A DNA stretch of 64,000 nt, taken from Bacteroidales bacterium (lineage in GTDB: Bacteria > Bacteroidota > Bacteroidia > Bacteroidales > F082). The notes beneath the pieces were generated by a model. The model did no database searches, was not told the origin of the DNA, and worked only from the letters and a program-made list of their open reading frames with translations. The translations under genes and the position numbers were made by a program. Position 1 is the stretch's first letter. Each line of letters begins with the position of its first letter. Location of the stretch: NCBI GenBank assembly GCA_017439405.1, contig JAFSJF010000078.1, forward strand, positions 1 to 64,000, in the 5' to 3' direction. This document shows positions 1 through 64,000 of the stretch, piece by piece.

Positions 1-1
1 G

Positions 2-214
2 TCGCAACAGCAGCAACTCGACGTGCAACGCAACAACCAGCAGTATCCATCCATTGCGGTGAACATCTGCCAGCAGAACCACGACCGTTTCCTCATCATC
101 GACGACGAAGTGTATGCCTTCGGCGCCAGCTTGAAGGACGCGGGGAAGAAACTGTTTGCATACATCAAAATGAACGAAACCTCGGCGGCGGACTTGCTCA
201 GCCGGATAAGATAA
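2..214 (+). CDS. RhuM-family protein, C-terminal fragment (5' end outside window)
   Basis: The reading frame is open to the left window edge, so this is the last 70 residues of a longer gene rather than a small gene starting at the GTG at 23. The residues match the C-terminus of the intact RhuM-family protein at 45235-46161: both have QYPSI, then HDRFLIID, then EVY, GASLKD and GKKLFA. The HDRFLIID segment fits the phospholipase D-like pattern HxKxxxxD with Arg for Lys. RhuM proteins are widespread in Bacteroidota and their biochemical role is not established. The gene ends 6 nt before the first giant-repeat gene, so the two may share a transcript. Family assignment is confident by comparison inside the window; function is not known. 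Confidence 0.8.
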   Translation, partial: SQQQQLDVQRNNQQYPSIAVNICQQNHDRFLIIDDEVYAFGASLKDAGKKLFAYIKMNETSAADLLSRIR

Positions 215-220
215 AGACAA

Positions 221-3200
221 ATGACAACAAACAACATACGACACATGAAAAAGAGACCTACACCTATTATATTAATGGCCTTCCTGCTGATGAACTTGGC
301 AGCCACGGCGCAGTCAACTGGCGTCACCGTGGGCGGAAGCGTGTTTGGCGGCGGCAACTTGGCCAACGTCGGCGGCAACACCAGCGTCCTGATCGACCAG
401 GCAGGCACGGTGGTGACGGAGGACGTCTACGGCGGCGGCGCATTGGCCGACGTGGGCACCAATAATACGAACACCACCGACGTAACCATCCTCCAAGGCA
501 ACGTCAACGGAGCCGTGTACGGCGGCGGCCTCGGCGACAACGACCATGCGCCGTTGGTCAATGGTGTGGTTACCGTCAAAATAGGCAACGAAACACGCGG
601 CAACGCCACCATCGGAGGCTACATCTTCGGCTGCAACAATGCCAACGGCACGCCCAAGGACAACGTGAACGTCCACATTTGGAGCACGGCGCACACCAGT
701 GCCAACACCGTACCCGACCTCGGAGATAATGAAGACATCGAACACCTTTTGCTGCTTTCGCATGATGAAGAATACTTCGCCCTCCAAGCCGTGTATGGCG
801 GTGGCAACGTGGCCGACTATGTTCCTGCCGAGAACGGTAAGACCGCCCTCGTCCATATCCACAACTGCGACAATACCGTGAAGATGGTCTATGGCGGCGG
901 ACGTGCCGCTGCCGTAGGTCGTCCTGACAATCCAGAGACAGAGGAAATCAATGAGGAAATCATTGCCCATACGTCCATCACCGTCGAAGGCGGTCGCATC
1001 GACACGCTTTTCGCTGGCGGCGACGGCCATACCAAAAATAGTAGTGGCAACTACCTTCCCGCCGACATCTACGGCAACGTCGGAGCCACCATCACGGGAG
1101 GCTACTACACGGCCGTTTTCGGCGCTTCCAACACATCGGGTACCATCACCGGCACCAAGACCGTTGCCATTAATAAGACCACTTGTACCGAGCGGGAAGA
1201 ACTTATCGGCACCCTTTTCGGCGGTGCCAACTTGGCCGACGCCTCTGGCGACGCCGAGCTCACCATCGCTTGCGGTGCGGGAAAATTCGGCGACGTCTAT
1301 GGCGGGTGCAACTTGGCCAACATCACCGGCAACGTCACCCTCACCATCAAGGGCGGCACCTTCAACAACGTCTATGGCGGCTCGAAAGGACGTGCCGCTT
1401 CCGACCCATTGGGCGCCAAGCCCGCCAACATCGATGGCAACGTCACCCTCAACCTGAATGGCGGCAGCATGGTGAACGCCTTCGGCGGCTCCAACATCAA
1501 CGGCAACATCACGGGCAGCATTACCGTGAATGTGAATGACCAGGGAGTAGAAAACTGCGGCCTCGGCCTCACCAACGTCTATGGCGCGGGCAACCTGACG
1601 GCCTACACGCCCACCGACGCTTCGACCGTCCATCCCGAAGTGAATGTCATCAACGGCGCCATCAGCGGCAATGTCTTCGGCGGCGGCTTGGGTAGCACGG
1701 CTGTCGTCACGGCCAACCCCAAGGTCACCGTCAGCGGCGGCAGCATCGGCGGCAGCGTCTATGGTGGCGGCGAACAGGCTAACACTACAGGCTATACTTC
1801 GGTGAATGTCAGTAATGGTTCCATCACGGGCAATGTCTTTGGCGGCGGCGAACAAGCTGCCGTGTCAGGCAACGTCGAAGTCAACGTCAGCGGCGGCACC
1901 ATCACTGGCGACGTGTATGGCGGCGGCGCCCTCGCCAACGTGAACACCAACGGCGACAACACCACCACCGTCAACATCCTGGGCGGCACGCTCAACGATG
2001 TCTATGGCGGCGGCTTGGGCGACTTGGCTTCACTGGGTGAAGGCCATAGCAATGTGCCCGCCTTGGTCCATGGCAAGGTGTATGTCAACATCGGTGCAGA
2101 GTATGAGGCCACCGAAGAAGGCGATAATCCTACAGGTGCCACCTCCATCAACGCTGTCTATGGCTGCAACAACGTCAACGGCTCGCCGCAAGACGACGTG
2201 GAGGTCAATGTGTATCAAACAGCACATCCTGAAGGCACCAATGCAATTGGAGATAATGGCTATGTTATCGACCAAGTGTTTGGCGGCGGCAACCAAGCCA
2301 ATTATACGCCTAATGGCAACCACGGCATCAAAACTACGATTTTCGGTTGCTACAACACCATCCGCAGGGTGTTTGGTGGCAGCAACGCGGCAGATGCCAC
2401 AAATAGTTCGGGAACAGTGGCCTCGACCACCATTTATGGCGGTCGCATCGACTACGTCTTCGGCGGTGGCAACGGCGAAGTCAGTGCAGCCGACCTTCAT
2501 GGGAACGTCGAGCTTGCCATCCACGGCGGTCGCGTCGACCATTACTTCGGCGGCAGCAACCAATCAGGCACCATCTACGGCTCGACCTCCCTTACTGTTG
2601 ACAGCGACGGCCCTTGCGAAACCATCCTCCCAACCCAAATTGAGGAATTCTTCTGCGGAGGAAACTTCGCCAATATCGTTGGCGACGTGAAGACCACCAT
2701 CACTTGCGACGAAACCATGGCCAATGTTCGTATCGTCACCCTTTACGGCGGTTGCAACCAAGCCAATATCACGGGCAATGTGGAACTTACCGTAGAAGGC
2801 GGCAACTACGACTACATCTATGGCGGTTCGAAAGGCACCGGGGACCAAGGTGCGGATATTAAAGACTATCCAGAGGGCCATGAGTTACACGGCACGGGCG
2901 GCAACGTCACGCTCAACATCCACGGCGGCACGATTCGGGATGCCGTGTTTGGCGGATGCAACATCAACGGCACCATCGGCGGAACGATTGTCGTCAACGT
3001 GGAAGACAAGGGCGGAGACTGCCCGCTCAGCATGGAGAACGCCGACGTGTTTGGCGGCGGCAACTTGGCGGTCTACACGGCTCCAACCGCCACGCCCGAC
3101 TACCCCGAAGTGAACATCATCAACGCCACGGTCAGGAACGTCTTCGGCGGCGGCAACGGCGATGGCACCGAGGATAAAGGCTCGGTCACGGGCAATCCGA

Positions 3201-3433
3201 AGGTATATATCAACAAAGACAAAGACGAATCAGGAGACTCCTATCCTTCCACTTACAGGGGCGTGGTGATGGGCAACGTCTACGGCGGCGGCAATGCGGC
3301 CAAGGTCGACGGCAGTCCCACGATTGAGCTTTGCCGTCGTGCCAAGGTGTTCGGCAACGTCTACGGCGGCGGCAACGAAGGCGAAGTGACTGGTGACACG
3401 AAGGTGATAGTGAACGGCGAGGTGACGCCATAA
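221..3433 (+). CDS. V(Y/F)GGG-repeat secreted protein, paralogue 1 (1070 aa)
   Basis: This is a Sec-exported repeat protein of unknown function. A second ATG at 245 gives a cleaner signal peptide (MKKR, then a hydrophobic stretch, then AATAQS); the ATG at 221 is the longer option, and neither has a clear ribosome site. The rest is about 29 copies of a short unit in which a V(Y/F)GG(G/S/C) turn alternates with beta-strand-like stretches rich in Val, Thr, Asn and Gly. A right-handed beta-helix is the natural guess. A module of about 430 residues occurs twice (430-1720 and 1920-3210). There is no T9SS sorting domain and no membrane anchor at the C-terminus; it stops after a GNVYGGGNEG unit, just as the next paralogue does. 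It lies 6 nt after the RhuM fragment. Codons are strongly GGC/AAC biased, which leaves long spurious frames on the opposite strand. Confidence 0.85.
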   Translation: MTTNNIRHMKKRPTPIILMAFLLMNLAATAQSTGVTVGGSVFGGGNLANVGGNTSVLIDQAGTVVTEDVYGGGALADVGTNNTNTTDVTILQGNVNGAVYGGGLGDNDHAPLVNGVVTVKIGNETRGNATIGGYIFGCNNANGTPKDNVNVHIWSTAHTSANTVPDLGDNEDIEHLLLLSHDEEYFALQAVYGGGNVADYVPAENGKTALVHIHNCDNTVKMVYGGGRAAAVGRPDNPETEEINEEIIAHTSITVEGGRIDTLFAGGDGHTKNSSGNYLPADIYGNVGATITGGYYTAVFGASNTSGTITGTKTVAINKTTCTEREELIGTLFGGANLADASGDAELTIACGAGKFGDVYGGCNLANITGNVTLTIKGGTFNNVYGGSKGRAASDPLGAKPANIDGNVTLNLNGGSMVNAFGGSNINGNITGSITVNVNDQGVENCGLGLTNVYGAGNLTAYTPTDASTVHPEVNVINGAISGNVFGGGLGSTAVVTANPKVTVSGGSIGGSVYGGGEQANTTGYTSVNVSNGSITGNVFGGGEQAAVSGNVEVNVSGGTITGDVYGGGALANVNTNGDNTTTVNILGGTLNDVYGGGLGDLASLGEGHSNVPALVHGKVYVNIGAEYEATEEGDNPTGATSINAVYGCNNVNGSPQDDVEVNVYQTAHPEGTNAIGDNGYVIDQVFGGGNQANYTPNGNHGIKTTIFGCYNTIRRVFGGSNAADATNSSGTVASTTIYGGRIDYVFGGGNGEVSAADLHGNVELAIHGGRVDHYFGGSNQSGTIYGSTSLTVDSDGPCETILPTQIEEFFCGGNFANIVGDVKTTITCDETMANVRIVTLYGGCNQANITGNVELTVEGGNYDYIYGGSKGTGDQGADIKDYPEGHELHGTGGNVTLNIHGGTIRDAVFGGCNINGTIGGTIVVNVEDKGGDCPLSMENADVFGGGNLAVYTAPTATPDYPEVNIINATVRNVFGGGNGDGTEDKGSVTGNPKVYINKDKDESGDSYPSTYRGVVMGNVYGGGNAAKVDGSPTIELCRRAKVFGNVYGGGNEGEVTGDTKVIVNGEVTP
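430..1720 (+). repeat. Shared beta-helix module, copy 1
   Basis: First copy of a module of about 430 residues, boundaries approximate. Its order of landmarks is GGGALADV, a TNTTDVTI strand, GLGDN, GCNNANGTP, a TAHT segment, CDNTVKMVYGGG, GGRIDTLFAGG, a Cys-rich centre (CGAGKFGDVYGGCN), GGSKG, GGSNINGNI, YTP, PEVNVI and NPKV. The same order recurs at 1920, 7835 and about 20640. Confidence 0.7.
1920..3210 (+). repeat. Shared beta-helix module, copy 2
   Basis: Second copy inside the same gene: GGGALANV, NTTTVNIL, GLGDLAS, YGCNNVNGSPQDDV, VYQTAH, CYNTIRRVFGGS, GGRIDYVFGGGNGE, FGGSNQSGTI, YGGCNQANITGNV, GGSKG, GGNVTLNIHGGTI, FGGCNINGTI, CPL, then PEVNII and NPKV. The DNA has diverged but the residue order is preserved, so this is an old internal duplication. 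Confidence 0.7.
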
Positions 3434-3452
3434 ACATGAAAGGAGCAAAGCG

Positions 3453-3596
3453 ATGAAGAAACCACATAAGAGAAAAACAACAGACCATGGAACGCTTCTT
3501 TATTTCCCACCGATGCCCATACTATGGACAACCAATTGTTTGTCTCAACTTACCTTTTGCAATTACCTGATAAATCGGTTCTTGAAAACTTTATAA
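3453..3596 (+). CDS. Possible small ORF (47 aa) in the gap between repeat genes
   Basis: The gap 3434-3625 has no confident gene. One 47-codon frame starts at 3453 and is preceded by AGGAG at 3440-3444, a good distance for a ribosome site. The peptide begins MKKPHKRK and resembles nothing I recognise. In another frame, 3524-3610 could encode a short piece (MDNQLFVSTYLLQLPDK and on) that looks more protein-like and may be the decayed end of a lost gene. Either or both may be meaningless. Confidence 0.2.
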   Translation: MKKPHKRKTTDHGTLLYFPPMPILWTTNCLSQLTFCNYLINRFLKTL

Positions 3597-3625
3597 AGGA
3601 AAATGAAAAGTAGGAGAATAGAGAA

Positions 3626-6600
3626 ATGAAAACATACAGCCAAAATACCAACAGAATGAAAATCACTCGCCGCTTGGCCGCCAGTTGCCTCTTGCTTTTT
3701 GCCCTGGCGGGCAACGCCCTCGCCCAAGGCACGGACGGGCAGTTTGTCATCAAGAAGGGCGACCATTACTTGGCGCATGTGTATAACGGAAGCGCATGGG
3801 TGCTGCAAGACGTCAACTCATTCAGCCCTAACTGTCTGTGGTATTCGGGGCCGAACTTCAACCCGTCGGGCACCAACCACAACTACTATTTCTATGATGG
3901 CGAGAACTACCGCTTCCTTTCGGCTCCTTTTGAACCTGATGGCACGCTCTCGCTGTCGGCCTCGTTGCCGGCCACCTCGCTGCTGCGAAACACCGACCAG
4001 ATTTATTACTTCTACGACTGGGACAGTGACACATATGGAGGCGGTTTGGCTCGAGGCCATCAGTACAGTGTATCGACAGAAGAGGAATGCACGACCTGCG
4101 GCGGCAACTGGCATGATGTCAATGGCCAAGGCAACTACCAATGCTGGGAAGTCTATTGGCTGGAATACGATAGCCAATGGAAACTCACTTCACAATCCCA
4201 TTACAGCCGAAATCCCGAGGAAGACGACGGCAACGGCGGTGTGCCGAATGCTGGTTTGTTCCGTGGCGTGACGATTACCGAGCATCCGATTCAGGTCACC
4301 TCGACCGACCCAGACCATCCAGGTTTGACGAGTTTGACCATTCCTCAAACGGAGATGAACCAAAACACATACCAGCAACTTTCCGCAGTCATCAGCGGTG
4401 AGGGTTTCTCCTACAACTATATCCCAGCCTACACCGAGTACGGCTTTGAAGGCAGCACGCATTATTACTACGAAGAGGCAGACCATGGCGAAGCACCTAC
4501 CAACCAAGCCGGTACATCCAATAGTGGTAATGCCACCTACGAATGGACCATCTCGGGCGAGGGGGCTTATTACCTTACGTTTGACGATGGTAGTGAACAT
4601 GTTTATACAAGCAATTCAGAGAATCCCACAGTCTATTATTCATTCGCGAACACCGAAGGCCGTAAGATGGTCACCATTACGCTGACGGTGACATACGGCA
4701 ACACCGGCGCGACGCAAACCCTGTCGGCTGAAATCCAGCTTAATGTGGAATGCCAAAGCCCAAATACGGATGTGTCTGTCACTTATGAGGATGTCACTAT
4801 TTCGTGGTACCCCACTGCCGAACAGTACAAGGTGTATTTGACAACGGATCCGGCGGATTGGAGTCATTTTGTCGAAGTGGACGATGTCACTTCCTACACC
4901 TTCACTGGTTTGGCCTACGGCACACTATATTATTATAAGGTGGCCGCTATCTGTGGAGACGAAGAAAAGCCAGCCACTCAACGTGATTTCACCACCTTGG
5001 AAGAACCCGGCCTGTTGGTCTATGGCGCCATCTTCGGTGGCGGTCGCATGGCGGATGTGGGCGGCAAGACCGAAGTGGTCATCATCAACTGCGAAGAAAT
5101 CGATGCCATCTTTGGCGGCAACGACATTGCAGGCACGGTGAGCGGCGCTGACGGATCCAACATCATCTTAGGTGTCAATTCAGGCGACACCTATGCCTCT
5201 TACGGCATCACAGGCACTGAAATCAAGATCGGCGACGTGTATGGCGGCGGCAACGGCTACTATGCCTACAACGGCAGCTCTTTTGAACCGGCATCATACA
5301 ATAGTACATACGACATCGCCAACGGTGCCAGCATCAACGCCATGACACCCATGCACACAGTGGGCGATGTGGTGTGGACCAACTCCACTGGCAGTCCGGT
5401 GCATTTGGTGTGTCCCACCATTTCCAAGACCAACATTACCGTATCCAACGACTATATCGTTATCGACTCCCTCTTCGGTGGCGCCAAAAATGCCATCCTG
5501 AACAATACGAGCAAAGATGTGGACATCACCATCAACGGCGGCACCATCTACACCGTGTTTGGTGGCAACAACTTCGGCGGCTCTTTGGGATATTGGTCCA
5601 ATGAGTACATCACGGTAAACAATACGAAAACCACGGCAACAGTGAGCGACTACAATGACGGCGAACTTGGCCGCGATTTCGGCATTGGCTATGTTTTCGG
5701 AGGCGGCAACAAAGTGATGGGGCAGCAGGTGCACATCACCATCGAAGGTGGCCAGTGCGACACCATCTTCGGTGGCGGCAACGCTGCCGACGTGCGCTCC
5801 ACGGAGGTGACAGTCAATTGTGCACTTGGTGCTGCTGCGGGTGGGGCTTTCGGCAAGGTCTATTTCGGTGGCATCAGCTCCGCTTCACCCTTGACCATTG
5901 ACGAAAACTACGGCTGGGCAGGCACGGGCATCTATAACATTCGCACCCTCTTTGGCGGCAACAACAAGGCCACCATGGCGGGCCTTCCGACGCTCACCCT
6001 GACTTCGGGCGGCATAGGCACCGTTTATGGCGGCGGCAACGCAGGCGACATGTTGGCCAACCAGAGCGGCACCATCACCTATGCAAGCGAAGACATCAAC
6101 TTTGATTACAGCACCCATGTGGTGATGAACAGCCCGACCATATTAATAGACAACCTATATGGTGGTTGCCAGATGAGCAACGTGGACTACAGCACTTGGG
6201 TGGAACTCAAGAACGGCCATGTGGGCACCGTGTATGGCGGCTGCAACGTGAGCGGCGATGTGGGCAGCACCCGCGTCTATCACGATTTCCCCTATAGTGG
6301 AGAGTTGTCGGACGAAGACAAAATAAAGTACCAAACTGTGCAGGGCGCCACCTACGTCGTGGCCACAGGCGGAACGGTCTATGGGAACCTCTTCGCCGGC
6401 AGCAACGGCTTCTACCACTGCAACAACGGAACGGTTTATGTTCCAGGCATTAACTATGGCGACGAAGCAGGGCGTTATATCGGCATGGATATCCCGACCC
6501 ACAACGAGACCCAAGTCATCGTAAGCAAGGATGACGAAGCCGGCACAGCCGTCACTGTGAAAGGCAATGTGTACGCCGGCGGCAACATGGCTCCAGTGGG

Positions 6601-9337
6601 CTTCACTATTGCTTATGTTGGGGCCAGACCCTCATTCCCCGCTCTCGTTGGCTTGTCGTCGGTGCGCATGAACGGCGGCACGGTGGAAGGCGATGTGTAT
6701 GGCGGCGGCAACATGGCCTCCATCTACGGCAGCAACGAAGTGATCGTTTCGGGCGGCACCATCCTCGGCGCACTCTATGGCGGCAACGACCGCACCGGCT
6801 CGGTGGCCGACATGAGCAACCGCGTCCTGCCCTCCATCTATGACTATGCCTCCGACGGGAAAACCCCTTTGGAATTGGTGGATACTTATATCAGCCTGAC
6901 GGGAACACCCAATATCAACACCGTCTTTGGCGGCGGCAATGGCTACTATGCCTATTTCTCCAACTTTGATGAGGCGGACGACTACGACGGCGACTTGGAA
7001 CCCGTGGTGGCTTGCTTCGAAGACGACGAACCCATCCAATCACGAACCTTCATCGACATCAACATAGCGCACGATGGCCATATCAATACCGTGTATGGCG
7101 GCGGCGACGGAGTCACCGTCACGGGCTTCATCAAGGTGTTCCTCAATGTGGACAACCCTGACTACACAGACGAAGGCAACCATGTGGGCGTCATCTTCGG
7201 CGGCAACAACAAGGGCGACTTGGTCGACCTTGTGCCCGACATCATCTTGCTCCACGGCAAGGTGGGCACCGTGTATGGCGGTTGCAACGAAGGCGCTTTG
7301 GGACACCGCCAGAACTTCAACATTGGCGGTACCACTTATAACGATGTGGGCAGCATGGTTTATTTGCGCAGCGCCTACGATGGTGACGGGGAAGGAGGAT
7401 CGGACCCCATCACTCCGACGGCCAAGGTGACCGAAGCCGTTTATGGCGGTTGCCGCATGAACGGCGTGACCTACAACACCCTCGTCCTCGTGGAAAGCGG
7501 CGAGCATCCTGCCACGTTCTTCGGAGGCAGCGACGTGAGCGGCGACATTGGCGGCTTGTCGCAAGTGGTCGTCACGGGTGGCTCAGTGGGCACGGTGTAT
7601 GGCGGCGGCAACGGCGACTACACCTACACGGGCGAAGACCATGCGCCCTATTGCGGAAGTTCGTCCATCAGCCTGACGGGCGGTACCATCACCGGCAACG
7701 TCTTCGGCGGCGGCAAGGGCCAAGGCACCAAGATTCTCGGCAATGTCGATATCGATTTCGGCAAAATTATTATGAGCGAAGGCGAAGAGGTGCACTCCGA
7801 ATACCCCAAGCTCATCGGCGAACTCTACGGCGGCTCGGCCTTGGGCGAAGTGAACACCAACTCTGAAAACACAACCACGGTCAACATCCTCAACGGAACC
7901 GTCAACGGCAACGTGTATGGCGGCGGCTTGGGCCAGAAAAACGGCATAAATGGCGCCACCAGCGACATTGCTGCCATCGTCAACGGCAAGGTGCATGTCA
8001 ACGTGGGCAGAACCGATGGCGCAGCAACGCCAACATTCACGGGCAAGGCCTCTTTCGTCAACAGTTCCATCTTCGGCTGCAACAACCTCAACGGCTCGCC
8101 GCAGGCCGACGTTTATGTGGACGTGTATCAGACCAACCACACCGCAACAGACATGGCCGACTATTTCGTCCATGACGACAGGACCTACGCCATCAAGGAA
8201 GTGTTCGGCGGCGGCAACAGAGCCGACTTTACGGTTACGGATAAACTAACCCATGTTTACGTCCACGGTTGCGAAAACACCATCCAGTACGTGTACGGCG
8301 GCGGCAATGCCGCAGATGTGTATGGCGTGTGGCTGTTCGTCGAGGGTGGCCGTTTCGACGAGAGCTACGGCGGCGGCAACGGCTTGACGACAGCGGCCAA
8401 TGTGGGTGCAGGCGGCATCCAGCACGGCTGGATTGGCGGACGATACAATTTCACCGTCGTAGGCAGCAACAAAACCGGTAATATTGATGGCACACTTCAC
8501 GAAATCACCACAGAAGAATACCCAACAACAGGCTGCATAACTACTTGCGTGGGCCCCATCATCGATTCGTGGTTCAACGGCGCAAACGAGGCGGAAATCT
8601 ATGGCGGCTTGAATTGCGAGATCAATTGCGGCTGGAACGAAGGCTACAAGACCAACGTCTATGCCGGTAGCCGTTGGGCCATCGTCTATGGCGACATCAC
8701 CCTGACTGTCAGGGGAGGGTATATCGGGAACCTGTTTGGCGGCTCGATGGGCTATAGCGAGTTCAGCGCAGATGTCAGGAAATACCCTGCAGCCGATTAT
8801 GACTGGGAAAGCAACCCCAATGGCTATTCGGATGCCTTGAAACAGTACATGATAGATAACGGAGGGCTGACTGGTTCTCTTGCCGGCACGGGCGGCAACA
8901 TCAACATCAACATCTATGGCGGCACCATCGGCAACCTTTATGGAGGCTGCGACGTGAACGGCAACGTGGAAGGCAAGATTACGATCTACATTGAAGACCA
9001 AGGGGGAGATTGCCCGCTGTTTATTGGCAACATATATGGCGCCAGCAACGAAACGCGATACGAGCCTACGGACGGAAATGCCATCTCGCCCGAAGTGACC
9101 GTCGCCAAAGGCACCGTTGGCGGCGATACCAATTATGGAGACTATTTTGAAGAGAATGTCCATTATGACGGCAACGTCTTCGGCGGGAGCAACAGAGGCA
9201 ATGTTACGGCCAACCCGAAAGTGCATGTGGGACCGACTGCCACCTATCCTGTCACCGTCAAAGGCAACGTCTATGGCGGCGGCAACGAAGGCGACGTGGA
9301 CGGCAGCCCGCAAGTGATCATAGGACCTGCCGAATAA
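3626..9337 (+). CDS. V(Y/F)GGG-repeat secreted protein, paralogue 2 (1903 aa)
   Basis: This is a second Sec-exported repeat protein of unknown function. The ATG at 3626 follows a purine-rich AGGAG stretch; an in-frame ATG at 3656 begins a compact signal peptide (MKITRRLAAS, hydrophobic core, NALAQG). Residues about 35-370 form a non-repeat N-terminal region rich in Tyr and Trp. Residues about 380-465 look like a fibronectin type III domain (VTISWYP, then YTFTGLAYGTLYYYKVAA). From about residue 470 to the end it is V(Y/F)GGG repeats, including two related GGGNGYYAY blocks and one shared module (7835-9230). It has no sorting domain and ends GNVYGGGNEGDV plus a few residues, like paralogue 1. 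Its TAA overlaps the ATG of the AAA gene by one base. Confidence 0.85.
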   Translation: MKTYSQNTNRMKITRRLAASCLLLFALAGNALAQGTDGQFVIKKGDHYLAHVYNGSAWVLQDVNSFSPNCLWYSGPNFNPSGTNHNYYFYDGENYRFLSAPFEPDGTLSLSASLPATSLLRNTDQIYYFYDWDSDTYGGGLARGHQYSVSTEEECTTCGGNWHDVNGQGNYQCWEVYWLEYDSQWKLTSQSHYSRNPEEDDGNGGVPNAGLFRGVTITEHPIQVTSTDPDHPGLTSLTIPQTEMNQNTYQQLSAVISGEGFSYNYIPAYTEYGFEGSTHYYYEEADHGEAPTNQAGTSNSGNATYEWTISGEGAYYLTFDDGSEHVYTSNSENPTVYYSFANTEGRKMVTITLTVTYGNTGATQTLSAEIQLNVECQSPNTDVSVTYEDVTISWYPTAEQYKVYLTTDPADWSHFVEVDDVTSYTFTGLAYGTLYYYKVAAICGDEEKPATQRDFTTLEEPGLLVYGAIFGGGRMADVGGKTEVVIINCEEIDAIFGGNDIAGTVSGADGSNIILGVNSGDTYASYGITGTEIKIGDVYGGGNGYYAYNGSSFEPASYNSTYDIANGASINAMTPMHTVGDVVWTNSTGSPVHLVCPTISKTNITVSNDYIVIDSLFGGAKNAILNNTSKDVDITINGGTIYTVFGGNNFGGSLGYWSNEYITVNNTKTTATVSDYNDGELGRDFGIGYVFGGGNKVMGQQVHITIEGGQCDTIFGGGNAADVRSTEVTVNCALGAAAGGAFGKVYFGGISSASPLTIDENYGWAGTGIYNIRTLFGGNNKATMAGLPTLTLTSGGIGTVYGGGNAGDMLANQSGTITYASEDINFDYSTHVVMNSPTILIDNLYGGCQMSNVDYSTWVELKNGHVGTVYGGCNVSGDVGSTRVYHDFPYSGELSDEDKIKYQTVQGATYVVATGGTVYGNLFAGSNGFYHCNNGTVYVPGINYGDEAGRYIGMDIPTHNETQVIVSKDDEAGTAVTVKGNVYAGGNMAPVGFTIAYVGARPSFPALVGLSSVRMNGGTVEGDVYGGGNMASIYGSNEVIVSGGTILGALYGGNDRTGSVADMSNRVLPSIYDYASDGKTPLELVDTYISLTGTPNINTVFGGGNGYYAYFSNFDEADDYDGDLEPVVACFEDDEPIQSRTFIDINIAHDGHINTVYGGGDGVTVTGFIKVFLNVDNPDYTDEGNHVGVIFGGNNKGDLVDLVPDIILLHGKVGTVYGGCNEGALGHRQNFNIGGTTYNDVGSMVYLRSAYDGDGEGGSDPITPTAKVTEAVYGGCRMNGVTYNTLVLVESGEHPATFFGGSDVSGDIGGLSQVVVTGGSVGTVYGGGNGDYTYTGEDHAPYCGSSSISLTGGTITGNVFGGGKGQGTKILGNVDIDFGKIIMSEGEEVHSEYPKLIGELYGGSALGEVNTNSENTTTVNILNGTVNGNVYGGGLGQKNGINGATSDIAAIVNGKVHVNVGRTDGAATPTFTGKASFVNSSIFGCNNLNGSPQADVYVDVYQTNHTATDMADYFVHDDRTYAIKEVFGGGNRADFTVTDKLTHVYVHGCENTIQYVYGGGNAADVYGVWLFVEGGRFDESYGGGNGLTTAANVGAGGIQHGWIGGRYNFTVVGSNKTGNIDGTLHEITTEEYPTTGCITTCVGPIIDSWFNGANEAEIYGGLNCEINCGWNEGYKTNVYAGSRWAIVYGDITLTVRGGYIGNLFGGSMGYSEFSADVRKYPAADYDWESNPNGYSDALKQYMIDNGGLTGSLAGTGGNININIYGGTIGNLYGGCDVNGNVEGKITIYIEDQGGDCPLFIGNIYGASNETRYEPTDGNAISPEVTVAKGTVGGDTNYGDYFEENVHYDGNVFGGSNRGNVTANPKVHVGPTATYPVTVKGNVYGGGNEGDVDGSPQVIIGPAE
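7835..9230 (+). repeat. Shared beta-helix module, copy 3
   Basis: Third copy, near the C-terminus of paralogue 2: GGSALGEV, NTTTVNILNGTV, GGGLGQK, FGCNNLNGSPQADV, VYQTNHT, CENTIQYVYGGGNAADV, GGRFDESYGGGNG, a Cys-containing centre, YAGSRWAIVYGDITL, FGGSMG, GGCDVNGNVEGKI, CPLF, YEPTDG, PEVTV and NPKV. Boundaries are approximate. Confidence 0.7.
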
Positions 9338-10983
9338 TGGAAAAGAAGAGAAAGGGATCAACCATGATGAACAACGAACAGGAAATAAGAGGAAGCTTCG
9401 CCGTCGGGGTGCAGAGTTTTGAATGGATCCGCGAACGCAAGGCACCGTATATCGACAAGACGAAGTACGTCTGGCAGATGGCGAGTTCCAACACCACCAG
9501 CTACTTCCTCAGCCGTCCGCGCAGGTTCGGCAAGAGCCTCTTGGTGGACACCTTGCGCTGCTACTTCGAGGGGCGCAAGGAACTCTTCGAGGGGCTGTAC
9601 ATCTACGACCGCGAGACGGAGTGGAGGAAACATCCCGTCATACGCCTCAACCTGAACAACGGCAAGTATTATGAAAAGGATGTGGTGCATGGAACCCTCA
9701 ATGCCATCCTTAGTCAGGAGGAGAAGAGGTTCGGCATTACCAACCCAGATGACCCCACCAACTATGACGCCCGCCTGACCAATATGATTCATGCGGCGTA
9801 CGAACAAACCGGCGAAAAGGTGGTCATCCTCGTTGACGAATACGATGCTCCCATGCTCGACAGCATCAACGACATTGAACTTCAGGATTATATACGCCAG
9901 CGTCTCCGCAACCTGTTCTCGCCGCTGAAGGCACAAGAGCAATATCTGCGCTTCGTCTTCCTGACCGGCATCTCCAAGTTCTCGCAACTGTCGGTGTTCA
10001 GCGAACTGAACAACCTGAAGCAAATCACCTTCGATTCCGACTACGAGGCCATCTGCGGCATCACCGAGGAGGAACTGCTGACCGAATGGAAGGAATACAT
10101 CGAGCTATTGGCGAAAAGTTTGGATGACATCTACAAGGATTGGGGAGTGCGCTATTCTTTCGACGACACGGTGGCCAAACTGAAAGAGATGTACGACGGC
10201 TACCATTTTTCCAACAGGATGACCGACATCTATTGCCCGTGGAGTCTCATTAAAGCCTTTTCGTTGGGCGACATCCAGAATTTCTGGTTCGCGACCGGCA
10301 CCCCGACCATGCTCATCGAATTGATGAAGAGACATCGTGCCAGTATGCAGCAATTTGAGGGCATTAGTGTCAAAATGGAGGTCTTCGACGCACCGACGGA
10401 ACGCATCAACGACCCGATTCCTGTGCTGTTCCAGAGCGGCTACCTCACGCTGAAGAAATACAATCCTATCACGCGAAAATACACCTTGGGCTTCCCTAAC
10501 GGCGAGGTGCGCGAAGGCTTCGCCAATTCGCTCTACAAATACTACATGGAGAGCTATGTGGGCAGCGACATTGCCTTGGGCAACGCCTTCCAAAACCTGT
10601 GTTCCAAGGAAATCACCATCGAGGAGTTCGTGGAATGCCTCCGCACCTGGTATGCGGGCATCCCCTACGCCATCACCGACAAGAACCAGAACGAGCAGCT
10701 CTACCAGTCGCTCATCTATGCCGCCCTCGTGGGCTTCGGCGCCGACGTGGAGGCCGAAAGCATGACCAGCGACGGACGCATGGACATCGCGCTGAAGCTG
10801 ACCGACACGATATACATCATCGAACTGAAATACGGCAAAAACGCCGACGAAGCCATAGACCAGATACTGAAGAAAGACTATGGCACGCGTTTTGCGGCCG
10901 ACAACCGACCCGTCATGGCCGTCGGGCTGAACATCAGCAACGACCGCCGCACCATCGACGACTGGAAAATAACCAAACTATGA
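9337..10983 (+). CDS. AAA-ATPase-like / PD-(D/E)XK nuclease-superfamily protein
   Basis: The protein joins an N-terminal AAA-ATPase-like domain (the family described as PF09820) to a C-terminal PD-(D/E)XK nuclease-superfamily domain (PF08011/DUF1703). The N-terminus has the family's GVQSFEWIRE and YIDKT motifs, a P-loop variant RPRRFGKS (G65-K66-S67) and a Walker B-like VVILVDEYDAP near residue 167. The C-terminal domain has D483 (GRMDIAL), then E496 and K498 (IIELKYG), the expected nuclease triad. Length (548 aa) is typical. The cellular role of this abundant Bacteroidota family is unknown; nuclease activity is only predicted. The ATG shares one base with the upstream stop, and its own TGA overlaps the giant gene's ATG (ATGA, 10980-10983). 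Internal ATGs at 9364 and 9367 are possible starts. Confidence 0.9.
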   Translation: MEKKRKGSTMMNNEQEIRGSFAVGVQSFEWIRERKAPYIDKTKYVWQMASSNTTSYFLSRPRRFGKSLLVDTLRCYFEGRKELFEGLYIYDRETEWRKHPVIRLNLNNGKYYEKDVVHGTLNAILSQEEKRFGITNPDDPTNYDARLTNMIHAAYEQTGEKVVILVDEYDAPMLDSINDIELQDYIRQRLRNLFSPLKAQEQYLRFVFLTGISKFSQLSVFSELNNLKQITFDSDYEAICGITEEELLTEWKEYIELLAKSLDDIYKDWGVRYSFDDTVAKLKEMYDGYHFSNRMTDIYCPWSLIKAFSLGDIQNFWFATGTPTMLIELMKRHRASMQQFEGISVKMEVFDAPTERINDPIPVLFQSGYLTLKKYNPITRKYTLGFPNGEVREGFANSLYKYYMESYVGSDIALGNAFQNLCSKEITIEEFVECLRTWYAGIPYAITDKNQNEQLYQSLIYAALVGFGADVEAESMTSDGRMDIALKLTDTIYIIELKYGKNADEAIDQILKKDYGTRFAADNRPVMAVGLNISNDRRTIDDWKITKL

Positions 10984-13900
10984 ATCTAACCATGACAAAA
11001 CATACAACCATGAGTACATATTTTGACAGGTATAGAAAACGAGTGAAAGCTTTTCTTGTTTCAGCCATGCTGCTGACAGGCGGCACGGCTTCGGCGCAAG
11101 TTGTCATCGAAGGCAACGTCTTTGGCGGCGGAAACATTGGACAAGTGACCAAGAGCACCACCGTCAACCTCAACGACGGCACCACCAAAGGCAGCGTCTA
11201 TGGCGGCGGCAAGGGCGTGGTGACCGAAGTAACGGCCGGTCTGGTGAAAGAAAACACCTTGGTCGAGATGAAGGGCGGCATCGTGGAGCGCAGCATCTAC
11301 GGCGGCGGCGAACTTGGCTCGGTGGGTACGTTTACGGACTATACCACTGTACCCTATACATCAGGTGCTCACGCAGGAGAAAGCGTGGACGTCCCTGCCA
11401 GTTGCGCCGAAAACACTGGCCTGACCAAGGTGATTGTCAATGGCGGAGAAGTGGGCGTTGCCGAGCATACCATCATGCCTTTTGCCGACAACAGCTATGA
11501 GGACGACTATGGCTATGTGTTCGCTTCGGGGCGTGGCGAGGCCGACTCCATCACTTACTACAAGGCCATCGCGCTCGGCGTGGCGGGCAGCGCCATCCTC
11601 GAAATCGGCGGCACGGCGTTCATCCATGGCTCCGTGTATGGCGGCAGTGAGGACGGCCTCGTGCTGGGCAACACGCGGGTGGCCATCAGCAGCGGACAGA
11701 TTGGTAACGGTTATTACGAAGAGAATGGTGTTAGTCATTGGGACGGCTTATATACTGAAGAACAATGGAATACCGCGATTGACAGTATCAAGAACGGCAC
11801 CTTTACCGATGCCGATGCGGCAGACTTCCACGAGTGCAGCCACTGGCCCTATCAGTCTCCTTACCAACCATTCGATCCCTATATTCTTGATGGCCAAGGC
11901 GATCCTATTGCGGGTAGCAACGGCTACACCACTTTCGGCAACGTGTTTGGCGGCGGCTCGGGCTATTATCCGATTGCTAATGGCATTTGGCGGCGCACGG
12001 CAGGGCAGGTGAATGGCAATTCGGAGGTTGTCGTCACGGGTGGACACATCCTCACCAGCATTTTTGGCGGCAACGAGATGACCGACGTTTTGGGCACGTC
12101 CACTGTGACGATGACCGGCGGCACCCTTGGCGTGCCGCGCACCTTGGCTGACATTGCGGCGCACCCTGTCACCTGCTACCTCTTTGGCGGCGGCAAGGGC
12201 GACCAGCGCACCGCTTTCAACACTTGGACCAACGTTCATCAGAATGTAGAGGTCAACATTGGCGGCAATGCCTTCTTCTTCGGCTCGGTGTTTGGCGGCG
12301 GCGAGGACGGCCATGTGCTTGGCAATGTGGTTATGAACATCAACAATTTGCCAGAAGGTGCCAATGATGCCTTCATCGGCACCTGGGGCTATTCCTACGT
12401 GGACGGCAACGTGTTCGGCGGCGGTCGTGGTTTCTCGGGCGAGGCCCTCTCGGCTGGTTCGGTGGGCGGCAATGTCACGCTCAACATTGGCGGCGGCACC
12501 ATGCTCGGCTCCATCTATGGCGGAGGTCGTTTGGCCTCGGTGGGTTTGCCATTCGTCTTGGATAGCAGTCCGCTCTACGGCCAAATGCAGGCGGGCGACG
12601 ACCACGGCGTGGTGCGCGTCAACATCACGGGCGGCACCATCGGCAACGACTATGAGTCGAAGCTGCATCTTGGCAACCCGGCCCTTGCCGAAGGACGCTC
12701 CTACGGCGGCAACGTCTTCGGCGGCTCGATGGGCCGTTTGACCCTCCTCGACGGTTCCGTCAACCCGCTGTGGCCCAACTTGGGCAAGGTGAAGAACACC
12801 TACGTCACGATTAGCGGTGACAACACCATCATCAAAGGCAACGTTTACGGTGGCTCTGAGCTGGGCACCTTGTCGTGCGGTACTGGAGAAACCGGGACGG
12901 GCAATGCCACGGTCACCATCAATGGCGGCACCATCTGGCGCAACGTGTTTGGCGGCAGCTTGGGCAGCGACAACACCACGATGCTTGCTCCTTTGGATGT
13001 GCATGAGACTGAGCCGTTCCAAGTCAACCCGATGCAACGCGCAGGCCGCATCGACGGCAACACCATCGTCAACATCAACGGCGGCTGGGTGAAGAAGAGC
13101 GTGTATGGCGGCGGCGAGTTGGCCTCGGTGGGCACCATTACGGAATTGCCGACCGAGCACGCCGAGTCGGGCGAGAACGCCCACCCTTTCAACCTCAGCT
13201 GGCCTTACGAGTTCAAGTATGCCGACGGCACCGGCACTTGCACGGTCAACGTCACGGGAGGCCGCGTCGGCCTCACCGGCAAGGACTTCATGGGCCCGTG
13301 GAATGATGCGGGAGTGCCTTTGGTTGACCTCGGTGAAGGCTATGTTCCCTACAATGAATCCACACCTAACCACAAGGAAGCCCTCAAGAAAGCCCGCGAA
13401 GACAACGGCGACGTGTTTGGCGGCGGCAAGGGCATTGCCGGCGACCGCTATGTGTTTGCCGACTGCGCCAACGCCAACAACACCATGGTCACTGTCGAAT
13501 ATGCGACTACAAATGCGGCCACACCTACGAACTATATGCCAAGTGATTGGGTTTACGGGTTCTATCCTACAGCGAGCGATTGGTCAACCTACACTGCCGC
13601 AAACATGGGCTGTCTCCCCGGCTCGCTCTACGGTGGCGGTGAAAACGGCCATGTGAACGACAACACCATCGTCACGCTCAACAATGGTCTTATCGGACAC
13701 AGCGTCTACGGCGGCGGCAAGGGAACCGATACCTACCAAACCTGGATATGGAAACCTGACACCCCGCAAACCGCTCAACCCGATTCGTTGGCCACCATCA
13801 CCAGCATCACCGCTGGCAAGGTGTTTGGCAACACTTACGTCAATATGAACGGCGGCTATGTGGTGCGCAACGTGTTTGGCGGCGGCAACCGCGCCTCGGT

Positions 13901-16900
13901 GGGCAAGGGCAACTATGCCAGCGGCCCCAACGACTTCACGCCCGACGGCTATGGCGAGCAATGGACGGCAGCCGACGATGAAGAAATGCAAGCGCTCTTC
14001 GACAACTCTGGCCATACCAATGTCAATATCTATGGCGGCACCATCGGCACCGTCAATGGCATGAAGGACGACATTCCTACGGGCAACGTGTTCGGCAGCA
14101 GCCGTGGCGAACCGGCACCCAACGTGCCTCAAACCCTAACGCCCCGCATCCACTACTATCCTGAGTTCTTCCTCGGTTACACCAACCATACCCATGTCAC
14201 CATCGGCGCAAGCGTAGGCGACACAGGTCCCCGCATCTACGGTTCGGTGTTTGGCGGCGGACAGGACGGCCATGTGCGCTGGGATGCCAACGTCACCGTC
14301 AACGCGGGCGAAATCGGCAACAAATACGATCCAACAAACACAGCTTTGTTTGCTTTGGTTGGTGATGACTTGACTAGTTACCAATGGAGAGGCCGTGGCA
14401 GTGTGTACGGCGCTGGCGCAGGCGTGGGCCAGTACACCGATGGCTCAGGCAGTCACTACAGTCGCAGCGCAGGCTCGGTGACCCAATTCACGACGGTCAC
14501 CATCAACGGCGGCACCATCCACCAGAACGTGTATGGCGGCGGCCCCTTGTCGTCGGTAGGCCCGCCGGCCATGGAGCAGGCAACAGTTCCTGACACCACC
14601 TATTCTCTTGCCAAGGTCAACATCTATAGCGCCATCGGCGACGAGGATGTGGTGAAAGCCACCGAGACCAACCCGGCGACCCAAGGCGGACGTTACGGCG
14701 GCAGCGTGTTCGGTGCGGGCCGTGGCATCTTCAATGGCCCATCGCCAGAATACGACGCATTCGCCACGACCATGTTTTCTGAGGTCAACCTATACGATGG
14801 CGCCAGCGTGCCCGGCGACGTGTACGGCGGCGGACAGTTGGGCCAAGTGAAGAACGACACCAAAGTCAACATGTATGGCGGCACGGTGGGCACGATTGGA
14901 TATGTCCGCAAGCACAACACTGCATCGGGTGCGGCATTAGACAGCATCGTCCACACTTCGGGCGGCGGCGTGTTTGGCGGTGGCGCCGGCTATCCCGTCA
15001 ATCGCGATGCGGCCTTGGTGAAAGGCAACACCGAAGTCAACATCAAAGGCGGCCATGTGCTGCTCAACGTGTATGGCGGCGGCGAGATGGCCAGCGTGGG
15101 CTTGAGAGACACCATCTTCGAAGCGGGAACCCAAACCATTAAGGACTTTGCACCGAAGGCCAACACGGGCTTGGCCAAGGTGACCGTCACCGGTGGCCAA
15201 GTGGGCCCTGCTCCGAGAGAGGGAGAGGGCTACAACATCCCCATCGGCCTGAACGGTGTTGACGGCTACGTGTTTGGCGGTGGCAAAGGCATCGCCAACG
15301 ACTATATCACCAATCCGGCACATCCTTATAGTGGGAGGTTTAATGACCTTGCCGATGTCAATAATACAGAGGTCACTGTTAACATACCCGCGTCAGCCGA
15401 TGCCAACACCAACCGCATTTGGGGCAGCATCTTCGGCGGCGCCGAAGACGGCCACGTGCTTGGCGATGCCCATACTTATTATATCAGTGGTCTCATGGGC
15501 ACTACTGGCACCACGAGCTACGACGGCAACATCTTCGGCGGCGGCCGCAACTTCAGCAAGGCCAACTACAACGCCGGTCGCGTGCGCGGCAACATCACCG
15601 TCGAGATGAGCGGCGGACAGATCTACGGCTCCATCTTTGGCGGCGGTCGTCTCGCCCTGACGGGTGTAGATTTGTACGGCAACATCCTCAGCGACGACGG
15701 CGATGACAAATACGGCAACACCTTCGTCAAGGTGAACGGCGGAACGATTGGCAACGACAACACCGTGCATGATGCCAGTTTGGGAGACATCCCCTTCATC
15801 AAGACGTTCACCGAGCACTCGATGGGCGACGTGTATGGCGGCGGCAAGGGCGACAAGGTGGGCATTACCGGCCATCCTCATGCCTCGGCACTGCTCGTCT
15901 CCTTGGTGAAGAACACCGAGGTGCTCATCACCGACTCCATTAAGGACGGCTCCGTAATCAGCAGCCCCAAGATCCTCGGCTCCGTCTTCGGCGGCGGCGA
16001 GGTGGCCACGGTGGGCCAATACACTTGGACTTTGGGCACAGACGCGATTAGCGACATCGCCATGGTGGAGGGCACAGGCAAGACCAAGGTCACCGTGACG
16101 GGCGGCCAAATCGGTCTCGACCGGATGGAGATGGACTACACCATAGCCGACGGCGAGGGCAACTTCAGCCTCAAGTACAACAGCGACCTCGGCCACGTCT
16201 TCGGCGGCGGCGAGGGACTCATTGACAACCCGGAAAAATCCGAGTATCTGCCCCTCATCAGCACTGTGGGTTACGGTAACAAGTCGCTCCTCGACCTCTT
16301 GGCCACCGTGGGCGAAACCGACGTGACCATCGGCAAGACGGAGCAAGGCTCGGCCTGGGTGAAAGGCACAGTGTATGGCGGCTCGATGGCCGGTCATGTG
16401 ATGCGCGACACCAAGGTGACCATCAGCGGCGGACAGATTGGCGCGGGCGACAATGGCACGACGGATGTGAAATATTCAGATCCCCAATTCTTCGACCCGC
16501 TTACCTCAACGACTTCATTTGATGCCAACGGCGACGTGACTTCAGCAGCGGCCTTGGCAGGATGCAACGCATGGGACTTTGACAAGCTCACCAACCGTCC
16601 GTTCAATTCGATTGCCATCAAAAACGATGATGACCAGGAAAACCATTCCAATTCCAAGCCTACCGATGGCAAGACCTGGTACGGCAAAGTGTTTGGCGGC
16701 GGCTCGGGTTTCTATCCTTACTACAAAGAAGAGGGTGGGCAATACAAGGCCTATTGGAACCGCGAGTCGGGCATTGTCTATGGAAACACGGAAGTGAACA
16801 TCACTGGTGGCCACATCCTCTCAGGAGTGTATGGCGGCTGCGAGACCACCGACGTGGGCAGTTTCACCTACGATCCAGCCGAAGGCGGCACCCACGTTTC

Positions 16901-19900
16901 AGGCGGCACGGCCACGGTGAAGATGAGCGGCGGCACCCTCGGCGTGCCACGCACCTTCGCACAGATTGAAAGCCACCCCATCAAATGCAGCCTCTTCGGT
17001 GCTGGCCAGGGCGACCCGCGCACCGACTTCAACACCTGGACCAACGTGAAAGAAACCGTTGTGCAGATTACGGGCGGCATCGTCTATGGCTCTGTCTTCG
17101 GCGGTGGCGAGGATGGCCACGTCTTTGGCGACGTGCAGCTCACCATCGGCGGCGACGCCGTGATAGGCACCACCGGCCGTTCTTCCTTCGACGGCAACGT
17201 GTTTGGCGGCGGTCGCGGCTTCTCGGGCGAGGCCCTCACCGCAGGCGTGGTGGCCGGCAACGCCAAGACGACCATCGAAGGCGGCACCATGCTTGGCTCC
17301 GTCTATGGCGGCGGACGTATGGCCTCGGTGGGCACCCACCTCGTGCCACCCGAGCATGACAACTACGGAAAGATGCAGGCGGGCGATGGCCATGGCAAGA
17401 TTACCGTCAACATCACCGGCGGCACCATCGGCAACGACTATGAGTCGAAATACCACTACACCGACCACACCACGGGCGGCAACGTCTTCGCCGGCGGCAT
17501 GGGCCGTATCGAGGAACTTGACGGCACCACCACCAACCCCAAATGGTTTATGTCGGGCCGCGTGAAAAACACCACGCTCAACATCAGCCAGACGAGCGCC
17601 GACAACAAGACCACCATCAAGGGCAACGTGTATGGCGGCGGCGAGTTGGGCATCGTGGGCGGCGAGGCCGGCCAGACTTCGGAAGACCACAGCACCCACG
17701 TCAACATCAGCGGCGGCACGCTCTGGCGCGACGTGTATGGCGGCGGACACGGCTCCGACAACACGACCAGTACAGCTGAAGTCCAAACTGGCGTCTTCAT
17801 CAAGCCCGTGCAGCTGGCTGCCCGCGTGTTCGGCAACACCAACATCAACATCAGCGGCGGCTGGATCAAGAAAAGCGTCTATGGCGGCGGCGAGTTCGCC
17901 AACGTGGGCCGCATCACCGACTCGGTGAGGCACGTCCAAACCGACGACCCCACCAGCACCAACGACCAAGTTCACCCCTTCTACCTCAGCTGGCCGTTCA
18001 AATTCACTTACGCCGACAACACCGGCAAGGCCAACATCAACGTCACCGGAGGCCGCATCGGCATCACCGGCAAGGACTTCATGGGCCCATGGAGCCCAAC
18101 CACCGGCAATCCTTACGACCCCGCAACAGGCGACGACTTGGCCTCCGCTGCCATCAAGGCGACCCGTTTGGACAACGGCGACATCTACGGCGGCGGCAAG
18201 GGCAAGGCGGGAAGCACCTACATCGTGGCCCACATTGGCAACGTGAGGGAAACCGAGATTACCATCAACGATGCCACCACCTCAGCCACGCCAACCACCT
18301 ACAAGCCGAGCGACTGGATCTCGGCCTTCCAACCGAACCTTGAGGATTGGACGGACTACGGCACGTTGGGCTGTGTGTCAGGCGCGGTGTATGGCGGCGC
18401 CGAGGACGGCCACGTCAAGGACGACACGAAGATCACCATCGAAAAAGGCCTTGTCGGCCATGCCGTGTATGGCGGCGGCAAGGGTAAGGGCAAGTATAAC
18501 GGCGAGTATGTCCTCACCTCAGGCAAGGTCTATGGCAACACCGAAATCGAGATCAAAGGCGGCTATGTGGTGCGCAGCGTGTTCGGCGGCGGCAACCTCG
18601 CCTCCGTCGGCAAGGGCAACTACCTTGGCTACGGAGAGACGACGACCGACCCCGAGTTGCTCGCCCTTGCAGCAAGCAGCGGACAAACCAACATCAAGGT
18701 GTATGGCGGCACGCTCGGCATGCTCAACCCCAGCAAGCCCAGCGACGTGTTCAAGGACAACATCCCCTACGGCTCCGTCTTCGGCGGCTGCCGCGGACAG
18801 GTGGTGCAAGATGCCGATGAAGTCACAGACGACCTCTTCGGCTTCGTCAACAACACCTCCGTCACCATCGGCGAAACGGCCACAGCCGTGACGCCTGGCT
18901 CAACCATTTATCCACGCATCTACGGCTCGGTACACGGCGGCGCCCAAGACGGACACGTGCGCCGTTCAACCGACGTCACCGTCAACAGCGGCGAGATAGG
19001 CGTAGCCTACGTCAATGCTTCCACAGCAGCAACGACAATGGGCATCAGCGATCTCGACAATGCCAACTGGACCGACCGCGGCAATGTGTTCGGCGGCGGT
19101 TCGGGCAAGGGCTTTTACGATGAAGATGTCGAAAATTCCTACAACAAGATGGCGGGTTCCGTCATCGAGACCACTGCGGTCAAGATCAAAGGCGGCCTCA
19201 TCCACCGCAACGTGTATGGCGGCGGCAACTTGGCCACGGTGTTCGGCCTCGCCGACGATGGCGGCACGGCCAATGAAAAGGTGAGCGTCAGCGTCAGCGA
19301 CGAGGCGAAAGTGGGCTTGCAAAGCGACATCTGCAACGACAACGACTTCGTCTATGGCGGCAGCGTGTTCGGTGCGGGCAAGGGCTTCGCCTCCGACAGC
19401 TACACAGACTTCTGCAACGTGCAGAACACCGACGTCACCGTCAAGGGCGGCTACGTCTATGGCGACGTGTACGGCGGCGGCGAAAACGGCCACGTCATCA
19501 AGCACACCGACGTGAAGATTCAAGATAACGCCAGCATTGGTGTACTTGCCGACAACAACGGCGGCACCACCTCCTTCGACGGCAACGTGTTCGGCGGCGG
19601 ATGGGGTAGTGGCATCAAAGTCGATGACGACACCGACTTTGCCATCTACAAGCACTGCGGTCGCGTGGGCGGCAACACCAACGTCACCATGACGGGCGGC
19701 ACCCTCCAAGGCACCATCTTCGGCGGCGGGCGTTTGGCCCTCGTCGGCGTGGATGTGAACGGCGATTTCACACCGTATGCAAGTGCCAACGACTCCGTCA
19801 ACTATGGCTTGGCCACCATCAACGTGAGCGCAGGCAGTATCGGCAACTCCAACCCCGACAAACTGCTGAACGGCAGCGACGAGAGCGTGGGCGACATCTT

Positions 19901-22900
19901 CGGCTCGGGCAAGGGCGACTTGGAGAACTACGAGGACATCCTCGCCGGTCGCGTGGCCAACACCAAAATCAACATCACGGGCAACCCGCGCATCTACGGT
20001 GCCGTGTTTGGCGGTGGCGAGATGGCCAGCATCGGCTATTGGCAGGAGGTGGACGGCAAAGCCAAGTTCCATGAGTATAGCGGCACCGCCGTGGTCACCG
20101 TGGGCGGCACGGCTGAGATCGGCACCGACAAGGAATTCCTGTATGGTTATGCACACGGCACGGGTGACGACGCACCGAGCTATTGGACCGTCCTTGACGA
20201 TGACTATAAGCTCATCCACACCTGCACGGGCAATGTGTTTGGCGGTGCGCAGGGCGACGTTGACACCATCTCGCCCCACTGGGTCTCGATGGGCCGCTCC
20301 AGAATGGCCTATGTGACCATCAACGACAATCCCACCATCAAGAGCCGCGTGTTTGGCGGCGCCGAGCAGGGCACCGTGGCGGGCGACACCCGCGTGACCG
20401 TCAACGGCGGCACCATCGGCACACTCGCCAACACAGACGAAAGTGGACAAGAATACTATTTCGGAGGCGTGTATGGCGGCGGCTACGGAAGCCACAACCC
20501 CATCTTCAATGGAACAGAGACCGTATTCGATCATACACCTATCGTGAACGACTCCACCAACGCCACGCATTTGGTTGCGGGCAACCTGTGGACAGCCAAT
20601 TATCTGGCGGGCCGCGTGTATGGCGACACCCACGTGGATATCCTCGGCGGCACCATCAAAGGCGACGTGTTCGGCGGGGCTTCATTCGCCTACGTCGGCG
20701 CTTACGGAACCAACCCCAAGGGCAACGCCACCGTCAACATCGGTGCGGTCAGTGGTCGCGATGTTTCCTACACGGGCAATGCCTCCTTCTTCGGCTCCGT
20801 CTATGGCGCCAACAACCACAGCGGCACGCCCTACGGCAACGTCACGGTGAACGTCTATCAGACGGCGCACACCACAGAAAACGAATGCCCGGAAATCCCC
20901 GAACAATACACTACTGACGAAGAAATCTTAGCATGGTTAGGCACGCAGCCGTATGCGGTGGAGAATTTCGCCATCCAGTCCGTGTATGGCGGCAGCAACC
21001 AGGCCGACTACACGCCCGCCGAGGGAAAGAAAGCCTCGGTGCACGTCTATCAATGCCAAGAGAACACCATCCGCGAAGTGTATGGCGGCTCCAACGCCGC
21101 CGACATCGGCTCGCCAAGCGCGGGCTACAAAACCGACGCCAACGTCATCATCGACGGCGGACGCATCTACCGGGTATTTGGCGGCGGCAACGGCGAGGTG
21201 AGGCCCTCCGACATCTACGGCAAGGCCAACACCAACATCAACGGCGGACTCATCAACCAAGTGTTCGGCGGCAGCAACAACAACGGCATCATCGACGAAA
21301 TCAACCTGAACGTCAACTATGGCGGCAGCTGCCCCTTGTATATCGAAGACGTCTTCAGCGGCGGCAATGCGGCCTTGGTGCTCGGCGACGTGATCACCAC
21401 GGTGGAGTGCTGCAACGCCTCCTACGGCAACTTCTACGGCGGCACGCAATTGGCCAACATCTACGGCGACGTCACCGTCAACATCTTCGGCGCCACCTAC
21501 AACAACCTCTTCGCCGGCTCGAAGGGACAGTCCGCTGACGATTCGACCGTTCCTTCAACACCGGCAATTCCTGCCGACATCAAGCGGTTCCCCGATGTGT
21601 CGGATGAAGTGTTGAATAATCCAGAGCTATGGCCTAGCACTGATCCCGCGTCTGAGGAGTACAGGGTGTACCAGTATTTGTATGACAACCTTCATGCCAC
21701 ACCTTCTGTCGATTTGCGCGGCCACGGCGGCAACGTCACCCTCAACATCTTCGGCGGCACCATCAACGAGGCGGCCTACGGCGGCAGCGACGAAAACGGT
21801 AACATCGAAGGCAAGATCCAGGTCAACGTGTTCAATACAAGCGGCACCTGCGACCTCAACCTGATGAACCTCTACGGCGCAGGCCGCAACACGGCCTACA
21901 CGCCCAATTACGCCATCGATGAAGGCGAAGAACGCCTCACGCCCGAAATCAACGTCATCCACGGCACGGTGAAGGGCAGCGTGTTTGGCGGCGGCAAAGG
22001 CGCCACGGCAACCACCACGGCCAGCCCCGTGGTCAACATGGGCTACGATGCCGACCTCATGGGCGATGCATCAACCGGCCTTGTCAAGCATCTTTTCGAC
22101 ACCATTGTAGCCCATAATACGGGTTGGGTAGCCCCCACCAGTTATGCTGACATTGTCAAAGGTGAGGTATATGGCGGCGGCGAGTTGGCCACTGTTTCGG
22201 GCAATACCCTCGTGAACCTGTTCCAAGGTACCGTCGGCAACGATGGCAAGAGTGGCACTGACGGCAACATCTTCGGCGGCGGCAAAGGCAGCGAAAGCAG
22301 CTTGACCGCTGGCCGCGTGGAAGGCAACACCGTAATCGACATGAGAGCGGGCACCGTCATGGGCAACATCTATGGCGGCGGTCGCCTCGCCCAAACCGGC
22401 ATTGACGAAAACGGCGCCATGCAAGACGGTGCCAACCACGGCTACACCAAAATCATGGTGAAAGGCGGCACGGTGGGCAACAAGGATGAAATCGAGGAAT
22501 TCACCGCTTTCAGCATGGGCAACATCTATGGCGGCGGCAAGGGTCTCCTTGATACTGACACTCCTTCTTCCAATTCGCCGGAAAAGTCCTTGCTCTTGGG
22601 CCTGACCAAGAACACCACGATCGAAATCTCCGACACGATTGGCAACGACACCCACGTCTATGGCATCGTGTTGGGCGGCGGCGAAATCGCCAACGTGGGC
22701 CAATACACCCTGACTAAATCTGGCGACGACATCACCAACATCGCGGTCGCGGAAGGCAAGGCCACGGTCAAGATCAGCGGCGGCATCATCGGCGGCGACA
22801 GGTCACAGATGCGACCCGACACCGATGCTGGCAGCCCCTGGCTCAAGTACAACGACGACCTCGGCTATGTGTATGGCGGCGGCGAAGGCTGGTCGGACAA

Positions 22901-25900
22901 CCCCAGCCTCTATGTCACCGTGCAAGAAAACGAGACCAGCAACATGAGCCTCCTCGACCTCGTTGCCACGGTGCAAAGCACCGAGGTGACCATCACCAAC
23001 GACACTACTGCCGACAACACGGTCTTCAAGCCTTGGGTGAAAGCCTCCGTGTTTGGCGGCTCCGAAAGCGGCCACGTGAGGGGCAACACCTTGGTGACCA
23101 TCAAGGGCGGCACCATCGGCGCGGGCGACAATGGCTCGGCGGATGTGTTATACACTGACAATGATTTCGCCGACCCCGGTTCGACCACTTGGTACACAAC
23201 GGCCCACTGGCCTTATGCAGAACCTTACACCCCCTTCGACCCAGAGCTTTTGAGCCAAGGCCAAACGCCAAAAGACGGCAGGTCGTGGTTCGGCAACGTG
23301 TTTGGCGGCGGTTCGGGCTGGTTCCCCTATGTCACGGGAGATGGTACGCCTGGCAATCCCTATCAATCCTATTGGAACGCGAACTCGGGCAAGGTGTGGG
23401 GCAACACCGAGGTCATCATCGAGGGCGGCCACATCTTGAACAACGTGTATGGCGCCAACGAATCGACCGACGTGGGCGGCACGGCCACCGTCAGGATGAG
23501 CGGCGGCACCGTCGGCGTGCCGCGCACTCCCGAACAAATCGAGCTGCAACCCACCACCAACAATGTCTTCGGCGGTGGCGCGGGCGACCCGCGTCGCGTC
23601 CTCAACGGCACCACCAACGTGGCTTCCACCGACGTGCAAATCACGGGTGGCACGGTCTATGGCTCCGTCTTCGGCGGCGCTGAGATGGGCCATGTGTTGG
23701 GCCATGCCAATGTGACCATCAACGAAGAGGGCGGCACCACCGTCATCGGCACCTCGGGCCTCTCGGGCTACGACGGCAACGTGTTCGGCGGCGGCAAGGG
23801 CGACGAGACCAACTATGACCCCACTCCCGAAGTCCCCGCTCAAGGCGAAACGCCGGCGGTTCCTGAGCAACCCAACTTCGCCTGCGGGCGCGTGGGCGGC
23901 AACGCGAGTGTCAACATGTCTGCCGGCACCGTCTTGGGCAACCTCTACGGCGGCGGCATGATTGCCCGCACCGGCGTGGGCGAAAACGGCGGCTTCGACA
24001 CCTATATTAGTGAAAATGAATATGACTCCATCAACCACGGCATGACCACGGTGACGCTCACCGGAGGCACCATCGGCAACAACGCCAACGACGGCCTCGA
24101 CTTGCTGATGAGCGGCAACGACCTTGGCAACGTCTACGGCGGTGGCCGTGGCAAATTGGACGAATTCATTGAAGACGACTATGGCCGTGTGGCCAATGCC
24201 AAAATCAGCATCAGTGGCAGCCCGCGCATCTATAGCTCCGTCTTCGGCGGCGGCCAGATGGCGAATGTCGGCCATTGGAACAACTACGATGATTGGTACA
24301 CGGCAAAAACCGGCACCACACATGTGACCATCACCGACACGCCAACCATTGGTTTGGAGAAAGAGTTCGACCATGACTATTCGATCGGTACGGGCAATGC
24401 TGAACCTAAATGGACGTGGTACGACACCATCAACGGCGTCAGAATGATCAGCCACACCTGCACGGGCAACGTGTTTGGCGGCGGCCAGGGCGACGTTGAG
24501 ATTGATGATGACGGAACAACCGTTATCGGCTTGGAACAAGGCCACTGCCGCACGACGATTGTCGACATCAGCGGCACGCCCACCATCATGAGCTCCGTCT
24601 TCGGCGGCTCCGAGGATGGCATAGTGTGGGGCGACACCAAGATAAAGATTGCTGGCGGCACCATCGGGAGGGAAAACAACATCCTGTCAGACAGCCTCGT
24701 GTTCGATGGAACCGCATGGAGCGTGAAACCCAATCATGCCACCTACAGCTACGGCAACGTCTTCGGCGGCAGCTATGGCAAGGATGCCATCATCCATTTG
24801 GGAGAAGACAATCAAGCCATTATGGACGTGGTCAATGCCAAGGCTGGTCTCATCCATGGCAATACCTACGTGGAAATCACGGGCGGCCAAATCTGCGGCA
24901 ACGTGTTCGGCGGCAGCAACTACGGCACGGTCGTAGGCAATGCCGAGGTCAAGGTGTCGGGTACAGCTGAGATTGGTCCGCTCGACTACACGGGCTTGAA
25001 CGCCTACGTATATGGCGGCGGCAAGGGCTTCCATGACGACCCAACCGAAGACCATACCGGATTGCGTAAGGCATACGCCAACGTTGCCAACACCAAGGTT
25101 ACCGTGGAGGCAGGCACGATTTACGGCTCCGTATTCGGTGGCGGCTCCGATGCCCATGTGCTTGGCAATGCCGAAGTCAACGTCACGGGCGGCACGCTCG
25201 GCACCACGGGCACCACCACATGGGACGGCAACATCTTCGGCGGCGGGCGCAACTTCATGGCCTCCAACCTCACCAACGGCAGGGTGGGCGGCAACGTCAC
25301 CGTCAACATGACGGGCGGCACCATGCTCGGCTCCATCTTCGGCGGCGGCCGCTTGGCCAACACCGGCATCGACGTGAACGGCGACATGCAAGAGGATGTG
25401 GCCGACGACCCCAACACGCCAGAGGATGAAACCGCGACCTTTGGCCATACCTACGTCTATGTCGGCAAGGACGCCGACGGCAACCAAGCCGGCAACATCC
25501 TCATCGGACACCATGCGGGCAGCTCTGTCGACCGCGTCGGCGGCAACGTGTATGGCGGCGCCAAGGGCGTTGCCGGTGCCCCGACATCCATCTATCCCGA
25601 GCTCGCCAAGGTGAAGGAAACCCATGTCACCATCGACGAGGCGTCGGGAATGCAGACCTTCATCATGGGCTCAGTGTTCGGCTCGGGCGAAGACGGCCAC
25701 GTGACCAAAGACACCTACGTCATGGTGAAGAACGGACAAATCGGCGGCGATGAGTACAATGCCAGCGACCCGCCTTTGTGCGACGACATCTTCCACGGCA
25801 ACGTGTATGGCGGCGGTCGCGGCTTGGACACCTATGATGTCACGGATCCCGTAACAGGGACGACAACACAACACTACAGCGAGACCGCCGGCGAGGTGTT

Positions 25901-28900
25901 TGGCAACACCAATGTCACCATCGCCGGAGGCCGCGTCGTCCGTCATGTGTATGGCGGCGGCAACTTGGCCTCGGTGGGCGACTACACCGAAACGCCCGAC
26001 GGCAGCGGCAACTACCACACCGGCCTCGCCACGGTGACCATCACCGGCGGACAGGTGGGCGTCGGAGCCAACAGCGACAACCCCAACGGCATGGTGTTTG
26101 GCGCTGGACGAGGCATGGCAGGCTCGGCCTACAAGAACCTCTCCATGGTGAGAAACACCAAGGTCACCATCACGGGCAATTCGCATGTGTTTGGCACCGT
26201 TTATGGTTCGGGCGAAGACGGCCATGTGCTCCATCGCACCGACATCCTCATCGGCAACGCCAGCATCGATGCCGATTGGGATGGAGCCACTGAAAACCAC
26301 GACGGCAGCTCCCTCGTCATAGGCACCAATGGCACGGTAGGCGTCGACGGCAACGTGTACGGCGCAGGCCGCGGCCTCGACAAGGACGGGTCGGGCAACT
26401 ACAGCCCGACGGCCGGCATCGTGGGCATCAGCACCAACATCGAGGTCAACAACGGAACGGTGTTAGGCTCGGTGTACGGCGGCGGCCGCATGGCTTCCGT
26501 GGGTCACGAGCAGGCCTTGGACACCCTCATTAACGGAACCCCCATCACCGCCAAGGTCCCGACTGACTTCGGCAAGGCCACCATCCACATCACGGGCAAT
26601 GCCATCATCGGCGACAACAACCCCGAAACCGAGAACGGCCATGTGTACGGCTCGGGCATGGGTGAGTTGGGCTACGCCGACCTGACCTATGTGTATAATA
26701 CCGATGTCACCGTCAACGGCAACGCCACGGTCAAAGGTTCGGTGTTCGGCGGTGGCGAAGTGGGCCACGTCAAGGGACACACCGTGACTGGCGACGAGGG
26801 CAACGTTGCATTCAACGGCGACACGCGCGTCACCATTGGCGGCAACAGCACTGTCGGGCTTTCTGGCATCCACGACAACACCGTCGGCAACGTCTTCGGC
26901 GGCGGACTTGGCAACAGCGAAAGCCAAACCGCAGGTGGCGTGGACGGCATCGCCCGCACCACCATCGACGGCGGCACGGTTTACAACAACGTGTTCGGCG
27001 GCGGCAACGTAGCTATCGTCAAGGGCGCGAGAGTCGTCAATATCGACAACGGCAGGGTCGAAGGCAGCGTCTTCGGCGGCAACAACACCGTGCCCGACTA
27101 CGACGACCAGCACCCGCTCGCCGACGCAGGCCACGGCAACCTGAAGACCGTAAACGTGCGCGGCGGCCAAATCTTGGGCAGTGTGTACGGCAACAGCTAC
27201 AACGCCCCCGAAGGCACCGCCCCCGAGCCTAACGATTGGCAGGATGACTACAATTACTGGTCGTCGTTCGTCAACATCACGGGCGGCACCATCGACGGCA
27301 ACGTATATGGCGCGGGCTATGGCGGCACCGTGAACGGCTCGGTGTGCATCAATGTGGGCCTCACTGCGGTCGAGAACGCCCCCACCTACACCACCCAGTC
27401 AGGCTCGGAGCAAGCCAACATCCACCGTTACGACGGCATTGACGGCGACCCTGCACGCGCCAAGCTCGTCATCGGCAGCAACATCTTCGGCGGGTCGTAC
27501 CAATACGAAAGCGGCAGCGGCGGCACTCCCGAATGGCAACACCACTACGACATCACGGGCTACAGCACCATGTTCATCGACGGCGATGGCTACGAGACCA
27601 CTTCCACCGACCCGAATACCTCCCTGTACATGAACCTCGGCGGCGGCATCTACGGCTCGGGCAACTTCTGCGAGTCGGGAGAAAAGGGTCGCGAAATCAT
27701 CCTCAGGAAATACGGCACGCGCAATCCAGATGGCGACCCAACAGCAGAGATGACCGCTGTTTCCCGCACGCTGACCACCCTCCAGCGCGGCGGTATCGTC
27801 TTGTTCGACAACGCCAACATCCACTTCAGCGGCGCCCCCGACATCAGCGGCCAATACACCTCCCGCAGCTTCGGCCTCCTGCAAACGGACTTGAGCCTCT
27901 ATGTGGCCAACGGCAGCGGCATCGTGCTCGGCACCGCAGGAACGCCGGCCTACATGGACTCCATCAAGGAAATCAGGAGCCTCTACCTGAAGGACGGCAT
28001 AGGCACTTCCTACAACCAATTGGGCGCAAGCAACAACGGCAACTGGGAAATGGTGGGCATCAAGGGCAGCGACAACAAACTGTATCGCATCAAGGAGAGC
28101 GAACAAACCGAGTTGTCCACCCTCCAAGAGAACGTCATCCTCTTCAACGACGACTCGCGCCTCTGGGTGCGCTATAAAGACCAAAGCGCGGGCAAGGTCA
28201 TGTACGGCCAACTGTTCGGCTTCTTCCGCATGAGGGCCGACAACTTCACGCCCGAAGGCATGGAGAGCTTCGCCTACGCCCGTCCCAAGCTGACGGCCAA
28301 TGTCAACCCCTTGCCCAAGCCTGACGGCTCTGGCAACTATCCCAACCAAAACGAAGGCGACGGCGGCTTCCTGAGCTATGATGATCTCAACACCTTTACG
28401 ACTAATGGTCAAACGGTGTTAGGCTATTCCTATACGACCGACGGCAACGACGGCGGCACGGGCTACACAAGCACGAAGCAATACCCCTACTACAACATCA
28501 GCAGGCTCTCCAAGAACGGCGAGCGGGCCGACCTGGAGGAGTATCGCGAATGGGTGCTGCCGAAGCTGGAAGGCCACATGTGGTATGTGGACGGCACGAG
28601 AGGCTGGGGTCGCGACGAAACCCACGCAAATGGCTGGGGCGACTATCCCGACAAGCCCAAGCTGACCCTCACCGGCATCCGTACAGAAGGCGAAAACACT
28701 ATTGGAACGGGCGTCTGCAATGACAATGTGAATAACACAGAAGGCTACACCTTCAACGCCGCCAAAGACATCATCTTCGTGGTGGGTGCCGTCAAAGCCT
28801 CGCTTGAACAAGAGTACCTGAACCTCTCGGCAACCTATCCCTTGAAGCTGTTCCGCTATCCGGGCGGCCATAAGATGAGCAACAACCAAACGGACGTAGG

Positions 28901-31900
28901 CGGTGGCTCAGAACCAGCAGATCCGTCATCCTACAATGGCTTAGGCGTAAGTGTGACCGCAGGTCCTGGCGTCAACACTGGCGCGATGGTCGATGCCGAC
29001 AGGTCCGACAACTTCGTGATGGAGAACGTCATCGTGGATGGCCTCTACACCTACGAATCCACCGAGAAAGACCAGTATCAGATTCCCGACAGCTATACCA
29101 CGACGAAGCTGGATGTGAGCGAGCCGTTGGTGGTCACCGCTGCCAGCGCCCAGCTCACGCTGAAGGGCGGCACCATCCTGCAACGCGGCTACAACAACAC
29201 CGACGCTTCGGGCACTTACGACGGACATAAGAACTACTACCTGAATCCCGACTTCAAACTGACGAGTGTACACAATGGCGGAGCCCTGTTCGTTGACTCA
29301 ACGGCCTCCGTCAAGGTGGAAGGCTTGTTGACCATCAGTGGCAACTTGCAGAAGAACGGCACAGGCACCGTGGCAAGCAACGTGTATCTGCCCACCTTCA
29401 ACAAACACCTCGAAATCAGCGATGCCTTGAACGAAGCCACCCGCATCGGCATCACCAACCCCGTAAGGAACAAGCAGCCAAACTATGCGCAAAACACCTT
29501 GTCGCCCGTGGCAGTAGGTACGCGAAGCGGAAAGAGCATGGTAGGTTCCGTGGAGATTAACAACAGCGCCATCGATGCCAATAATGCATGGGTAAACCAG
29601 AACTTCGGCGACGACCTCAACTGGTTCTTCGTCAATGGCCACGACCCCGCCAACGGCATCCGTCGCACCACTTACTACAATGCACTCACTGACGAGAACA
29701 CCCTCTACCTCGGCTGGACGTGGGCCAACGTGGTGCGCGAGCAGCCTGCAGGCTTCGACGTAGCCAACATCGACTCGGAGGAAGACCTGGCCTGGCTCAT
29801 CAGCACAGTGAACGGCCTGAACGGGCAAACGGCAAACGCAAGTCAAACGGTGAGCCTCAAGGCCAAGCTCGACCTGCAGCAGTACGTGTGGGTGCCTATA
29901 GGCTCTCCCGCGAACCCCTTCTCCGGCACCTTCGACGGCCAAGGCCACACCATCAAGAACCTCGACATCGCCTATACCGGCAAGGGCGACCGCGTCTATG
30001 AGTACAGCAACTTCGGCCTGTTCGGCGACGTGAACAACGGCACCGTCAACCGCACCTTCGTGGTCAGCGGCTACATCAAGCCGGTGGGCAGCGTCAGCAT
30101 CGGCGGCTTGGCGGCCCTCGTGGAAGGCGCCAACAGCGTCATCTCCAACAGCGAGGCTGCCGTGGAAATGGAAATCCCCGACCATACCGGCTCAGGCATA
30201 GCCTCTGGCGGCTTGGTGGGACAGCTCCGTGGCGGCGAAGTCCACTCCTCGATGGCCATGCCGACCATCAATGCCGGCAACTACCCTGTCGTTGGCGGCT
30301 TGGTGGGCCTCACCCAATCAGGCACCCAGCTCAACAACAGCTTCGCCTATCCCAAGTTCAAAGTCGCAAGTTCCACTTCCACCGTCAAAGTCGGCGGCTT
30401 GGCGGGAAGCAACGGCGGCTCGCTGAAGAACAGCTACGTCAGGCTGCAAACGGGCAACTCCCACTTGACGACGAGCAACTACGGCAACCTCGCCCACACC
30501 AACACAGGCATCGTGGACTACTGCTACGGCTTCAGAGACGACAAGGACGCGAGCGACAATGCCTATCCGTTGGCCGTGGCCCAAGGGACGAACTTCTCGA
30601 ATTGCCACTACTTCGCGCCCGTGGCCTCGTCAGACAACTACGGGTACATGTACATGGACAACAAGCTCTACGACAGGAACGGCGACGAGTGGGTGAAGGC
30701 CGACACCACCCTGTTCCTCAAGCTCAACCGCAACATCGCCAGCACTTCAATCCTCAACGACCCCGAAAGCACGCACAAGTACGCCCGCTGGACCCGCCCG
30801 ACGCTGGACGGCATCAACGGCGACTATCCGGTGCTGATGCTCGACAACTACGATGGCAGCAACAACGTCGGCTTGGGCGGCTTGCGCAGCGTGGCCTCCA
30901 TCACGGGCAGCCCTGCCTTGCAGTATGGCGGTCCGGTGCGCGATGCAAGCTCGACCAAAGGCTCCGGCGAGCTTGACGAAGCCATCGGCAGGATGACCGC
31001 TTCCACCGACGAGCTTCTCGTCTATGGCGACATCACCGTTGCCCCGACCCAGCCGGATGACTGGGCGAGTTTCGCGGGAGGCAAGATCGCCATCCATGAG
31101 GATGCCTCCATCCTGTTGCCTGGCACCTTGGGTGCGGATGGCGCCAACGTCTATGTCGGCGTCACCTTCGACAACACCTCGCGCAAGGCTACGGATGCCT
31201 ACGGCAATCGACTCTACCGCGACTGGCACATGTTCAGCTCGCCGTTGGCCAACGCGCCGTTGGGGATGGACTATACGTTAGGTGGCACGTCTGAGGATCA
31301 GAACCTTAATGGCGATTACGCCAATGACAAGTACGTTTACAAGCCCGTTGATTCTGAGTGGGGGTCTCCTTACTCGGATGCAAGTTTGCCCATTTTCGGA
31401 TTCACTGCCGCTTCCGCGAACGACGGTTACTTCCCGTCCCAAACGGAAGGCTACACCAAACCCACTGGCGAGTTGTATGGCTATCCATACGACTTCTACA
31501 CCTGGTACGAGCCCGACTGGCAATGGATCAACTTCAAGCGCAACGGTGTAAGCCACTGGCACTTTGACGAGACTCCCGGCACCACCGAACACAATCACAT
31601 CGACTACCAAGCCCATTTTGGTAGCGATCCAAACGTTTCATCTGATGATGCCGAAATGAATGTGAACGAAACCACCCTCGTCCCCGGCAAGGGCTACATG
31701 ATGGCCATCGACGACAACACCTACATGCAGTCGCACGGACGGCTCAATAGTGGCGAACTCAGCTTCGCGCTGACGAACTCGACAGGCAGCCAGAGTTGGA
31801 CTTGGGTACCGGAGTCCTTTGGCTATTACGGCAACAACTTCGTAGGCAACCCGTATCACGCCTACTTGGACTTCGATGAGTTTGGCAAAGCCATAGCATC

Positions 31901-32786
31901 TGGCGGAAACGGCTTCTCCAGCTATTACACGTATGATGCCGATCGTGCCAAGGAAGGCATTAACTACCTCATTTATGCCGAAGGCGGTTCGGCAAGCGGT
32001 TATTACGGATCGCGCTACCTGCACCCGCACCAAGGCTTCTTCTTGCAGACGGATGCCAACAAGTCTATTACGTTCCTGAACAACAATGTCAGCAACTTTG
32101 TCGTGACGCGTTCCGATGCGGATAACTCACCCTTCCGCGACTGGAGGCCGGCCTATCCGTTGGTCAACCTGTTTGCATACGACAGCGAGGGCCGCGGAGA
32201 CGTGGTGGTCATCGAGTTCAACCGTCCCGAGAACGGTGGCGGCGAGAAGGCGAAGACATTGCGCACCGGCAACCACCTGATCTATGCCCACAACGGCGAC
32301 ACCGACTATGGCGCCTTCTTCGCCGTGGAGGGCACTGACCGGGTGCCCGTCCGCTTCCTGTCGCTCGAATCGGAGCAGAAGCCCTACACGCTGCGTTGGG
32401 ATACGCACAACGGCTTCTTCAACAGCCTCTACCTGATCGACAACCTGCTGGGCATCACCTACGACATGCTGGAAAACGACAGCTACACGTTTGTCGGCTC
32501 GAAGGACGACTATGTGTCGCGCTTCGTCATCGTCTTCAACGTGACCGACTTGGAGGAGCACAGCGACCACAACCTGAAGACCTTCGCCTTCTACGACGGA
32601 AGCGCGTGGGTGGTGAACGGCACGGGCCGCCTCGAAGTCATCGACGCGACGGGGCGCATCCTTTACGCCGAAGACCTGCACAACGAGCAGAACCACGTCA
32701 ACCTGAACCGCTACGCCAAGGGTGTCTATATGCTGCGCCTCTGGAACAGCGACAAGGCACGTACCCAGAAAATCGTCTTACATTAA
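10980..32786 (+). CDS. Giant V(Y/F)GGG-repeat T9SS cargo protein (about 7260 aa)
   Basis: One uninterrupted frame encodes a protein of 7268 aa from the ATG at 10980 (7264 from 10992, 7258 from 11010). The signal peptide ends GGTASAQ near 11100. The frame is open further upstream, but that part lies inside the AAA gene. Residues about 45-5570 are V(Y/F)GGG repeats with long-period duplications. Residues about 5570-6260 form a non-repeat region. About 6260-6500 is a beta-helix part with FSGTFDGQGHTI and GLUG-like GGLVG motifs. About 6670-7190 looks like beta-sandwich material. The last 70 residues are a T9SS type A sorting domain (VIDATGRIL, YAKGVYMLRLW, end KIVLH). Known T9SS biology predicts export to the surface and cleavage of this tail. 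Adhesin, matrix or S-layer-like roles are guesses. Confidence 0.9.
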   Translation: MNLTMTKHTTMSTYFDRYRKRVKAFLVSAMLLTGGTASAQVVIEGNVFGGGNIGQVTKSTTVNLNDGTTKGSVYGGGKGVVTEVTAGLVKENTLVEMKGGIVERSIYGGGELGSVGTFTDYTTVPYTSGAHAGESVDVPASCAENTGLTKVIVNGGEVGVAEHTIMPFADNSYEDDYGYVFASGRGEADSITYYKAIALGVAGSAILEIGGTAFIHGSVYGGSEDGLVLGNTRVAISSGQIGNGYYEENGVSHWDGLYTEEQWNTAIDSIKNGTFTDADAADFHECSHWPYQSPYQPFDPYILDGQGDPIAGSNGYTTFGNVFGGGSGYYPIANGIWRRTAGQVNGNSEVVVTGGHILTSIFGGNEMTDVLGTSTVTMTGGTLGVPRTLADIAAHPVTCYLFGGGKGDQRTAFNTWTNVHQNVEVNIGGNAFFFGSVFGGGEDGHVLGNVVMNINNLPEGANDAFIGTWGYSYVDGNVFGGGRGFSGEALSAGSVGGNVTLNIGGGTMLGSIYGGGRLASVGLPFVLDSSPLYGQMQAGDDHGVVRVNITGGTIGNDYESKLHLGNPALAEGRSYGGNVFGGSMGRLTLLDGSVNPLWPNLGKVKNTYVTISGDNTIIKGNVYGGSELGTLSCGTGETGTGNATVTINGGTIWRNVFGGSLGSDNTTMLAPLDVHETEPFQVNPMQRAGRIDGNTIVNINGGWVKKSVYGGGELASVGTITELPTEHAESGENAHPFNLSWPYEFKYADGTGTCTVNVTGGRVGLTGKDFMGPWNDAGVPLVDLGEGYVPYNESTPNHKEALKKAREDNGDVFGGGKGIAGDRYVFADCANANNTMVTVEYATTNAATPTNYMPSDWVYGFYPTASDWSTYTAANMGCLPGSLYGGGENGHVNDNTIVTLNNGLIGHSVYGGGKGTDTYQTWIWKPDTPQTAQPDSLATITSITAGKVFGNTYVNMNGGYVVRNVFGGGNRASVGKGNYASGPNDFTPDGYGEQWTAADDEEMQALFDNSGHTNVNIYGGTIGTVNGMKDDIPTGNVFGSSRGEPAPNVPQTLTPRIHYYPEFFLGYTNHTHVTIGASVGDTGPRIYGSVFGGGQDGHVRWDANVTVNAGEIGNKYDPTNTALFALVGDDLTSYQWRGRGSVYGAGAGVGQYTDGSGSHYSRSAGSVTQFTTVTINGGTIHQNVYGGGPLSSVGPPAMEQATVPDTTYSLAKVNIYSAIGDEDVVKATETNPATQGGRYGGSVFGAGRGIFNGPSPEYDAFATTMFSEVNLYDGASVPGDVYGGGQLGQVKNDTKVNMYGGTVGTIGYVRKHNTASGAALDSIVHTSGGGVFGGGAGYPVNRDAALVKGNTEVNIKGGHVLLNVYGGGEMASVGLRDTIFEAGTQTIKDFAPKANTGLAKVTVTGGQVGPAPREGEGYNIPIGLNGVDGYVFGGGKGIANDYITNPAHPYSGRFNDLADVNNTEVTVNIPASADANTNRIWGSIFGGAEDGHVLGDAHTYYISGLMGTTGTTSYDGNIFGGGRNFSKANYNAGRVRGNITVEMSGGQIYGSIFGGGRLALTGVDLYGNILSDDGDDKYGNTFVKVNGGTIGNDNTVHDASLGDIPFIKTFTEHSMGDVYGGGKGDKVGITGHPHASALLVSLVKNTEVLITDSIKDGSVISSPKILGSVFGGGEVATVGQYTWTLGTDAISDIAMVEGTGKTKVTVTGGQIGLDRMEMDYTIADGEGNFSLKYNSDLGHVFGGGEGLIDNPEKSEYLPLISTVGYGNKSLLDLLATVGETDVTIGKTEQGSAWVKGTVYGGSMAGHVMRDTKVTISGGQIGAGDNGTTDVKYSDPQFFDPLTSTTSFDANGDVTSAAALAGCNAWDFDKLTNRPFNSIAIKNDDDQENHSNSKPTDGKTWYGKVFGGGSGFYPYYKEEGGQYKAYWNRESGIVYGNTEVNITGGHILSGVYGGCETTDVGSFTYDPAEGGTHVSGGTATVKMSGGTLGVPRTFAQIESHPIKCSLFGAGQGDPRTDFNTWTNVKETVVQITGGIVYGSVFGGGEDGHVFGDVQLTIGGDAVIGTTGRSSFDGNVFGGGRGFSGEALTAGVVAGNAKTTIEGGTMLGSVYGGGRMASVGTHLVPPEHDNYGKMQAGDGHGKITVNITGGTIGNDYESKYHYTDHTTGGNVFAGGMGRIEELDGTTTNPKWFMSGRVKNTTLNISQTSADNKTTIKGNVYGGGELGIVGGEAGQTSEDHSTHVNISGGTLWRDVYGGGHGSDNTTSTAEVQTGVFIKPVQLAARVFGNTNINISGGWIKKSVYGGGEFANVGRITDSVRHVQTDDPTSTNDQVHPFYLSWPFKFTYADNTGKANINVTGGRIGITGKDFMGPWSPTTGNPYDPATGDDLASAAIKATRLDNGDIYGGGKGKAGSTYIVAHIGNVRETEITINDATTSATPTTYKPSDWISAFQPNLEDWTDYGTLGCVSGAVYGGAEDGHVKDDTKITIEKGLVGHAVYGGGKGKGKYNGEYVLTSGKVYGNTEIEIKGGYVVRSVFGGGNLASVGKGNYLGYGETTTDPELLALAASSGQTNIKVYGGTLGMLNPSKPSDVFKDNIPYGSVFGGCRGQVVQDADEVTDDLFGFVNNTSVTIGETATAVTPGSTIYPRIYGSVHGGAQDGHVRRSTDVTVNSGEIGVAYVNASTAATTMGISDLDNANWTDRGNVFGGGSGKGFYDEDVENSYNKMAGSVIETTAVKIKGGLIHRNVYGGGNLATVFGLADDGGTANEKVSVSVSDEAKVGLQSDICNDNDFVYGGSVFGAGKGFASDSYTDFCNVQNTDVTVKGGYVYGDVYGGGENGHVIKHTDVKIQDNASIGVLADNNGGTTSFDGNVFGGGWGSGIKVDDDTDFAIYKHCGRVGGNTNVTMTGGTLQGTIFGGGRLALVGVDVNGDFTPYASANDSVNYGLATINVSAGSIGNSNPDKLLNGSDESVGDIFGSGKGDLENYEDILAGRVANTKINITGNPRIYGAVFGGGEMASIGYWQEVDGKAKFHEYSGTAVVTVGGTAEIGTDKEFLYGYAHGTGDDAPSYWTVLDDDYKLIHTCTGNVFGGAQGDVDTISPHWVSMGRSRMAYVTINDNPTIKSRVFGGAEQGTVAGDTRVTVNGGTIGTLANTDESGQEYYFGGVYGGGYGSHNPIFNGTETVFDHTPIVNDSTNATHLVAGNLWTANYLAGRVYGDTHVDILGGTIKGDVFGGASFAYVGAYGTNPKGNATVNIGAVSGRDVSYTGNASFFGSVYGANNHSGTPYGNVTVNVYQTAHTTENECPEIPEQYTTDEEILAWLGTQPYAVENFAIQSVYGGSNQADYTPAEGKKASVHVYQCQENTIREVYGGSNAADIGSPSAGYKTDANVIIDGGRIYRVFGGGNGEVRPSDIYGKANTNINGGLINQVFGGSNNNGIIDEINLNVNYGGSCPLYIEDVFSGGNAALVLGDVITTVECCNASYGNFYGGTQLANIYGDVTVNIFGATYNNLFAGSKGQSADDSTVPSTPAIPADIKRFPDVSDEVLNNPELWPSTDPASEEYRVYQYLYDNLHATPSVDLRGHGGNVTLNIFGGTINEAAYGGSDENGNIEGKIQVNVFNTSGTCDLNLMNLYGAGRNTAYTPNYAIDEGEERLTPEINVIHGTVKGSVFGGGKGATATTTASPVVNMGYDADLMGDASTGLVKHLFDTIVAHNTGWVAPTSYADIVKGEVYGGGELATVSGNTLVNLFQGTVGNDGKSGTDGNIFGGGKGSESSLTAGRVEGNTVIDMRAGTVMGNIYGGGRLAQTGIDENGAMQDGANHGYTKIMVKGGTVGNKDEIEEFTAFSMGNIYGGGKGLLDTDTPSSNSPEKSLLLGLTKNTTIEISDTIGNDTHVYGIVLGGGEIANVGQYTLTKSGDDITNIAVAEGKATVKISGGIIGGDRSQMRPDTDAGSPWLKYNDDLGYVYGGGEGWSDNPSLYVTVQENETSNMSLLDLVATVQSTEVTITNDTTADNTVFKPWVKASVFGGSESGHVRGNTLVTIKGGTIGAGDNGSADVLYTDNDFADPGSTTWYTTAHWPYAEPYTPFDPELLSQGQTPKDGRSWFGNVFGGGSGWFPYVTGDGTPGNPYQSYWNANSGKVWGNTEVIIEGGHILNNVYGANESTDVGGTATVRMSGGTVGVPRTPEQIELQPTTNNVFGGGAGDPRRVLNGTTNVASTDVQITGGTVYGSVFGGAEMGHVLGHANVTINEEGGTTVIGTSGLSGYDGNVFGGGKGDETNYDPTPEVPAQGETPAVPEQPNFACGRVGGNASVNMSAGTVLGNLYGGGMIARTGVGENGGFDTYISENEYDSINHGMTTVTLTGGTIGNNANDGLDLLMSGNDLGNVYGGGRGKLDEFIEDDYGRVANAKISISGSPRIYSSVFGGGQMANVGHWNNYDDWYTAKTGTTHVTITDTPTIGLEKEFDHDYSIGTGNAEPKWTWYDTINGVRMISHTCTGNVFGGGQGDVEIDDDGTTVIGLEQGHCRTTIVDISGTPTIMSSVFGGSEDGIVWGDTKIKIAGGTIGRENNILSDSLVFDGTAWSVKPNHATYSYGNVFGGSYGKDAIIHLGEDNQAIMDVVNAKAGLIHGNTYVEITGGQICGNVFGGSNYGTVVGNAEVKVSGTAEIGPLDYTGLNAYVYGGGKGFHDDPTEDHTGLRKAYANVANTKVTVEAGTIYGSVFGGGSDAHVLGNAEVNVTGGTLGTTGTTTWDGNIFGGGRNFMASNLTNGRVGGNVTVNMTGGTMLGSIFGGGRLANTGIDVNGDMQEDVADDPNTPEDETATFGHTYVYVGKDADGNQAGNILIGHHAGSSVDRVGGNVYGGAKGVAGAPTSIYPELAKVKETHVTIDEASGMQTFIMGSVFGSGEDGHVTKDTYVMVKNGQIGGDEYNASDPPLCDDIFHGNVYGGGRGLDTYDVTDPVTGTTTQHYSETAGEVFGNTNVTIAGGRVVRHVYGGGNLASVGDYTETPDGSGNYHTGLATVTITGGQVGVGANSDNPNGMVFGAGRGMAGSAYKNLSMVRNTKVTITGNSHVFGTVYGSGEDGHVLHRTDILIGNASIDADWDGATENHDGSSLVIGTNGTVGVDGNVYGAGRGLDKDGSGNYSPTAGIVGISTNIEVNNGTVLGSVYGGGRMASVGHEQALDTLINGTPITAKVPTDFGKATIHITGNAIIGDNNPETENGHVYGSGMGELGYADLTYVYNTDVTVNGNATVKGSVFGGGEVGHVKGHTVTGDEGNVAFNGDTRVTIGGNSTVGLSGIHDNTVGNVFGGGLGNSESQTAGGVDGIARTTIDGGTVYNNVFGGGNVAIVKGARVVNIDNGRVEGSVFGGNNTVPDYDDQHPLADAGHGNLKTVNVRGGQILGSVYGNSYNAPEGTAPEPNDWQDDYNYWSSFVNITGGTIDGNVYGAGYGGTVNGSVCINVGLTAVENAPTYTTQSGSEQANIHRYDGIDGDPARAKLVIGSNIFGGSYQYESGSGGTPEWQHHYDITGYSTMFIDGDGYETTSTDPNTSLYMNLGGGIYGSGNFCESGEKGREIILRKYGTRNPDGDPTAEMTAVSRTLTTLQRGGIVLFDNANIHFSGAPDISGQYTSRSFGLLQTDLSLYVANGSGIVLGTAGTPAYMDSIKEIRSLYLKDGIGTSYNQLGASNNGNWEMVGIKGSDNKLYRIKESEQTELSTLQENVILFNDDSRLWVRYKDQSAGKVMYGQLFGFFRMRADNFTPEGMESFAYARPKLTANVNPLPKPDGSGNYPNQNEGDGGFLSYDDLNTFTTNGQTVLGYSYTTDGNDGGTGYTSTKQYPYYNISRLSKNGERADLEEYREWVLPKLEGHMWYVDGTRGWGRDETHANGWGDYPDKPKLTLTGIRTEGENTIGTGVCNDNVNNTEGYTFNAAKDIIFVVGAVKASLEQEYLNLSATYPLKLFRYPGGHKMSNNQTDVGGGSEPADPSSYNGLGVSVTAGPGVNTGAMVDADRSDNFVMENVIVDGLYTYESTEKDQYQIPDSYTTTKLDVSEPLVVTAASAQLTLKGGTILQRGYNNTDASGTYDGHKNYYLNPDFKLTSVHNGGALFVDSTASVKVEGLLTISGNLQKNGTGTVASNVYLPTFNKHLEISDALNEATRIGITNPVRNKQPNYAQNTLSPVAVGTRSGKSMVGSVEINNSAIDANNAWVNQNFGDDLNWFFVNGHDPANGIRRTTYYNALTDENTLYLGWTWANVVREQPAGFDVANIDSEEDLAWLISTVNGLNGQTANASQTVSLKAKLDLQQYVWVPIGSPANPFSGTFDGQGHTIKNLDIAYTGKGDRVYEYSNFGLFGDVNNGTVNRTFVVSGYIKPVGSVSIGGLAALVEGANSVISNSEAAVEMEIPDHTGSGIASGGLVGQLRGGEVHSSMAMPTINAGNYPVVGGLVGLTQSGTQLNNSFAYPKFKVASSTSTVKVGGLAGSNGGSLKNSYVRLQTGNSHLTTSNYGNLAHTNTGIVDYCYGFRDDKDASDNAYPLAVAQGTNFSNCHYFAPVASSDNYGYMYMDNKLYDRNGDEWVKADTTLFLKLNRNIASTSILNDPESTHKYARWTRPTLDGINGDYPVLMLDNYDGSNNVGLGGLRSVASITGSPALQYGGPVRDASSTKGSGELDEAIGRMTASTDELLVYGDITVAPTQPDDWASFAGGKIAIHEDASILLPGTLGADGANVYVGVTFDNTSRKATDAYGNRLYRDWHMFSSPLANAPLGMDYTLGGTSEDQNLNGDYANDKYVYKPVDSEWGSPYSDASLPIFGFTAASANDGYFPSQTEGYTKPTGELYGYPYDFYTWYEPDWQWINFKRNGVSHWHFDETPGTTEHNHIDYQAHFGSDPNVSSDDAEMNVNETTLVPGKGYMMAIDDNTYMQSHGRLNSGELSFALTNSTGSQSWTWVPESFGYYGNNFVGNPYHAYLDFDEFGKAIASGGNGFSSYYTYDADRAKEGINYLIYAEGGSASGYYGSRYLHPHQGFFLQTDANKSITFLNNNVSNFVVTRSDADNSPFRDWRPAYPLVNLFAYDSEGRGDVVVIEFNRPENGGGEKAKTLRTGNHLIYAHNGDTDYGAFFAVEGTDRVPVRFLSLESEQKPYTLRWDTHNGFFNSLYLIDNLLGITYDMLENDSYTFVGSKDDYVSRFVIVFNVTDLEEHSDHNLKTFAFYDGSAWVVNGTGRLEVIDATGRILYAEDLHNEQNHVNLNRYAKGVYMLRLWNSDKARTQKIVLH
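11700..26500 (+). repeat. Long-period duplications within the giant gene
   Basis: Landmark motifs recur in the same order. The GVPRT motif codons start at 12129, 16941 and 23514. TGKDFMGPW is at 13275 and 18066. GTIGNDYESK is near 12630 and 17430. VVRNVFGGGN or VVRSVFGGGN plus ASVGKGNY is near 13860 and 18560. The first two copies are about 4.7-4.8 kb (about 1600 residues) apart; the third is 6.6 kb further on and less complete. This points to segmental duplication on top of the short repeat. Confidence 0.75.
20640..22040 (+). repeat. Shared beta-helix module, copy 4
   Basis: Fourth copy, in the middle of the giant: YGANNHSGTPYGNV, VYQTAHT, YGGSNQADYTP, CQENTIREVYGGSNAADI, GGRIYRVFGGGNGE, FGGSNNNGII, CPLY, FYGGTQLANIYGDV, FAGSKG, GGNVTLNIFGGTI, GGSDENGNIEGKI, YTP, PEINVIHGTVKGSVFGGG, ASPVV. 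It links this gene to paralogues 1 and 2. Boundaries are approximate. Confidence 0.7.
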
Positions 32787-32790
32787 GATA

Positions 32791-32796
32791 AGGAGG
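32791..32796 (+). promoter_or_regulatory. Strong Shine-Dalgarno AGGAGG
   Basis: A full AGGAGG lies 5 nt before the ATG at 32802 and 8 nt before the one at 32805. It sits directly after the giant gene's stop and is exceptional here, since most genes in the window lack such a site. It favours 32805 by spacing but does not exclude 32802. Confidence 0.6.
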
Positions 32797-32801
32797 AAGA
32801 A

Positions 32802-33104
32802 ATGATGAGACAACACAAAATGCATCGGATAAGCAACATAGCGAAACGGTTTATCGTTGTTTTTGTCCTCACCTGCGTCATGGCCAGCCCGATGGAGATC
32901 GGGCAGGCCGACGCGCAAATCTTCATCATGAGCGACGAGGAATATATGAACAACAGCCGCCTCAGCGCCCCTCAGGGGATGGTGCCCATCCTTCCCCAAG
33001 GCGGCCAACAAGACTGGATCTATACACCGCTTGGCGATGGCGTGTTGCTTTTGCTCGGCCTCGGCGGAGCGTATCTTTTCGGGAAAAGGAGGAAAAAGGA
33101 GTAG
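32802..33104 (+). CDS. Small exported single-pass protein downstream of the giant gene (100 aa)
   Basis: The product has an N-terminal signal-like segment (RFIVVFVLTCVMAS, ending near ADAQ) and a short soluble stretch. It ends in a hydrophobic helix followed by a basic tail (PLGDGVLLLLGLGG, then FGKRRKKE). That tail resembles a stop-transfer anchor or a C-terminal sorting tail, but I cannot assign it to a named family. It starts 15 nt after the giant gene's stop with a strong ribosome site, so it is probably co-expressed with the giant. A role as partner or membrane tether for the repeat proteins is inference only. Alternative start at 32805. Confidence 0.7.
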   Translation: MMRQHKMHRISNIAKRFIVVFVLTCVMASPMEIGQADAQIFIMSDEEYMNNSRLSAPQGMVPILPQGGQQDWIYTPLGDGVLLLLGLGGAYLFGKRRKKE

Positions 33105-33119
33105 CTGTTCAGTTGGGAT

Positions 33120-33147
33120 TTGTAGGACTGTCACATTGTGGCAGATG
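33120..33147. repeat. Solitary half of the RAYT-associated palindrome
   Basis: The stretch reading TGTAGGACTGTCACATTGTG and on to GGCAG matches, with two differences over 24 nt, the right arm of the palindrome left of the RAYT gene (39189-39212). It is a degenerate stray copy in the 70-nt gap before the zinc-ribbon gene. Confidence 0.55.
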
Positions 33148-33174
33148 CAATAAAACAATAAAACAAGAAATGGC

Positions 33175-34740
33175 ATGGAGAATCAAGTCAACAATCCGTT
33201 GGTCATCCATTGCAAGAACTGCGGCGGCGACCAAAGCTACGACATCGTCAGGCGGCAGTATGTTTGCGCCCACTGCGGAACCGAAACCAGTCTGCAAGAC
33301 AAGAACGTGGAATACCGCAACTGGCGGAGCCTGCGGCATGATGCCGTGATGCAGGAGGTCGGCACGGTCAAGCAGTTCAGTTGCCCCTCATGCGGCGCGC
33401 AAACCATCGCGGCGGGCGACGACGCCTCGGCGGAATGCCCCTTCTGCCAAAGGACGATGATCGATGCCGATTTTGCCGGTAACGACCTCCCCGAAGCCAT
33501 CGTCCCCTTCAAAATCAGCAAGGAAGAAGCTGTGCAAAAGCTGAACAAATGGCTCGAGGGCCGGAAAGACAAGGCCGCCAATGCCATCAAGGCCAAGATG
33601 GACAAGCTGACGGGATGCTACCTGCCCTACCACATCGTCAGGGGCGCTTTCGTGGGCGACATGGTGGTGTCGCTCCAAGACGAATCAAAGAGCTACTATC
33701 CGCTCAGGGCCTTCCTCGCCCATACCGCCGTGAACGCCTCCAACGACTTGGACAACATGTTTCTCGACGGTGTGGAGCCTTTCGACTTTGGCGAGGCTCG
33801 CACCTTCGACTTCGGATACCTGAACCACCAAAAGGCCAAAGTGCCCAACGTTTCGGAGGGCCAGTTGCTCCAGCGTGTCACGGAAGAGACGCAAAACGAG
33901 GTGTATGACGACCTGAAAAGGAAGATGCACAACAAGGAAATCAGCGTCCTGCTTGAGGACGAGGGCAACGAATCCGTCAACGCGCTGTTGCCCGTCTATT
34001 TGGTGAAATGCAGCGACAAGATTGCGGCGGCGGTCAACGGGCAGACGGGCAAAGTCGCCGTCCTGACGGGCAAGGACAAGAACCTGACGGGGCGTTGGTG
34101 GCTGTTTCCGCTCATCGCCACGCTTGTGGTGGCTTTGGCGGGCTACTTCATCGCCGACATTGAAATGGCCATGGGCTTTGGCATGGTGTTCGGCATCGTG
34201 TTTTTCGTCGTCGCCCACAACCGCCATCAGGACAATTTCGTCAAGGAGGTCGTCACATCGGGTGGGTCGTTCAAGAAGCACAACGACACCCGAACCGTGT
34301 TTTTCAACGACTTCGGCAACGGCGAGGTGCCCACCAAGCTCCGTTTCGTCACGCTTGGGCGCATCCTCAAAATCCTTGTGGTCACGTTGGCCGTCATTTT
34401 CCTTCCCGTGCTGATTGCCGCACCGATACAATTGCTTCGCGGGCTTCCGCTTTCCACGATCAAGGTAGGCTATGGAGCGGCGTGGTACATCACCCCCGTT
34501 TTTTTCACCATCTTTGCGATTGGCGGCTTGGCCAAAGCCATGATGTTCGGCTTCCCGATCTATGAAGAGATCCTGCCCAACGGGAAGACGAAACGCCGCA
34601 AAATGAAGAGCAGCACAAAAGTGCCCATGCCGAAGTTCTTGGATAACTTCCAGGTCCTGTTCGCCGACAAAAAAAGCGGCTGCCTCACCATAGGCATCAT
34701 CTTGTTCCTGCTGATTGGCAGTGTGGCGGCGATGATTTAG
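33175..34740 (+). CDS. Zinc-ribbon membrane protein (521 aa)
   Basis: The N-terminal 100 residues hold two zinc-ribbon-like modules: C13-x2-C16 with C31-x2-C34, and C70-x2-C73 with C88-x2-C91. A soluble middle part (about 100-305) contains a segment beginning PEAIVPFKISKEEA, seen in bacterial TFIIB-type zinc-ribbon proteins of unknown role. The C-terminal part has about five hydrophobic helices (near 308-326, 331-347, 395-415, 428-455 and 500-520), so it is an inner-membrane protein with a cytoplasmic zinc-binding head. I cannot give a substrate or pathway. It is preceded by a stray palindrome half and is convergent with mtnN. Confidence 0.8.
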   Translation: MENQVNNPLVIHCKNCGGDQSYDIVRRQYVCAHCGTETSLQDKNVEYRNWRSLRHDAVMQEVGTVKQFSCPSCGAQTIAAGDDASAECPFCQRTMIDADFAGNDLPEAIVPFKISKEEAVQKLNKWLEGRKDKAANAIKAKMDKLTGCYLPYHIVRGAFVGDMVVSLQDESKSYYPLRAFLAHTAVNASNDLDNMFLDGVEPFDFGEARTFDFGYLNHQKAKVPNVSEGQLLQRVTEETQNEVYDDLKRKMHNKEISVLLEDEGNESVNALLPVYLVKCSDKIAAAVNGQTGKVAVLTGKDKNLTGRWWLFPLIATLVVALAGYFIADIEMAMGFGMVFGIVFFVVAHNRHQDNFVKEVVTSGGSFKKHNDTRTVFFNDFGNGEVPTKLRFVTLGRILKILVVTLAVIFLPVLIAAPIQLLRGLPLSTIKVGYGAAWYITPVFFTIFAIGGLAKAMMFGFPIYEEILPNGKTKRRKMKSSTKVPMPKFLDNFQVLFADKKSGCLTIGIILFLLIGSVAAMI

Positions 34741-34816
34741 TCAGTGACGCGGGACTGCGGGACGCGAGACACGAGACACGAGACACGAGACTGTGGGACA
34801 CGAGACTGCGAGACTT
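34741..34816. repeat. Short tandem repeats between convergent genes
   Basis: The 112-nt gap between the zinc-ribbon gene and mtnN opens with heptamers of the type ACGAGAC: three perfect tandem copies at 34771-34791, flanked by variants (GCGAGAC, GCGGGAC, GTGGGAC). No clear terminator hairpin is visible. Confidence 0.6.
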
Positions 34817-34852
34817 TTGACTGCCTTTTCGAAAAGGTTGGAGTTTTACACC

Positions 34853-35605
34853 TTAAACCAACCGCATAATCTCCCCCACAATCGCTCGCGAATAGGCGTT
34901 GGCCACCTCGACGATGAACTTGCCGAAGTCGATGCGGGCGTTGTGGTCGGCGGTGTCGCTGATGGTGCGGATGACGGTGAAGGGTGTGCCAAATTCCAAA
35001 CAGACTTGTGCCACGGCGGCGCCTTCCATCTCAACACATTGCACATCAGGCAAAAGCGAGAGGATTTCGTTGCGTTTCTCGTCGCTGTTGATGAACTGGT
35101 CGCCGCTGGCGATGTCGCCGAAATAGAGCTTGGGGGCAAGGTTGAAGTCCTTCACGGCCTCCTCCCCCACCATGTCTTCCACGCCTCTTTCGATAAGGTT
35201 GCCGACGGCGCGGCCCGCCAGTTCGGTCAGGTCGGGGTCGCTGTCGATATAGACGCGGTTGAGCAAGGGCAGCTCGAAGCGCGGGATGATGGGTCGCGCG
35301 TCCAAGTCGTGCTGGACGAGGCGCTTGGAGATGACGATGTCACCCACCTTAAGGCCGTCGGCCAAAGCACCCGCCGTGCCGATGAACAGCAAGTCCGTCA
35401 CCGCGAACTCTTGTATTAATAAGGTGGCCGTAATCGTGGCCGCCACCTTGCCCCATTTGGAGAAGGCCACCACGCAGCGCACGTTGCCGATTTTGCCCAC
35501 CACGAACTCGCGGTTGGCGATTTTCACCGTCGTCTTTTCGGTCAGGAGGGCTTTCACCTCGTCAATTTCTTGCGCCATCGCGCCTAATATTCCAATGTTT
35601 CTCAT
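34853..35605 (-). CDS. mtnN: 5'-methylthioadenosine/S-adenosylhomocysteine nucleosidase
   Basis: This cytosolic enzyme splits adenine from methylthioadenosine and S-adenosylhomocysteine, serving methionine salvage and removal of methylation by-products. The 250-aa protein has the family landmarks: N-terminal IGILGAMAQEIDEV with the catalytic Glu (E13), GTAGAL, the ligand-binding VEMEGAAVAQ (M193, E194), and RTISDTAD with R213, S216 and catalytic D217. It is slightly longer than the 232-aa E. coli enzyme. It begins 6 nt after the stop of a YoeB-type toxin gene, so it is probably the third gene of an antitoxin-toxin-mtnN transcript. Confidence 0.93.
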   Translation of the reverse strand: MRNIGILGAMAQEIDEVKALLTEKTTVKIANREFVVGKIGNVRCVVAFSKWGKVAATITATLLIQEFAVTDLLFIGTAGALADGLKVGDIVISKRLVQHDLDARPIIPRFELPLLNRVYIDSDPDLTELAGRAVGNLIERGVEDMVGEEAVKDFNLAPKLYFGDIASGDQFINSDEKRNEILSLLPDVQCVEMEGAAVAQVCLEFGTPFTVIRTISDTADHNARIDFGKFIVEVANAYSRAIVGEIMRLV

Positions 35606-35611
35606 AACAGT

Positions 35612-35890
35612 CTATTTATCATCATAATGTCCATAAGCAGAAACAACAAGCACCACGACCTCCATGTCGTGGATTTCGTAGATCAACCGATGCTTTTTCG
35701 TGATGCGTCGGCTCCATTGCCCAAAGCGGTCGCCCGACAATTGCTCGGGGTGGCCTGTGCCTGTGCGAGGATGATCATACAATTCTCCTATAAGTTTCAG
35801 AGCTTTCTGATAAGATTTTGGCTCATTATCATTCAAGTTCTTCAGGTCATTTTGGGCCTTTTCCTTAACCTCTACATAATATCGGTTCAT
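35612..35890 (-). CDS. yoeB: Txe/YoeB-family addiction-module toxin
   Basis: The 92-aa protein is a ribosome-dependent mRNA endonuclease of the YoeB/RelE fold. The diagnostic block HPRTGTGHPEQL is followed by WSRRITKKHRLIY and a C-terminal SAYGHY. By alignment with E. coli YoeB the catalytic residues are E49, R68, H88 and Y89, all present, so the toxin looks intact. Its ATG overlaps the antitoxin's stop by 4 nt (ATGA), the usual coupling in type II modules. It sits directly upstream of mtnN. Confidence 0.9.
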   Translation of the reverse strand: MNRYYVEVKEKAQNDLKNLNDNEPKSYQKALKLIGELYDHPRTGTGHPEQLSGDRFGQWSRRITKKHRLIYEIHDMEVVVLVVSAYGHYDDK

Positions 35891-36123
35891 AGGCTTTTGA
35901 TGTATTGATCCAATTCTTCAATGCTGGCAAAACGTCTTGACGGCCCTTTCTTTGCCTCATCGATGCGAGCGAAAAATTCCTCCTTCGTCATCAGCGTCGG
36001 GTCGGCCTGCTTTTGGGCAGCCAATTTCTTCACGTATTTCACCACCTTGGCCATCAGGGTTTCATCATCGGCTATCTCGCCCATGGCGCGATAAAACTCG
36101 GCATTCAGTTGTAACGCTGTCAT
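35887..36123 (-). CDS. Antitoxin of the YoeB module
   Basis: This 78-aa protein lies immediately upstream of, and overlaps by 4 nt, the YoeB-type toxin; position and size are the main evidence. The sequence is helical and charged (FYRAMGEIADDETLMAKVVKY near the start, FASIEELDQYIKSL at the end). It lacks the standard Phd/YefM N-terminal signature, so it belongs to a less described antitoxin group. A TATCTTTG promoter element lies 29 nt upstream. It may repress the operon, as type II antitoxins commonly do. Confidence 0.8.
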   Translation of the reverse strand: MTALQLNAEFYRAMGEIADDETLMAKVVKYVKKLAAQKQADPTLMTKEEFFARIDEAKKGPSRRFASIEELDQYIKSL

Positions 36124-36151
36124 AATACTATCTTGTTTCGTTTATCGGCGG

Positions 36152-36159
36152 CAAAGATA
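36152..36159 (-). promoter_or_regulatory. -7 element for antitoxin-toxin-mtnN operon
   Basis: On the minus strand this reads TATCTTTG, matching TAnnTTTG. No clear -33 TTTG was found at the right distance. It is divergent from the LOG promoter 37 nt away. Confidence 0.5.
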
Positions 36160-36195
36160 CTCAAAAACTTTCACTTGCACTTCGTTGGAATTTCC

Positions 36196-36203
36196 TATTT
36201 TTG
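36196..36203 (+). promoter_or_regulatory. -7 element for the LOG-family gene
   Basis: TATTTTTG, a perfect TAnnTTTG, ends 14 nt before the ATG at 36218. A weak CTTG lies at 36174-36177 (18-nt spacer). The 5' leader would be only about 10 nt. Confidence 0.55.
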
Positions 36204-36217
36204 CAAAAATTTACATA

Positions 36218-36826
36218 ATGAAGAAGATTTGCATTTTTTGCGGCAGCAGCATGGGTTTCGACCCGATCTATCGGCAAAAGGCGGCGGAATTGGGCCGCGT
36301 CTTGGCCGACAACCAGTGCGAGCTGCTCTACGGCGGCGGCAACGTCGGGCTGATGAACGTCATCGCCGAGGTGATGAAGGAACGCGGCTGCCGCATCGTC
36401 GGCACCATCACGCAACACCTGTTGGACATGCGCGTCGGGCGCCCCGACATCGACGAACTCATCGTGGTCGAAACGATGGCCGAGCGCAAGAAAATCCTTG
36501 AGGACATGGCCGACGCCTTCATCGCCATGCCAGGCGGCGTGGGCACGATGGACGAACTGTTCGAGGTGATGGTGCTCACGCAACTGCGCGTGTTCGACAA
36601 GCCCGTCGCGCTCTTCAACGTGAACGGCTACTACGACGACATCGTCCGCTACCTCGACCGCGCCACGCGCGAGGGCTTCATCCACCGCGAGCACGCCGAC
36701 AACCTCATCGTCAGCGACGACCCGAAGGCGCTCTTGGAAGGCATCGCCAACTTCAAGCCCGTCGAGCTAACCAAGTGGGTAACAGAGATAAAGCAACAAA
36801 AGCCAACTGAACAACTGAACAACTGA
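36218..36826 (+). CDS. LOG-family protein (TIGR00730; nucleoside 5'-monophosphate phosphoribohydrolase)
   Basis: The protein is a Rossmann-like hydrolase of the LOG (Lonely Guy) family, which cleaves the N-glycosidic bond of nucleoside monophosphates such as AMP or cytokinin ribotides. It has the N-terminal ICIFCGSS, the YGGGNVGLM loop and the signature PGGVGTMDELFE with its catalytic Glu. I chose the ATG at 36218 because MKKICIFCGSS is the usual start; the frame is open 33 nt further up but would overlap the promoter. Length is 202 aa. The next gene, a kinase-deaminase fusion also acting on nucleotides, starts 17 nt downstream, suggesting a two-gene nucleotide-metabolism operon. Substrate is not determined. 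Confidence 0.9.
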   Translation: MKKICIFCGSSMGFDPIYRQKAAELGRVLADNQCELLYGGGNVGLMNVIAEVMKERGCRIVGTITQHLLDMRVGRPDIDELIVVETMAERKKILEDMADAFIAMPGGVGTMDELFEVMVLTQLRVFDKPVALFNVNGYYDDIVRYLDRATREGFIHREHADNLIVSDDPKALLEGIANFKPVELTKWVTEIKQQKPTEQLNN

Positions 36827-36843
36827 TAACTGATAACTGAACA

Positions 36844-37875
36844 ATGATCATCATCGGAATCACAGGAACCCTCGGTGCGGGAAAAGGCACCATCGTCGAT
36901 TATCTCGTCAAAGAAAAAGGCTTCGTGCACTACTCAGTGCGGGCCTACATCACGGAAGAATGCCAACGTCGCGGCCTTGAAGTGAACCGCGACACGCTGA
37001 CCCTCGTGGGCAACGACCTACGCGCCGCTCACTCACCGAGTTACATCACCGACCAACTCTATGAACGCGCCAAGGCCGAAGGCAAGAACGCCGTCATCGA
37101 GAGCGTGCGCACGCCGGGCGAAATCGCCTCGCTGCGCGAGAAAGGCGAGTTCTACCTCTTCGCCGTCGATGCCGACCGAAAGATTCGCTACGACCGCATC
37201 TACTTGCGCGGATCGGAGACCGACCACATCGACTTCGAGACCTTTGTGGCCAACGAGGAGCGCGAGATGACCGCCACCGACCCCAACAAGCAGAACCTTG
37301 GCGCCTGCATCAAGGAAGCCGACTTCGTGCTGACCAACGACGGCACTGTCGCCGAACTGCACGAACAGGTGGAGAAAGCCTTGCTCAAGCTGCATGTGCG
37401 CCCTTCGTGGGACGACTATTTCCTCAACTTAGCCGACACCGTCAGCGAACGCGCCACCTGCGACCGTGGGCGCAGCGGCTGCGTCATCGTGAAGGATAAA
37501 CAAATCTTGGTGACGGGCTATGTAGGTTCGCCCAAAGGCCTCCCCCATTGCGATGACGTGGGCCACCTGTTCCGCAAGACCATACACGAAGACGGCACCG
37601 TCACCCAGCACTGCGTGCGCACCGTCCATGCCGAGCAGAACGCCATCTGCCAAGCTGCCCGCCGTGGCATCGCCTTGGACGGCAGCACCTTGTATTGCCG
37701 CATGACACCTTGTCGCACCTGCGCCATGCTCATCATCAACTGCGGCATCGTGCGCGTGGTGTGCGAGCGCCGCTACCACGCCGGAGCCGAAAGTGAGGAG
37801 ATGTTCCGCCAAGTGGGCATCGAGTTGGTCTATAAGCACGATGAGGTGCAGCAGTATGAGGGGCAACGCTGCTAA
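36844..37875 (+). CDS. Fused P-loop kinase-like domain and dCMP deaminase (343 aa)
   Basis: Residues 1-180 are a P-loop nucleotide/dephospho-CoA-kinase-like domain (ITGTLGAGKGT, then VIESVRTPGE). Residues about 190-343 are a zinc deoxycytidylate deaminase with GLPHCDDVGH, the HAEQNA motif (H262, E264) and PCRTC (C290, C293). All zinc ligands and the proton-shuttle Glu are present, so deaminase activity (dCMP to dUMP) is likely. Ordinary ComEB-type dCMP deaminases are about 150 aa and lack the kinase part. Kinase-deaminase fusions of this order are known from phage-defence DcdV/AvcD proteins, but those are longer, so a housekeeping or a defence role are both possible. It ends 3 nt from the convergent VWA gene, with no room for a separate terminator. 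Confidence 0.88.
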   Translation: MIIIGITGTLGAGKGTIVDYLVKEKGFVHYSVRAYITEECQRRGLEVNRDTLTLVGNDLRAAHSPSYITDQLYERAKAEGKNAVIESVRTPGEIASLREKGEFYLFAVDADRKIRYDRIYLRGSETDHIDFETFVANEEREMTATDPNKQNLGACIKEADFVLTNDGTVAELHEQVEKALLKLHVRPSWDDYFLNLADTVSERATCDRGRSGCVIVKDKQILVTGYVGSPKGLPHCDDVGHLFRKTIHEDGTVTQHCVRTVHAEQNAICQAARRGIALDGSTLYCRMTPCRTCAMLIINCGIVRVVCERRYHAGAESEEMFRQVGIELVYKHDEVQQYEGQRC

Positions 37876-37878
37876 GAC

Positions 37879-38979
37879 TTATTTTCCGTTGTAGTTTCCG
37901 CTCAACGTCTCGATGAACGAGTTGGCGGCGGTCTTCACCAAGGTGAAGTCGTTGCCGAGGGAACTTGAGCAGTCGAGAACGAGCATGATCATCGCGCTTT
38001 TGTATTCGTCGATGGTCTCCGAATTGCCAGCCGGCGTGAATTCGCTGTTAAACTGCCACTGATCCGCCGAGGCGATCCAGTTCCATTGCTTCACGTAGTC
38101 GGTGGTCATCTGCACGCCATCCAGGTCAGTGAGGTTGCGGAAAGAGAAGACGTCGAAAATGCCTTCTGTCGTGGCGGTCACCGTTGAGCCCGAAATGCTT
38201 TCCAAACCTTGATAGACGATGTTGGTCAGTTGCCCCTTTCCGTTGTTGCGGATGTAGGTGCCCTCAACGTAAATCTGGGAATTCTCCGCTACGTTCACGT
38301 TGTCGAAAGTGAAGCGTATCTTGGTGTTGGGTTCCTGGGCCGGCAGCTTCAGCGTAACGTTGTAGTAAGTGCTCTGGTTGTAGAGCTGCTGTGCTATTTC
38401 GGCGAATTTCTCAGAGGCCTGGCTCATGTTTGCCACCTCAAAGACGTTGTGTTCTGGGTCGCTGGAGAGCTTGTTCAGGTTGTTTTGGAAAGCCGTCACG
38501 TCAGTCACGTCCGAGCCGCGTACGCCGATGGAATAGGCCGAGATGTTGGTGCCGCCAACCAGTTCGTTCTTGATGCGATTGTTCACGGCGTTAAGATACT
38601 CAGTACCAGAGTTGTAATTCTCAGAAAGGACATACGAACCTTGGTCGATGCCATCGGTGAAAGTGACCACGGAGACGTTGATCAGGTTCTCCGGAATCTT
38701 GGCAGCGGCGAGGCTGTTGAGGCCCGTATTGACGGCATGATAGAGAATGGTGCCGTTTTGCATGGCGAGACCATCCACGAAATTCTCGAAGGTGTGTTTC
38801 GTGCTTTGGTTCAAAAGGCCGAGCGGCATGGTGTAGAGTTCGGAATTGAACCCGACGATGCCAAGATAAAGGCCCTCAGGAGCGGGGGTGTTGTCGATAG
38901 GTTTTTTCCTGCAACTGGTGAAGGTTGACAGCGTTAAGGCGAGCATGATGGCCGCCACGGGCAAAAAATGTCTTTTCAT
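37879..38979 (-). CDS. VWA-type lipoprotein with circularly permuted motif order
   Basis: The ATG at 38979 gives a lipoprotein signal ending FTSC (Cys23); the longer frame upstream has no signal and overlaps the promoter. Von Willebrand A metal-site motifs are present in the wrong order. Strand-2-like YLGIVGFNSE follows the lipobox, then NGT (76-77), then VVTFTDG (T108, D109). The DxSxS motif, normally first, is near the C-terminus (MLVLDCSSS, D336-S338-S340) followed by the usual first helix (FTLVKTAANSFIETL). Between them is about 200 residues, partly beta-sandwich-like (YNVTLKLPAQEPNTKIRF). Role unknown; VWA domains bind protein ligands through a metal ion. Expected at the outer membrane or periplasmic face. 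Confidence 0.82.
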   Translation of the reverse strand: MKRHFLPVAAIMLALTLSTFTSCRKKPIDNTPAPEGLYLGIVGFNSELYTMPLGLLNQSTKHTFENFVDGLAMQNGTILYHAVNTGLNSLAAAKIPENLINVSVVTFTDGIDQGSYVLSENYNSGTEYLNAVNNRIKNELVGGTNISAYSIGVRGSDVTDVTAFQNNLNKLSSDPEHNVFEVANMSQASEKFAEIAQQLYNQSTYYNVTLKLPAQEPNTKIRFTFDNVNVAENSQIYVEGTYIRNNGKGQLTNIVYQGLESISGSTVTATTEGIFDVFSFRNLTDLDGVQMTTDYVKQWNWIASADQWQFNSEFTPAGNSETIDEYKSAMIMLVLDCSSSLGNDFTLVKTAANSFIETLSGNYNGK

Positions 38980-39042
38980 ATTCATTATGTTTTGATGTTT
39001 TCGGTTTGGTATTCTGATAACGCTACTTTGCGTTGCAAATTG

Positions 39043-39075
39043 CAAAAATACATATTTTTTTCTGTCGATTCCAAA
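39043..39075 (-). promoter_or_regulatory. Promoter of the VWA lipoprotein gene
   Basis: On the minus strand TTTG (39072-39075) and TATTTTTG (39043-39050) are separated by 21 nt, a full match to the Bacteroidota primary-sigma pattern. The leader to the ATG at 38979 is about 60 nt. Confidence 0.75.
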
Positions 39076-39133
39076 AACGAAACATTTCGGCGGAAACAAT
39101 AACGCGGCTGCCGTAATACGTTGAATCATTTTT

Positions 39134-39251
39134 CGGCTGCCGTGATACGACAGCCCTACAACGCAACGGGACAATTTCACCCCGGGGCTGTAGGGCTGTC
39201 ACATCGTGGCAGCCGTTCACATCGTGGCAGCCGTTCACACCGTGGCAGCCG
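39134..39251. repeat. RAYT-flanking palindrome (left) with tandem 18-mers
   Basis: 39134-39215 is a long imperfect palindrome: CGGCTGCCGTGATACGACAG at the left is mirrored by a right arm ending CACATCGTGGCAGCCG. Two further 18-nt units, TTCACATCGTGGCAGCCG and TTCACACCGTGGCAGCCG, follow in tandem at 39216 and 39234. The same element, with its centre inverted, lies right of the transposase. It fills most of the 283-nt gap between the VWA gene and the transposase. Confidence 0.8.
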
Positions 39252-39262
39252 CTGGTCAAAAC

Positions 39263-39883
39263 CTACCGTTTCTTATAAAACCTATCCAATTCCCATTTCA
39301 TAGGGTTATTTTGGATATAATCGGCAATACGGTTCATTTCCGTCCAATTACGAATGATATGGTCATGGAAACGGGGTTGCCATGCAAACGGAATGTCGTG
39401 TTCATTGGCGTATTTGGTGACTGCGGATTTGATACCACGCACCACCGACGGCAAATTCCCCGATTGCGGTCCAAACCGTAGGGACGCACCGCGTGCGTCC
39501 GCTGAAACATTGTCCGGCACATTATCTGCGGACACATTCGATGCGGACACATTCGATGTGTCCCTACATACGGACGCATTCGATTCGGACGCATTCGATG
39601 CGTCCCTACAGGGGACAACGCGGTTATATACAACAATTAGATGAACATGGTTGGGCATAACCACGAACATTGGGATTTCTACATCATTCTGACGAATAAT
39701 CGCCGTTTGTTCGATTTGTTTCACCGTCCATTCCCCTAATTCCGACAATTCCATCCGACCATCAACCACATCGCCAAAATACAAATCATGGTTTTTCGTG
39801 CAAAAGGTCACGAAATACCTTCCGCCATTGTAATCGTGCCAAGCAGCACGCGGTGATTTCCGTTGTGGTAGATTGTATGGCAT
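39263..39883 (-). CDS. REP-associated tyrosine transposase (RAYT, Y1 HUH family)
   Basis: This single-strand HUH transposase of the IS200-like RAYT group is thought to act on the palindromic elements around it. The HUH motif is in VVMPNHVHLI; the catalytic Tyr is probably in IADYIQNNP near the C-terminus. The start (MPYNLPQRKSPR, then YFVTFCTKN) is typical. Between the HUH motif and the tyrosine helix lies an insert of about 45 residues rich in Ser, Asn and Asp, encoded by palindromic repeat DNA (39482-39605) in frame. The gene is intact (206 aa) and bracketed by long palindromes on both sides. Confidence 0.88.
   Translation of the reverse strand: MPYNLPQRKSPRAAWHDYNGGRYFVTFCTKNHDLYFGDVVDGRMELSELGEWTVKQIEQTAIIRQNDVEIPMFVVMPNHVHLIVVYNRVVPCRDASNASESNASVCRDTSNVSASNVSADNVPDNVSADARGASLRFGPQSGNLPSVVRGIKSAVTKYANEHDIPFAWQPRFHDHIIRNWTEMNRIADYIQNNPMKWELDRFYKKR
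39482..39605. repeat. REP-like hairpins inside the RAYT reading frame
   Basis: Three perfect hairpins with 8-nt arms and 3-nt loops lie here: GGACGCAC/GTGCGTCC (39482-39500), GGACACAT/ATGTGTCC (39545-39563) and GGACGCAT/ATGCGTCC (39587-39605). They abut CCCTACA or its complement. A fourth hairpin of the same design stands alone at 61811-61829. They do not break the frame. Confidence 0.8.
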
Positions 39884-39956
39884 TGATGTTCAATTTTCTG
39901 CAAAGATATGTTTTTCGGTACAAAACAATGGCCGTGGCGTGAAAATCTGATATTTT

Positions 39957-40066
39957 GCGGCTGCCGTGATACGGCAAAACCTTTTTCATCGCGGCTGCCG
40001 TGGTACGACAGCCCTACAGCCCTGGGGTGAAATTGCCCCGTCGGGCTGCAGGGCTATCACATTTTA
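39957..40066. repeat. RAYT-flanking palindrome (right)
   Basis: GCGGCTGCCGTGATACGGCA (near 39957) is followed by a long palindrome from 39992 to about 40065: CGGCTGCCGTGGTACGACAG, a GGGGTGAAATTG centre, and GGGCTGCAGGGCTATCAC. The centre is the reverse complement of that in the left copy. The gap 39884-40150 otherwise contains only the sigma-factor promoter. Confidence 0.75.
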
Positions 40067-40097
40067 GTTGTGCTAATTATCAAAAAATTTATTTTTG
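40067..40097 (+). promoter_or_regulatory. Promoter of the ECF sigma operon
   Basis: GTTG (40067-40070), 19-nt spacer, TATTTTTG (40090-40097), a good match to the Bacteroidota pattern. It starts right at the edge of the RAYT palindrome, and the leader to the ATG at 40151 is about 47 nt. Confidence 0.65.
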
Positions 40098-40150
40098 TTT
40101 GTGATTTTTTTCAATCTGTTGCGATAAATAGGGAAAATCGACTCGCCAGT

Positions 40151-40639
40151 ATGACTAACGAACAACAATTCCTGGAACTCCTCAACGAAAACAAGCAACG
40201 CATCGTCAGTGTCTGTCGTTACTATGCTTCGATGGGCGCCAGCCTTTCCGCCGAGGATTTGTTCCAAGAAATCTCGCTCAACCTCTGGAAAAGCTATCCT
40301 AAATACGTCAAGTGCCCCGACTGCCAACGTTCCACCTGGGTTTATCGCATCGCACTGAATGTCTGCATTTCGCAAAGCAGAAAGAAGGACAACCAAACGC
40401 ACGAATCTATCAACGAGGAAATCACAGGCATATCGGAGAACACGACCGAACAAGAGCAGGTGCAGCAGTTGTACCAACTCATCCAAAAACTGAACCAAGA
40501 AGAACAAGCCTTGATATATCTCTACTTGGACGACAAATCCCACAAGGAAATCGCCGACATCATGGGCATTTCGGTCAGTAATGTAGGCACCAAGATACAA
40601 CGCATCAAACTAAAACTAAAACAATTAAGCAATGAATGA
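40151..40639 (+). CDS. ECF-type RNA polymerase sigma factor (162 aa)
   Basis: The protein has the two conserved sigma domains of ECF factors: region 2 (LSAEDLFQEISLNLW, then STWVYRIALNVC) and region 4 (QALIYLYLDDKSHKEIADIMG, then VSNVGTKIQRIKLKLK). I chose the ATG at 40151 because MTNEQQFLEL fits the family and the frame above it runs through the promoter. A CPDC pair replaces the usual linker before STW, which is unusual. It overlaps the next membrane-protein gene by 8 nt; there is no recognisable FecR-type anti-sigma factor, so the small membrane proteins downstream are the candidates for sensing or control. Confidence 0.9.
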   Translation: MTNEQQFLELLNENKQRIVSVCRYYASMGASLSAEDLFQEISLNLWKSYPKYVKCPDCQRSTWVYRIALNVCISQSRKKDNQTHESINEEITGISENTTEQEQVQQLYQLIQKLNQEEQALIYLYLDDKSHKEIADIMGISVSNVGTKIQRIKLKLKQLSNE

Positions 40640-41180
40640 CATGGATTTAACCTTATTGAAACAAGACATCAAAGCCGAAACCGGTTACGATTTCTCCATC
40701 AGCTTTCCCAAAAGGTCATGGTTCAAGCAACACCGGAACGGTATCTCGGGTATCGTCTGCCTCGCCTTGGCAGTCCTCCTACCCACCCTGCTGGTATTGC
40801 AGATGAAACAGATTGTCCTATCGCCTTACAACTTTGGAATCATCACATTCACCGTAGTCTTGGCATGGTACTGCTTGGTGAGAGGCATCTTCACGCTTCT
40901 CTTCCAAGCCAAGGAAACCGAGTTTGGCACCAGCGTACACCAATACCTGATTACCAATGCCTACAACCGACTCTATTTCGTTTACGAGAGAATGGTCTGG
41001 TTGTGGTTTCTTACTCCCGTCCTGTTGGCCACCCTACCTTCGTTCCTCGGATTGTACGAAAGCATGATATATTGGATCATCGCTTCCATCATCTATCTCG
41101 TCGCATTGGCCTCGTTCAGCCGCCCACTTTGGCGCAAAATGAAGCAACTCAAAGAAGAAATCAATCAATTAAACAAATAA
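40632..41180 (+). CDS. Four-helix membrane protein in the sigma operon (182 aa)
   Basis: This is an integral membrane protein with hydrophobic segments near residues 38-57, 66-90, 120-140 and 145-163, and charged ends. The N-terminal cytoplasmic part (DLTLLKQDIKAETGYDFSISFPKRSW) could contact a partner. It overlaps the sigma gene by 8 nt, implying coupled translation. A role as an anti-sigma or sensor is an inference from position; I recognise no known family. Confidence 0.8.
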   Translation: MNDMDLTLLKQDIKAETGYDFSISFPKRSWFKQHRNGISGIVCLALAVLLPTLLVLQMKQIVLSPYNFGIITFTVVLAWYCLVRGIFTLLFQAKETEFGTSVHQYLITNAYNRLYFVYERMVWLWFLTPVLLATLPSFLGLYESMIYWIIASIIYLVALASFSRPLWRKMKQLKEEINQLNK

Positions 41181-41199
41181 CTATCAAATACTTACAACT

Positions 41200-41541
41200 A
41201 TGAAAAAACAAGAAGGAATTTATCAACTAGCCATTGGCCTCATCGGGGTTGTGTTTTGCCTCGTATTACAAAAATGGGCTTTCCTGCCCCTTATCCTCAT
41301 GGGTGTTATCTCTGTCATCATGATTCGCCGTATCAAACCCGTGGAATTCACTGAAGCAGCGCAATTACGCTTCCGCAAACTGAACATCATCAGCCTAATT
41401 TGTTGGGGTGTTTTCGCCCTGCTCGGTTTCCTCTTACTGCGCAGCAAACCCATCGGCGCCGAAGGGCAATGGTTCATACTCTCGGCTTATCTGTTCCTAG
41501 TGGTTCATGGGTTGTTGGTGATGTTGCCAGCGAAAGAATAA
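41200..41541 (+). CDS. Small membrane protein in the sigma operon (113 aa)
   Basis: The protein is almost all hydrophobic helices, with four segments near residues 8-24, 26-42, 62-80 and 90-108 and a short loop containing RRIKPVEFTEAAQLRFRK. It starts 19 nt after the preceding membrane-protein gene and ends just before a strong hairpin terminator, so it is the last gene of the sigma operon. No family or function is recognised. Confidence 0.75.
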   Translation: MKKQEGIYQLAIGLIGVVFCLVLQKWAFLPLILMGVISVIMIRRIKPVEFTEAAQLRFRKLNIISLICWGVFALLGFLLLRSKPIGAEGQWFILSAYLFLVVHGLLVMLPAKE

Positions 41542-41561
41542 TAGATATATAGATACACAAT

Positions 41562-41593
41562 AAAACAGCGCACCCAATCGGATGCGCTGTTTT
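41562..41593. terminator. Bidirectional terminator between sigma operon and nifJ
   Basis: Perfect 11-bp stem AAAACAGCGCA / TGCGCTGTTTT with a 10-nt loop. A-tract and T-tract on both sides let it serve both convergent transcripts. Confidence 0.85.
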
Positions 41594-41611
41594 CGTTTGA
41601 ATCAGGAAAGA

Positions 41612-44600
41612 TTATTTCCCTTCGCTCAGCTTCTTATACCCCTCATAGCGGAGCTTGGCGAACTGTTGGGTCTTGGCGAAGAGTTCCTTGGCCTCCTCGG
41701 GGAAGGTCTTCAACAGGCTGTTGTAACGGACCTCGCCCATGATGAAGTCTTGGAACTTGTTCCAGTCGGGCTCCTTCGAGTCGAGGTGGAAGCCGTTCTG
41801 GCCGGCGTCTTCCTCGGCGGGGTTGAAGCGCCAGAGGTGCCAGTAACCGCACTCGACGGCCTTCTGCTCCTCGTGCTGGCTGCGACCCATACCGACCTTG
41901 ATGCCGTGGTTGATGCAAGGTGCATAGCAGATCACCAGCGACGGGCCCGGATAAGCCTCAGCTTCCTTGATGGCCTTGAAATACTGGGCTTGCGAAGCAC
42001 CCATGGCCACCTGAGCCACATAGACGTAGCCGTAGCTCTTGGCAATCATGCCGAGGTCTTTCTTGCGGACCTTCTTACCAGAGGCGGCAAACTTGGCCAC
42101 AGCACCAGCAGGCGTAGCCTTCGAGGACTGACCGCCCGTGTTGGAGTAAACCTCGGTGTCGAGAACGAGGACGTTGACATCTTCGCCGCTGGCCAGGACA
42201 TGGTCGAGGCCGCCGAAGCCGATGTCGTAAGCCCAACCGTCACCACCGAAGATCCACTGGCTCTTCTTGACCAGATGGTCTTTGAGGTCGATGATTTGCT
42301 TGCAGTAGTCGCAGCCGCACTTCTCGCACTCGGCGATGATACGCGGAGCCAATTCAGCGGTCTTCACGCCGTCCTCGCGGTTGTCGATCCACTCTTGGAA
42401 CATGGCCTTCAGCTCGTCGCTGCAGCACTTGCAGTTGGCGATGGCTTCCTTCATGATGCGTTCGACGCGGTCGCGCATCTTGCGGGTAGCGGTGGCCATA
42501 CCGAGACCGAACTCGGCATTGTCCTCAAACAGGGAGTTGGCCCATGCCACACCCTTGCCCGTGCGGTTGTTCTTGCAGTAAGGCGTCGCGGGAGCCGAAC
42601 CGCCGTAGATCGACGAGCAACCCGTGGCATTGGCCACCATCATGCTCTCACCGAAGAGTTGGGTGATGGTCTTGATGTAAGGCGTCTCGCCGCAACCGGC
42701 GCAGGCACCCGAGAACTCGAACAGCGGCTGTGCAAACTGGCTGTTCTTGACGTTGGCGAACTTGTCGATGAGTTCGTCCTTGTAGGTGACCTTCTTCTGG
42801 CCGTACTCCCAGTTTTCGGCTTCGCCGAGCTGGCTTTCGAACGGTTTCATCACGAGGGCCTTCTCCTTGGCGGGGCACACGTCGGCGCAGTTGCCGCAAC
42901 CCGTGCAGTCCATCACGGAGACTTGCATACGGAAGTTCATGCCGGCCATCTCCTTGGGCATCTTCATGACGATGCTGTTCATCGAGGCGGGGGCGTTCTT
43001 CTTCTCCTCTTCGGTCATCACGACGGGACGGATGGCAGCGTGAGGGCAGACTAACGAGCACTGGTTGCACTGGATGCAGTTGGCGGGGTTCCATTCCGGG
43101 ACGACGGTGGCCACGCCGCGCTTCTCGTAGGCGGTGGTACCGGCCGGGAAGGTGCCGTCGATGATGTCCTTGAAGGCGCTCACGGGCAGGTCGTTGCCGC
43201 ATTGGGCCACCATCGGGCGCATCACCTTATTAATAAATTCGGGATCGGCATCATTGTGCTCGAAGACGAAGTCGGTGGTGCAGTCGAGCTTGGCCCACTC
43301 GGCGGGGATTTCCACCTTGGTGATCTCGCCACCACGGTCGACAGCGGCATAGTTCATGTTGACCACATCCTCACCCTTCTTGCCGTAGCTCTTCACGATG
43401 AACTTCTTCATCTGCTCGACGGCGAGGTCGTAAGGAATGACGCCCGAAATCTTGAAGAAAGCGCTTTGGAGGATGGTGTTGGTGCGGTTGCCCAAGCCAA
43501 TCTCGGCGGCGATCTTCGTGGCGTCGATGATGTACATATTAATATGGTGCAGGGCCAGATACTTCTTCACGTAGTCGGGCAGATGGTGCTTGGTTTCTTC
43601 CACATCCCAAGGCGAGTTGTAGAGGAAGGTGCCATTGTCCTTCAGGCCGCGCAGGCAGTCGTACTTGCGGAGGTAGCTCGGCACGTGGACAGCCACGAAG
43701 TCGGGCGTACCGACGAGGTAAGGAGCCAGGATGGGCTGGTCGCCGAAGCGCAGGTGCGAGCAGGTGTAGCCGCCCGATTTCTTCGAGTCGTAGTCGAAGT
43801 AGGCTTGGCTGTATTTGTTGGTGTTGTCGCCAATGATCTTGATGCTGTTCTTGTTGGCACCCACCGTACCGTCGGCGCCGAGGCCATAGAACTTGGCTTC
43901 GAAGGTGCCCTTCGGCAGGATGGAGATCTCAGGCAGCAGGGGCAACGAACGGTGCGTCACGTCGTCGTTGATGCCGACGGTGAACTGGTTCATGGGCTTC
44001 TCGCTGGCCATGTTGTTGAACACGCTCAGGATATGGGCGGGCGTGGTGTCCTTTGATGACAGACCGTAGCGGCCACCGATGATCATCGGGCGATACGGGC
44101 AGTCCTTGAAGGCTTCGACGACGTCTAAGTAGAGCGGATCGCCATTGGCGCCGGGTTCCTTGGTGCGGTCGAGGACGGTGATGTGCTTCACGTGCTCCAT
44201 CAGGCTCTTGGGCATGGCCTCCATGAGGTACTTCACGCTGAAGGGGCGATAGAGGTGCACGCTGACGAGGCCGAGCTTCTTGCCGTTGGCGTTCTCGCGG
44301 TCGATGACGGTCTTGATGACGTCGGTGATGGAGCCCATGGCGATGATGACGTCGGTGGCGTCGGGAGCGCCATAGTAAGTGAACGGAGCATAATTGCGGC
44401 CCGTGATCTTGCTCATCTCCTTCATGTACTTGGCCACGATGTCGGGAAGGGCGTCATAGTACTTGTTCTGCGCCTCGCGGGTCTGGAAGTAGATGTCGGG
44501 GTTCTGGGCGGTGCCGCGCGTGACGGGGTGCTCGGGGTTGAGCGAGCGCTCACGGTATTCCTTGAGGGCTTCCCAGTTAACTAACGGACGGAGGGCTTCC

Positions 44601-45166
44601 ATGTCGGCGGCCTCCACTTTCTGGATTTCGTGGGATGTGCGGAAGCCGTCGAAGAAGTGCAGGAAAGGCACGCGGCCTTCGATGGCGGCCAAGTGGGCGA
44701 CGGGGGCGAGGTCCATGATTTCCTGGACGCTACCCGTGGCCAACAGGGCGAAGCCCGTCTGACGGGCGCTCATCACGTCGGCGTGGTCGCCGAAGATGGA
44801 GAGGGCTTGCGCGGCAAGGGCGCGGGCCGAGACGTGGAACACGCCCGGGAGCAGCTCACCGGCAATCTTGTACATATTGGGGATCATCAGCAAGAGGCCT
44901 TGCGAGGCAGTGTATGTGGTGGTGAGGGCGCCAGCTTGCAAGCTGCCGTGGACGGCACCGGCGGCACCGGCTTCGGATTGCATCTCAACCACTTTGACGG
45001 TCTCGCCAAAGATGTTCTTCTGACCTTTGGCAGCCCATTCATCGATATACTCGGCCATCGGCGACGACGGAGTGATAGGATAAATGGCGGCCACTTCACT
45101 GAACATGTAGGCAACATGAGCCGCAGCCTGGTTACCATCGCATGTCAAAAATTTCTTTTCTGCCAT
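41612..45166 (-). CDS. nifJ: Pyruvate:ferredoxin (flavodoxin) oxidoreductase
   Basis: This is the single-chain enzyme that oxidises pyruvate to acetyl-CoA and CO2 while reducing ferredoxin, a central step of anaerobic fermentation. The 1184-aa length is typical. Visible features in order are the N-terminal pyrimidine-binding domain (ACDGNQAAAHVAY-like start, ITPSSPMAEYIDEW), the TKEPGANGDPLY segment, the gamma region, and a ferredoxin domain with two 4Fe-4S motifs (CIQCNQCSLVCP and CTGCGNCADVCP). The C-terminal thiamine-diphosphate domain has SGACAGCGETPY, GGDGWAYDIGFGG and SNTGGQSSKATP. It is monocistronic, convergent with the sigma operon. It supports an anaerobic lifestyle. Confidence 0.97.
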   Translation of the reverse strand: MAEKKFLTCDGNQAAAHVAYMFSEVAAIYPITPSSPMAEYIDEWAAKGQKNIFGETVKVVEMQSEAGAAGAVHGSLQAGALTTTYTASQGLLLMIPNMYKIAGELLPGVFHVSARALAAQALSIFGDHADVMSARQTGFALLATGSVQEIMDLAPVAHLAAIEGRVPFLHFFDGFRTSHEIQKVEAADMEALRPLVNWEALKEYRERSLNPEHPVTRGTAQNPDIYFQTREAQNKYYDALPDIVAKYMKEMSKITGRNYAPFTYYGAPDATDVIIAMGSITDVIKTVIDRENANGKKLGLVSVHLYRPFSVKYLMEAMPKSLMEHVKHITVLDRTKEPGANGDPLYLDVVEAFKDCPYRPMIIGGRYGLSSKDTTPAHILSVFNNMASEKPMNQFTVGINDDVTHRSLPLLPEISILPKGTFEAKFYGLGADGTVGANKNSIKIIGDNTNKYSQAYFDYDSKKSGGYTCSHLRFGDQPILAPYLVGTPDFVAVHVPSYLRKYDCLRGLKDNGTFLYNSPWDVEETKHHLPDYVKKYLALHHINMYIIDATKIAAEIGLGNRTNTILQSAFFKISGVIPYDLAVEQMKKFIVKSYGKKGEDVVNMNYAAVDRGGEITKVEIPAEWAKLDCTTDFVFEHNDADPEFINKVMRPMVAQCGNDLPVSAFKDIIDGTFPAGTTAYEKRGVATVVPEWNPANCIQCNQCSLVCPHAAIRPVVMTEEEKKNAPASMNSIVMKMPKEMAGMNFRMQVSVMDCTGCGNCADVCPAKEKALVMKPFESQLGEAENWEYGQKKVTYKDELIDKFANVKNSQFAQPLFEFSGACAGCGETPYIKTITQLFGESMMVANATGCSSIYGGSAPATPYCKNNRTGKGVAWANSLFEDNAEFGLGMATATRKMRDRVERIMKEAIANCKCCSDELKAMFQEWIDNREDGVKTAELAPRIIAECEKCGCDYCKQIIDLKDHLVKKSQWIFGGDGWAYDIGFGGLDHVLASGEDVNVLVLDTEVYSNTGGQSSKATPAGAVAKFAASGKKVRKKDLGMIAKSYGYVYVAQVAMGASQAQYFKAIKEAEAYPGPSLVICYAPCINHGIKVGMGRSQHEEQKAVECGYWHLWRFNPAEEDAGQNGFHLDSKEPDWNKFQDFIMGEVRYNSLLKTFPEEAKELFAKTQQFAKLRYEGYKKLSEGK

Positions 45167-45234
45167 TACTTTGAATGTTTAAGTTTTGATTATGAATTAG
45201 TTATGTATAACTTTATAGTAGTCGTATTTGTTGT

Positions 45235-46161
45235 CTATCGGACATCACAATGTGTGATTTCCATATTTCCTTCTCCAATTATTGTTTTCGCTGGCATCTC
45301 CATCCTCGAAAATGCAAACAGTTTCTTGCCAAGGTCTTTCAACGACGCTCCAAGATGATAAACCTCCTCGTCAATGATGAGGAAACGATCATGGTATTTG
45401 TCTGACTCCTGTATATCAATCGACGGATACTGCTTGTTATGCTTTCCAAGGTCAAGTTGAAGCGTATCTGAAATGCTACGTGTGACGATTTTGGCAGTTA
45501 CGCCATCATCACGTTTAGCCAACATCAGCAAAACAGACTCATCAACATAATTGTCGATAAGGATAACACTCTTCTTCGCGGACTTTATCAAATCCGTCGC
45601 AAAAACATAAGCATCAAAAATCTGTCCGTTATAGAACACGCCTTCCTTCGGCTGCAACGATGTGCGCACAAAGAAATCAACCTTATCCCGCAACTCATGT
45701 ATTTGCTCAGTATGTTCCTGTAACTGATGGTCAATTCGCTGCTCCATATACACCAAATGCTGATTGATGCTATAGCCTCGCAGAAGATAGTCTTTAAGCA
45801 CCTTGTTCGCCCATTGCCTGAATTGCGTGCCACGAAGGCTCTTTACCCTGTAGCCGATCGAAATGATTACATCGAGATTATAATATTCAATCTGTCTCAC
45901 AACCATTCGACCGCTCTCGTTTTGAACCGTTGCATTTTTTGCAACAGTTGCCTCTCTTGAGAGTTCACCTTCAGCATAGATATTACGCAAATGGCGGGAT
46001 ATGACCGACTTATCCCTATCAAATAGCATGGCGAGTTGGTTAAGCGTCAACCAAACCGTTTCATCAGCCACCTGCACATCCAATTGCACAATGCCATCGT
46101 TGCTTTTATAAACAACAATGGAATCATCTGACGGTTGATATGTGGCAAAGTCACTATTCAT
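45235..46161 (-). CDS. RhuM-family protein, intact (308 aa)
   Basis: The N-terminal half is the RhuM domain: VWLTLNQLAMLFDRDKSVISRHLRNIY is a helix-turn-helix-like segment, followed by YYNLDVIISIGYRVKS and FRQWANKVLKDYLLRGY. A coiled-coil-like stretch follows (near residues 135-170). The C-terminal third has SAKKSVILIDNYVDE, then HDRFLIID (H257, R259, D264) and GASLKDLGKK, which fits a phospholipase D-like HxKxxxxD site with Arg for Lys. I start at the ATG at 46161 (MNSDFATYQ); the extra 16 codons above it run into a palindrome. It was first named as a Salmonella pathogenicity-island protein; function is unknown. DNA-binding plus nuclease-like parts is an inference. Confidence 0.85.
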   Translation of the reverse strand: MNSDFATYQPSDDSIVVYKSNDGIVQLDVQVADETVWLTLNQLAMLFDRDKSVISRHLRNIYAEGELSREATVAKNATVQNESGRMVVRQIEYYNLDVIISIGYRVKSLRGTQFRQWANKVLKDYLLRGYSINQHLVYMEQRIDHQLQEHTEQIHELRDKVDFFVRTSLQPKEGVFYNGQIFDAYVFATDLIKSAKKSVILIDNYVDESVLLMLAKRDDGVTAKIVTRSISDTLQLDLGKHNKQYPSIDIQESDKYHDRFLIIDEEVYHLGASLKDLGKKLFAFSRMEMPAKTIIGEGNMEITHCDVR

Positions 46162-46184
46162 TGATGCACATTGAAATACTTTTC

Positions 46185-46209
46185 TTGCGGTCAAAAATTT
46201 TGACCGCAA
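46185..46209. promoter_or_regulatory. 25-bp perfect palindrome, putative RhuM operator
   Basis: TTGCGGTCAAAA, one central A, then TTTTGACCGCAA: a perfect 12-bp inverted repeat. It overlaps the promoter-proximal -7 element at 46207 and lies 23 nt upstream of the RhuM ATG, a position expected for an autoregulatory site or a leader hairpin. Confidence 0.65.
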
Positions 46210-46251
46210 AATTAGGCCGCAAAATTAGAAATTCCCGTGCAAATAAACAAC
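46207..46251 (-). promoter_or_regulatory. Tandem -7 elements for the RhuM gene
   Basis: On the minus strand TAATTTTG occurs twice (46207-46214 and 46220-46227), inside a direct repeat of CCGCAAAATTAG. The distal one has GTTG at 46248-46251, 20 nt upstream, giving a full promoter. Confidence 0.6.
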
Positions 46252-46290
46252 CTTATATAAAAAAAGATTTTTTCGTAAAAAAACACATTT

Positions 46291-46323
46291 TTTGGAACAC
46301 TATTGAAATTATTCGTACTTTTG
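46291..46323 (+). promoter_or_regulatory. Promoter of the Cys-rich lipoprotein gene
   Basis: TTTG (46291-46294), 21-nt spacer, TACTTTTG (46316-46323): a full match to the Bacteroidota pattern, with a leader of about 45 nt. It is divergent from the RhuM promoter. Confidence 0.75.
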
Positions 46324-46375
46324 CGCGCTCAAAAACAGAAAACAACATCAAACAACAACTTAAAACTTATTAAAA

Positions 46376-46903
46376 ATGAAGAAGTTATTCTTAACTTTAG
46401 GCTTGGCGTCACTCTTCATGGTCGCCTGCAACAACACTCCCAAACAGCAGGAGCAACCTGCCGAACAACCCGCCGAAACGACCGAGGTCGTCGAGGAAAA
46501 GCACGAATGCCCCATGCATGCCATCATGGAAGACCTTTCCGTCATCAAGGCCGAGTATGCCAACTGGGATCAGATGGACGATGCCACAAAAGCCAGCCTC
46601 AACCAAAAGGCTGCGAACGTCTTCGCCAAAATGGAAGCCGTGAAAGCCGAGATGATGGCCAAGGGCGAAGGCTGCGCCAAGGAAATGGCCGAAATGACCG
46701 AAGAGCAAAAGGCCGAATGCGAAGCCAAGAAGGCCGAATGCGAAGCCAAGTGCGCCGAAATGAAAGCCGCTTGGGAGAACTTCGGCAACATGACCGTTGA
46801 CGAACAGAAAGACCTCGTCATGAAGCGCCTCGAAGGCTGCGGCGGCGAAAAAGGCTGCTGCAAGGGCGAAGAAGGCAAATGCGAACAAAAGCCTGCCGAA
46901 TAA
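46376..46903 (+). CDS. Cys- and Glu-rich lipoprotein (175 aa)
   Basis: A lipoprotein signal ends FMVAC (Cys18). The mature part begins with a Gln/Pro/Glu linker, then HECPMHAIM, a motif that resembles heavy-metal-binding CPMH sequences. A long charged alpha-helix follows, with regularly spaced Cys (EGCAKEMAEM, then KAECEAKKAECEAKCAEMK), and a tail with GCGGEKGCCKGEEGKCEQ. The Cys spacing suggests metal binding or disulfide-linked helices; this is inference. It has its own promoter and terminator, so it is a single-gene unit. Close relatives are unknown to me. Confidence 0.8.
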   Translation: MKKLFLTLGLASLFMVACNNTPKQQEQPAEQPAETTEVVEEKHECPMHAIMEDLSVIKAEYANWDQMDDATKASLNQKAANVFAKMEAVKAEMMAKGEGCAKEMAEMTEEQKAECEAKKAECEAKCAEMKAAWENFGNMTVDEQKDLVMKRLEGCGGEKGCCKGEEGKCEQKPAE

Positions 46904-46933
46904 GCAGAAGGTATTTCACGAACAACACCAAGG

Positions 46934-46961
46934 AAAGAGGACGGCAACGCCCTCTTTTTTT
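46934..46961 (+). terminator. Rho-independent terminator after the Cys-rich lipoprotein
   Basis: AAAGAGG pairs with CCTCTTT around a GC-rich loop (ACGGCAACGC), followed by a T-run. Confidence 0.85.
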
Positions 46962-47028
46962 GTGGGACACGGATTGCGCGAACCATACGGATTGGACTAT
47001 TTTTCCACCATAATCCGTGTATTCCGTG

Positions 47029-47046
47029 TATTTTTGAATATCTTTG
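47029..47046 (+). promoter_or_regulatory. Two close -7 elements before the TPR-LuxR gene
   Basis: TATTTTTG (47029-47036) and TATCTTTG (47039-47046) both match TAnnTTTG. The second ends only 5 nt before the ATG at 47052, so a transcript from it would be leaderless or nearly so. No clear -33 element was seen. Confidence 0.5.
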
Positions 47047-47051
47047 CAGGC

Positions 47052-48755
47052 ATGAAAGCGCGACTTTCCATATTCGTCTTGGCGCTAATGGTGGCCTTGG
47101 CTGCCTGCGACACCACCACCCTAAAGGCACGCCGTATGGTGCGTCAGGCCGAGCGCCTGGCCGACACCCTGCCCGACAGCACCATATGCCTGATTGACAG
47201 TGTATTGCACATGGCCGCCAACTTCAGCGAGCGTGAACGCATGGACATGGCCTTGCTGCAAGCCGAGGCCCTCTTTGGCGACCGTGGGCAGGAGATAACG
47301 CCCGTGATGGACGACGACTTCTTCGACGACAGGCCCACCCTCTCCACCAGCCCCGAATTGGAACGCGCCGCAGCCTATTACGCCAAAAAGAAGAAATACG
47401 CCAAGGCCGCCCGCGCCGCGCTCTACAGCGGCTTCGTGCAGCAACACTACGACAAGAAGGAGGCCGCCATGCACTCGTTCAAGGAGGCGGAGCAGTATGG
47501 GGAAATTGCGGGCGACAGCCTTACAGTGGCCCGGGCAGAATACAAGATGGGGAAGATACTGTATGATGACGGCATGGAACAAGAGTCCCTCCAAGTGCTA
47601 AAAATAGCAGAACTTGGTTTTGAAAGGCATTTTGCTGAAAAGGCTTTGGCTGAAAACCTTATTGCAATATGTTACATGTTACAAGGCAATTATGACAGCT
47701 CAGAAATATGCCTGCACCAAAGCTTATTGAATGCCGAAAAAGCCAGTTGCAATAATAAGGTGAAAGGGAAATCTTTGAACAACTATGCTGTGTTATTTCG
47801 CCTTCAAGGGAAAAACGAGCAAGCCCTTGATTGCCTCAGGCAAGCCAAAGACGAAACAAACAGATCCAAGCTATTCCTGAACTACTTAAACATGGGAAAG
47901 GTCTTCGCTGCATCAGGCCAATGGGATTCTGCCTACTTTTATTACCAATGGATTGAGCATAATTTGCCTATTGCTGATGTGAAAAACGAAACCAAAGCTT
48001 CTGCTTACGCTGCACTTTCCCAATTTGCCGAATTCCAAGACAATGACTCTCTGGCTTTGATGTATCATAAAACACAAGAGCACTTATTATATAAGGTGAT
48101 GTTGCAACACCAGGAGCAATCCATCTATCGCATCCAACAACAGTATGACTATGAAAGCCTGCAAAACATGTCAAATAGGAAAATCATCCTAAGGCATCGC
48201 ATCATATTGGTCATTAGCTTGTTGCTTTTTGCAGCATCGGTCGTCATCTTGTTTTTGCAGTACAAGCGCAAGCAACTGATGGTGGCTGAAGCCGAAATGA
48301 AGATGCAATTCGAGGCCATGAAACAAGACCTGCGGCAAACTGTCAAGTCATCTGTCATGGATGAAGAAATCGCTTTGCGGCTTAGGATGATGCTTATGGC
48401 CCAGCGCACAGCTCAACGTGTAAAGGATCCAAAAAAAGAATGGCAGGCTTTGGTATCGCAAGTGATGAACGGCAAGGACAGCCTGTTTGATGCCGCCCGC
48501 GCCACTATCGAAACGGCTTATCCCAACCTGTATGCCCTCATTAGGGAAAGACATCCCCAACTCACCGAGACGGAGGCCAAAGTATGCCTGCTGTCGTTCA
48601 GCGACCTTTCCAATGCGGAAATCGCCGAGTTGCTGGGGCTGAAACCAAACACCGTCAACCAAAACCGAAGCACCCTGCGCAAAAAGCTGAACCTGAAACC
48701 CGACAAGATGAAGGAACAACTGCGCAACACTCTCGCAAACCAGACCCAGTTTTGA
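47052..48755 (+). CDS. TPR-containing LuxR-like transmembrane regulator (567 aa)
   Basis: The architecture is common in Bacteroidota. A signal/lipobox-like N-terminus (MVALAAC, Cys20) leads to about 330 residues of tetratricopeptide-like helices (for example AEYKMGKILYDDGMEQESLQ and LNNYAVLFRLQGKNEQALDC). One membrane helix near residues 378-398 (IILVISLLLFAASVVILFL) and a coiled coil follow. A C-terminal helix-turn-helix (TETEAKVCLLSFSDLSNAEI, then LLGLKPNTVNQNRSTLRKKL) is of the LuxR/sigma-like type. The sensor part would be periplasmic and the DNA-binding part cytoplasmic. I start at 47052; the frame is open above it but lacks a signal. The target may be the DUF3244 gene downstream. Confidence 0.88.
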   Translation: MKARLSIFVLALMVALAACDTTTLKARRMVRQAERLADTLPDSTICLIDSVLHMAANFSERERMDMALLQAEALFGDRGQEITPVMDDDFFDDRPTLSTSPELERAAAYYAKKKKYAKAARAALYSGFVQQHYDKKEAAMHSFKEAEQYGEIAGDSLTVARAEYKMGKILYDDGMEQESLQVLKIAELGFERHFAEKALAENLIAICYMLQGNYDSSEICLHQSLLNAEKASCNNKVKGKSLNNYAVLFRLQGKNEQALDCLRQAKDETNRSKLFLNYLNMGKVFAASGQWDSAYFYYQWIEHNLPIADVKNETKASAYAALSQFAEFQDNDSLALMYHKTQEHLLYKVMLQHQEQSIYRIQQQYDYESLQNMSNRKIILRHRIILVISLLLFAASVVILFLQYKRKQLMVAEAEMKMQFEAMKQDLRQTVKSSVMDEEIALRLRMMLMAQRTAQRVKDPKKEWQALVSQVMNGKDSLFDAARATIETAYPNLYALIRERHPQLTETEAKVCLLSFSDLSNAEIAELLGLKPNTVNQNRSTLRKKLNLKPDKMKEQLRNTLANQTQF

Positions 48756-48767
48756 GCCTCGATTGAG

Positions 48768-48804
48768 GGTCAAAACTTATATCAAAGGTCAAAAACACTT
48801 ATAT
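48768..48804. repeat. Direct repeat GGTCAAAA...CTTATAT, possible operator
   Basis: GGTCAAAACTTATAT (48768-48782) is repeated as GGTCAAAAACACTTATAT (48787-48804), about 19 nt apart, i.e. close to two helical turns. It lies between the regulator gene and the DUF3244 promoter. Confidence 0.45.
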
Positions 48805-48893
48805 TTCCGTTTTTATTTGTTGTTGTTTTTCAACGGATTACATTTCTACCATTGAAAAAAAACTATATCAGGCGAAACTAAAGCTATATCCTT

Positions 48894-48924
48894 GTTGGCC
48901 AAGGGAAACGTTGGCCTAATTTTG
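48894..48924 (+). promoter_or_regulatory. Promoter of the DUF3244 gene
   Basis: GTTG (48894-48897), 19-nt spacer, TAATTTTG (48917-48924). The leader is about 60 nt. Confidence 0.65.
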
Positions 48925-48992
48925 CGCCATGAAATTCACATCACAATGACCTACATCATTCAAACAATGTTCAATCCAAAAACGATTCAGCC

Positions 48993-49406
48993 ATGAAGAA
49001 AAAAACGTTACTCCTCGCCGGGCTTTGCGCCCTAAGCCTCTGCACTTGCGAAGTGCAGGCAACGAACTCCCATCTCGCCTCCATTAATACTATTGGAGAC
49101 AATGATAATGTCCCAACTGGCTATGAAATCATCCTTTTGAAGGGTGATCTGGATGCAAGCGTCGGCCCCAACGCCGTTGTAGCCGGTGCCAACGAATACT
49201 CGGTTTACATCCACTTCAACCAGAGCTTCGGCAACGTCAGCATCTCCATCTACAACGCTGTGGGCAACCGAGTTTACAACACCGTGGTGGACACTTCCGT
49301 TCAACAGACAGTCATCATCCCCTTCAGCAACATGGCCAACGGCAACTACACCGTAGTGCTCGACAACGCCAACGGCTACGCCGAAGGCGACTTCGAAAGG
49401 AATTAA
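48993..49406 (+). CDS. DUF3244-like small secreted protein (137 aa)
   Basis: The protein has a signal peptide (MKKKTLLLAGLCALSL, cleavage near VQAT) and a single beta-sandwich-like domain (VYIHFNQSFGNVSISIYNAVG, then NYTVVLDNANGYAEGDF) matching the DUF3244 family of Bacteroidales, whose function is unknown. The fold resembles T9SS tail domains, but here it is the whole protein. It follows a TPR-LuxR regulator gene and has its own promoter and a pair of upstream direct repeats, so control by that regulator is plausible. Confidence 0.8.
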   Translation: MKKKTLLLAGLCALSLCTCEVQATNSHLASINTIGDNDNVPTGYEIILLKGDLDASVGPNAVVAGANEYSVYIHFNQSFGNVSISIYNAVGNRVYNTVVDTSVQQTVIIPFSNMANGNYTVVLDNANGYAEGDFERN

Positions 49407-49453
49407 TCGACAACAAACACACCTAATCGTTAAACATTAAAACTTCAACAATC

Positions 49454-49492
49454 ATGAAAAAAACTCTTATCACTTTCGCATATCAAGATTAA
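49454..49492 (+). other. Tiny frame (12 codons) in a 123-nt gap
   Basis: An ATG followed by KKTLITFAYQD and a stop looks like the first residues of a signal peptide cut short. It may be the relic of a lost exported gene or mean nothing. No other feature is seen between 49407 and 49529. Confidence 0.2.
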
Positions 49493-49529
49493 CAAGCGAC
49501 TAAACTCAAAACCTTTAATTCGAAAAGAC

Positions 49530-50309
49530 ATGAAAAAGATTAAACTTATTATGGCGATTGCGGCTTTTCTGGCTTCGGCAGAAGCCTTTGCCCAGCAAAG
49601 CGAAATCATCTACAGGGATTTCGACCCCGATTCCATCTTGATTTATTGGCACAAACTTGGCCCTGTCTGGATTGACCTTGATGCAGACGGCGAATCCGAC
49701 GACTTGAGGATGAAGATGAATGCCGGCGGTTACATGTGCATTCCCCAGCTCCTTACGGCAGATTCCAACACAATGTTTTGCATTGCCGAACCAGACTTGA
49801 TTCTGCCAGAAGTAAGTGAAGAAGAATGGCGATGCCAGTTTTTATGGGAGAATGCAGGAGACCATCCTGGACGCCACGACCACTATGGATTCCGCATCAA
49901 GTGCGAAAACGGCTACCGCTACGGCTGGTTCCAGACTTACAACAGGGTCATTTCTGAAAAGGACGGAAAGCAAACTGCTCATTTCGGCTTCGACAGGACG
50001 GCCTTCTGCACCGTCCCCAACTACCCCCTCCGCTGGGGCCAAATCTCAATGACCGGCATCGAGGAGAACGACGGTTCCTCCGCCTTCGCCACAATCCACC
50101 CCAACCCCACCAACGGCTTGGTAGCCATCGCGGGCGAGAATCTGAAAGCCGCCGAAGCGTTCAACGCACTCGGCCAGCGCGTGGCCACCGCCACGGGCAA
50201 GGGCGAACAGCTGCAAATCGACCTCAGAGGCCTGCCCGCCGGCGTCTACTTCGTCAACGTCACCGACAGCGAGGGACGCAAATGCGTCCGCAAGGTGGTG
50301 AAGGAATGA
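49530..50309 (+). CDS. T9SS-sorted secreted protein (259 aa)
   Basis: A clear signal peptide (cleaved near AEAFAQQ) is followed by a globular domain of about 155 residues with several Trp and Tyr (LGPVWIDLDADGESDDLRMK, WFQTYNRV). The final 75 residues are a T9SS type A sorting domain: HPNPTNGLVAI, ALGQRV, LPAGVYFVNV, ending CVRKVVKE. It is therefore expected on the cell surface or released. No catalytic motif is recognised in the body of the protein. It lies between the DUF3244 protein and a lipoprotein, possibly one surface-protein operon. Confidence 0.88.
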   Translation: MKKIKLIMAIAAFLASAEAFAQQSEIIYRDFDPDSILIYWHKLGPVWIDLDADGESDDLRMKMNAGGYMCIPQLLTADSNTMFCIAEPDLILPEVSEEEWRCQFLWENAGDHPGRHDHYGFRIKCENGYRYGWFQTYNRVISEKDGKQTAHFGFDRTAFCTVPNYPLRWGQISMTGIEENDGSSAFATIHPNPTNGLVAIAGENLKAAEAFNALGQRVATATGKGEQLQIDLRGLPAGVYFVNVTDSEGRKCVRKVVKE

Positions 50310-50348
50310 CAGTCAACCTTAGAACACTAACTCTTAAAACATATTGTT

Positions 50349-51578
50349 ATGAAAACGAAAATCTTAGCTTTGAGTGTTGCACTCACTGGAATGCTGGCTC
50401 TCGTCTCCTGCACCAAGGAACAGGCCGGCGGCACCTTCAACTTCTCAGGCAAGGTGCAGAAAGGTCCCTTCGTGACCGGAACGACCATCACCGTCAACGA
50501 GCTTAACGCCAGCCTCGGACAGACCGGCAAGGCCTTCACCACCTCCATCACCTCCGACGACGGCTCCTTCGTCCTCACCAACGTCGAGATGGGGTCGGAC
50601 CTCGCCCTGCTCTCCGCCAACGGATTCTACTACAACGAGGTGCTCGGGCAGCTCTCGTCGGCCCAAATCACCCTGCAAGCCCTCGCCGACCTCAGCGGCG
50701 AAGAGACGGTCAACGTCAACGTGCTCACCCACATCACCAAGGCACGCATCGAGAAGCTCGTGGCCGACGGCTTGAGCTTCGCCGACGCCAAACGCAAGGC
50801 CGAGAGCGAGTTCCAGGACTTCCTCGGCGTGACCGACCACTTCAACCAAGGCTTCGAGCAGATGTCGATCGCCGCCAACGGCGACTTCAACGCCATGCTG
50901 CTCGCCTTCTCCGTCATCCTGCAAAGGCCGTCCAACAGCCTGGAGGTCGTCCCCACCCTGCCCGCCGAGCTGACATGGCTCATGACCAACCTCTCCACCG
51001 ACTTCGCCGACAACGGTGCCGTCGACAGCGAGGCCTTGGTCGACACGCTGCTCTACAACATCTCGCTGCAAAACCAGGTGTATATCAGGCGCCACCTTGC
51101 GAACTACTATTCGGGCCTTGGCCTCAATGTGGAAATCCCCGACTTCGAGTCGTACATCGCCTTGTTCCAGGCCGCACACCAGGAGCTGGTCGCCGACTTC
51201 ACCTATCCCGACGAGGCCACGCCCGAACCGCAATACAGCCCCGACGGCGTGGTGCCCAACATCCTCGTGAAAGACGCCACCCAATTCGACGGAGAGATGT
51301 CCTATGTGGTGGCCGCCATCGCGCCCTTGGGAAAGACCCTCAAGGTGAAAGTAACGGGCAACGTGCATGCCAACACGAGCCTCAACAACGGCTGGGTCGT
51401 CACCAACCAGGACGACGGCTTCACCATCGAGGCGCAACGCCAAAACCAACTCGTCTCGATGCTTGTCGTCTTCTCCAGCGACAGCAAGGACGGCACCGCC
51501 ACCATCGAGTACTACGAAGACTCCGAAACGCCCACCTTCACCAAGCAAATCAGCTGGACGGGCGGCTGGGGCATCTGA
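50349..51578 (+). CDS. Lipoprotein with carboxypeptidase-regulatory-like start (409 aa)
   Basis: The lipobox is LALVSC (Cys21). The first 80 mature residues (GTFNFSGKVQKGPFVTGTTI, then TSITSDDGSFVLTNVEMG) resemble a carboxypeptidase-regulatory/beta-sandwich module. The middle (about 100-290) is helical, and the C-terminal 100 residues are again beta-rich (LKVKVTGNVHANTSLNNGWV). It probably sits on the outer membrane. Substrate or ligand is unknown. It is 39 nt after the T9SS protein and is followed by a strong terminator. Confidence 0.78.
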   Translation: MKTKILALSVALTGMLALVSCTKEQAGGTFNFSGKVQKGPFVTGTTITVNELNASLGQTGKAFTTSITSDDGSFVLTNVEMGSDLALLSANGFYYNEVLGQLSSAQITLQALADLSGEETVNVNVLTHITKARIEKLVADGLSFADAKRKAESEFQDFLGVTDHFNQGFEQMSIAANGDFNAMLLAFSVILQRPSNSLEVVPTLPAELTWLMTNLSTDFADNGAVDSEALVDTLLYNISLQNQVYIRRHLANYYSGLGLNVEIPDFESYIALFQAAHQELVADFTYPDEATPEPQYSPDGVVPNILVKDATQFDGEMSYVVAAIAPLGKTLKVKVTGNVHANTSLNNGWVVTNQDDGFTIEAQRQNQLVSMLVVFSSDSKDGTATIEYYEDSETPTFTKQISWTGGWGI

Positions 51579-51610
51579 TAAGCACAACATTTGCCTCGAG
51601 CAAAGCGAAG

Positions 51611-51635
51611 AAGAGGGCCACGGCCCTCTTTTTTT
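51611..51635 (+). terminator. Rho-independent terminator after the lipoprotein
   Basis: AAGAGGGC pairs with GCCCTCTT across a tiny loop, followed by a run of seven T. Confidence 0.88.
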
Positions 51636-51713
51636 GTGTCACGGAAGCAAATCCAAAACAATTTATTTACACAAGATTTGTGGCCGATTTGTTTCCCCAA
51701 TCCCATTTTTTCG

Positions 51714-51721
51714 TATTTTTG
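51714..51721 (+). promoter_or_regulatory. -7 element for ruvA
   Basis: TATTTTTG, with TTTG at 51688-51691 (22-nt spacer, one longer than usual). The leader to the ATG is about 20 nt. Confidence 0.6.
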
Positions 51722-51745
51722 CAGTTTAATCGAAACTGCGCCCCA

Positions 51746-52327
51746 ATGTACGCCTTCATCTCAGGAAAAGTAGCCGAAAAGTCGCCGACTTACGTCGTCC
51801 TCGACAACCACGGCATCGGCTATCTCGTCAACATCACGCTCAACACCTTCACCGCCATCGGCGAGAAGGAAGAGGCCAAACTCTATGTCCACGAGCAAAT
51901 CCTCGAGGATGCGCACAACCTCTTCGGCTTCTTCACCGCCAAGGAGCGCGACCTCTTCGAGCTGCTCATCTCAGTGTCGGGCGTGGGTTGCAACACGGCG
52001 AGGCTCATCCTCAGCTCGCTCACCGTCAGCGAGTTGAGCAACGCCATCGCCAACGACGACGTGAAGACCATCCAATCGGTGAAGGGCATCGGCGCCAAGA
52101 CCGCACAACGCATCGTCATCGACCTGAAGGACAAGCTGAAGAAAAACGACTTCCAGACGGAAATTTTTGCCGCCCCGAACAATACGATCAAGAACGAAGC
52201 GTTATCAGCATTGACGATATTGGGCTTCGGCAAAGCCGCCGTTGACAAGGCCCTGGAAAAGCTGCTGAAGCAAACGCCCGACGCCACCGTCGAGACCCTC
52301 ATCAAGGAGGCTCTTAAAATACTGTAA
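51746..52327 (+). CDS. ruvA: Holliday junction DNA helicase subunit RuvA
   Basis: RuvA binds the four-way junction and recruits the RuvB motor during recombination repair. The 193-aa protein starts MYAFISGKV, the family's OB-fold start, then has two helix-hairpin-helix motifs (ISVSGVGCNTARLIL and IQSVKGIGAKTAQRIVIDLKDK), and a short RuvB-binding C-terminal domain (ALSALTILGFGKAAVDKAL). The ATG at 51746 is chosen from homology; the same frame is open far upstream over the lipoprotein gene, but that part is not coding. sprA begins 24 nt downstream, an order I recall from many Bacteroidota. Confidence 0.96.
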   Translation: MYAFISGKVAEKSPTYVVLDNHGIGYLVNITLNTFTAIGEKEEAKLYVHEQILEDAHNLFGFFTAKERDLFELLISVSGVGCNTARLILSSLTVSELSNAIANDDVKTIQSVKGIGAKTAQRIVIDLKDKLKKNDFQTEIFAAPNNTIKNEALSALTILGFGKAAVDKALEKLLKQTPDATVETLIKEALKIL

Positions 52328-52351
52328 TTCAATCTACAACAATTGAAACAA

Positions 52352-55300
52352 ATGGTAAAACGACATATCTTCCCCGCCATGCTGGCCGTGCTGTTCGCCG
52401 CACTGCCTTTTGCGTTTTTGGCCGCAAGCGACATCGCACACTACATCCCCAACCCCTACCCAGTCTCCATCGAACCCGACTCCACCAAGCTCATCTACCC
52501 TATCCCCGTCAACACGGGCAACCCTATGGAGAACCTCTACAACCAATCGCCGCTCTACCTGAGCGACCCCTCGAACTTCAGCACCGAGATCCTCTACGAC
52601 CCCGTCACAAAACAATACACTTTCAAGCGCCGCATCGGCGACTTCTACTACGACACGCCGACCACGATGACCGAGAACGAATACCTTGAATACCAAAGCA
52701 AAAAGGGTATCATGCAATATTGGAAGGAACGCCGAAGCCAAAACGCACGCTCGACCACCAACGGCAACTCCATCATACCACCCATGTTCATCGGAGGCAA
52801 GGCCTTCGAGACCATCTTCGGAGGCAACACCATCGAGATACGCCCCCAAGGTGCCGTCGATCTCACCTTCGGCATCAAGCACGACTACCGCGCCGACCCC
52901 TCGCGAAACCAGCGCAACCAACGCACCACCAACTTCGACATGGACACCGACATCCAGCTGAACGTGATAGCCAAGATCGGCGACAAGATCAACTTCAACA
53001 TCAACAAGAACACCAAGGCCACCTTCAACTTCCAAGACAAGCTGGCCCTGAAATACGAAGGGAAGGAGGACGAGATCATCCAACTCCTGGAAGCCGGCAA
53101 CGTCAGCTTCCCGCTCAACAGCACCCTCATCACCGGAACGCAGCAACTGTTCGGCATCAAGAGCAAGCTGAAATTCGGCAACACCACCATCAGTTCCATC
53201 GTGTCCTACCAAGAAAGCGAGTCGCAGAACATCACCGTGCAAGGCGGCGCGCAGACCAACGACTTCGAGCTGAGCTGCCTCGAGTATGAGGAAAACCGCC
53301 ACTTCTTCCTCAGCCAGTATTTCCGCGACCGATACGAGGAAGCCCTCTCCACCCTGCCCACCGTCACCTCCAGCATCAACATCACGAAAATCGAGGTGTG
53401 GATCACCAACACCAACACCTCCACGCAAAACACACGTAACATACTCGCCCTCACCGACTTGGGAGAAGGAACCGACAATTGGATATACAACAGCGAAGTG
53501 GAGCCGTCGAACCTCAACAAGACCTACCCACGCAATGCCGCCAACAACTTGCTGACACGCATGGACACCACCCAAATACGCAACATCAGCACGGTGACCA
53601 ACTACATGAGCAACGACCCCATGCGCTTGGGCAAGTCGGGCTACATGGTCTCGGGCCGCGACTTCGAGAAGGTGGAGAACGCCCGCCGCCTGAGCAACAC
53701 GGAATACTCCCTCAACTCAAAGCTCGGCTTCATCTCGCTCAACGTCAACCTCAACCCGAACCAAACCTTGGCGGTGGCCTACCAATACACCATCGTCGGC
53801 TCCGACGAAGTGTATCAAGTGGGCGAGTTCTCCGACCAAGGCATCAACACGCCCAACGTACTGGTGGCCAAGCTCTTGAAAGGCACTACAGTGAACACCA
53901 AGATGCCCATTTGGAACCTGATGATGAAGAACGTCTATAACTTCAGGGCCTTCCAAGTCAGTTCGGCTGACTTCATGCTATACATCTTCTACAACGGCAA
54001 CTCGAACAGCACCCCGATGGGCTACTTCACCGAAGGTTCGCAAAAAGGCGTCTCGCTGCTCCACCTGATGAATCTCGACAACCTCACTTCGCAAAACAAC
54101 CCCATTGCAGGCGGCGACGGCGTGTTCGACTTCTTGGACAACGCGGCCACCCAAGGCGGCACCATCAACTCGTCGAACGGACGCATCTTCTTCCCCGTGC
54201 TTGAGCCTTTTGGCAAGCACATCCATACCCACGTTTTTCCCGAAGAGCCCGACTTGGCAGCGAAATACGCCTACGACTCGCTCTACACGATGACCAAGAC
54301 CTTGGCGGAACAATATTCGGAGAAAAACAAGTTCACGCTGCGAGGCTACTACTCGTCGCAATCGGGCAGCGAGATCAGCCTCAACGCCATGAACGTGGCA
54401 CAAGGCTCGGTGACCGTCACAGCAGGCGGCGTTCAACTCGTCGAGAACGTGGACTATACCGTTGACTACACCTTGGGTCGTGTGACGATTCTCAACGAAG
54501 GCATCCTCAACAGCGGCACGCCCATCAACATCGCTTTGGAGGCCAATTCGGGCTTCAGCGCCTTGAAAAAGACCTTCCTCGGCACCCGTGTCGAGCACGA
54601 GTTCAACCCCGATTTCCACATCGGCGGCACGGTGCTATACCTCGGAGAGAAGTCATACACCCAAAAGATCAACTACGGCGAGGAAGCCATCGCCAACACG
54701 ATATACGGCGCCGACCTGAGCTACAACACAGAGGCCCGTTGGCTGACGAGCTTCATCAACGCGCTGCCGGGCATCAGCACCAAGGCGCCGTCGCGCATCA
54801 GGATCGACGGCGAGTTTGCCCGCTTCATCCCCGGCCTCTCGCGCTCGGCAAGCGAAAAAGGCACCTCCTACATCGACGACTTCGAGGGCGCCAAGTCAAC
54901 CATCGACCTGCGCCTGCCCTCCGCATGGTGCATGGCCAGCACGCCGCAAAACCAGCACGACCTCTTCCCCGAAGCCGCCGCAGGAACCGGCCTCGACTAC
55001 GGCAAAAACCGCGCGAAACTAGCATGGTATTCCATCGACAACACCGTGTTCTACGAGACCACCTCGCTGTCGCGGCCCCGCAACATCACGCAGGAAGAAC
55101 TATCGAAACATGCCGTGCGCCAAGTGCTTGAGACCGAGCTGTTCCCCACCAAGGACATCGCCGCCGGCACCCCGACCAACATCGCCGTGTTCAACCTGGC
55201 CTACTATCCCGACGAGAGAGGGCCCTACAACTACGACGTAGTGCCTACCTCCTACTCCGCCGGCATCAACTCAGAGGGAAAGCTCAACGACCCGCGCAGC

Positions 55301-58300
55301 CGCTGGGCCGGCATCATGAGACGCATGGAATCGACCGACTTCGAGGCCACCAACATCGAGTACATCGAGTTTTGGCTGATGGACCCCTTCGCCGACGAAG
55401 AATACCAAAACAACCCCGGCAAACTCTATATCAACCTTGGCGACATCTCGGAAGACATCCTCCGCGACGGACGCAAGTTCTACGAAAACGGCCTGCCCAC
55501 TTCGGGAAACGTCGAAAACGTCGATACCACCATCTGGGGCCGTGTCCCCGTCATGCAAGACCTGGTGGGCACCTTCAGCAACGAGTCGGACGCCCGCCAA
55601 TACCAGGATGTCGGTTTCGATGGCCTGCGCAACGTGGACGAGCGCACCTTCTTCGAGGAAGTCTATCTTAACCCCATCAGAAGCTATTTCGGCGAGGGAT
55701 CGGGAGCCTACGCCAACGCCTACGACGACCCGTCGGGCGACAACTTCCACCATTACCGCTCGTCAGAGTGGGACAACTCGACAGAAGAAGCCTACGGAAG
55801 CATCCTCTTCCGCTACAAGCAATTCAACGGGCAGGAAGGCAACTCGCCCAGCGACACTCAACAGACCGAGACCTACATCAACAGCAACTCCATACTGCCC
55901 GACGCGGAAGACATCAACAACGACAACACGCTGAACGAGTCGGAACGCTACTACCAGTACGTCATCGACCTCGACCCCGCCAAGATGGTCGTCGGCCAAA
56001 ACCACATCGCCGACATCTTCCATGCCACCAACATAACCCTGGCAAACAGCACCACCACGGAGGTGACATGGTACCAGTTCCGCATTCCCATCAAGCAACC
56101 CGACCGCGTCGTAGGGCACATCGACGACTACTCGTCCATCCGTTTCATGCGCATGTTCGTCAACGAATTCCAGCGTCCCATCGTGTTGCGCTTCGCCACG
56201 TTGGACCTCGTCAAGGGCGAGTGGCGCACCTATTCGCAGAGCATCCAAGCCCCTGGCGAATACCAGCCCGACGACGTCAGCAACGAGACTAAGATGGACA
56301 TCTCCGCCGTCAGCATCGACGAGAACAGCCGCCGCGAGCCTGTACCCTACGTCATCCCCCCTGGCATCCAGCAGGAAATCATGGTCGGTTCGGTGCAAAC
56401 CACACGCATCAACGAGCAGTCGCTGCAAATGAAAGTGCAGAACCTCGTGGACGGCGACGGACGTGCCATCTACAAGACCACCGACTTCGACTTCCGACAA
56501 TACAAATACCTCAAGATGTTCGTCCACGCCGAAGCCGCCGACAGCGAAAGCCCCTTGGAAGACCAAGACCTCACCGTGTTCTTGCGCCTCGGCACCGACT
56601 TCACGGAAAACTACTACGAGTATGAGATCCCAATGAAGGTGACCCCATGGGGAACACCTTACACCAACAAGGAAGCCATCTGGCCCGAGATCAACAACAT
56701 GGACATCCGGTTGGAAGACCTCGTAGAGGTGAAGCAACACCGCAACGAGGCCATGAACCAACCGAACAGCACCGTGAGGCTCAACTACATCTACTCCGAG
56801 AAGGTGAGAAAAGGCAACGTGGACGGAAAGGACTACTACCACACCATCAAGGTGATAGGCAACCCCAGCATCAGCGACGTGGAAGCCATGATGATTGGCA
56901 TACGCAACCCGAAGCGCCAGAACCTTGCCAGCGAAGACGACGGCCTGCCGAAGAGCGTGGTGGTGTGGGTCAACGAGCTACGCCTCACCGAGTTGAGCAG
57001 CAAAGGCGGAGTGGCCGCCACGGGACGGTTGGAGACCACCTTGGCCGACCTTGGCCGCCTGACCCTGACCGGCTCATACAACTCGGCGGGATTCGGCGCC
57101 TTGGATAGCGACATCACCAGCAACGAGTTCGTGGCCAACTCGCAGTTCGCCGTCTCCACCGACCTCGAATTGGGCAAGTTCATCGAAAACACCGGACTCA
57201 AGATCCCGATGCACTTCGACTATGGCGAGACCAACGTCACCCCCCTATACAACCCATACGACCCCGACATCAAGATGGCCGACGCCCTCGCCGCCCTCAA
57301 CACCGACCAGCAGCGCGACTCGCTCAAGTCAACCATCCACGACTTCACGCGCTACAAGAACATCAACTTCATGAACGTCCGCAAAGAGCGCGTCGCCAAC
57401 AAGCGCAAGCGCGGTGAAGACGACGGCAGCGGAAAGAGCCAGGAAAAGGGCAACCCACGTGACCCCAACCGTGGCCTCGGCGGAAAAAGCAACATGCCAC
57501 GCGTCCATATCTACGACATCGAGAACTTCAACCTGTCATTCTCCTACAGCGAGACCTACCAAGAGAACACTGACATCAAGTATTACGACGTGAAGACCTA
57601 CCGGGGCGGACTGGGCTACAACTACGCCGGCAACCCGAAAAACGTGGCACCCTTCGCCAACGCGAGATGGGCCTCGAAACCCGCCCTCCAGATCATCAAG
57701 GACATCAACTTCTACTACGCACCCAAGAGCATCACCTTCAACACCGAGATGTATCGCTACTACAGCGAGCGCGAACTGCGCAACAAGAGTGGCGGCGAAA
57801 TCCTGATCACGCCCACCTACTCGAAGCAATGGGACTGGAACCGCAACTACCAGGTGCGCTACGACCTCACCAAGGCCCTCACCTTCGACTACTCGGCACA
57901 GGCTCAAGCCTACATCTACGAGCCTGCCGGATTCGTCGATAAGAGCCAAGACCCTGAGACGTGGCAGAAAAACCGCGACACCATCAAGAACGAGCTGCTG
58001 CACCTTGGCTCCATGTCGCGCTTCCAGCAAAACCTCAATGCCAGCTACACCCTGCCTATCAACAAGATACCCATCTTCAACTGGATTACCGCCACTGCCA
58101 ACTACCAAGGCACCTACAACTGGACCGCATCGGCACAGTCGATACAAGCACGATTGGGCAACGAAATCGAGAACTCCAACAACATACAAGGCAACGCCAC
58201 GCTCGACTTCACAAAACTCTACAGCAAGGTGCCCTACCTGAAGAACCTCAACACCACCCAGCGCCGTGGCAACAACGACCGCGGCAACAGCCGCAACGAC

Positions 58301-59803
58301 AAAAACAGGGAAAAAGGCAAGGAAGACGACAAAGTGGCCGACTCGACCAAGTCGAAGCCGAAGACGGACTACGGCAAGATCGTCCTTGACAACAGCCTGC
58401 GTATCCTCACCCTCGTCAAGAAAGTCTCAGGCACCTACTCGCTCACCAACGGACAATCACTGCCTGGCTTCCTGCCCAAGGCGCAATTCCTCGGCATGAA
58501 CACCAACGGTTGGTCACCCGGCCTCGGCTTCGTCATCGGCAGCAGCTTCGGCAACGACTCCGACATATACAACAAAGCAGTGGCCCACAGCATCGAACCT
58601 GACGGATGGATCACCCACGACTCCATCCTGAGCAGCCCCTACATCAGGCGCAAGACCGAGACCATCAACTACCGCATCAACGCAGAGCCGCTACAAGGGC
58701 TGAAAATCGACTTCACCGGCAACCGCACCTACACCGAAAACTACCAGCACTATTTCCGCTACAACGAGACACTGCAAGACTTCGAGACCTTCACCCCCAC
58801 CAACAGCGGAAGCTTCAGCATGAGCTACCTCATGTGGGGCACATCGTTCGTCCCCGACAGCACCAACAACTCGCTGCTCTTCAACGCCCTGCTCGACAAC
58901 CGCAAAATCATCGCCGAGCGCATCGCGAAAGACAACCCACAATGGATCGAGCAGGTGAACCAATACGCCTACGACAGCATTGCCGGCGACTACTTCCCCG
59001 TGGGCTACGGCGCCTCGACCTTGGACGTGCTGATGTACTCGTTCATCGCCGCCTATACAGGCCAAGACGCCAACAAGATCAAGCTCAGCCCCTTCCCCGC
59101 CATCCCGCTCCCCAACTGGACACTGACCTACAACGGCCTGACCAACATACCCGCCTTGGGCAAGCTTTTCAAGAGCATCAGCATCACCCACTCCTACAAG
59201 TCGAGCTACGCCATCAGCTCATGGGCAAGCAACGTGTATTACGACCCCAACAACACCATCCAGACCTTCGAGAACAGCAGCACAATCATCCCAAAATACG
59301 ACATCATGCAGATGGTGCTCAACGAGCAATACATGCCCCTCATCGGCATCGACCTCGGCTTCCAGAACTCGCTCTCCACCAACTTCCAGTTCAAGAAGTC
59401 GCGGACGCTGACCATGAGCTTCTCCAACAACCAACTGACAGAAGTGAACAGCCACGAGTTCGTCATCGGCGCAGGATACCGCATCAAGGACCTCTCATTC
59501 AACATCAAGCCCCTCACCGGCGACGGAGGCAGCCGCACCATCAAGAACGACCTCGTCCTGAAACTCGACCTCGGCTTCAAGCACGACAAGACCATCTTGC
59601 GCCGCATCGACGAGAACAACAACCAAGTGTCGGCCGGCCAAGACAAGATCAACATCTATCTCACCGCCGACTACAACTTCAGCCAGCGACTGAGTGCGCA
59701 AGCCTTCTTCAAGCACGACTTCAACAGGCCCTTCGTCTCCACATCGGTCAAGAACAGCACGACCTTTGCCGGAATCACCGTCAGGTTCAACCTCTCGCAA
59801 TAA
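52352..59803 (+). CDS. sprA: SprA-family T9SS outer-membrane translocon
   Basis: The 2483-aa protein matches the size of the T9SS outer-membrane translocon SprA/Sov, the very large barrel through which folded cargo leaves the cell. It has a signal peptide (HIFPAMLAVLFAALPFAF) and GGNTIEIRPQGAVDLTFGIK near residue 160. It also has DTDIQLNVIAKIGDKINF, the conserved YIDDFEG motif near residue 840, and long stretches of alternating strand residues in the C-terminal half. Two low-complexity charged loops (about 57400-57490 and 58262-58370, rich in Arg, Asn, Lys and Asp) interrupt the barrel. The ATG at 52352 is preferred over a TTG at 52343. The T9SS cargo in this window (giant at 10980, protein at 49530) would depend on this pore. 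Confidence 0.95.
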   Translation: MVKRHIFPAMLAVLFAALPFAFLAASDIAHYIPNPYPVSIEPDSTKLIYPIPVNTGNPMENLYNQSPLYLSDPSNFSTEILYDPVTKQYTFKRRIGDFYYDTPTTMTENEYLEYQSKKGIMQYWKERRSQNARSTTNGNSIIPPMFIGGKAFETIFGGNTIEIRPQGAVDLTFGIKHDYRADPSRNQRNQRTTNFDMDTDIQLNVIAKIGDKINFNINKNTKATFNFQDKLALKYEGKEDEIIQLLEAGNVSFPLNSTLITGTQQLFGIKSKLKFGNTTISSIVSYQESESQNITVQGGAQTNDFELSCLEYEENRHFFLSQYFRDRYEEALSTLPTVTSSINITKIEVWITNTNTSTQNTRNILALTDLGEGTDNWIYNSEVEPSNLNKTYPRNAANNLLTRMDTTQIRNISTVTNYMSNDPMRLGKSGYMVSGRDFEKVENARRLSNTEYSLNSKLGFISLNVNLNPNQTLAVAYQYTIVGSDEVYQVGEFSDQGINTPNVLVAKLLKGTTVNTKMPIWNLMMKNVYNFRAFQVSSADFMLYIFYNGNSNSTPMGYFTEGSQKGVSLLHLMNLDNLTSQNNPIAGGDGVFDFLDNAATQGGTINSSNGRIFFPVLEPFGKHIHTHVFPEEPDLAAKYAYDSLYTMTKTLAEQYSEKNKFTLRGYYSSQSGSEISLNAMNVAQGSVTVTAGGVQLVENVDYTVDYTLGRVTILNEGILNSGTPINIALEANSGFSALKKTFLGTRVEHEFNPDFHIGGTVLYLGEKSYTQKINYGEEAIANTIYGADLSYNTEARWLTSFINALPGISTKAPSRIRIDGEFARFIPGLSRSASEKGTSYIDDFEGAKSTIDLRLPSAWCMASTPQNQHDLFPEAAAGTGLDYGKNRAKLAWYSIDNTVFYETTSLSRPRNITQEELSKHAVRQVLETELFPTKDIAAGTPTNIAVFNLAYYPDERGPYNYDVVPTSYSAGINSEGKLNDPRSRWAGIMRRMESTDFEATNIEYIEFWLMDPFADEEYQNNPGKLYINLGDISEDILRDGRKFYENGLPTSGNVENVDTTIWGRVPVMQDLVGTFSNESDARQYQDVGFDGLRNVDERTFFEEVYLNPIRSYFGEGSGAYANAYDDPSGDNFHHYRSSEWDNSTEEAYGSILFRYKQFNGQEGNSPSDTQQTETYINSNSILPDAEDINNDNTLNESERYYQYVIDLDPAKMVVGQNHIADIFHATNITLANSTTTEVTWYQFRIPIKQPDRVVGHIDDYSSIRFMRMFVNEFQRPIVLRFATLDLVKGEWRTYSQSIQAPGEYQPDDVSNETKMDISAVSIDENSRREPVPYVIPPGIQQEIMVGSVQTTRINEQSLQMKVQNLVDGDGRAIYKTTDFDFRQYKYLKMFVHAEAADSESPLEDQDLTVFLRLGTDFTENYYEYEIPMKVTPWGTPYTNKEAIWPEINNMDIRLEDLVEVKQHRNEAMNQPNSTVRLNYIYSEKVRKGNVDGKDYYHTIKVIGNPSISDVEAMMIGIRNPKRQNLASEDDGLPKSVVVWVNELRLTELSSKGGVAATGRLETTLADLGRLTLTGSYNSAGFGALDSDITSNEFVANSQFAVSTDLELGKFIENTGLKIPMHFDYGETNVTPLYNPYDPDIKMADALAALNTDQQRDSLKSTIHDFTRYKNINFMNVRKERVANKRKRGEDDGSGKSQEKGNPRDPNRGLGGKSNMPRVHIYDIENFNLSFSYSETYQENTDIKYYDVKTYRGGLGYNYAGNPKNVAPFANARWASKPALQIIKDINFYYAPKSITFNTEMYRYYSERELRNKSGGEILITPTYSKQWDWNRNYQVRYDLTKALTFDYSAQAQAYIYEPAGFVDKSQDPETWQKNRDTIKNELLHLGSMSRFQQNLNASYTLPINKIPIFNWITATANYQGTYNWTASAQSIQARLGNEIENSNNIQGNATLDFTKLYSKVPYLKNLNTTQRRGNNDRGNSRNDKNREKGKEDDKVADSTKSKPKTDYGKIVLDNSLRILTLVKKVSGTYSLTNGQSLPGFLPKAQFLGMNTNGWSPGLGFVIGSSFGNDSDIYNKAVAHSIEPDGWITHDSILSSPYIRRKTETINYRINAEPLQGLKIDFTGNRTYTENYQHYFRYNETLQDFETFTPTNSGSFSMSYLMWGTSFVPDSTNNSLLFNALLDNRKIIAERIAKDNPQWIEQVNQYAYDSIAGDYFPVGYGASTLDVLMYSFIAAYTGQDANKIKLSPFPAIPLPNWTLTYNGLTNIPALGKLFKSISITHSYKSSYAISSWASNVYYDPNNTIQTFENSSTIIPKYDIMQMVLNEQYMPLIGIDLGFQNSLSTNFQFKKSRTLTMSFSNNQLTEVNSHEFVIGAGYRIKDLSFNIKPLTGDGGSRTIKNDLVLKLDLGFKHDKTILRRIDENNNQVSAGQDKINIYLTADYNFSQRLSAQAFFKHDFNRPFVSTSVKNSTTFAGITVRFNLSQ

Positions 59804-59816
59804 AAAAACAGACGAT

Positions 59817-59850
59817 TTTGGGCAACGGACAACAAAAATGCGTAATTTCG
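59817..59850 (+). promoter_or_regulatory. Probable promoter of gcvH
   Basis: TTTG (59817-59820), 22-nt spacer, TAATTTCG (59843-59850), one base off TAnnTTTG. A similar TACTTTCG lies at 60794-60801 before the tonB-like gene. Confidence 0.4.
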
Positions 59851-59884
59851 CAGCCTGATTAACCAATTCAAATCATACAAAAAA

Positions 59885-60274
59885 ATGAACATTCCAACCA
59901 ACCTGAAGTACACTAACGACGACGAGTGGATCCGCCTTGAAGGCGAGACCGCATACGTCGGCATCACTGACTATGCACAACACGAGCTCGGCGACATCAC
60001 CTTCGTCGATGTTGACCCCGACCTCGTCGGCGAGACCCTCGACGCCCAAGAAGAATTCGGTGCCATCGAAGCCGTGAAGACCACGGCCGAACTGCTCATG
60101 CCCGTCGGCGGCGAAATCCTCGAAGTCAACGAGGCTTTAGCCGACGAGGAGAATGCCAAGCTGGTCAACACCGACCCCTACGGCGAAGCATGGATCATCA
60201 AGATCAAGGTGAACGACCCTGCCGAGCTTGACAGGCTTATGGACGCCGCAGCCTATGAAGCCAAGATCGGCTAA
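59885..60274 (+). CDS. gcvH: Glycine cleavage system H protein
   Basis: GcvH carries the lipoyl arm that shuttles aminomethyl groups between the P, T and L proteins of the glycine cleavage system. The 129-aa length is normal. The lipoyl site is Lys65 in GAIEAVKTTAELLMPVGG. Other family marks are LKYTNDDEWIRLEG, VGITDYAQHELGDI and the C-terminal AWIIKIKV. No gcvP or gcvT lies nearby; its place between sprA and a VanZ-like gene is an order I recall from other Bacteroidota. Confidence 0.96.
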   Translation: MNIPTNLKYTNDDEWIRLEGETAYVGITDYAQHELGDITFVDVDPDLVGETLDAQEEFGAIEAVKTTAELLMPVGGEILEVNEALADEENAKLVNTDPYGEAWIIKIKVNDPAELDRLMDAAAYEAKIG

Positions 60275-60278
60275 GCCC

Positions 60279-60349
60279 CATGTCATTCCGATCTTTTTGA
60301 AGGCTTAGACACGCTCAACTGAAGTTTCGGCATGACATGCCTTCAAAAA
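60279..60349. repeat. Interleaved inverted repeats (A-B-A'-B') after gcvH
   Basis: Arm A, CATGTCATTCCGA (60279-60291), pairs with A', TCGGCATGACATG (60327-60339), with one mismatch. Arm B, TTTTTGAAGGC (60294-60304), pairs perfectly with B', GCCTTCAAAAA (60339-60349). The order A-B-A'-B' allows either two exclusive hairpins or a pseudoknot. It starts 5 nt after the gcvH stop and may act as its terminator. Confidence 0.65.
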
Positions 60350-60363
60350 AGCGAAGCGAATCT

Positions 60364-60756
60364 ATGGACTTCAATAGATTGACAAGAAATAGTTTCCCGG
60401 GAATCCTGTGCGGAATCTTCATTCTTTTCCTCACAGGACTTCCGGGTTCTGTTTTTCCACGTGTCAAGCCCGTCATCGGGATGGACAAGATGGTACACAT
60501 CCTCATGTATGCCACCTTCGCGTTTTTATGCATCTGGGGCTACCGCAAACAGTTCGTTTCCAACGGGAAAGCCTATCAAAAGAAGGCCCTGCTGCTTACG
60601 GCACTCATTGGCATCGGCTATGGCGGGCTCACCGAACTCATGCAGGAATTCCTGGTGCCTACGCGCACTGGCGACTGGTTCGACTTCCTCGCCGACAGCA
60701 TGGGCACCCTCGTCGGTGTGTCGGTTTTTTTTCTTTTTTTCAAGGACAAAAAATAA
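60364..60756 (+). CDS. VanZ-like membrane protein (130 aa)
   Basis: A short integral membrane protein of the VanZ-like family: four hydrophobic segments, the DKMVHILMYATFAFL motif in the second, and the typical LTELMQEF followed by RTGDWFDFLADSMGTLVG. The family is named after the teicoplanin-resistance accessory VanZ, but most members have no known function, and resistance should not be assumed here. I chose the ATG at 60364 (MDFNRLTRN); an upstream ATG at 60337 would add residues encoded by the inverted-repeat element. Confidence 0.88.
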   Translation: MDFNRLTRNSFPGILCGIFILFLTGLPGSVFPRVKPVIGMDKMVHILMYATFAFLCIWGYRKQFVSNGKAYQKKALLLTALIGIGYGGLTELMQEFLVPTRTGDWFDFLADSMGTLVGVSVFFLFFKDKK

Positions 60757-60842
60757 AATTCGCCTCGACCGCGTTTTGTATTCAAATTATTACTACTTTC
60801 GCAACGTGATTCATTAAGCAATAATTCAAAAGACACATAACT

Positions 60843-61523
60843 ATGGAAGAGAAAAAGTCAGCAAAAGCCAATCTTGAGAACAAGAAACTGATGTTCACCC
60901 AGATAGGCCTCATCATCAGCTTACTGATTGCTTGGTTAGCCTTCGAGCACAAGAGCTACGACAAGCGCGAAATCGACCCCAGCCTGCTCCGCACCGCCGA
61001 GGTGGTGGAAGAGGAAATGGTTGACATCACCAAGCAAGAGGAACAGAAACCGCAACCCGTGGAAGTTCCGAAGCAGACCACCCAGTTGGAAATCGTGCAA
61101 GACGACGTTGAGGTGGAAGACATCGAAATCAACGCCGAAGTCGAGCAAAACGAAGTCATTGAGGAGTATGTGGCTCCCGAAATCGAGGAAGAGGAAGTCG
61201 TGGAGCAGGAAATCTTCCAGATTGTGGAAGAGATGCCTTCCTTCCCTGGCGGCGAGCAGAAACTGCTGGAGTATGTCGCCAAGAACACCAAGTACCCTCA
61301 GATTGCCCGTGAGAGCGGCATCCAAGGACGTGTGTTCATCGGTTTCGTCGTCGAGACCGACGGCAGCATCTCCAACGTGAAGGTGCTCCGTGGCATCGGC
61401 GGCGGCTGCGACGAAGAAGCCGTGCGCGTCATCAAGTCGTTGCCCAAGTGGAAGCCTGGCAAGCAACGCGGCAAGGCCGTGCGCGTGTCGTACCAAATCC
61501 CCGTGAACTTCAAGCTGCAATAA
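60843..61523 (+). CDS. TonB-family energy transducer (226 aa)
   Basis: The protein has an N-terminal cytoplasmic stretch, one membrane helix (about 18-35, FTQIGLIISLLIAWLAF) and a long acidic periplasmic linker (about 45-130). It ends in a TonB C-terminal domain (about 132-226): PSFPGGEQKLLEYVAKNTKY, then GRVFIGFVVETDGSISNVKV, a GGGCDEEAVRVIKS helix and KAVRVSYQIPVNFKL. It should pass proton-motive force to an outer-membrane TonB-dependent receptor, probably with ExbB/ExbD encoded elsewhere. The linker is Glu/Val rich rather than the classic Pro/Lys. It closes the ruvA-sprA cluster and is followed by a strong terminator. Confidence 0.93.
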   Translation: MEEKKSAKANLENKKLMFTQIGLIISLLIAWLAFEHKSYDKREIDPSLLRTAEVVEEEMVDITKQEEQKPQPVEVPKQTTQLEIVQDDVEVEDIEINAEVEQNEVIEEYVAPEIEEEEVVEQEIFQIVEEMPSFPGGEQKLLEYVAKNTKYPQIARESGIQGRVFIGFVVETDGSISNVKVLRGIGGGCDEEAVRVIKSLPKWKPGKQRGKAVRVSYQIPVNFKLQ

Positions 61524-61549
61524 GCCTGAAGCGTGGTTTCAAGAAATCC

Positions 61550-61579
61550 AAAAAAGCCAGCGTTGAAGCTGGCTTTTTT
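61550..61579 (+). terminator. Rho-independent terminator after the tonB-like gene
   Basis: Perfect 12-bp stem AAAAAAGCCAGC / GCTGGCTTTTTT with loop GTTGAA. Confidence 0.92.
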
Positions 61580-61727
61580 CGTTTCAGTCGCGTCCCAACA
61601 GCCAGCCCAAGGCGAGAACTATTCCGATAGAATGCAGAAAAACAGCCTCTGGATTCCGATAAAACGCATCGAATGTAAAGCTCTTACGATTTCAATCCCT
61701 GACCACATACACCCTGCCCTCCCGTCC

Positions 61728-61829
61728 GCGTCTGAAAGACGCAACCTCCAGTAACCGTAGGCCGCGACCTACGGCAGCACACCGGCAGGCAAACCCATAC
61801 ACAACACGGCGGACACACGCGGTGTGTCC
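61728..61829. repeat. Cluster of three REP-like hairpins in the 435-nt gap
   Basis: The gap 61524-61958 has no gene. Besides the two terminators it holds three hairpins: GCGTCT/AGACGC (61728-61742), CCGTAGG/CCTACGG (61755-61774) and GGACACAC/GTGTGTCC (61811-61829, followed by CCTACAG). The last has the same design as the hairpins inside the RAYT gene at 39482-39605, suggesting dispersal of one element family. Confidence 0.7.
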
Positions 61830-61848
61830 CTACAGACCCACACTATAA

Positions 61849-61876
61849 CAAAAGGCAACCCGAAGGCTGCCTTTTG
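61849..61876. terminator. Terminator-like hairpin upstream of convergent gene end
   Basis: CAAAAGGCA pairs with TGCCTTTTG around a 10-nt loop. It is symmetric, with short T-tracts, and probably serves the minus-strand gene ending at 61959. Confidence 0.65.
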
Positions 61877-61958
61877 CGTTATACATGGGAATTGCAAATT
61901 CCCCTCTTACCTCTTGCAAATGGCAAATTAGCAAGAACAGGGTGAATGGGTAAATAGG

Positions 61959-64000
61959 TCAGAAAGCGAGGACGGCTCGAACAGATTTCGATGCGTCCTT
62001 GAGGTCATGGTCGCCCTCGCCGGCGAATATCTCGCCCCCGCCGTTGATGCCCGAGACGTGTGCCTGGGCAGTGTTGTCAGCGAACTCCGTAGATGACCAG
62101 TATATGTTAGTCATGGACTCGGTTTCCGGATTAAAACGAGCCGTCGGGATGGCTGTGCCTCCGACATTTTCGATAGCGGTGTTCAGGGCTGTGCCATTAT
62201 AACCGTAAGTGTCGCGGATATGCTTCCAATCTTCCCAGCTGGGCAGCCTCCACGTCTGGCCTGTCACGATAGGTGTGTGGGCGGCTGCTCCGCTTGCGCC
62301 GCAGGCCGTGCTCCAGTCCATCGTGCTGGCTTCGTCGGCGAGGGCGATGACCAGGCCGTTAGAGCCGTCCTTGTAGGCCACCATGCCCGCAGCGGACACG
62401 CCATCGGGCAGGTTGTCCTTGTCGGCTGCGGCGTATGCCAGTCCGTCAGTGCCTACTAATTCGCCAACTTCAGAGTCGGCAAGTGCGTGGCCTCCAGTGG
62501 CGGGAGCTGCCGAAGGATAATAGAAAGGACTCTCCGTTACATTACCCGAAACACCGCCGATCAGCACCGAACCAGTTCCGCCAAAAATAGAGTATGCAGC
62601 AGATGAACCACCCTTCGTTGCTACGACTTGCGTCACGCCGTCTGTAATGGTGATGCTGGCAACATCGCCACTTCCAGAAACGCCAATCCCAGGAGCGGCA
62701 GCACCGCCATTGGCTGAAACCGTTCCGCCATTGATCAATATGGCGCCACACTGAGCGGAGTTGCCACTGCCAATGCCTGCGCCACTTGTTCCGCCAGTGG
62801 CCGTAACCGTTCCGCCGCTGATGGTGATGTTGCCGCAGCTTGAATTGTTGGCGCCACCGATGCCCGCTGCATTGCTGCCACCGTTAGCCGTGATGGTGCC
62901 GCCCAGAATGACAATATTGCCACAAGCAATTGGCTCAGAAACAGAACCACTGTAACCGGCCCCGATGCCCGCGCCCTTGCCATTGCTGCTGGCGGCGAGA
63001 AATCCCGAGCCGTTGATGCTGAGCGTGTTGTCCTCGGGCACAATGATGCCGGGATAGTTTTCGTGGAATCCCTTCACGGTGTTTGTGCCATCAAGGAGAA
63101 TGGTGGCGTCGCCTGCGCAAGTGATGCCGGCATAGTCACCGTTGGTCCAATTGCCCTCAGCATTGATGCTTACACCGCTCAAGGTCACTGCCGCGCCGTC
63201 GGCGATGGTGATTTTGACTTTTGCGCCGAGTGTTCCTGTCACCGTCCAGCCGTCTTCAACTACTGTATTTTCAGTGACCGTCGAAAGGTCGATGGTTTTA
63301 TTGCCATCTGGAGTGTTTATGGTCAATCGAGGGAAACTATAACCTTCAGGCTCGTAATAGCGATCCATAAAAATCTGGGTCATATAGGGCCGGCAGCCTG
63401 TGTATCCATTGGTGTAAACCGTGCCTTCTTCACCAGGTGCGAGCGCATTAATATTAGGAAGCACAATCGCCCAAGTCTCGTTATCTGCGTTCTTGCCTGC
63501 CATTCTGATGACACCATCGCCGTCCATATCATAAGAGAAGCCGTTGTTGTCGGCATCGCTGTCGGCTTTATTAAAGCTGATGATCACTTTATTATTCATG
63601 CCTTTGACGGAAACGGGGGCAAAGGACGGGGAATCGATACTGTACTTCGCCAACGAGCATTTGTTGTGCAAACGGGCTGTGTAGGTTGTAACACTTGATG
63701 AGTAGGTCTCGTTGGCCGGAGCCATCGAAATCACCGGCAGTCCGGAGGTTTGGTCGCTGATGTTTACATAGCAATTTGATGCGTATGTTTCAACTTGTTC
63801 CAATTCTGCTGCCGTAGTGACATTCATCACGGGCTTGTTTCCACAGAAATAGAAATAAAGCGTGGCACCCTCCGTTGCGTGAATGATATCGCCGCTGAAG
63901 TTCGTGCCGTTGTGAATCAAATCGCCAAGATACTTGCTATCGCTCACAACAAGGATCTTGTCGCCAGTAGTGAAATTCACGTCGACACCGCTAACATTCA
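61959..64000 (-). CDS. Beta-helix surface protein with DUF1566/Lcl_C-like C-terminus (N-terminus outside window)
   Basis: The frame is open through the right window edge, so the gene starts beyond it; the GTG at 63980 is not a real start. About 680 residues are seen. The N-terminal visible part (to about residue 220) is beta-rich. It is followed by a strand region (TVTGTLGAKVKITIADGAAVTL) and about four repeats of the type CGNIxIxGGTxTAxGGxxxAGIG, a beta-helix resembling the Cthe_2159 carbohydrate-binding fold. The C-terminus has TWRLPSWEDWKHI, then IYWSSTEF and KSVRAVLAF, typical of DUF1566/Lcl_C domains. Likely a cell-surface protein; the ligand is unknown. Confidence 0.85.
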   Translation of the reverse strand, partial: NVSGVDVNFTTGDKILVVSDSKYLGDLIHNGTNFSGDIIHATEGATLYFYFCGNKPVMNVTTAAELEQVETYASNCYVNISDQTSGLPVISMAPANETYSSSVTTYTARLHNKCSLAKYSIDSPSFAPVSVKGMNNKVIISFNKADSDADNNGFSYDMDGDGVIRMAGKNADNETWAIVLPNINALAPGEEGTVYTNGYTGCRPYMTQIFMDRYYEPEGYSFPRLTINTPDGNKTIDLSTVTENTVVEDGWTVTGTLGAKVKITIADGAAVTLSGVSINAEGNWTNGDYAGITCAGDATILLDGTNTVKGFHENYPGIIVPEDNTLSINGSGFLAASSNGKGAGIGAGYSGSVSEPIACGNIVILGGTITANGGSNAAGIGGANNSSCGNITISGGTVTATGGTSGAGIGSGNSAQCGAILINGGTVSANGGAAAPGIGVSGSGDVASITITDGVTQVVATKGGSSAAYSIFGGTGSVLIGGVSGNVTESPFYYPSAAPATGGHALADSEVGELVGTDGLAYAAADKDNLPDGVSAAGMVAYKDGSNGLVIALADEASTMDWSTACGASGAAAHTPIVTGQTWRLPSWEDWKHIRDTYGYNGTALNTAIENVGGTAIPTARFNPETESMTNIYWSSTEFADNTAQAHVSGINGGGEIFAGEGDHDLKDASKSVRAVLAF

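Follow-up and report, generated by a model that had tools for sequence, protein, structure and literature searches.

A giant repeat gene and its neighbours

The window, i.e., the whole stretch of 64,000 nucleotides of Bacteroidales DNA that was analysed, carries three neighbouring genes of a common repeat family on its forward strand (components A, B and C), with a sorting domain encoded on C only. Component A (221..3433; 1,070 aa) has a signal-peptide-like start, carries V(Y/F)GGG repeats over its whole length, lacks a sorting domain and has its C-end 24 aa past the last motif; a Pfam search of the protein gave no match. Component B (3626..9337; 1,903 aa), likewise without a sorting domain, starts with a head of approximately 470 aa, which is followed by repeats and a C-end 22 aa past the last motif. 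The head (3728..5035) is 40-53% identical in 8 relatives, and for the one pair tested dN is 0.37 versus a saturated dS of 2.7. It includes an FN3 domain (near 4775-4972) that scores 23.9 bits versus a Pfam cut-off of 25 and is supported by PDB matches and by a structural model, which is poor in the first 180 aa and Ig/FN3-like in the remainder. A lectin assignment for this head was dropped because of those poorly modelled 180 aa; a ricin-type lectin (PF14200) gave no Pfam match in the head at E <= 1.

Between B and C lies a gene for a 548-aa AAA-ATPase_like and PDDEXK_9 protein (9337..10983, forward strand), which overlaps B by 1 base and C by 4 and is probably an insertion that is not part of the fibre proposed below. 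It resembles a mobile-type gene, and the genome contains 12 PF09820 matches. AAA/PDDEXK-related genes also occur in two related loci, directly ahead of the repeat genes that were counted in L065, and at L063's far edge. Further along the window, 39263-39883 encodes a small protein that by eye resembles a REP-associated transposase. One sequence cluster of such related genes is present in 6 loci, and its members lie between the repeat genes in L033, L041 and L064; the window's gene does not belong to this sequence cluster.

Component C (10980..32786, forward strand) encodes a protein of 7,268 aa and approximately 763 kDa. The sequence-only reading of this DNA had reported a single unbroken gene of approximately 22 kb, and this is borne out: one stop-free frame of 7,268 codons begins with the ATG at 10980 and is closed by a stop codon whose last base is 32786. 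Given the base composition of the gene itself, the log10 probability of a stop-free run of this length is approximately -104. Moreover, dN/dS is approximately 0.18-0.5 over 392-401 codons (one repeat stretch of component C compared with four relatives), indicating that the frame is under selection as a protein. The N-terminus is basic and then hydrophobic and looks, by eye, like the signal peptide that had been proposed (10980..11096, ending LLTGGTASA/Q); candidate starts are 10980, 10992 or 11010. Stops or assembly collapse within the repeats were looked for, and neither was seen. The gene has no exact repeats of at least 40 bp and its repeat copies have diverged, which makes collapse in a short-read assembly unlikely; collapse was rejected on the former ground and because a relative is present on one 3.56-Mb contig.

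The C-terminus of component C bears a T9SS type A sorting domain

Profile searches place a T9SS type A sorting domain (TIGR04183, PF18962) at 32619..32780, as had been read from the sequence. TIGR04183 scores 28.9 bits, above its curated cut-off of 23, while PF18962 reaches 29 bits versus a cut-off of 27 in a six-frame search and stays below it, at 23.1 and 23.8 bits, in scans of fragments. TIGR04183 is the only match of component C in the NCBIfam scan, which gave none to the type B domain TIGR04131. The tail that precedes and includes the sorting domain (27657..32783; 1,709 aa) matches the last repeat genes of relatives, near full length in L055, L056, L063 and L074 (L113) and partially in others; a PDB sequence search with the tail gave no match. 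Its last approximately 960 aa recur in a 4,019-codon T9SS protein elsewhere in the window's own genome (L124; G000 contig C131), which has no V(Y/F)GGG array. The 3.5-Mb genome has 145 T9SS sorting-domain matches at E <= 0.001, a large surface and secreted repertoire. The window also encodes the T9SS translocon SprA/Sov (52343..59803, forward strand; SprA_N 1.1e-180), approximately 20 kb downstream of component C; by eye, the gene immediately before it looks like ruvA, and those after it include gcvH and a TonB-like gene.

Three quarters of component C is a repeat array that is predicted to form a beta-helix

The repeat region of component C (11097..27659) is built of V(Y/F)GGG units, approximately 101 by the strict definition. 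Matches to [VI][YF]G[GAS][GASNC], the strict form of the motif, number 101 and span residues 47 to 5557, i.e., 76% of the protein, in agreement with the three quarters estimated before; 200 shuffled versions of component C average 1.4 motifs and never have more than 6. A core repeat profile built from loci other than the window, with the consensus NTTVTIGGGTIIGNVYGGGNGASVGGNTTVTI, detects 80 units in component C (40 with i-E <0.01), 18 in A and 16 in B, and none in shuffled component C. Windowed self-BLASTP revealed duplicated blocks within the array, with offsets of approximately 1,590 and 2,230 aa and 40-56% identity in successive windows. For the offset of approximately 1,590 aa, the first copy spans residues 313-1343 (11916..15008, forward strand) and the second residues 1895-2882 (16662..19625, forward strand).

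A search for a well-characterised family that would account for the array found none: no Pfam or NCBIfam family covers the repeats of A, B and C, bar one chance-level NCBIfam row for A. The GLUG-type region that had been suggested stays below the threshold of its family, PF07581 scoring 12.3 bits versus a Pfam cut-off of 20.5. A second profile, A1, represents one three-unit segment type, so that genome counts based on it are minimum figures for the repeat family at large; it found no match in a PDB sequence search, and PHROGs gave nothing for 8 of 8 A1 segments. With a 411-aa repeat stretch as tblastn query, no match was obtained in collections of phage (50,697 records) and plasmids (72,556 records). 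A mobile origin of the repeats was rejected on account of these phage, plasmid and PHROGs results.

A 411-aa stretch of component C (12252..13484, forward strand) was modelled by AlphaFold2 as a beta-helix (pLDDT 85.2, pTM 0.89). The predicted structure has stacked parallel strands in 8 coils of approximately 51 aa, and each V(Y/F)GGG unit forms one coil in which the strands are regularly arranged. For this one stretch, the model supports the earlier guess of a beta-helix and suggests that the repeats of component C adopt this fold. The rise of a beta-helix is 0.48 nm per coil, so 80-110 coils would give component C a rod of roughly 40-50 nm. The predicted coil count thus does not bear out a rod described as extraordinarily long.

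The structures nearest to the model in VIA-align include pectate lyases (1jta, 3zsc and 1vbl) and Caldicellulosiruptor tapirins (4wa0 and 6n2c), and superpositions of the model on pectate lyases and on 3p4g, a beta-helical antifreeze protein, have an rmsd of 2.6-3.8 over 155-200 aa. These neighbours, together with the largely rumen host labels of the family (see below), would suit a substrate-binding or enzymatic scaffold, akin to a polysaccharide lyase, that acts on plant polysaccharides at the cell surface. However, no lyase family matches component C in Pfam or NCBIfam, the structural match is to a common fold, and a position table of 3,048 repeat units contains no strongly conserved acidic or basic position. 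We therefore consider such a scaffold quite improbable.

Relatives are mostly from ruminants and include larger proteins

Within a genome collection of 84,980 species, 338 pattern matches included 249 relatives, of which the 80 best, distributed over 73 loci, were retained. Judged by title, 56 of these 73 best loci are from the rumen or from ruminants: 34 carry the label RUG, which we take to stand for rumen uncultured genome, 20 are RGIG titles that name an organ of the ruminant gut and 2 are from red deer. The other 17 have no host in the title (12 SRR, 3 UBA, 1 RUI and the isolate Prevotella sp. tc2-28), and no title among the 73, which are the closest relatives only, names a non-ruminant host. 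In the window's genus, most likely a rumen-type one of the Bacteroidales, profile A1 matches 15 of 36 genomes, the window's own included (E <= 1e-3), compared to 0 of 24 genomes from other families of the order (E <= 1e-3). An even draw of the order gave 3 of 393, again with the window's own included (E <= 1e-8), and an even draw of the phylum gave 1 of 395, which is the window's own genome (E <= 1e-6). The genus of tc2-28 has matches in 73 of 299 genomes, already known ones included (E <= 1e-6). Related clusters are present in many Bacteroidales and Prevotella genomes. Both the mostly ruminant-labelled nature of the family and the membership of component C in a multi-gene cluster were missed by the sequence-only reading.

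Frame lengths come from the listed matches of 50 loci, out of 56 selected from the 73, and whole frames from flanks of 17 of the 73, which were a non-random choice made for length and sorting-domain ends. The open frames among the matches listed reach 11,866 (L046), 8,962 (L041) and 8,468 (L064) codons; smaller members exist as well, with listed frames from 842 codons in the genus of tc2-28. The largest, from a water buffalo reticulum MAG (L046; L102), has 220 strict motifs and a signal-peptide-like start and lacks a sorting domain. The size of component C had been placed near the extreme of known T9SS cargo. This is right insofar as its approximately 763 kDa exceeds the 669 kDa that the available text of PMC9127263 gives for SprB, the gliding adhesin of Flavobacterium johnsoniae; however, a repeat protein with a sorting domain reaches 7,955 codons in L074, and component C is therefore not the largest of its kind. 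One Prevotella-type cluster (L122) lies on a contig of 3,556,614 bases (G733 contig C1), where an 8,245-codon partner that ends on its last coil adjoins a 3,986-codon base. Upstream of this base are three genes that by eye are lipoprotein-like, one of which is an Mfa_like_1 fimbrillin (1.4e-19), and a link between the giant repeat genes and fimbriae is possible.

Clusters with a detected sorting domain have exactly one, on the last repeat gene

A sorting-domain profile, for which 8 such domains were taken from other proteins in the window's genome, matches 13 of 96 complete repeat-gene C-ends at E <= 1.3e-4. These belong to 13 clusters (the window, L029, L052, L053, L055, L056, L059, L063, L065, L067, L070, L074 and L083), and in all 13 exactly one sorting domain is present, on the last of the repeat genes in the stretches seen (31 in total). 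Genes were counted as repeat genes when they had six or more motifs, which excludes upstream headed genes with few motifs in 17 loci; among the 31 are 3 that are cut at the edge (L052, L056 and L074) and 1 piece of a broken gene (L063). Given one domain per cluster, the chance of its being always last is 1 in 55,296 (3x3x3x4x2^9), a figure that is not an independent test, as the clusters share ancestry. An unconditioned placement of 13 domains among 31 genes (1 in 206 million) was set aside because the clusters had been picked for having the domain. The Prevotella-type clusters L033, L036, L040, L041 and L064 are arranged with a gene of 4,000 aa first, the T9SS-like end of which scores weakly (E 0.04-1.9; 13.5 bits for TIGR04183 in L036, versus a cut-off of 23), and a second gene of 7,500-9,000 aa that ends on a coil.

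The ends of the chains are also regular. In 59 of the 96 C-ends, no more than 60 aa follow the last motif, and for 47 of these 59 short tails the length is 19-26 aa, compared to 17.8% expected from random cuts. Components A and B likewise finish on their final coil. At the other end, the lead before the first coil has a median of 7 aa after the signal peptide (n = 32), an estimate that follows a rule of thumb and includes some misplaced signal-peptide sites. Tail and lead combined have a median of 32 aa, while the spacing within chains is most commonly 34 aa, with a second peak at 25-26 (7,183 spacings). These figures fit end-to-end stacking of chains, and also fit chains that simply have their starts and stops at coil boundaries.

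Component C could act alone as a giant adhesin or rod, with A and B as independent neighbouring paralogues that have jobs of their own: repeat genes commonly duplicate in tandem, the duplicated blocks inside component C show how easily this happens, component C has all that is needed for T9SS export, and some headed partners of relatives finish in a non-repeat domain. Against this, in each of the 13 clusters where a sorting domain was detected it is single and belongs to the last repeat gene, the partners have been retained, the C-ends are near constant in 47 of 59 short-tailed proteins, and the gaps between cluster genes are mostly short or replaced by overlaps. On this evidence we regard a component C that works by itself as possible, if rather doubtful. 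Alternatively, A and B might be broken or split pieces of larger genes, or assembly errors, so that only C works. The B-type gene of L063 (with L111) is indeed in pieces of about 482, 1,525 and 214 aa, from a frameshift or as a decayed copy, the window's genome is an assembly of 159 contigs with 5.2% contamination, and the AAA/PDDEXK gene intervenes between B and C. However, the conservation of the B head in relatives, with dN far below dS in the pair compared, the near-constant short C-ends, and the coil-ended 8,245-codon partner next to its base on a single contig in L122 all argue against debris, which makes this explanation highly improbable.

Partners of relatives that lack a sorting domain often bear N-terminal heads. 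CHB_HEX_C_1 and Fn3_assoc score over their cut-offs in 5 of the 9 heads scanned, and the other 4 have FN3, above cut-off in L029 only. Ricin-B-type lectin matches are present in the heads L104 (L041's gene), L105 (L064), L107 (L033) and that of L096 (strain tc2-28), and are over the cut-off in L104 only (36.6 versus 25.6 bits). In L053, L059, L067, L070 and L083 it is the sorting-domain gene itself that is headed, and L029, L052, L055, L065 and L074 have a headed partner whose C-end is a non-repeat domain; a uniform order of tip, shaft and base is therefore doubtful.

A possible multi-subunit surface fibre

Our preferred reading is that the cluster encodes a multi-subunit beta-helical fibre or adhesin at the cell surface, with component C as its T9SS-anchored base. 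We give this a probability of approximately 0.5; that the subunits stack and share their export is our inference. Component C would be exported by Sec and then fold into a beta-helix rod of the length estimated above, before passing the outer membrane via SprA and remaining attached by its C-terminal part. According to the available text of PMC7463736, SprA has an inner diameter of approximately 7 nm and accepts folded cargo, and a folded beta-helix could thus pass lengthwise. End-to-end stacking would involve the N-terminal coil of component C and both partners, all of them uncapped at these ends, and would give a fibre with C as base, A as shaft and B as tip that presents the head. Such a fibre would most likely attach the cell to plant particles, to other cells or to a host surface in the rumen.

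A more elaborate form of the proposed fibre can be envisaged, in which two to four gene products of like, open-ended beta-helix coils stack in the periplasm into one solenoid that is exported whole, through the wide pore of SprA, via the single sorting domain of the base; we consider this unlikely. Equally tentative is the accompanying part of this scheme, by which the subunits without a sorting signal would be T9SS passengers and rumen Bacteroidales and Prevotella would assemble surface fibres whose proteins can be as long as about 11,900 residues. The rods could instead lie side by side as a sheath or an S-layer-like coat. Component C has no S-layer family match in Pfam or NCBIfam, and the presence of one extremely long anchored gene per cluster suggests few copies, which makes a coat very unlikely.

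If the fibre reading is correct, gut bacteria of farm animals devote 20-40 kb to surface fibres for which the libraries searched hold no family model, and these fibres may govern the grip on plant fibre. They would also provide naturally occurring beta-helices of great length whose ends are open and may interlock. The pattern of one signal per cluster raises a testable question: can the T9SS export partners that lack a sorting domain?

Comparison with known systems

Precedents exist for T9SS cargo, for beta-helix adhesins and for giant surface proteins encoded in clusters. A literature search found no description of V(Y/F)GGG repeats or of giant rumen repeat proteins, within a scope that left most subscription journals and a separate bioRxiv set outside. 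In the texts so covered, we found no account of the repeat family, of its spread in rumen Bacteroidales and Prevotella, or of one signalled base with unsignalled partners.

Among solved structures, the pectate lyases and the antifreeze protein 3p4g share the beta-helix with the model of component C, but are short single domains with no sequence family match. The Caldicellulosiruptor tapirins, of which 4wa0 is titled a possible adhesin, are among the closest structures as well; they are far smaller than component C, are unmatched in the sequence search with the A1 profile and have a weak structural score. A parallel in genome organisation is offered by Giant1-5 of Apilactobacillus kunkeei, which, in the available text of PMC12863079, are encoded by consecutive genes, are extracellular, range from 3,000 to 8,000 aa and have a beta-solenoid domain in 4 of 5 cases. 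These are proteins of lactic acid bacteria in which the solenoid is an N-terminal domain, whereas in component C it would make up most of the protein, and a division of labour in sorting signals is not mentioned in that part of the source. SprB is, like component C, a giant surface cargo of the T9SS; the accessible portion of PMC7463736 classes it as a type B CTD protein, while component C is of type A. With T9SS type A cargo (TIGR04183/PF18962), component C shares a signal-peptide-like start, a C-terminal sorting domain and a SprA gene in the same window; it differs from such cargo in its great length, in repeats that fall outside the searched families and in being encoded together with partners that have no sorting signal.
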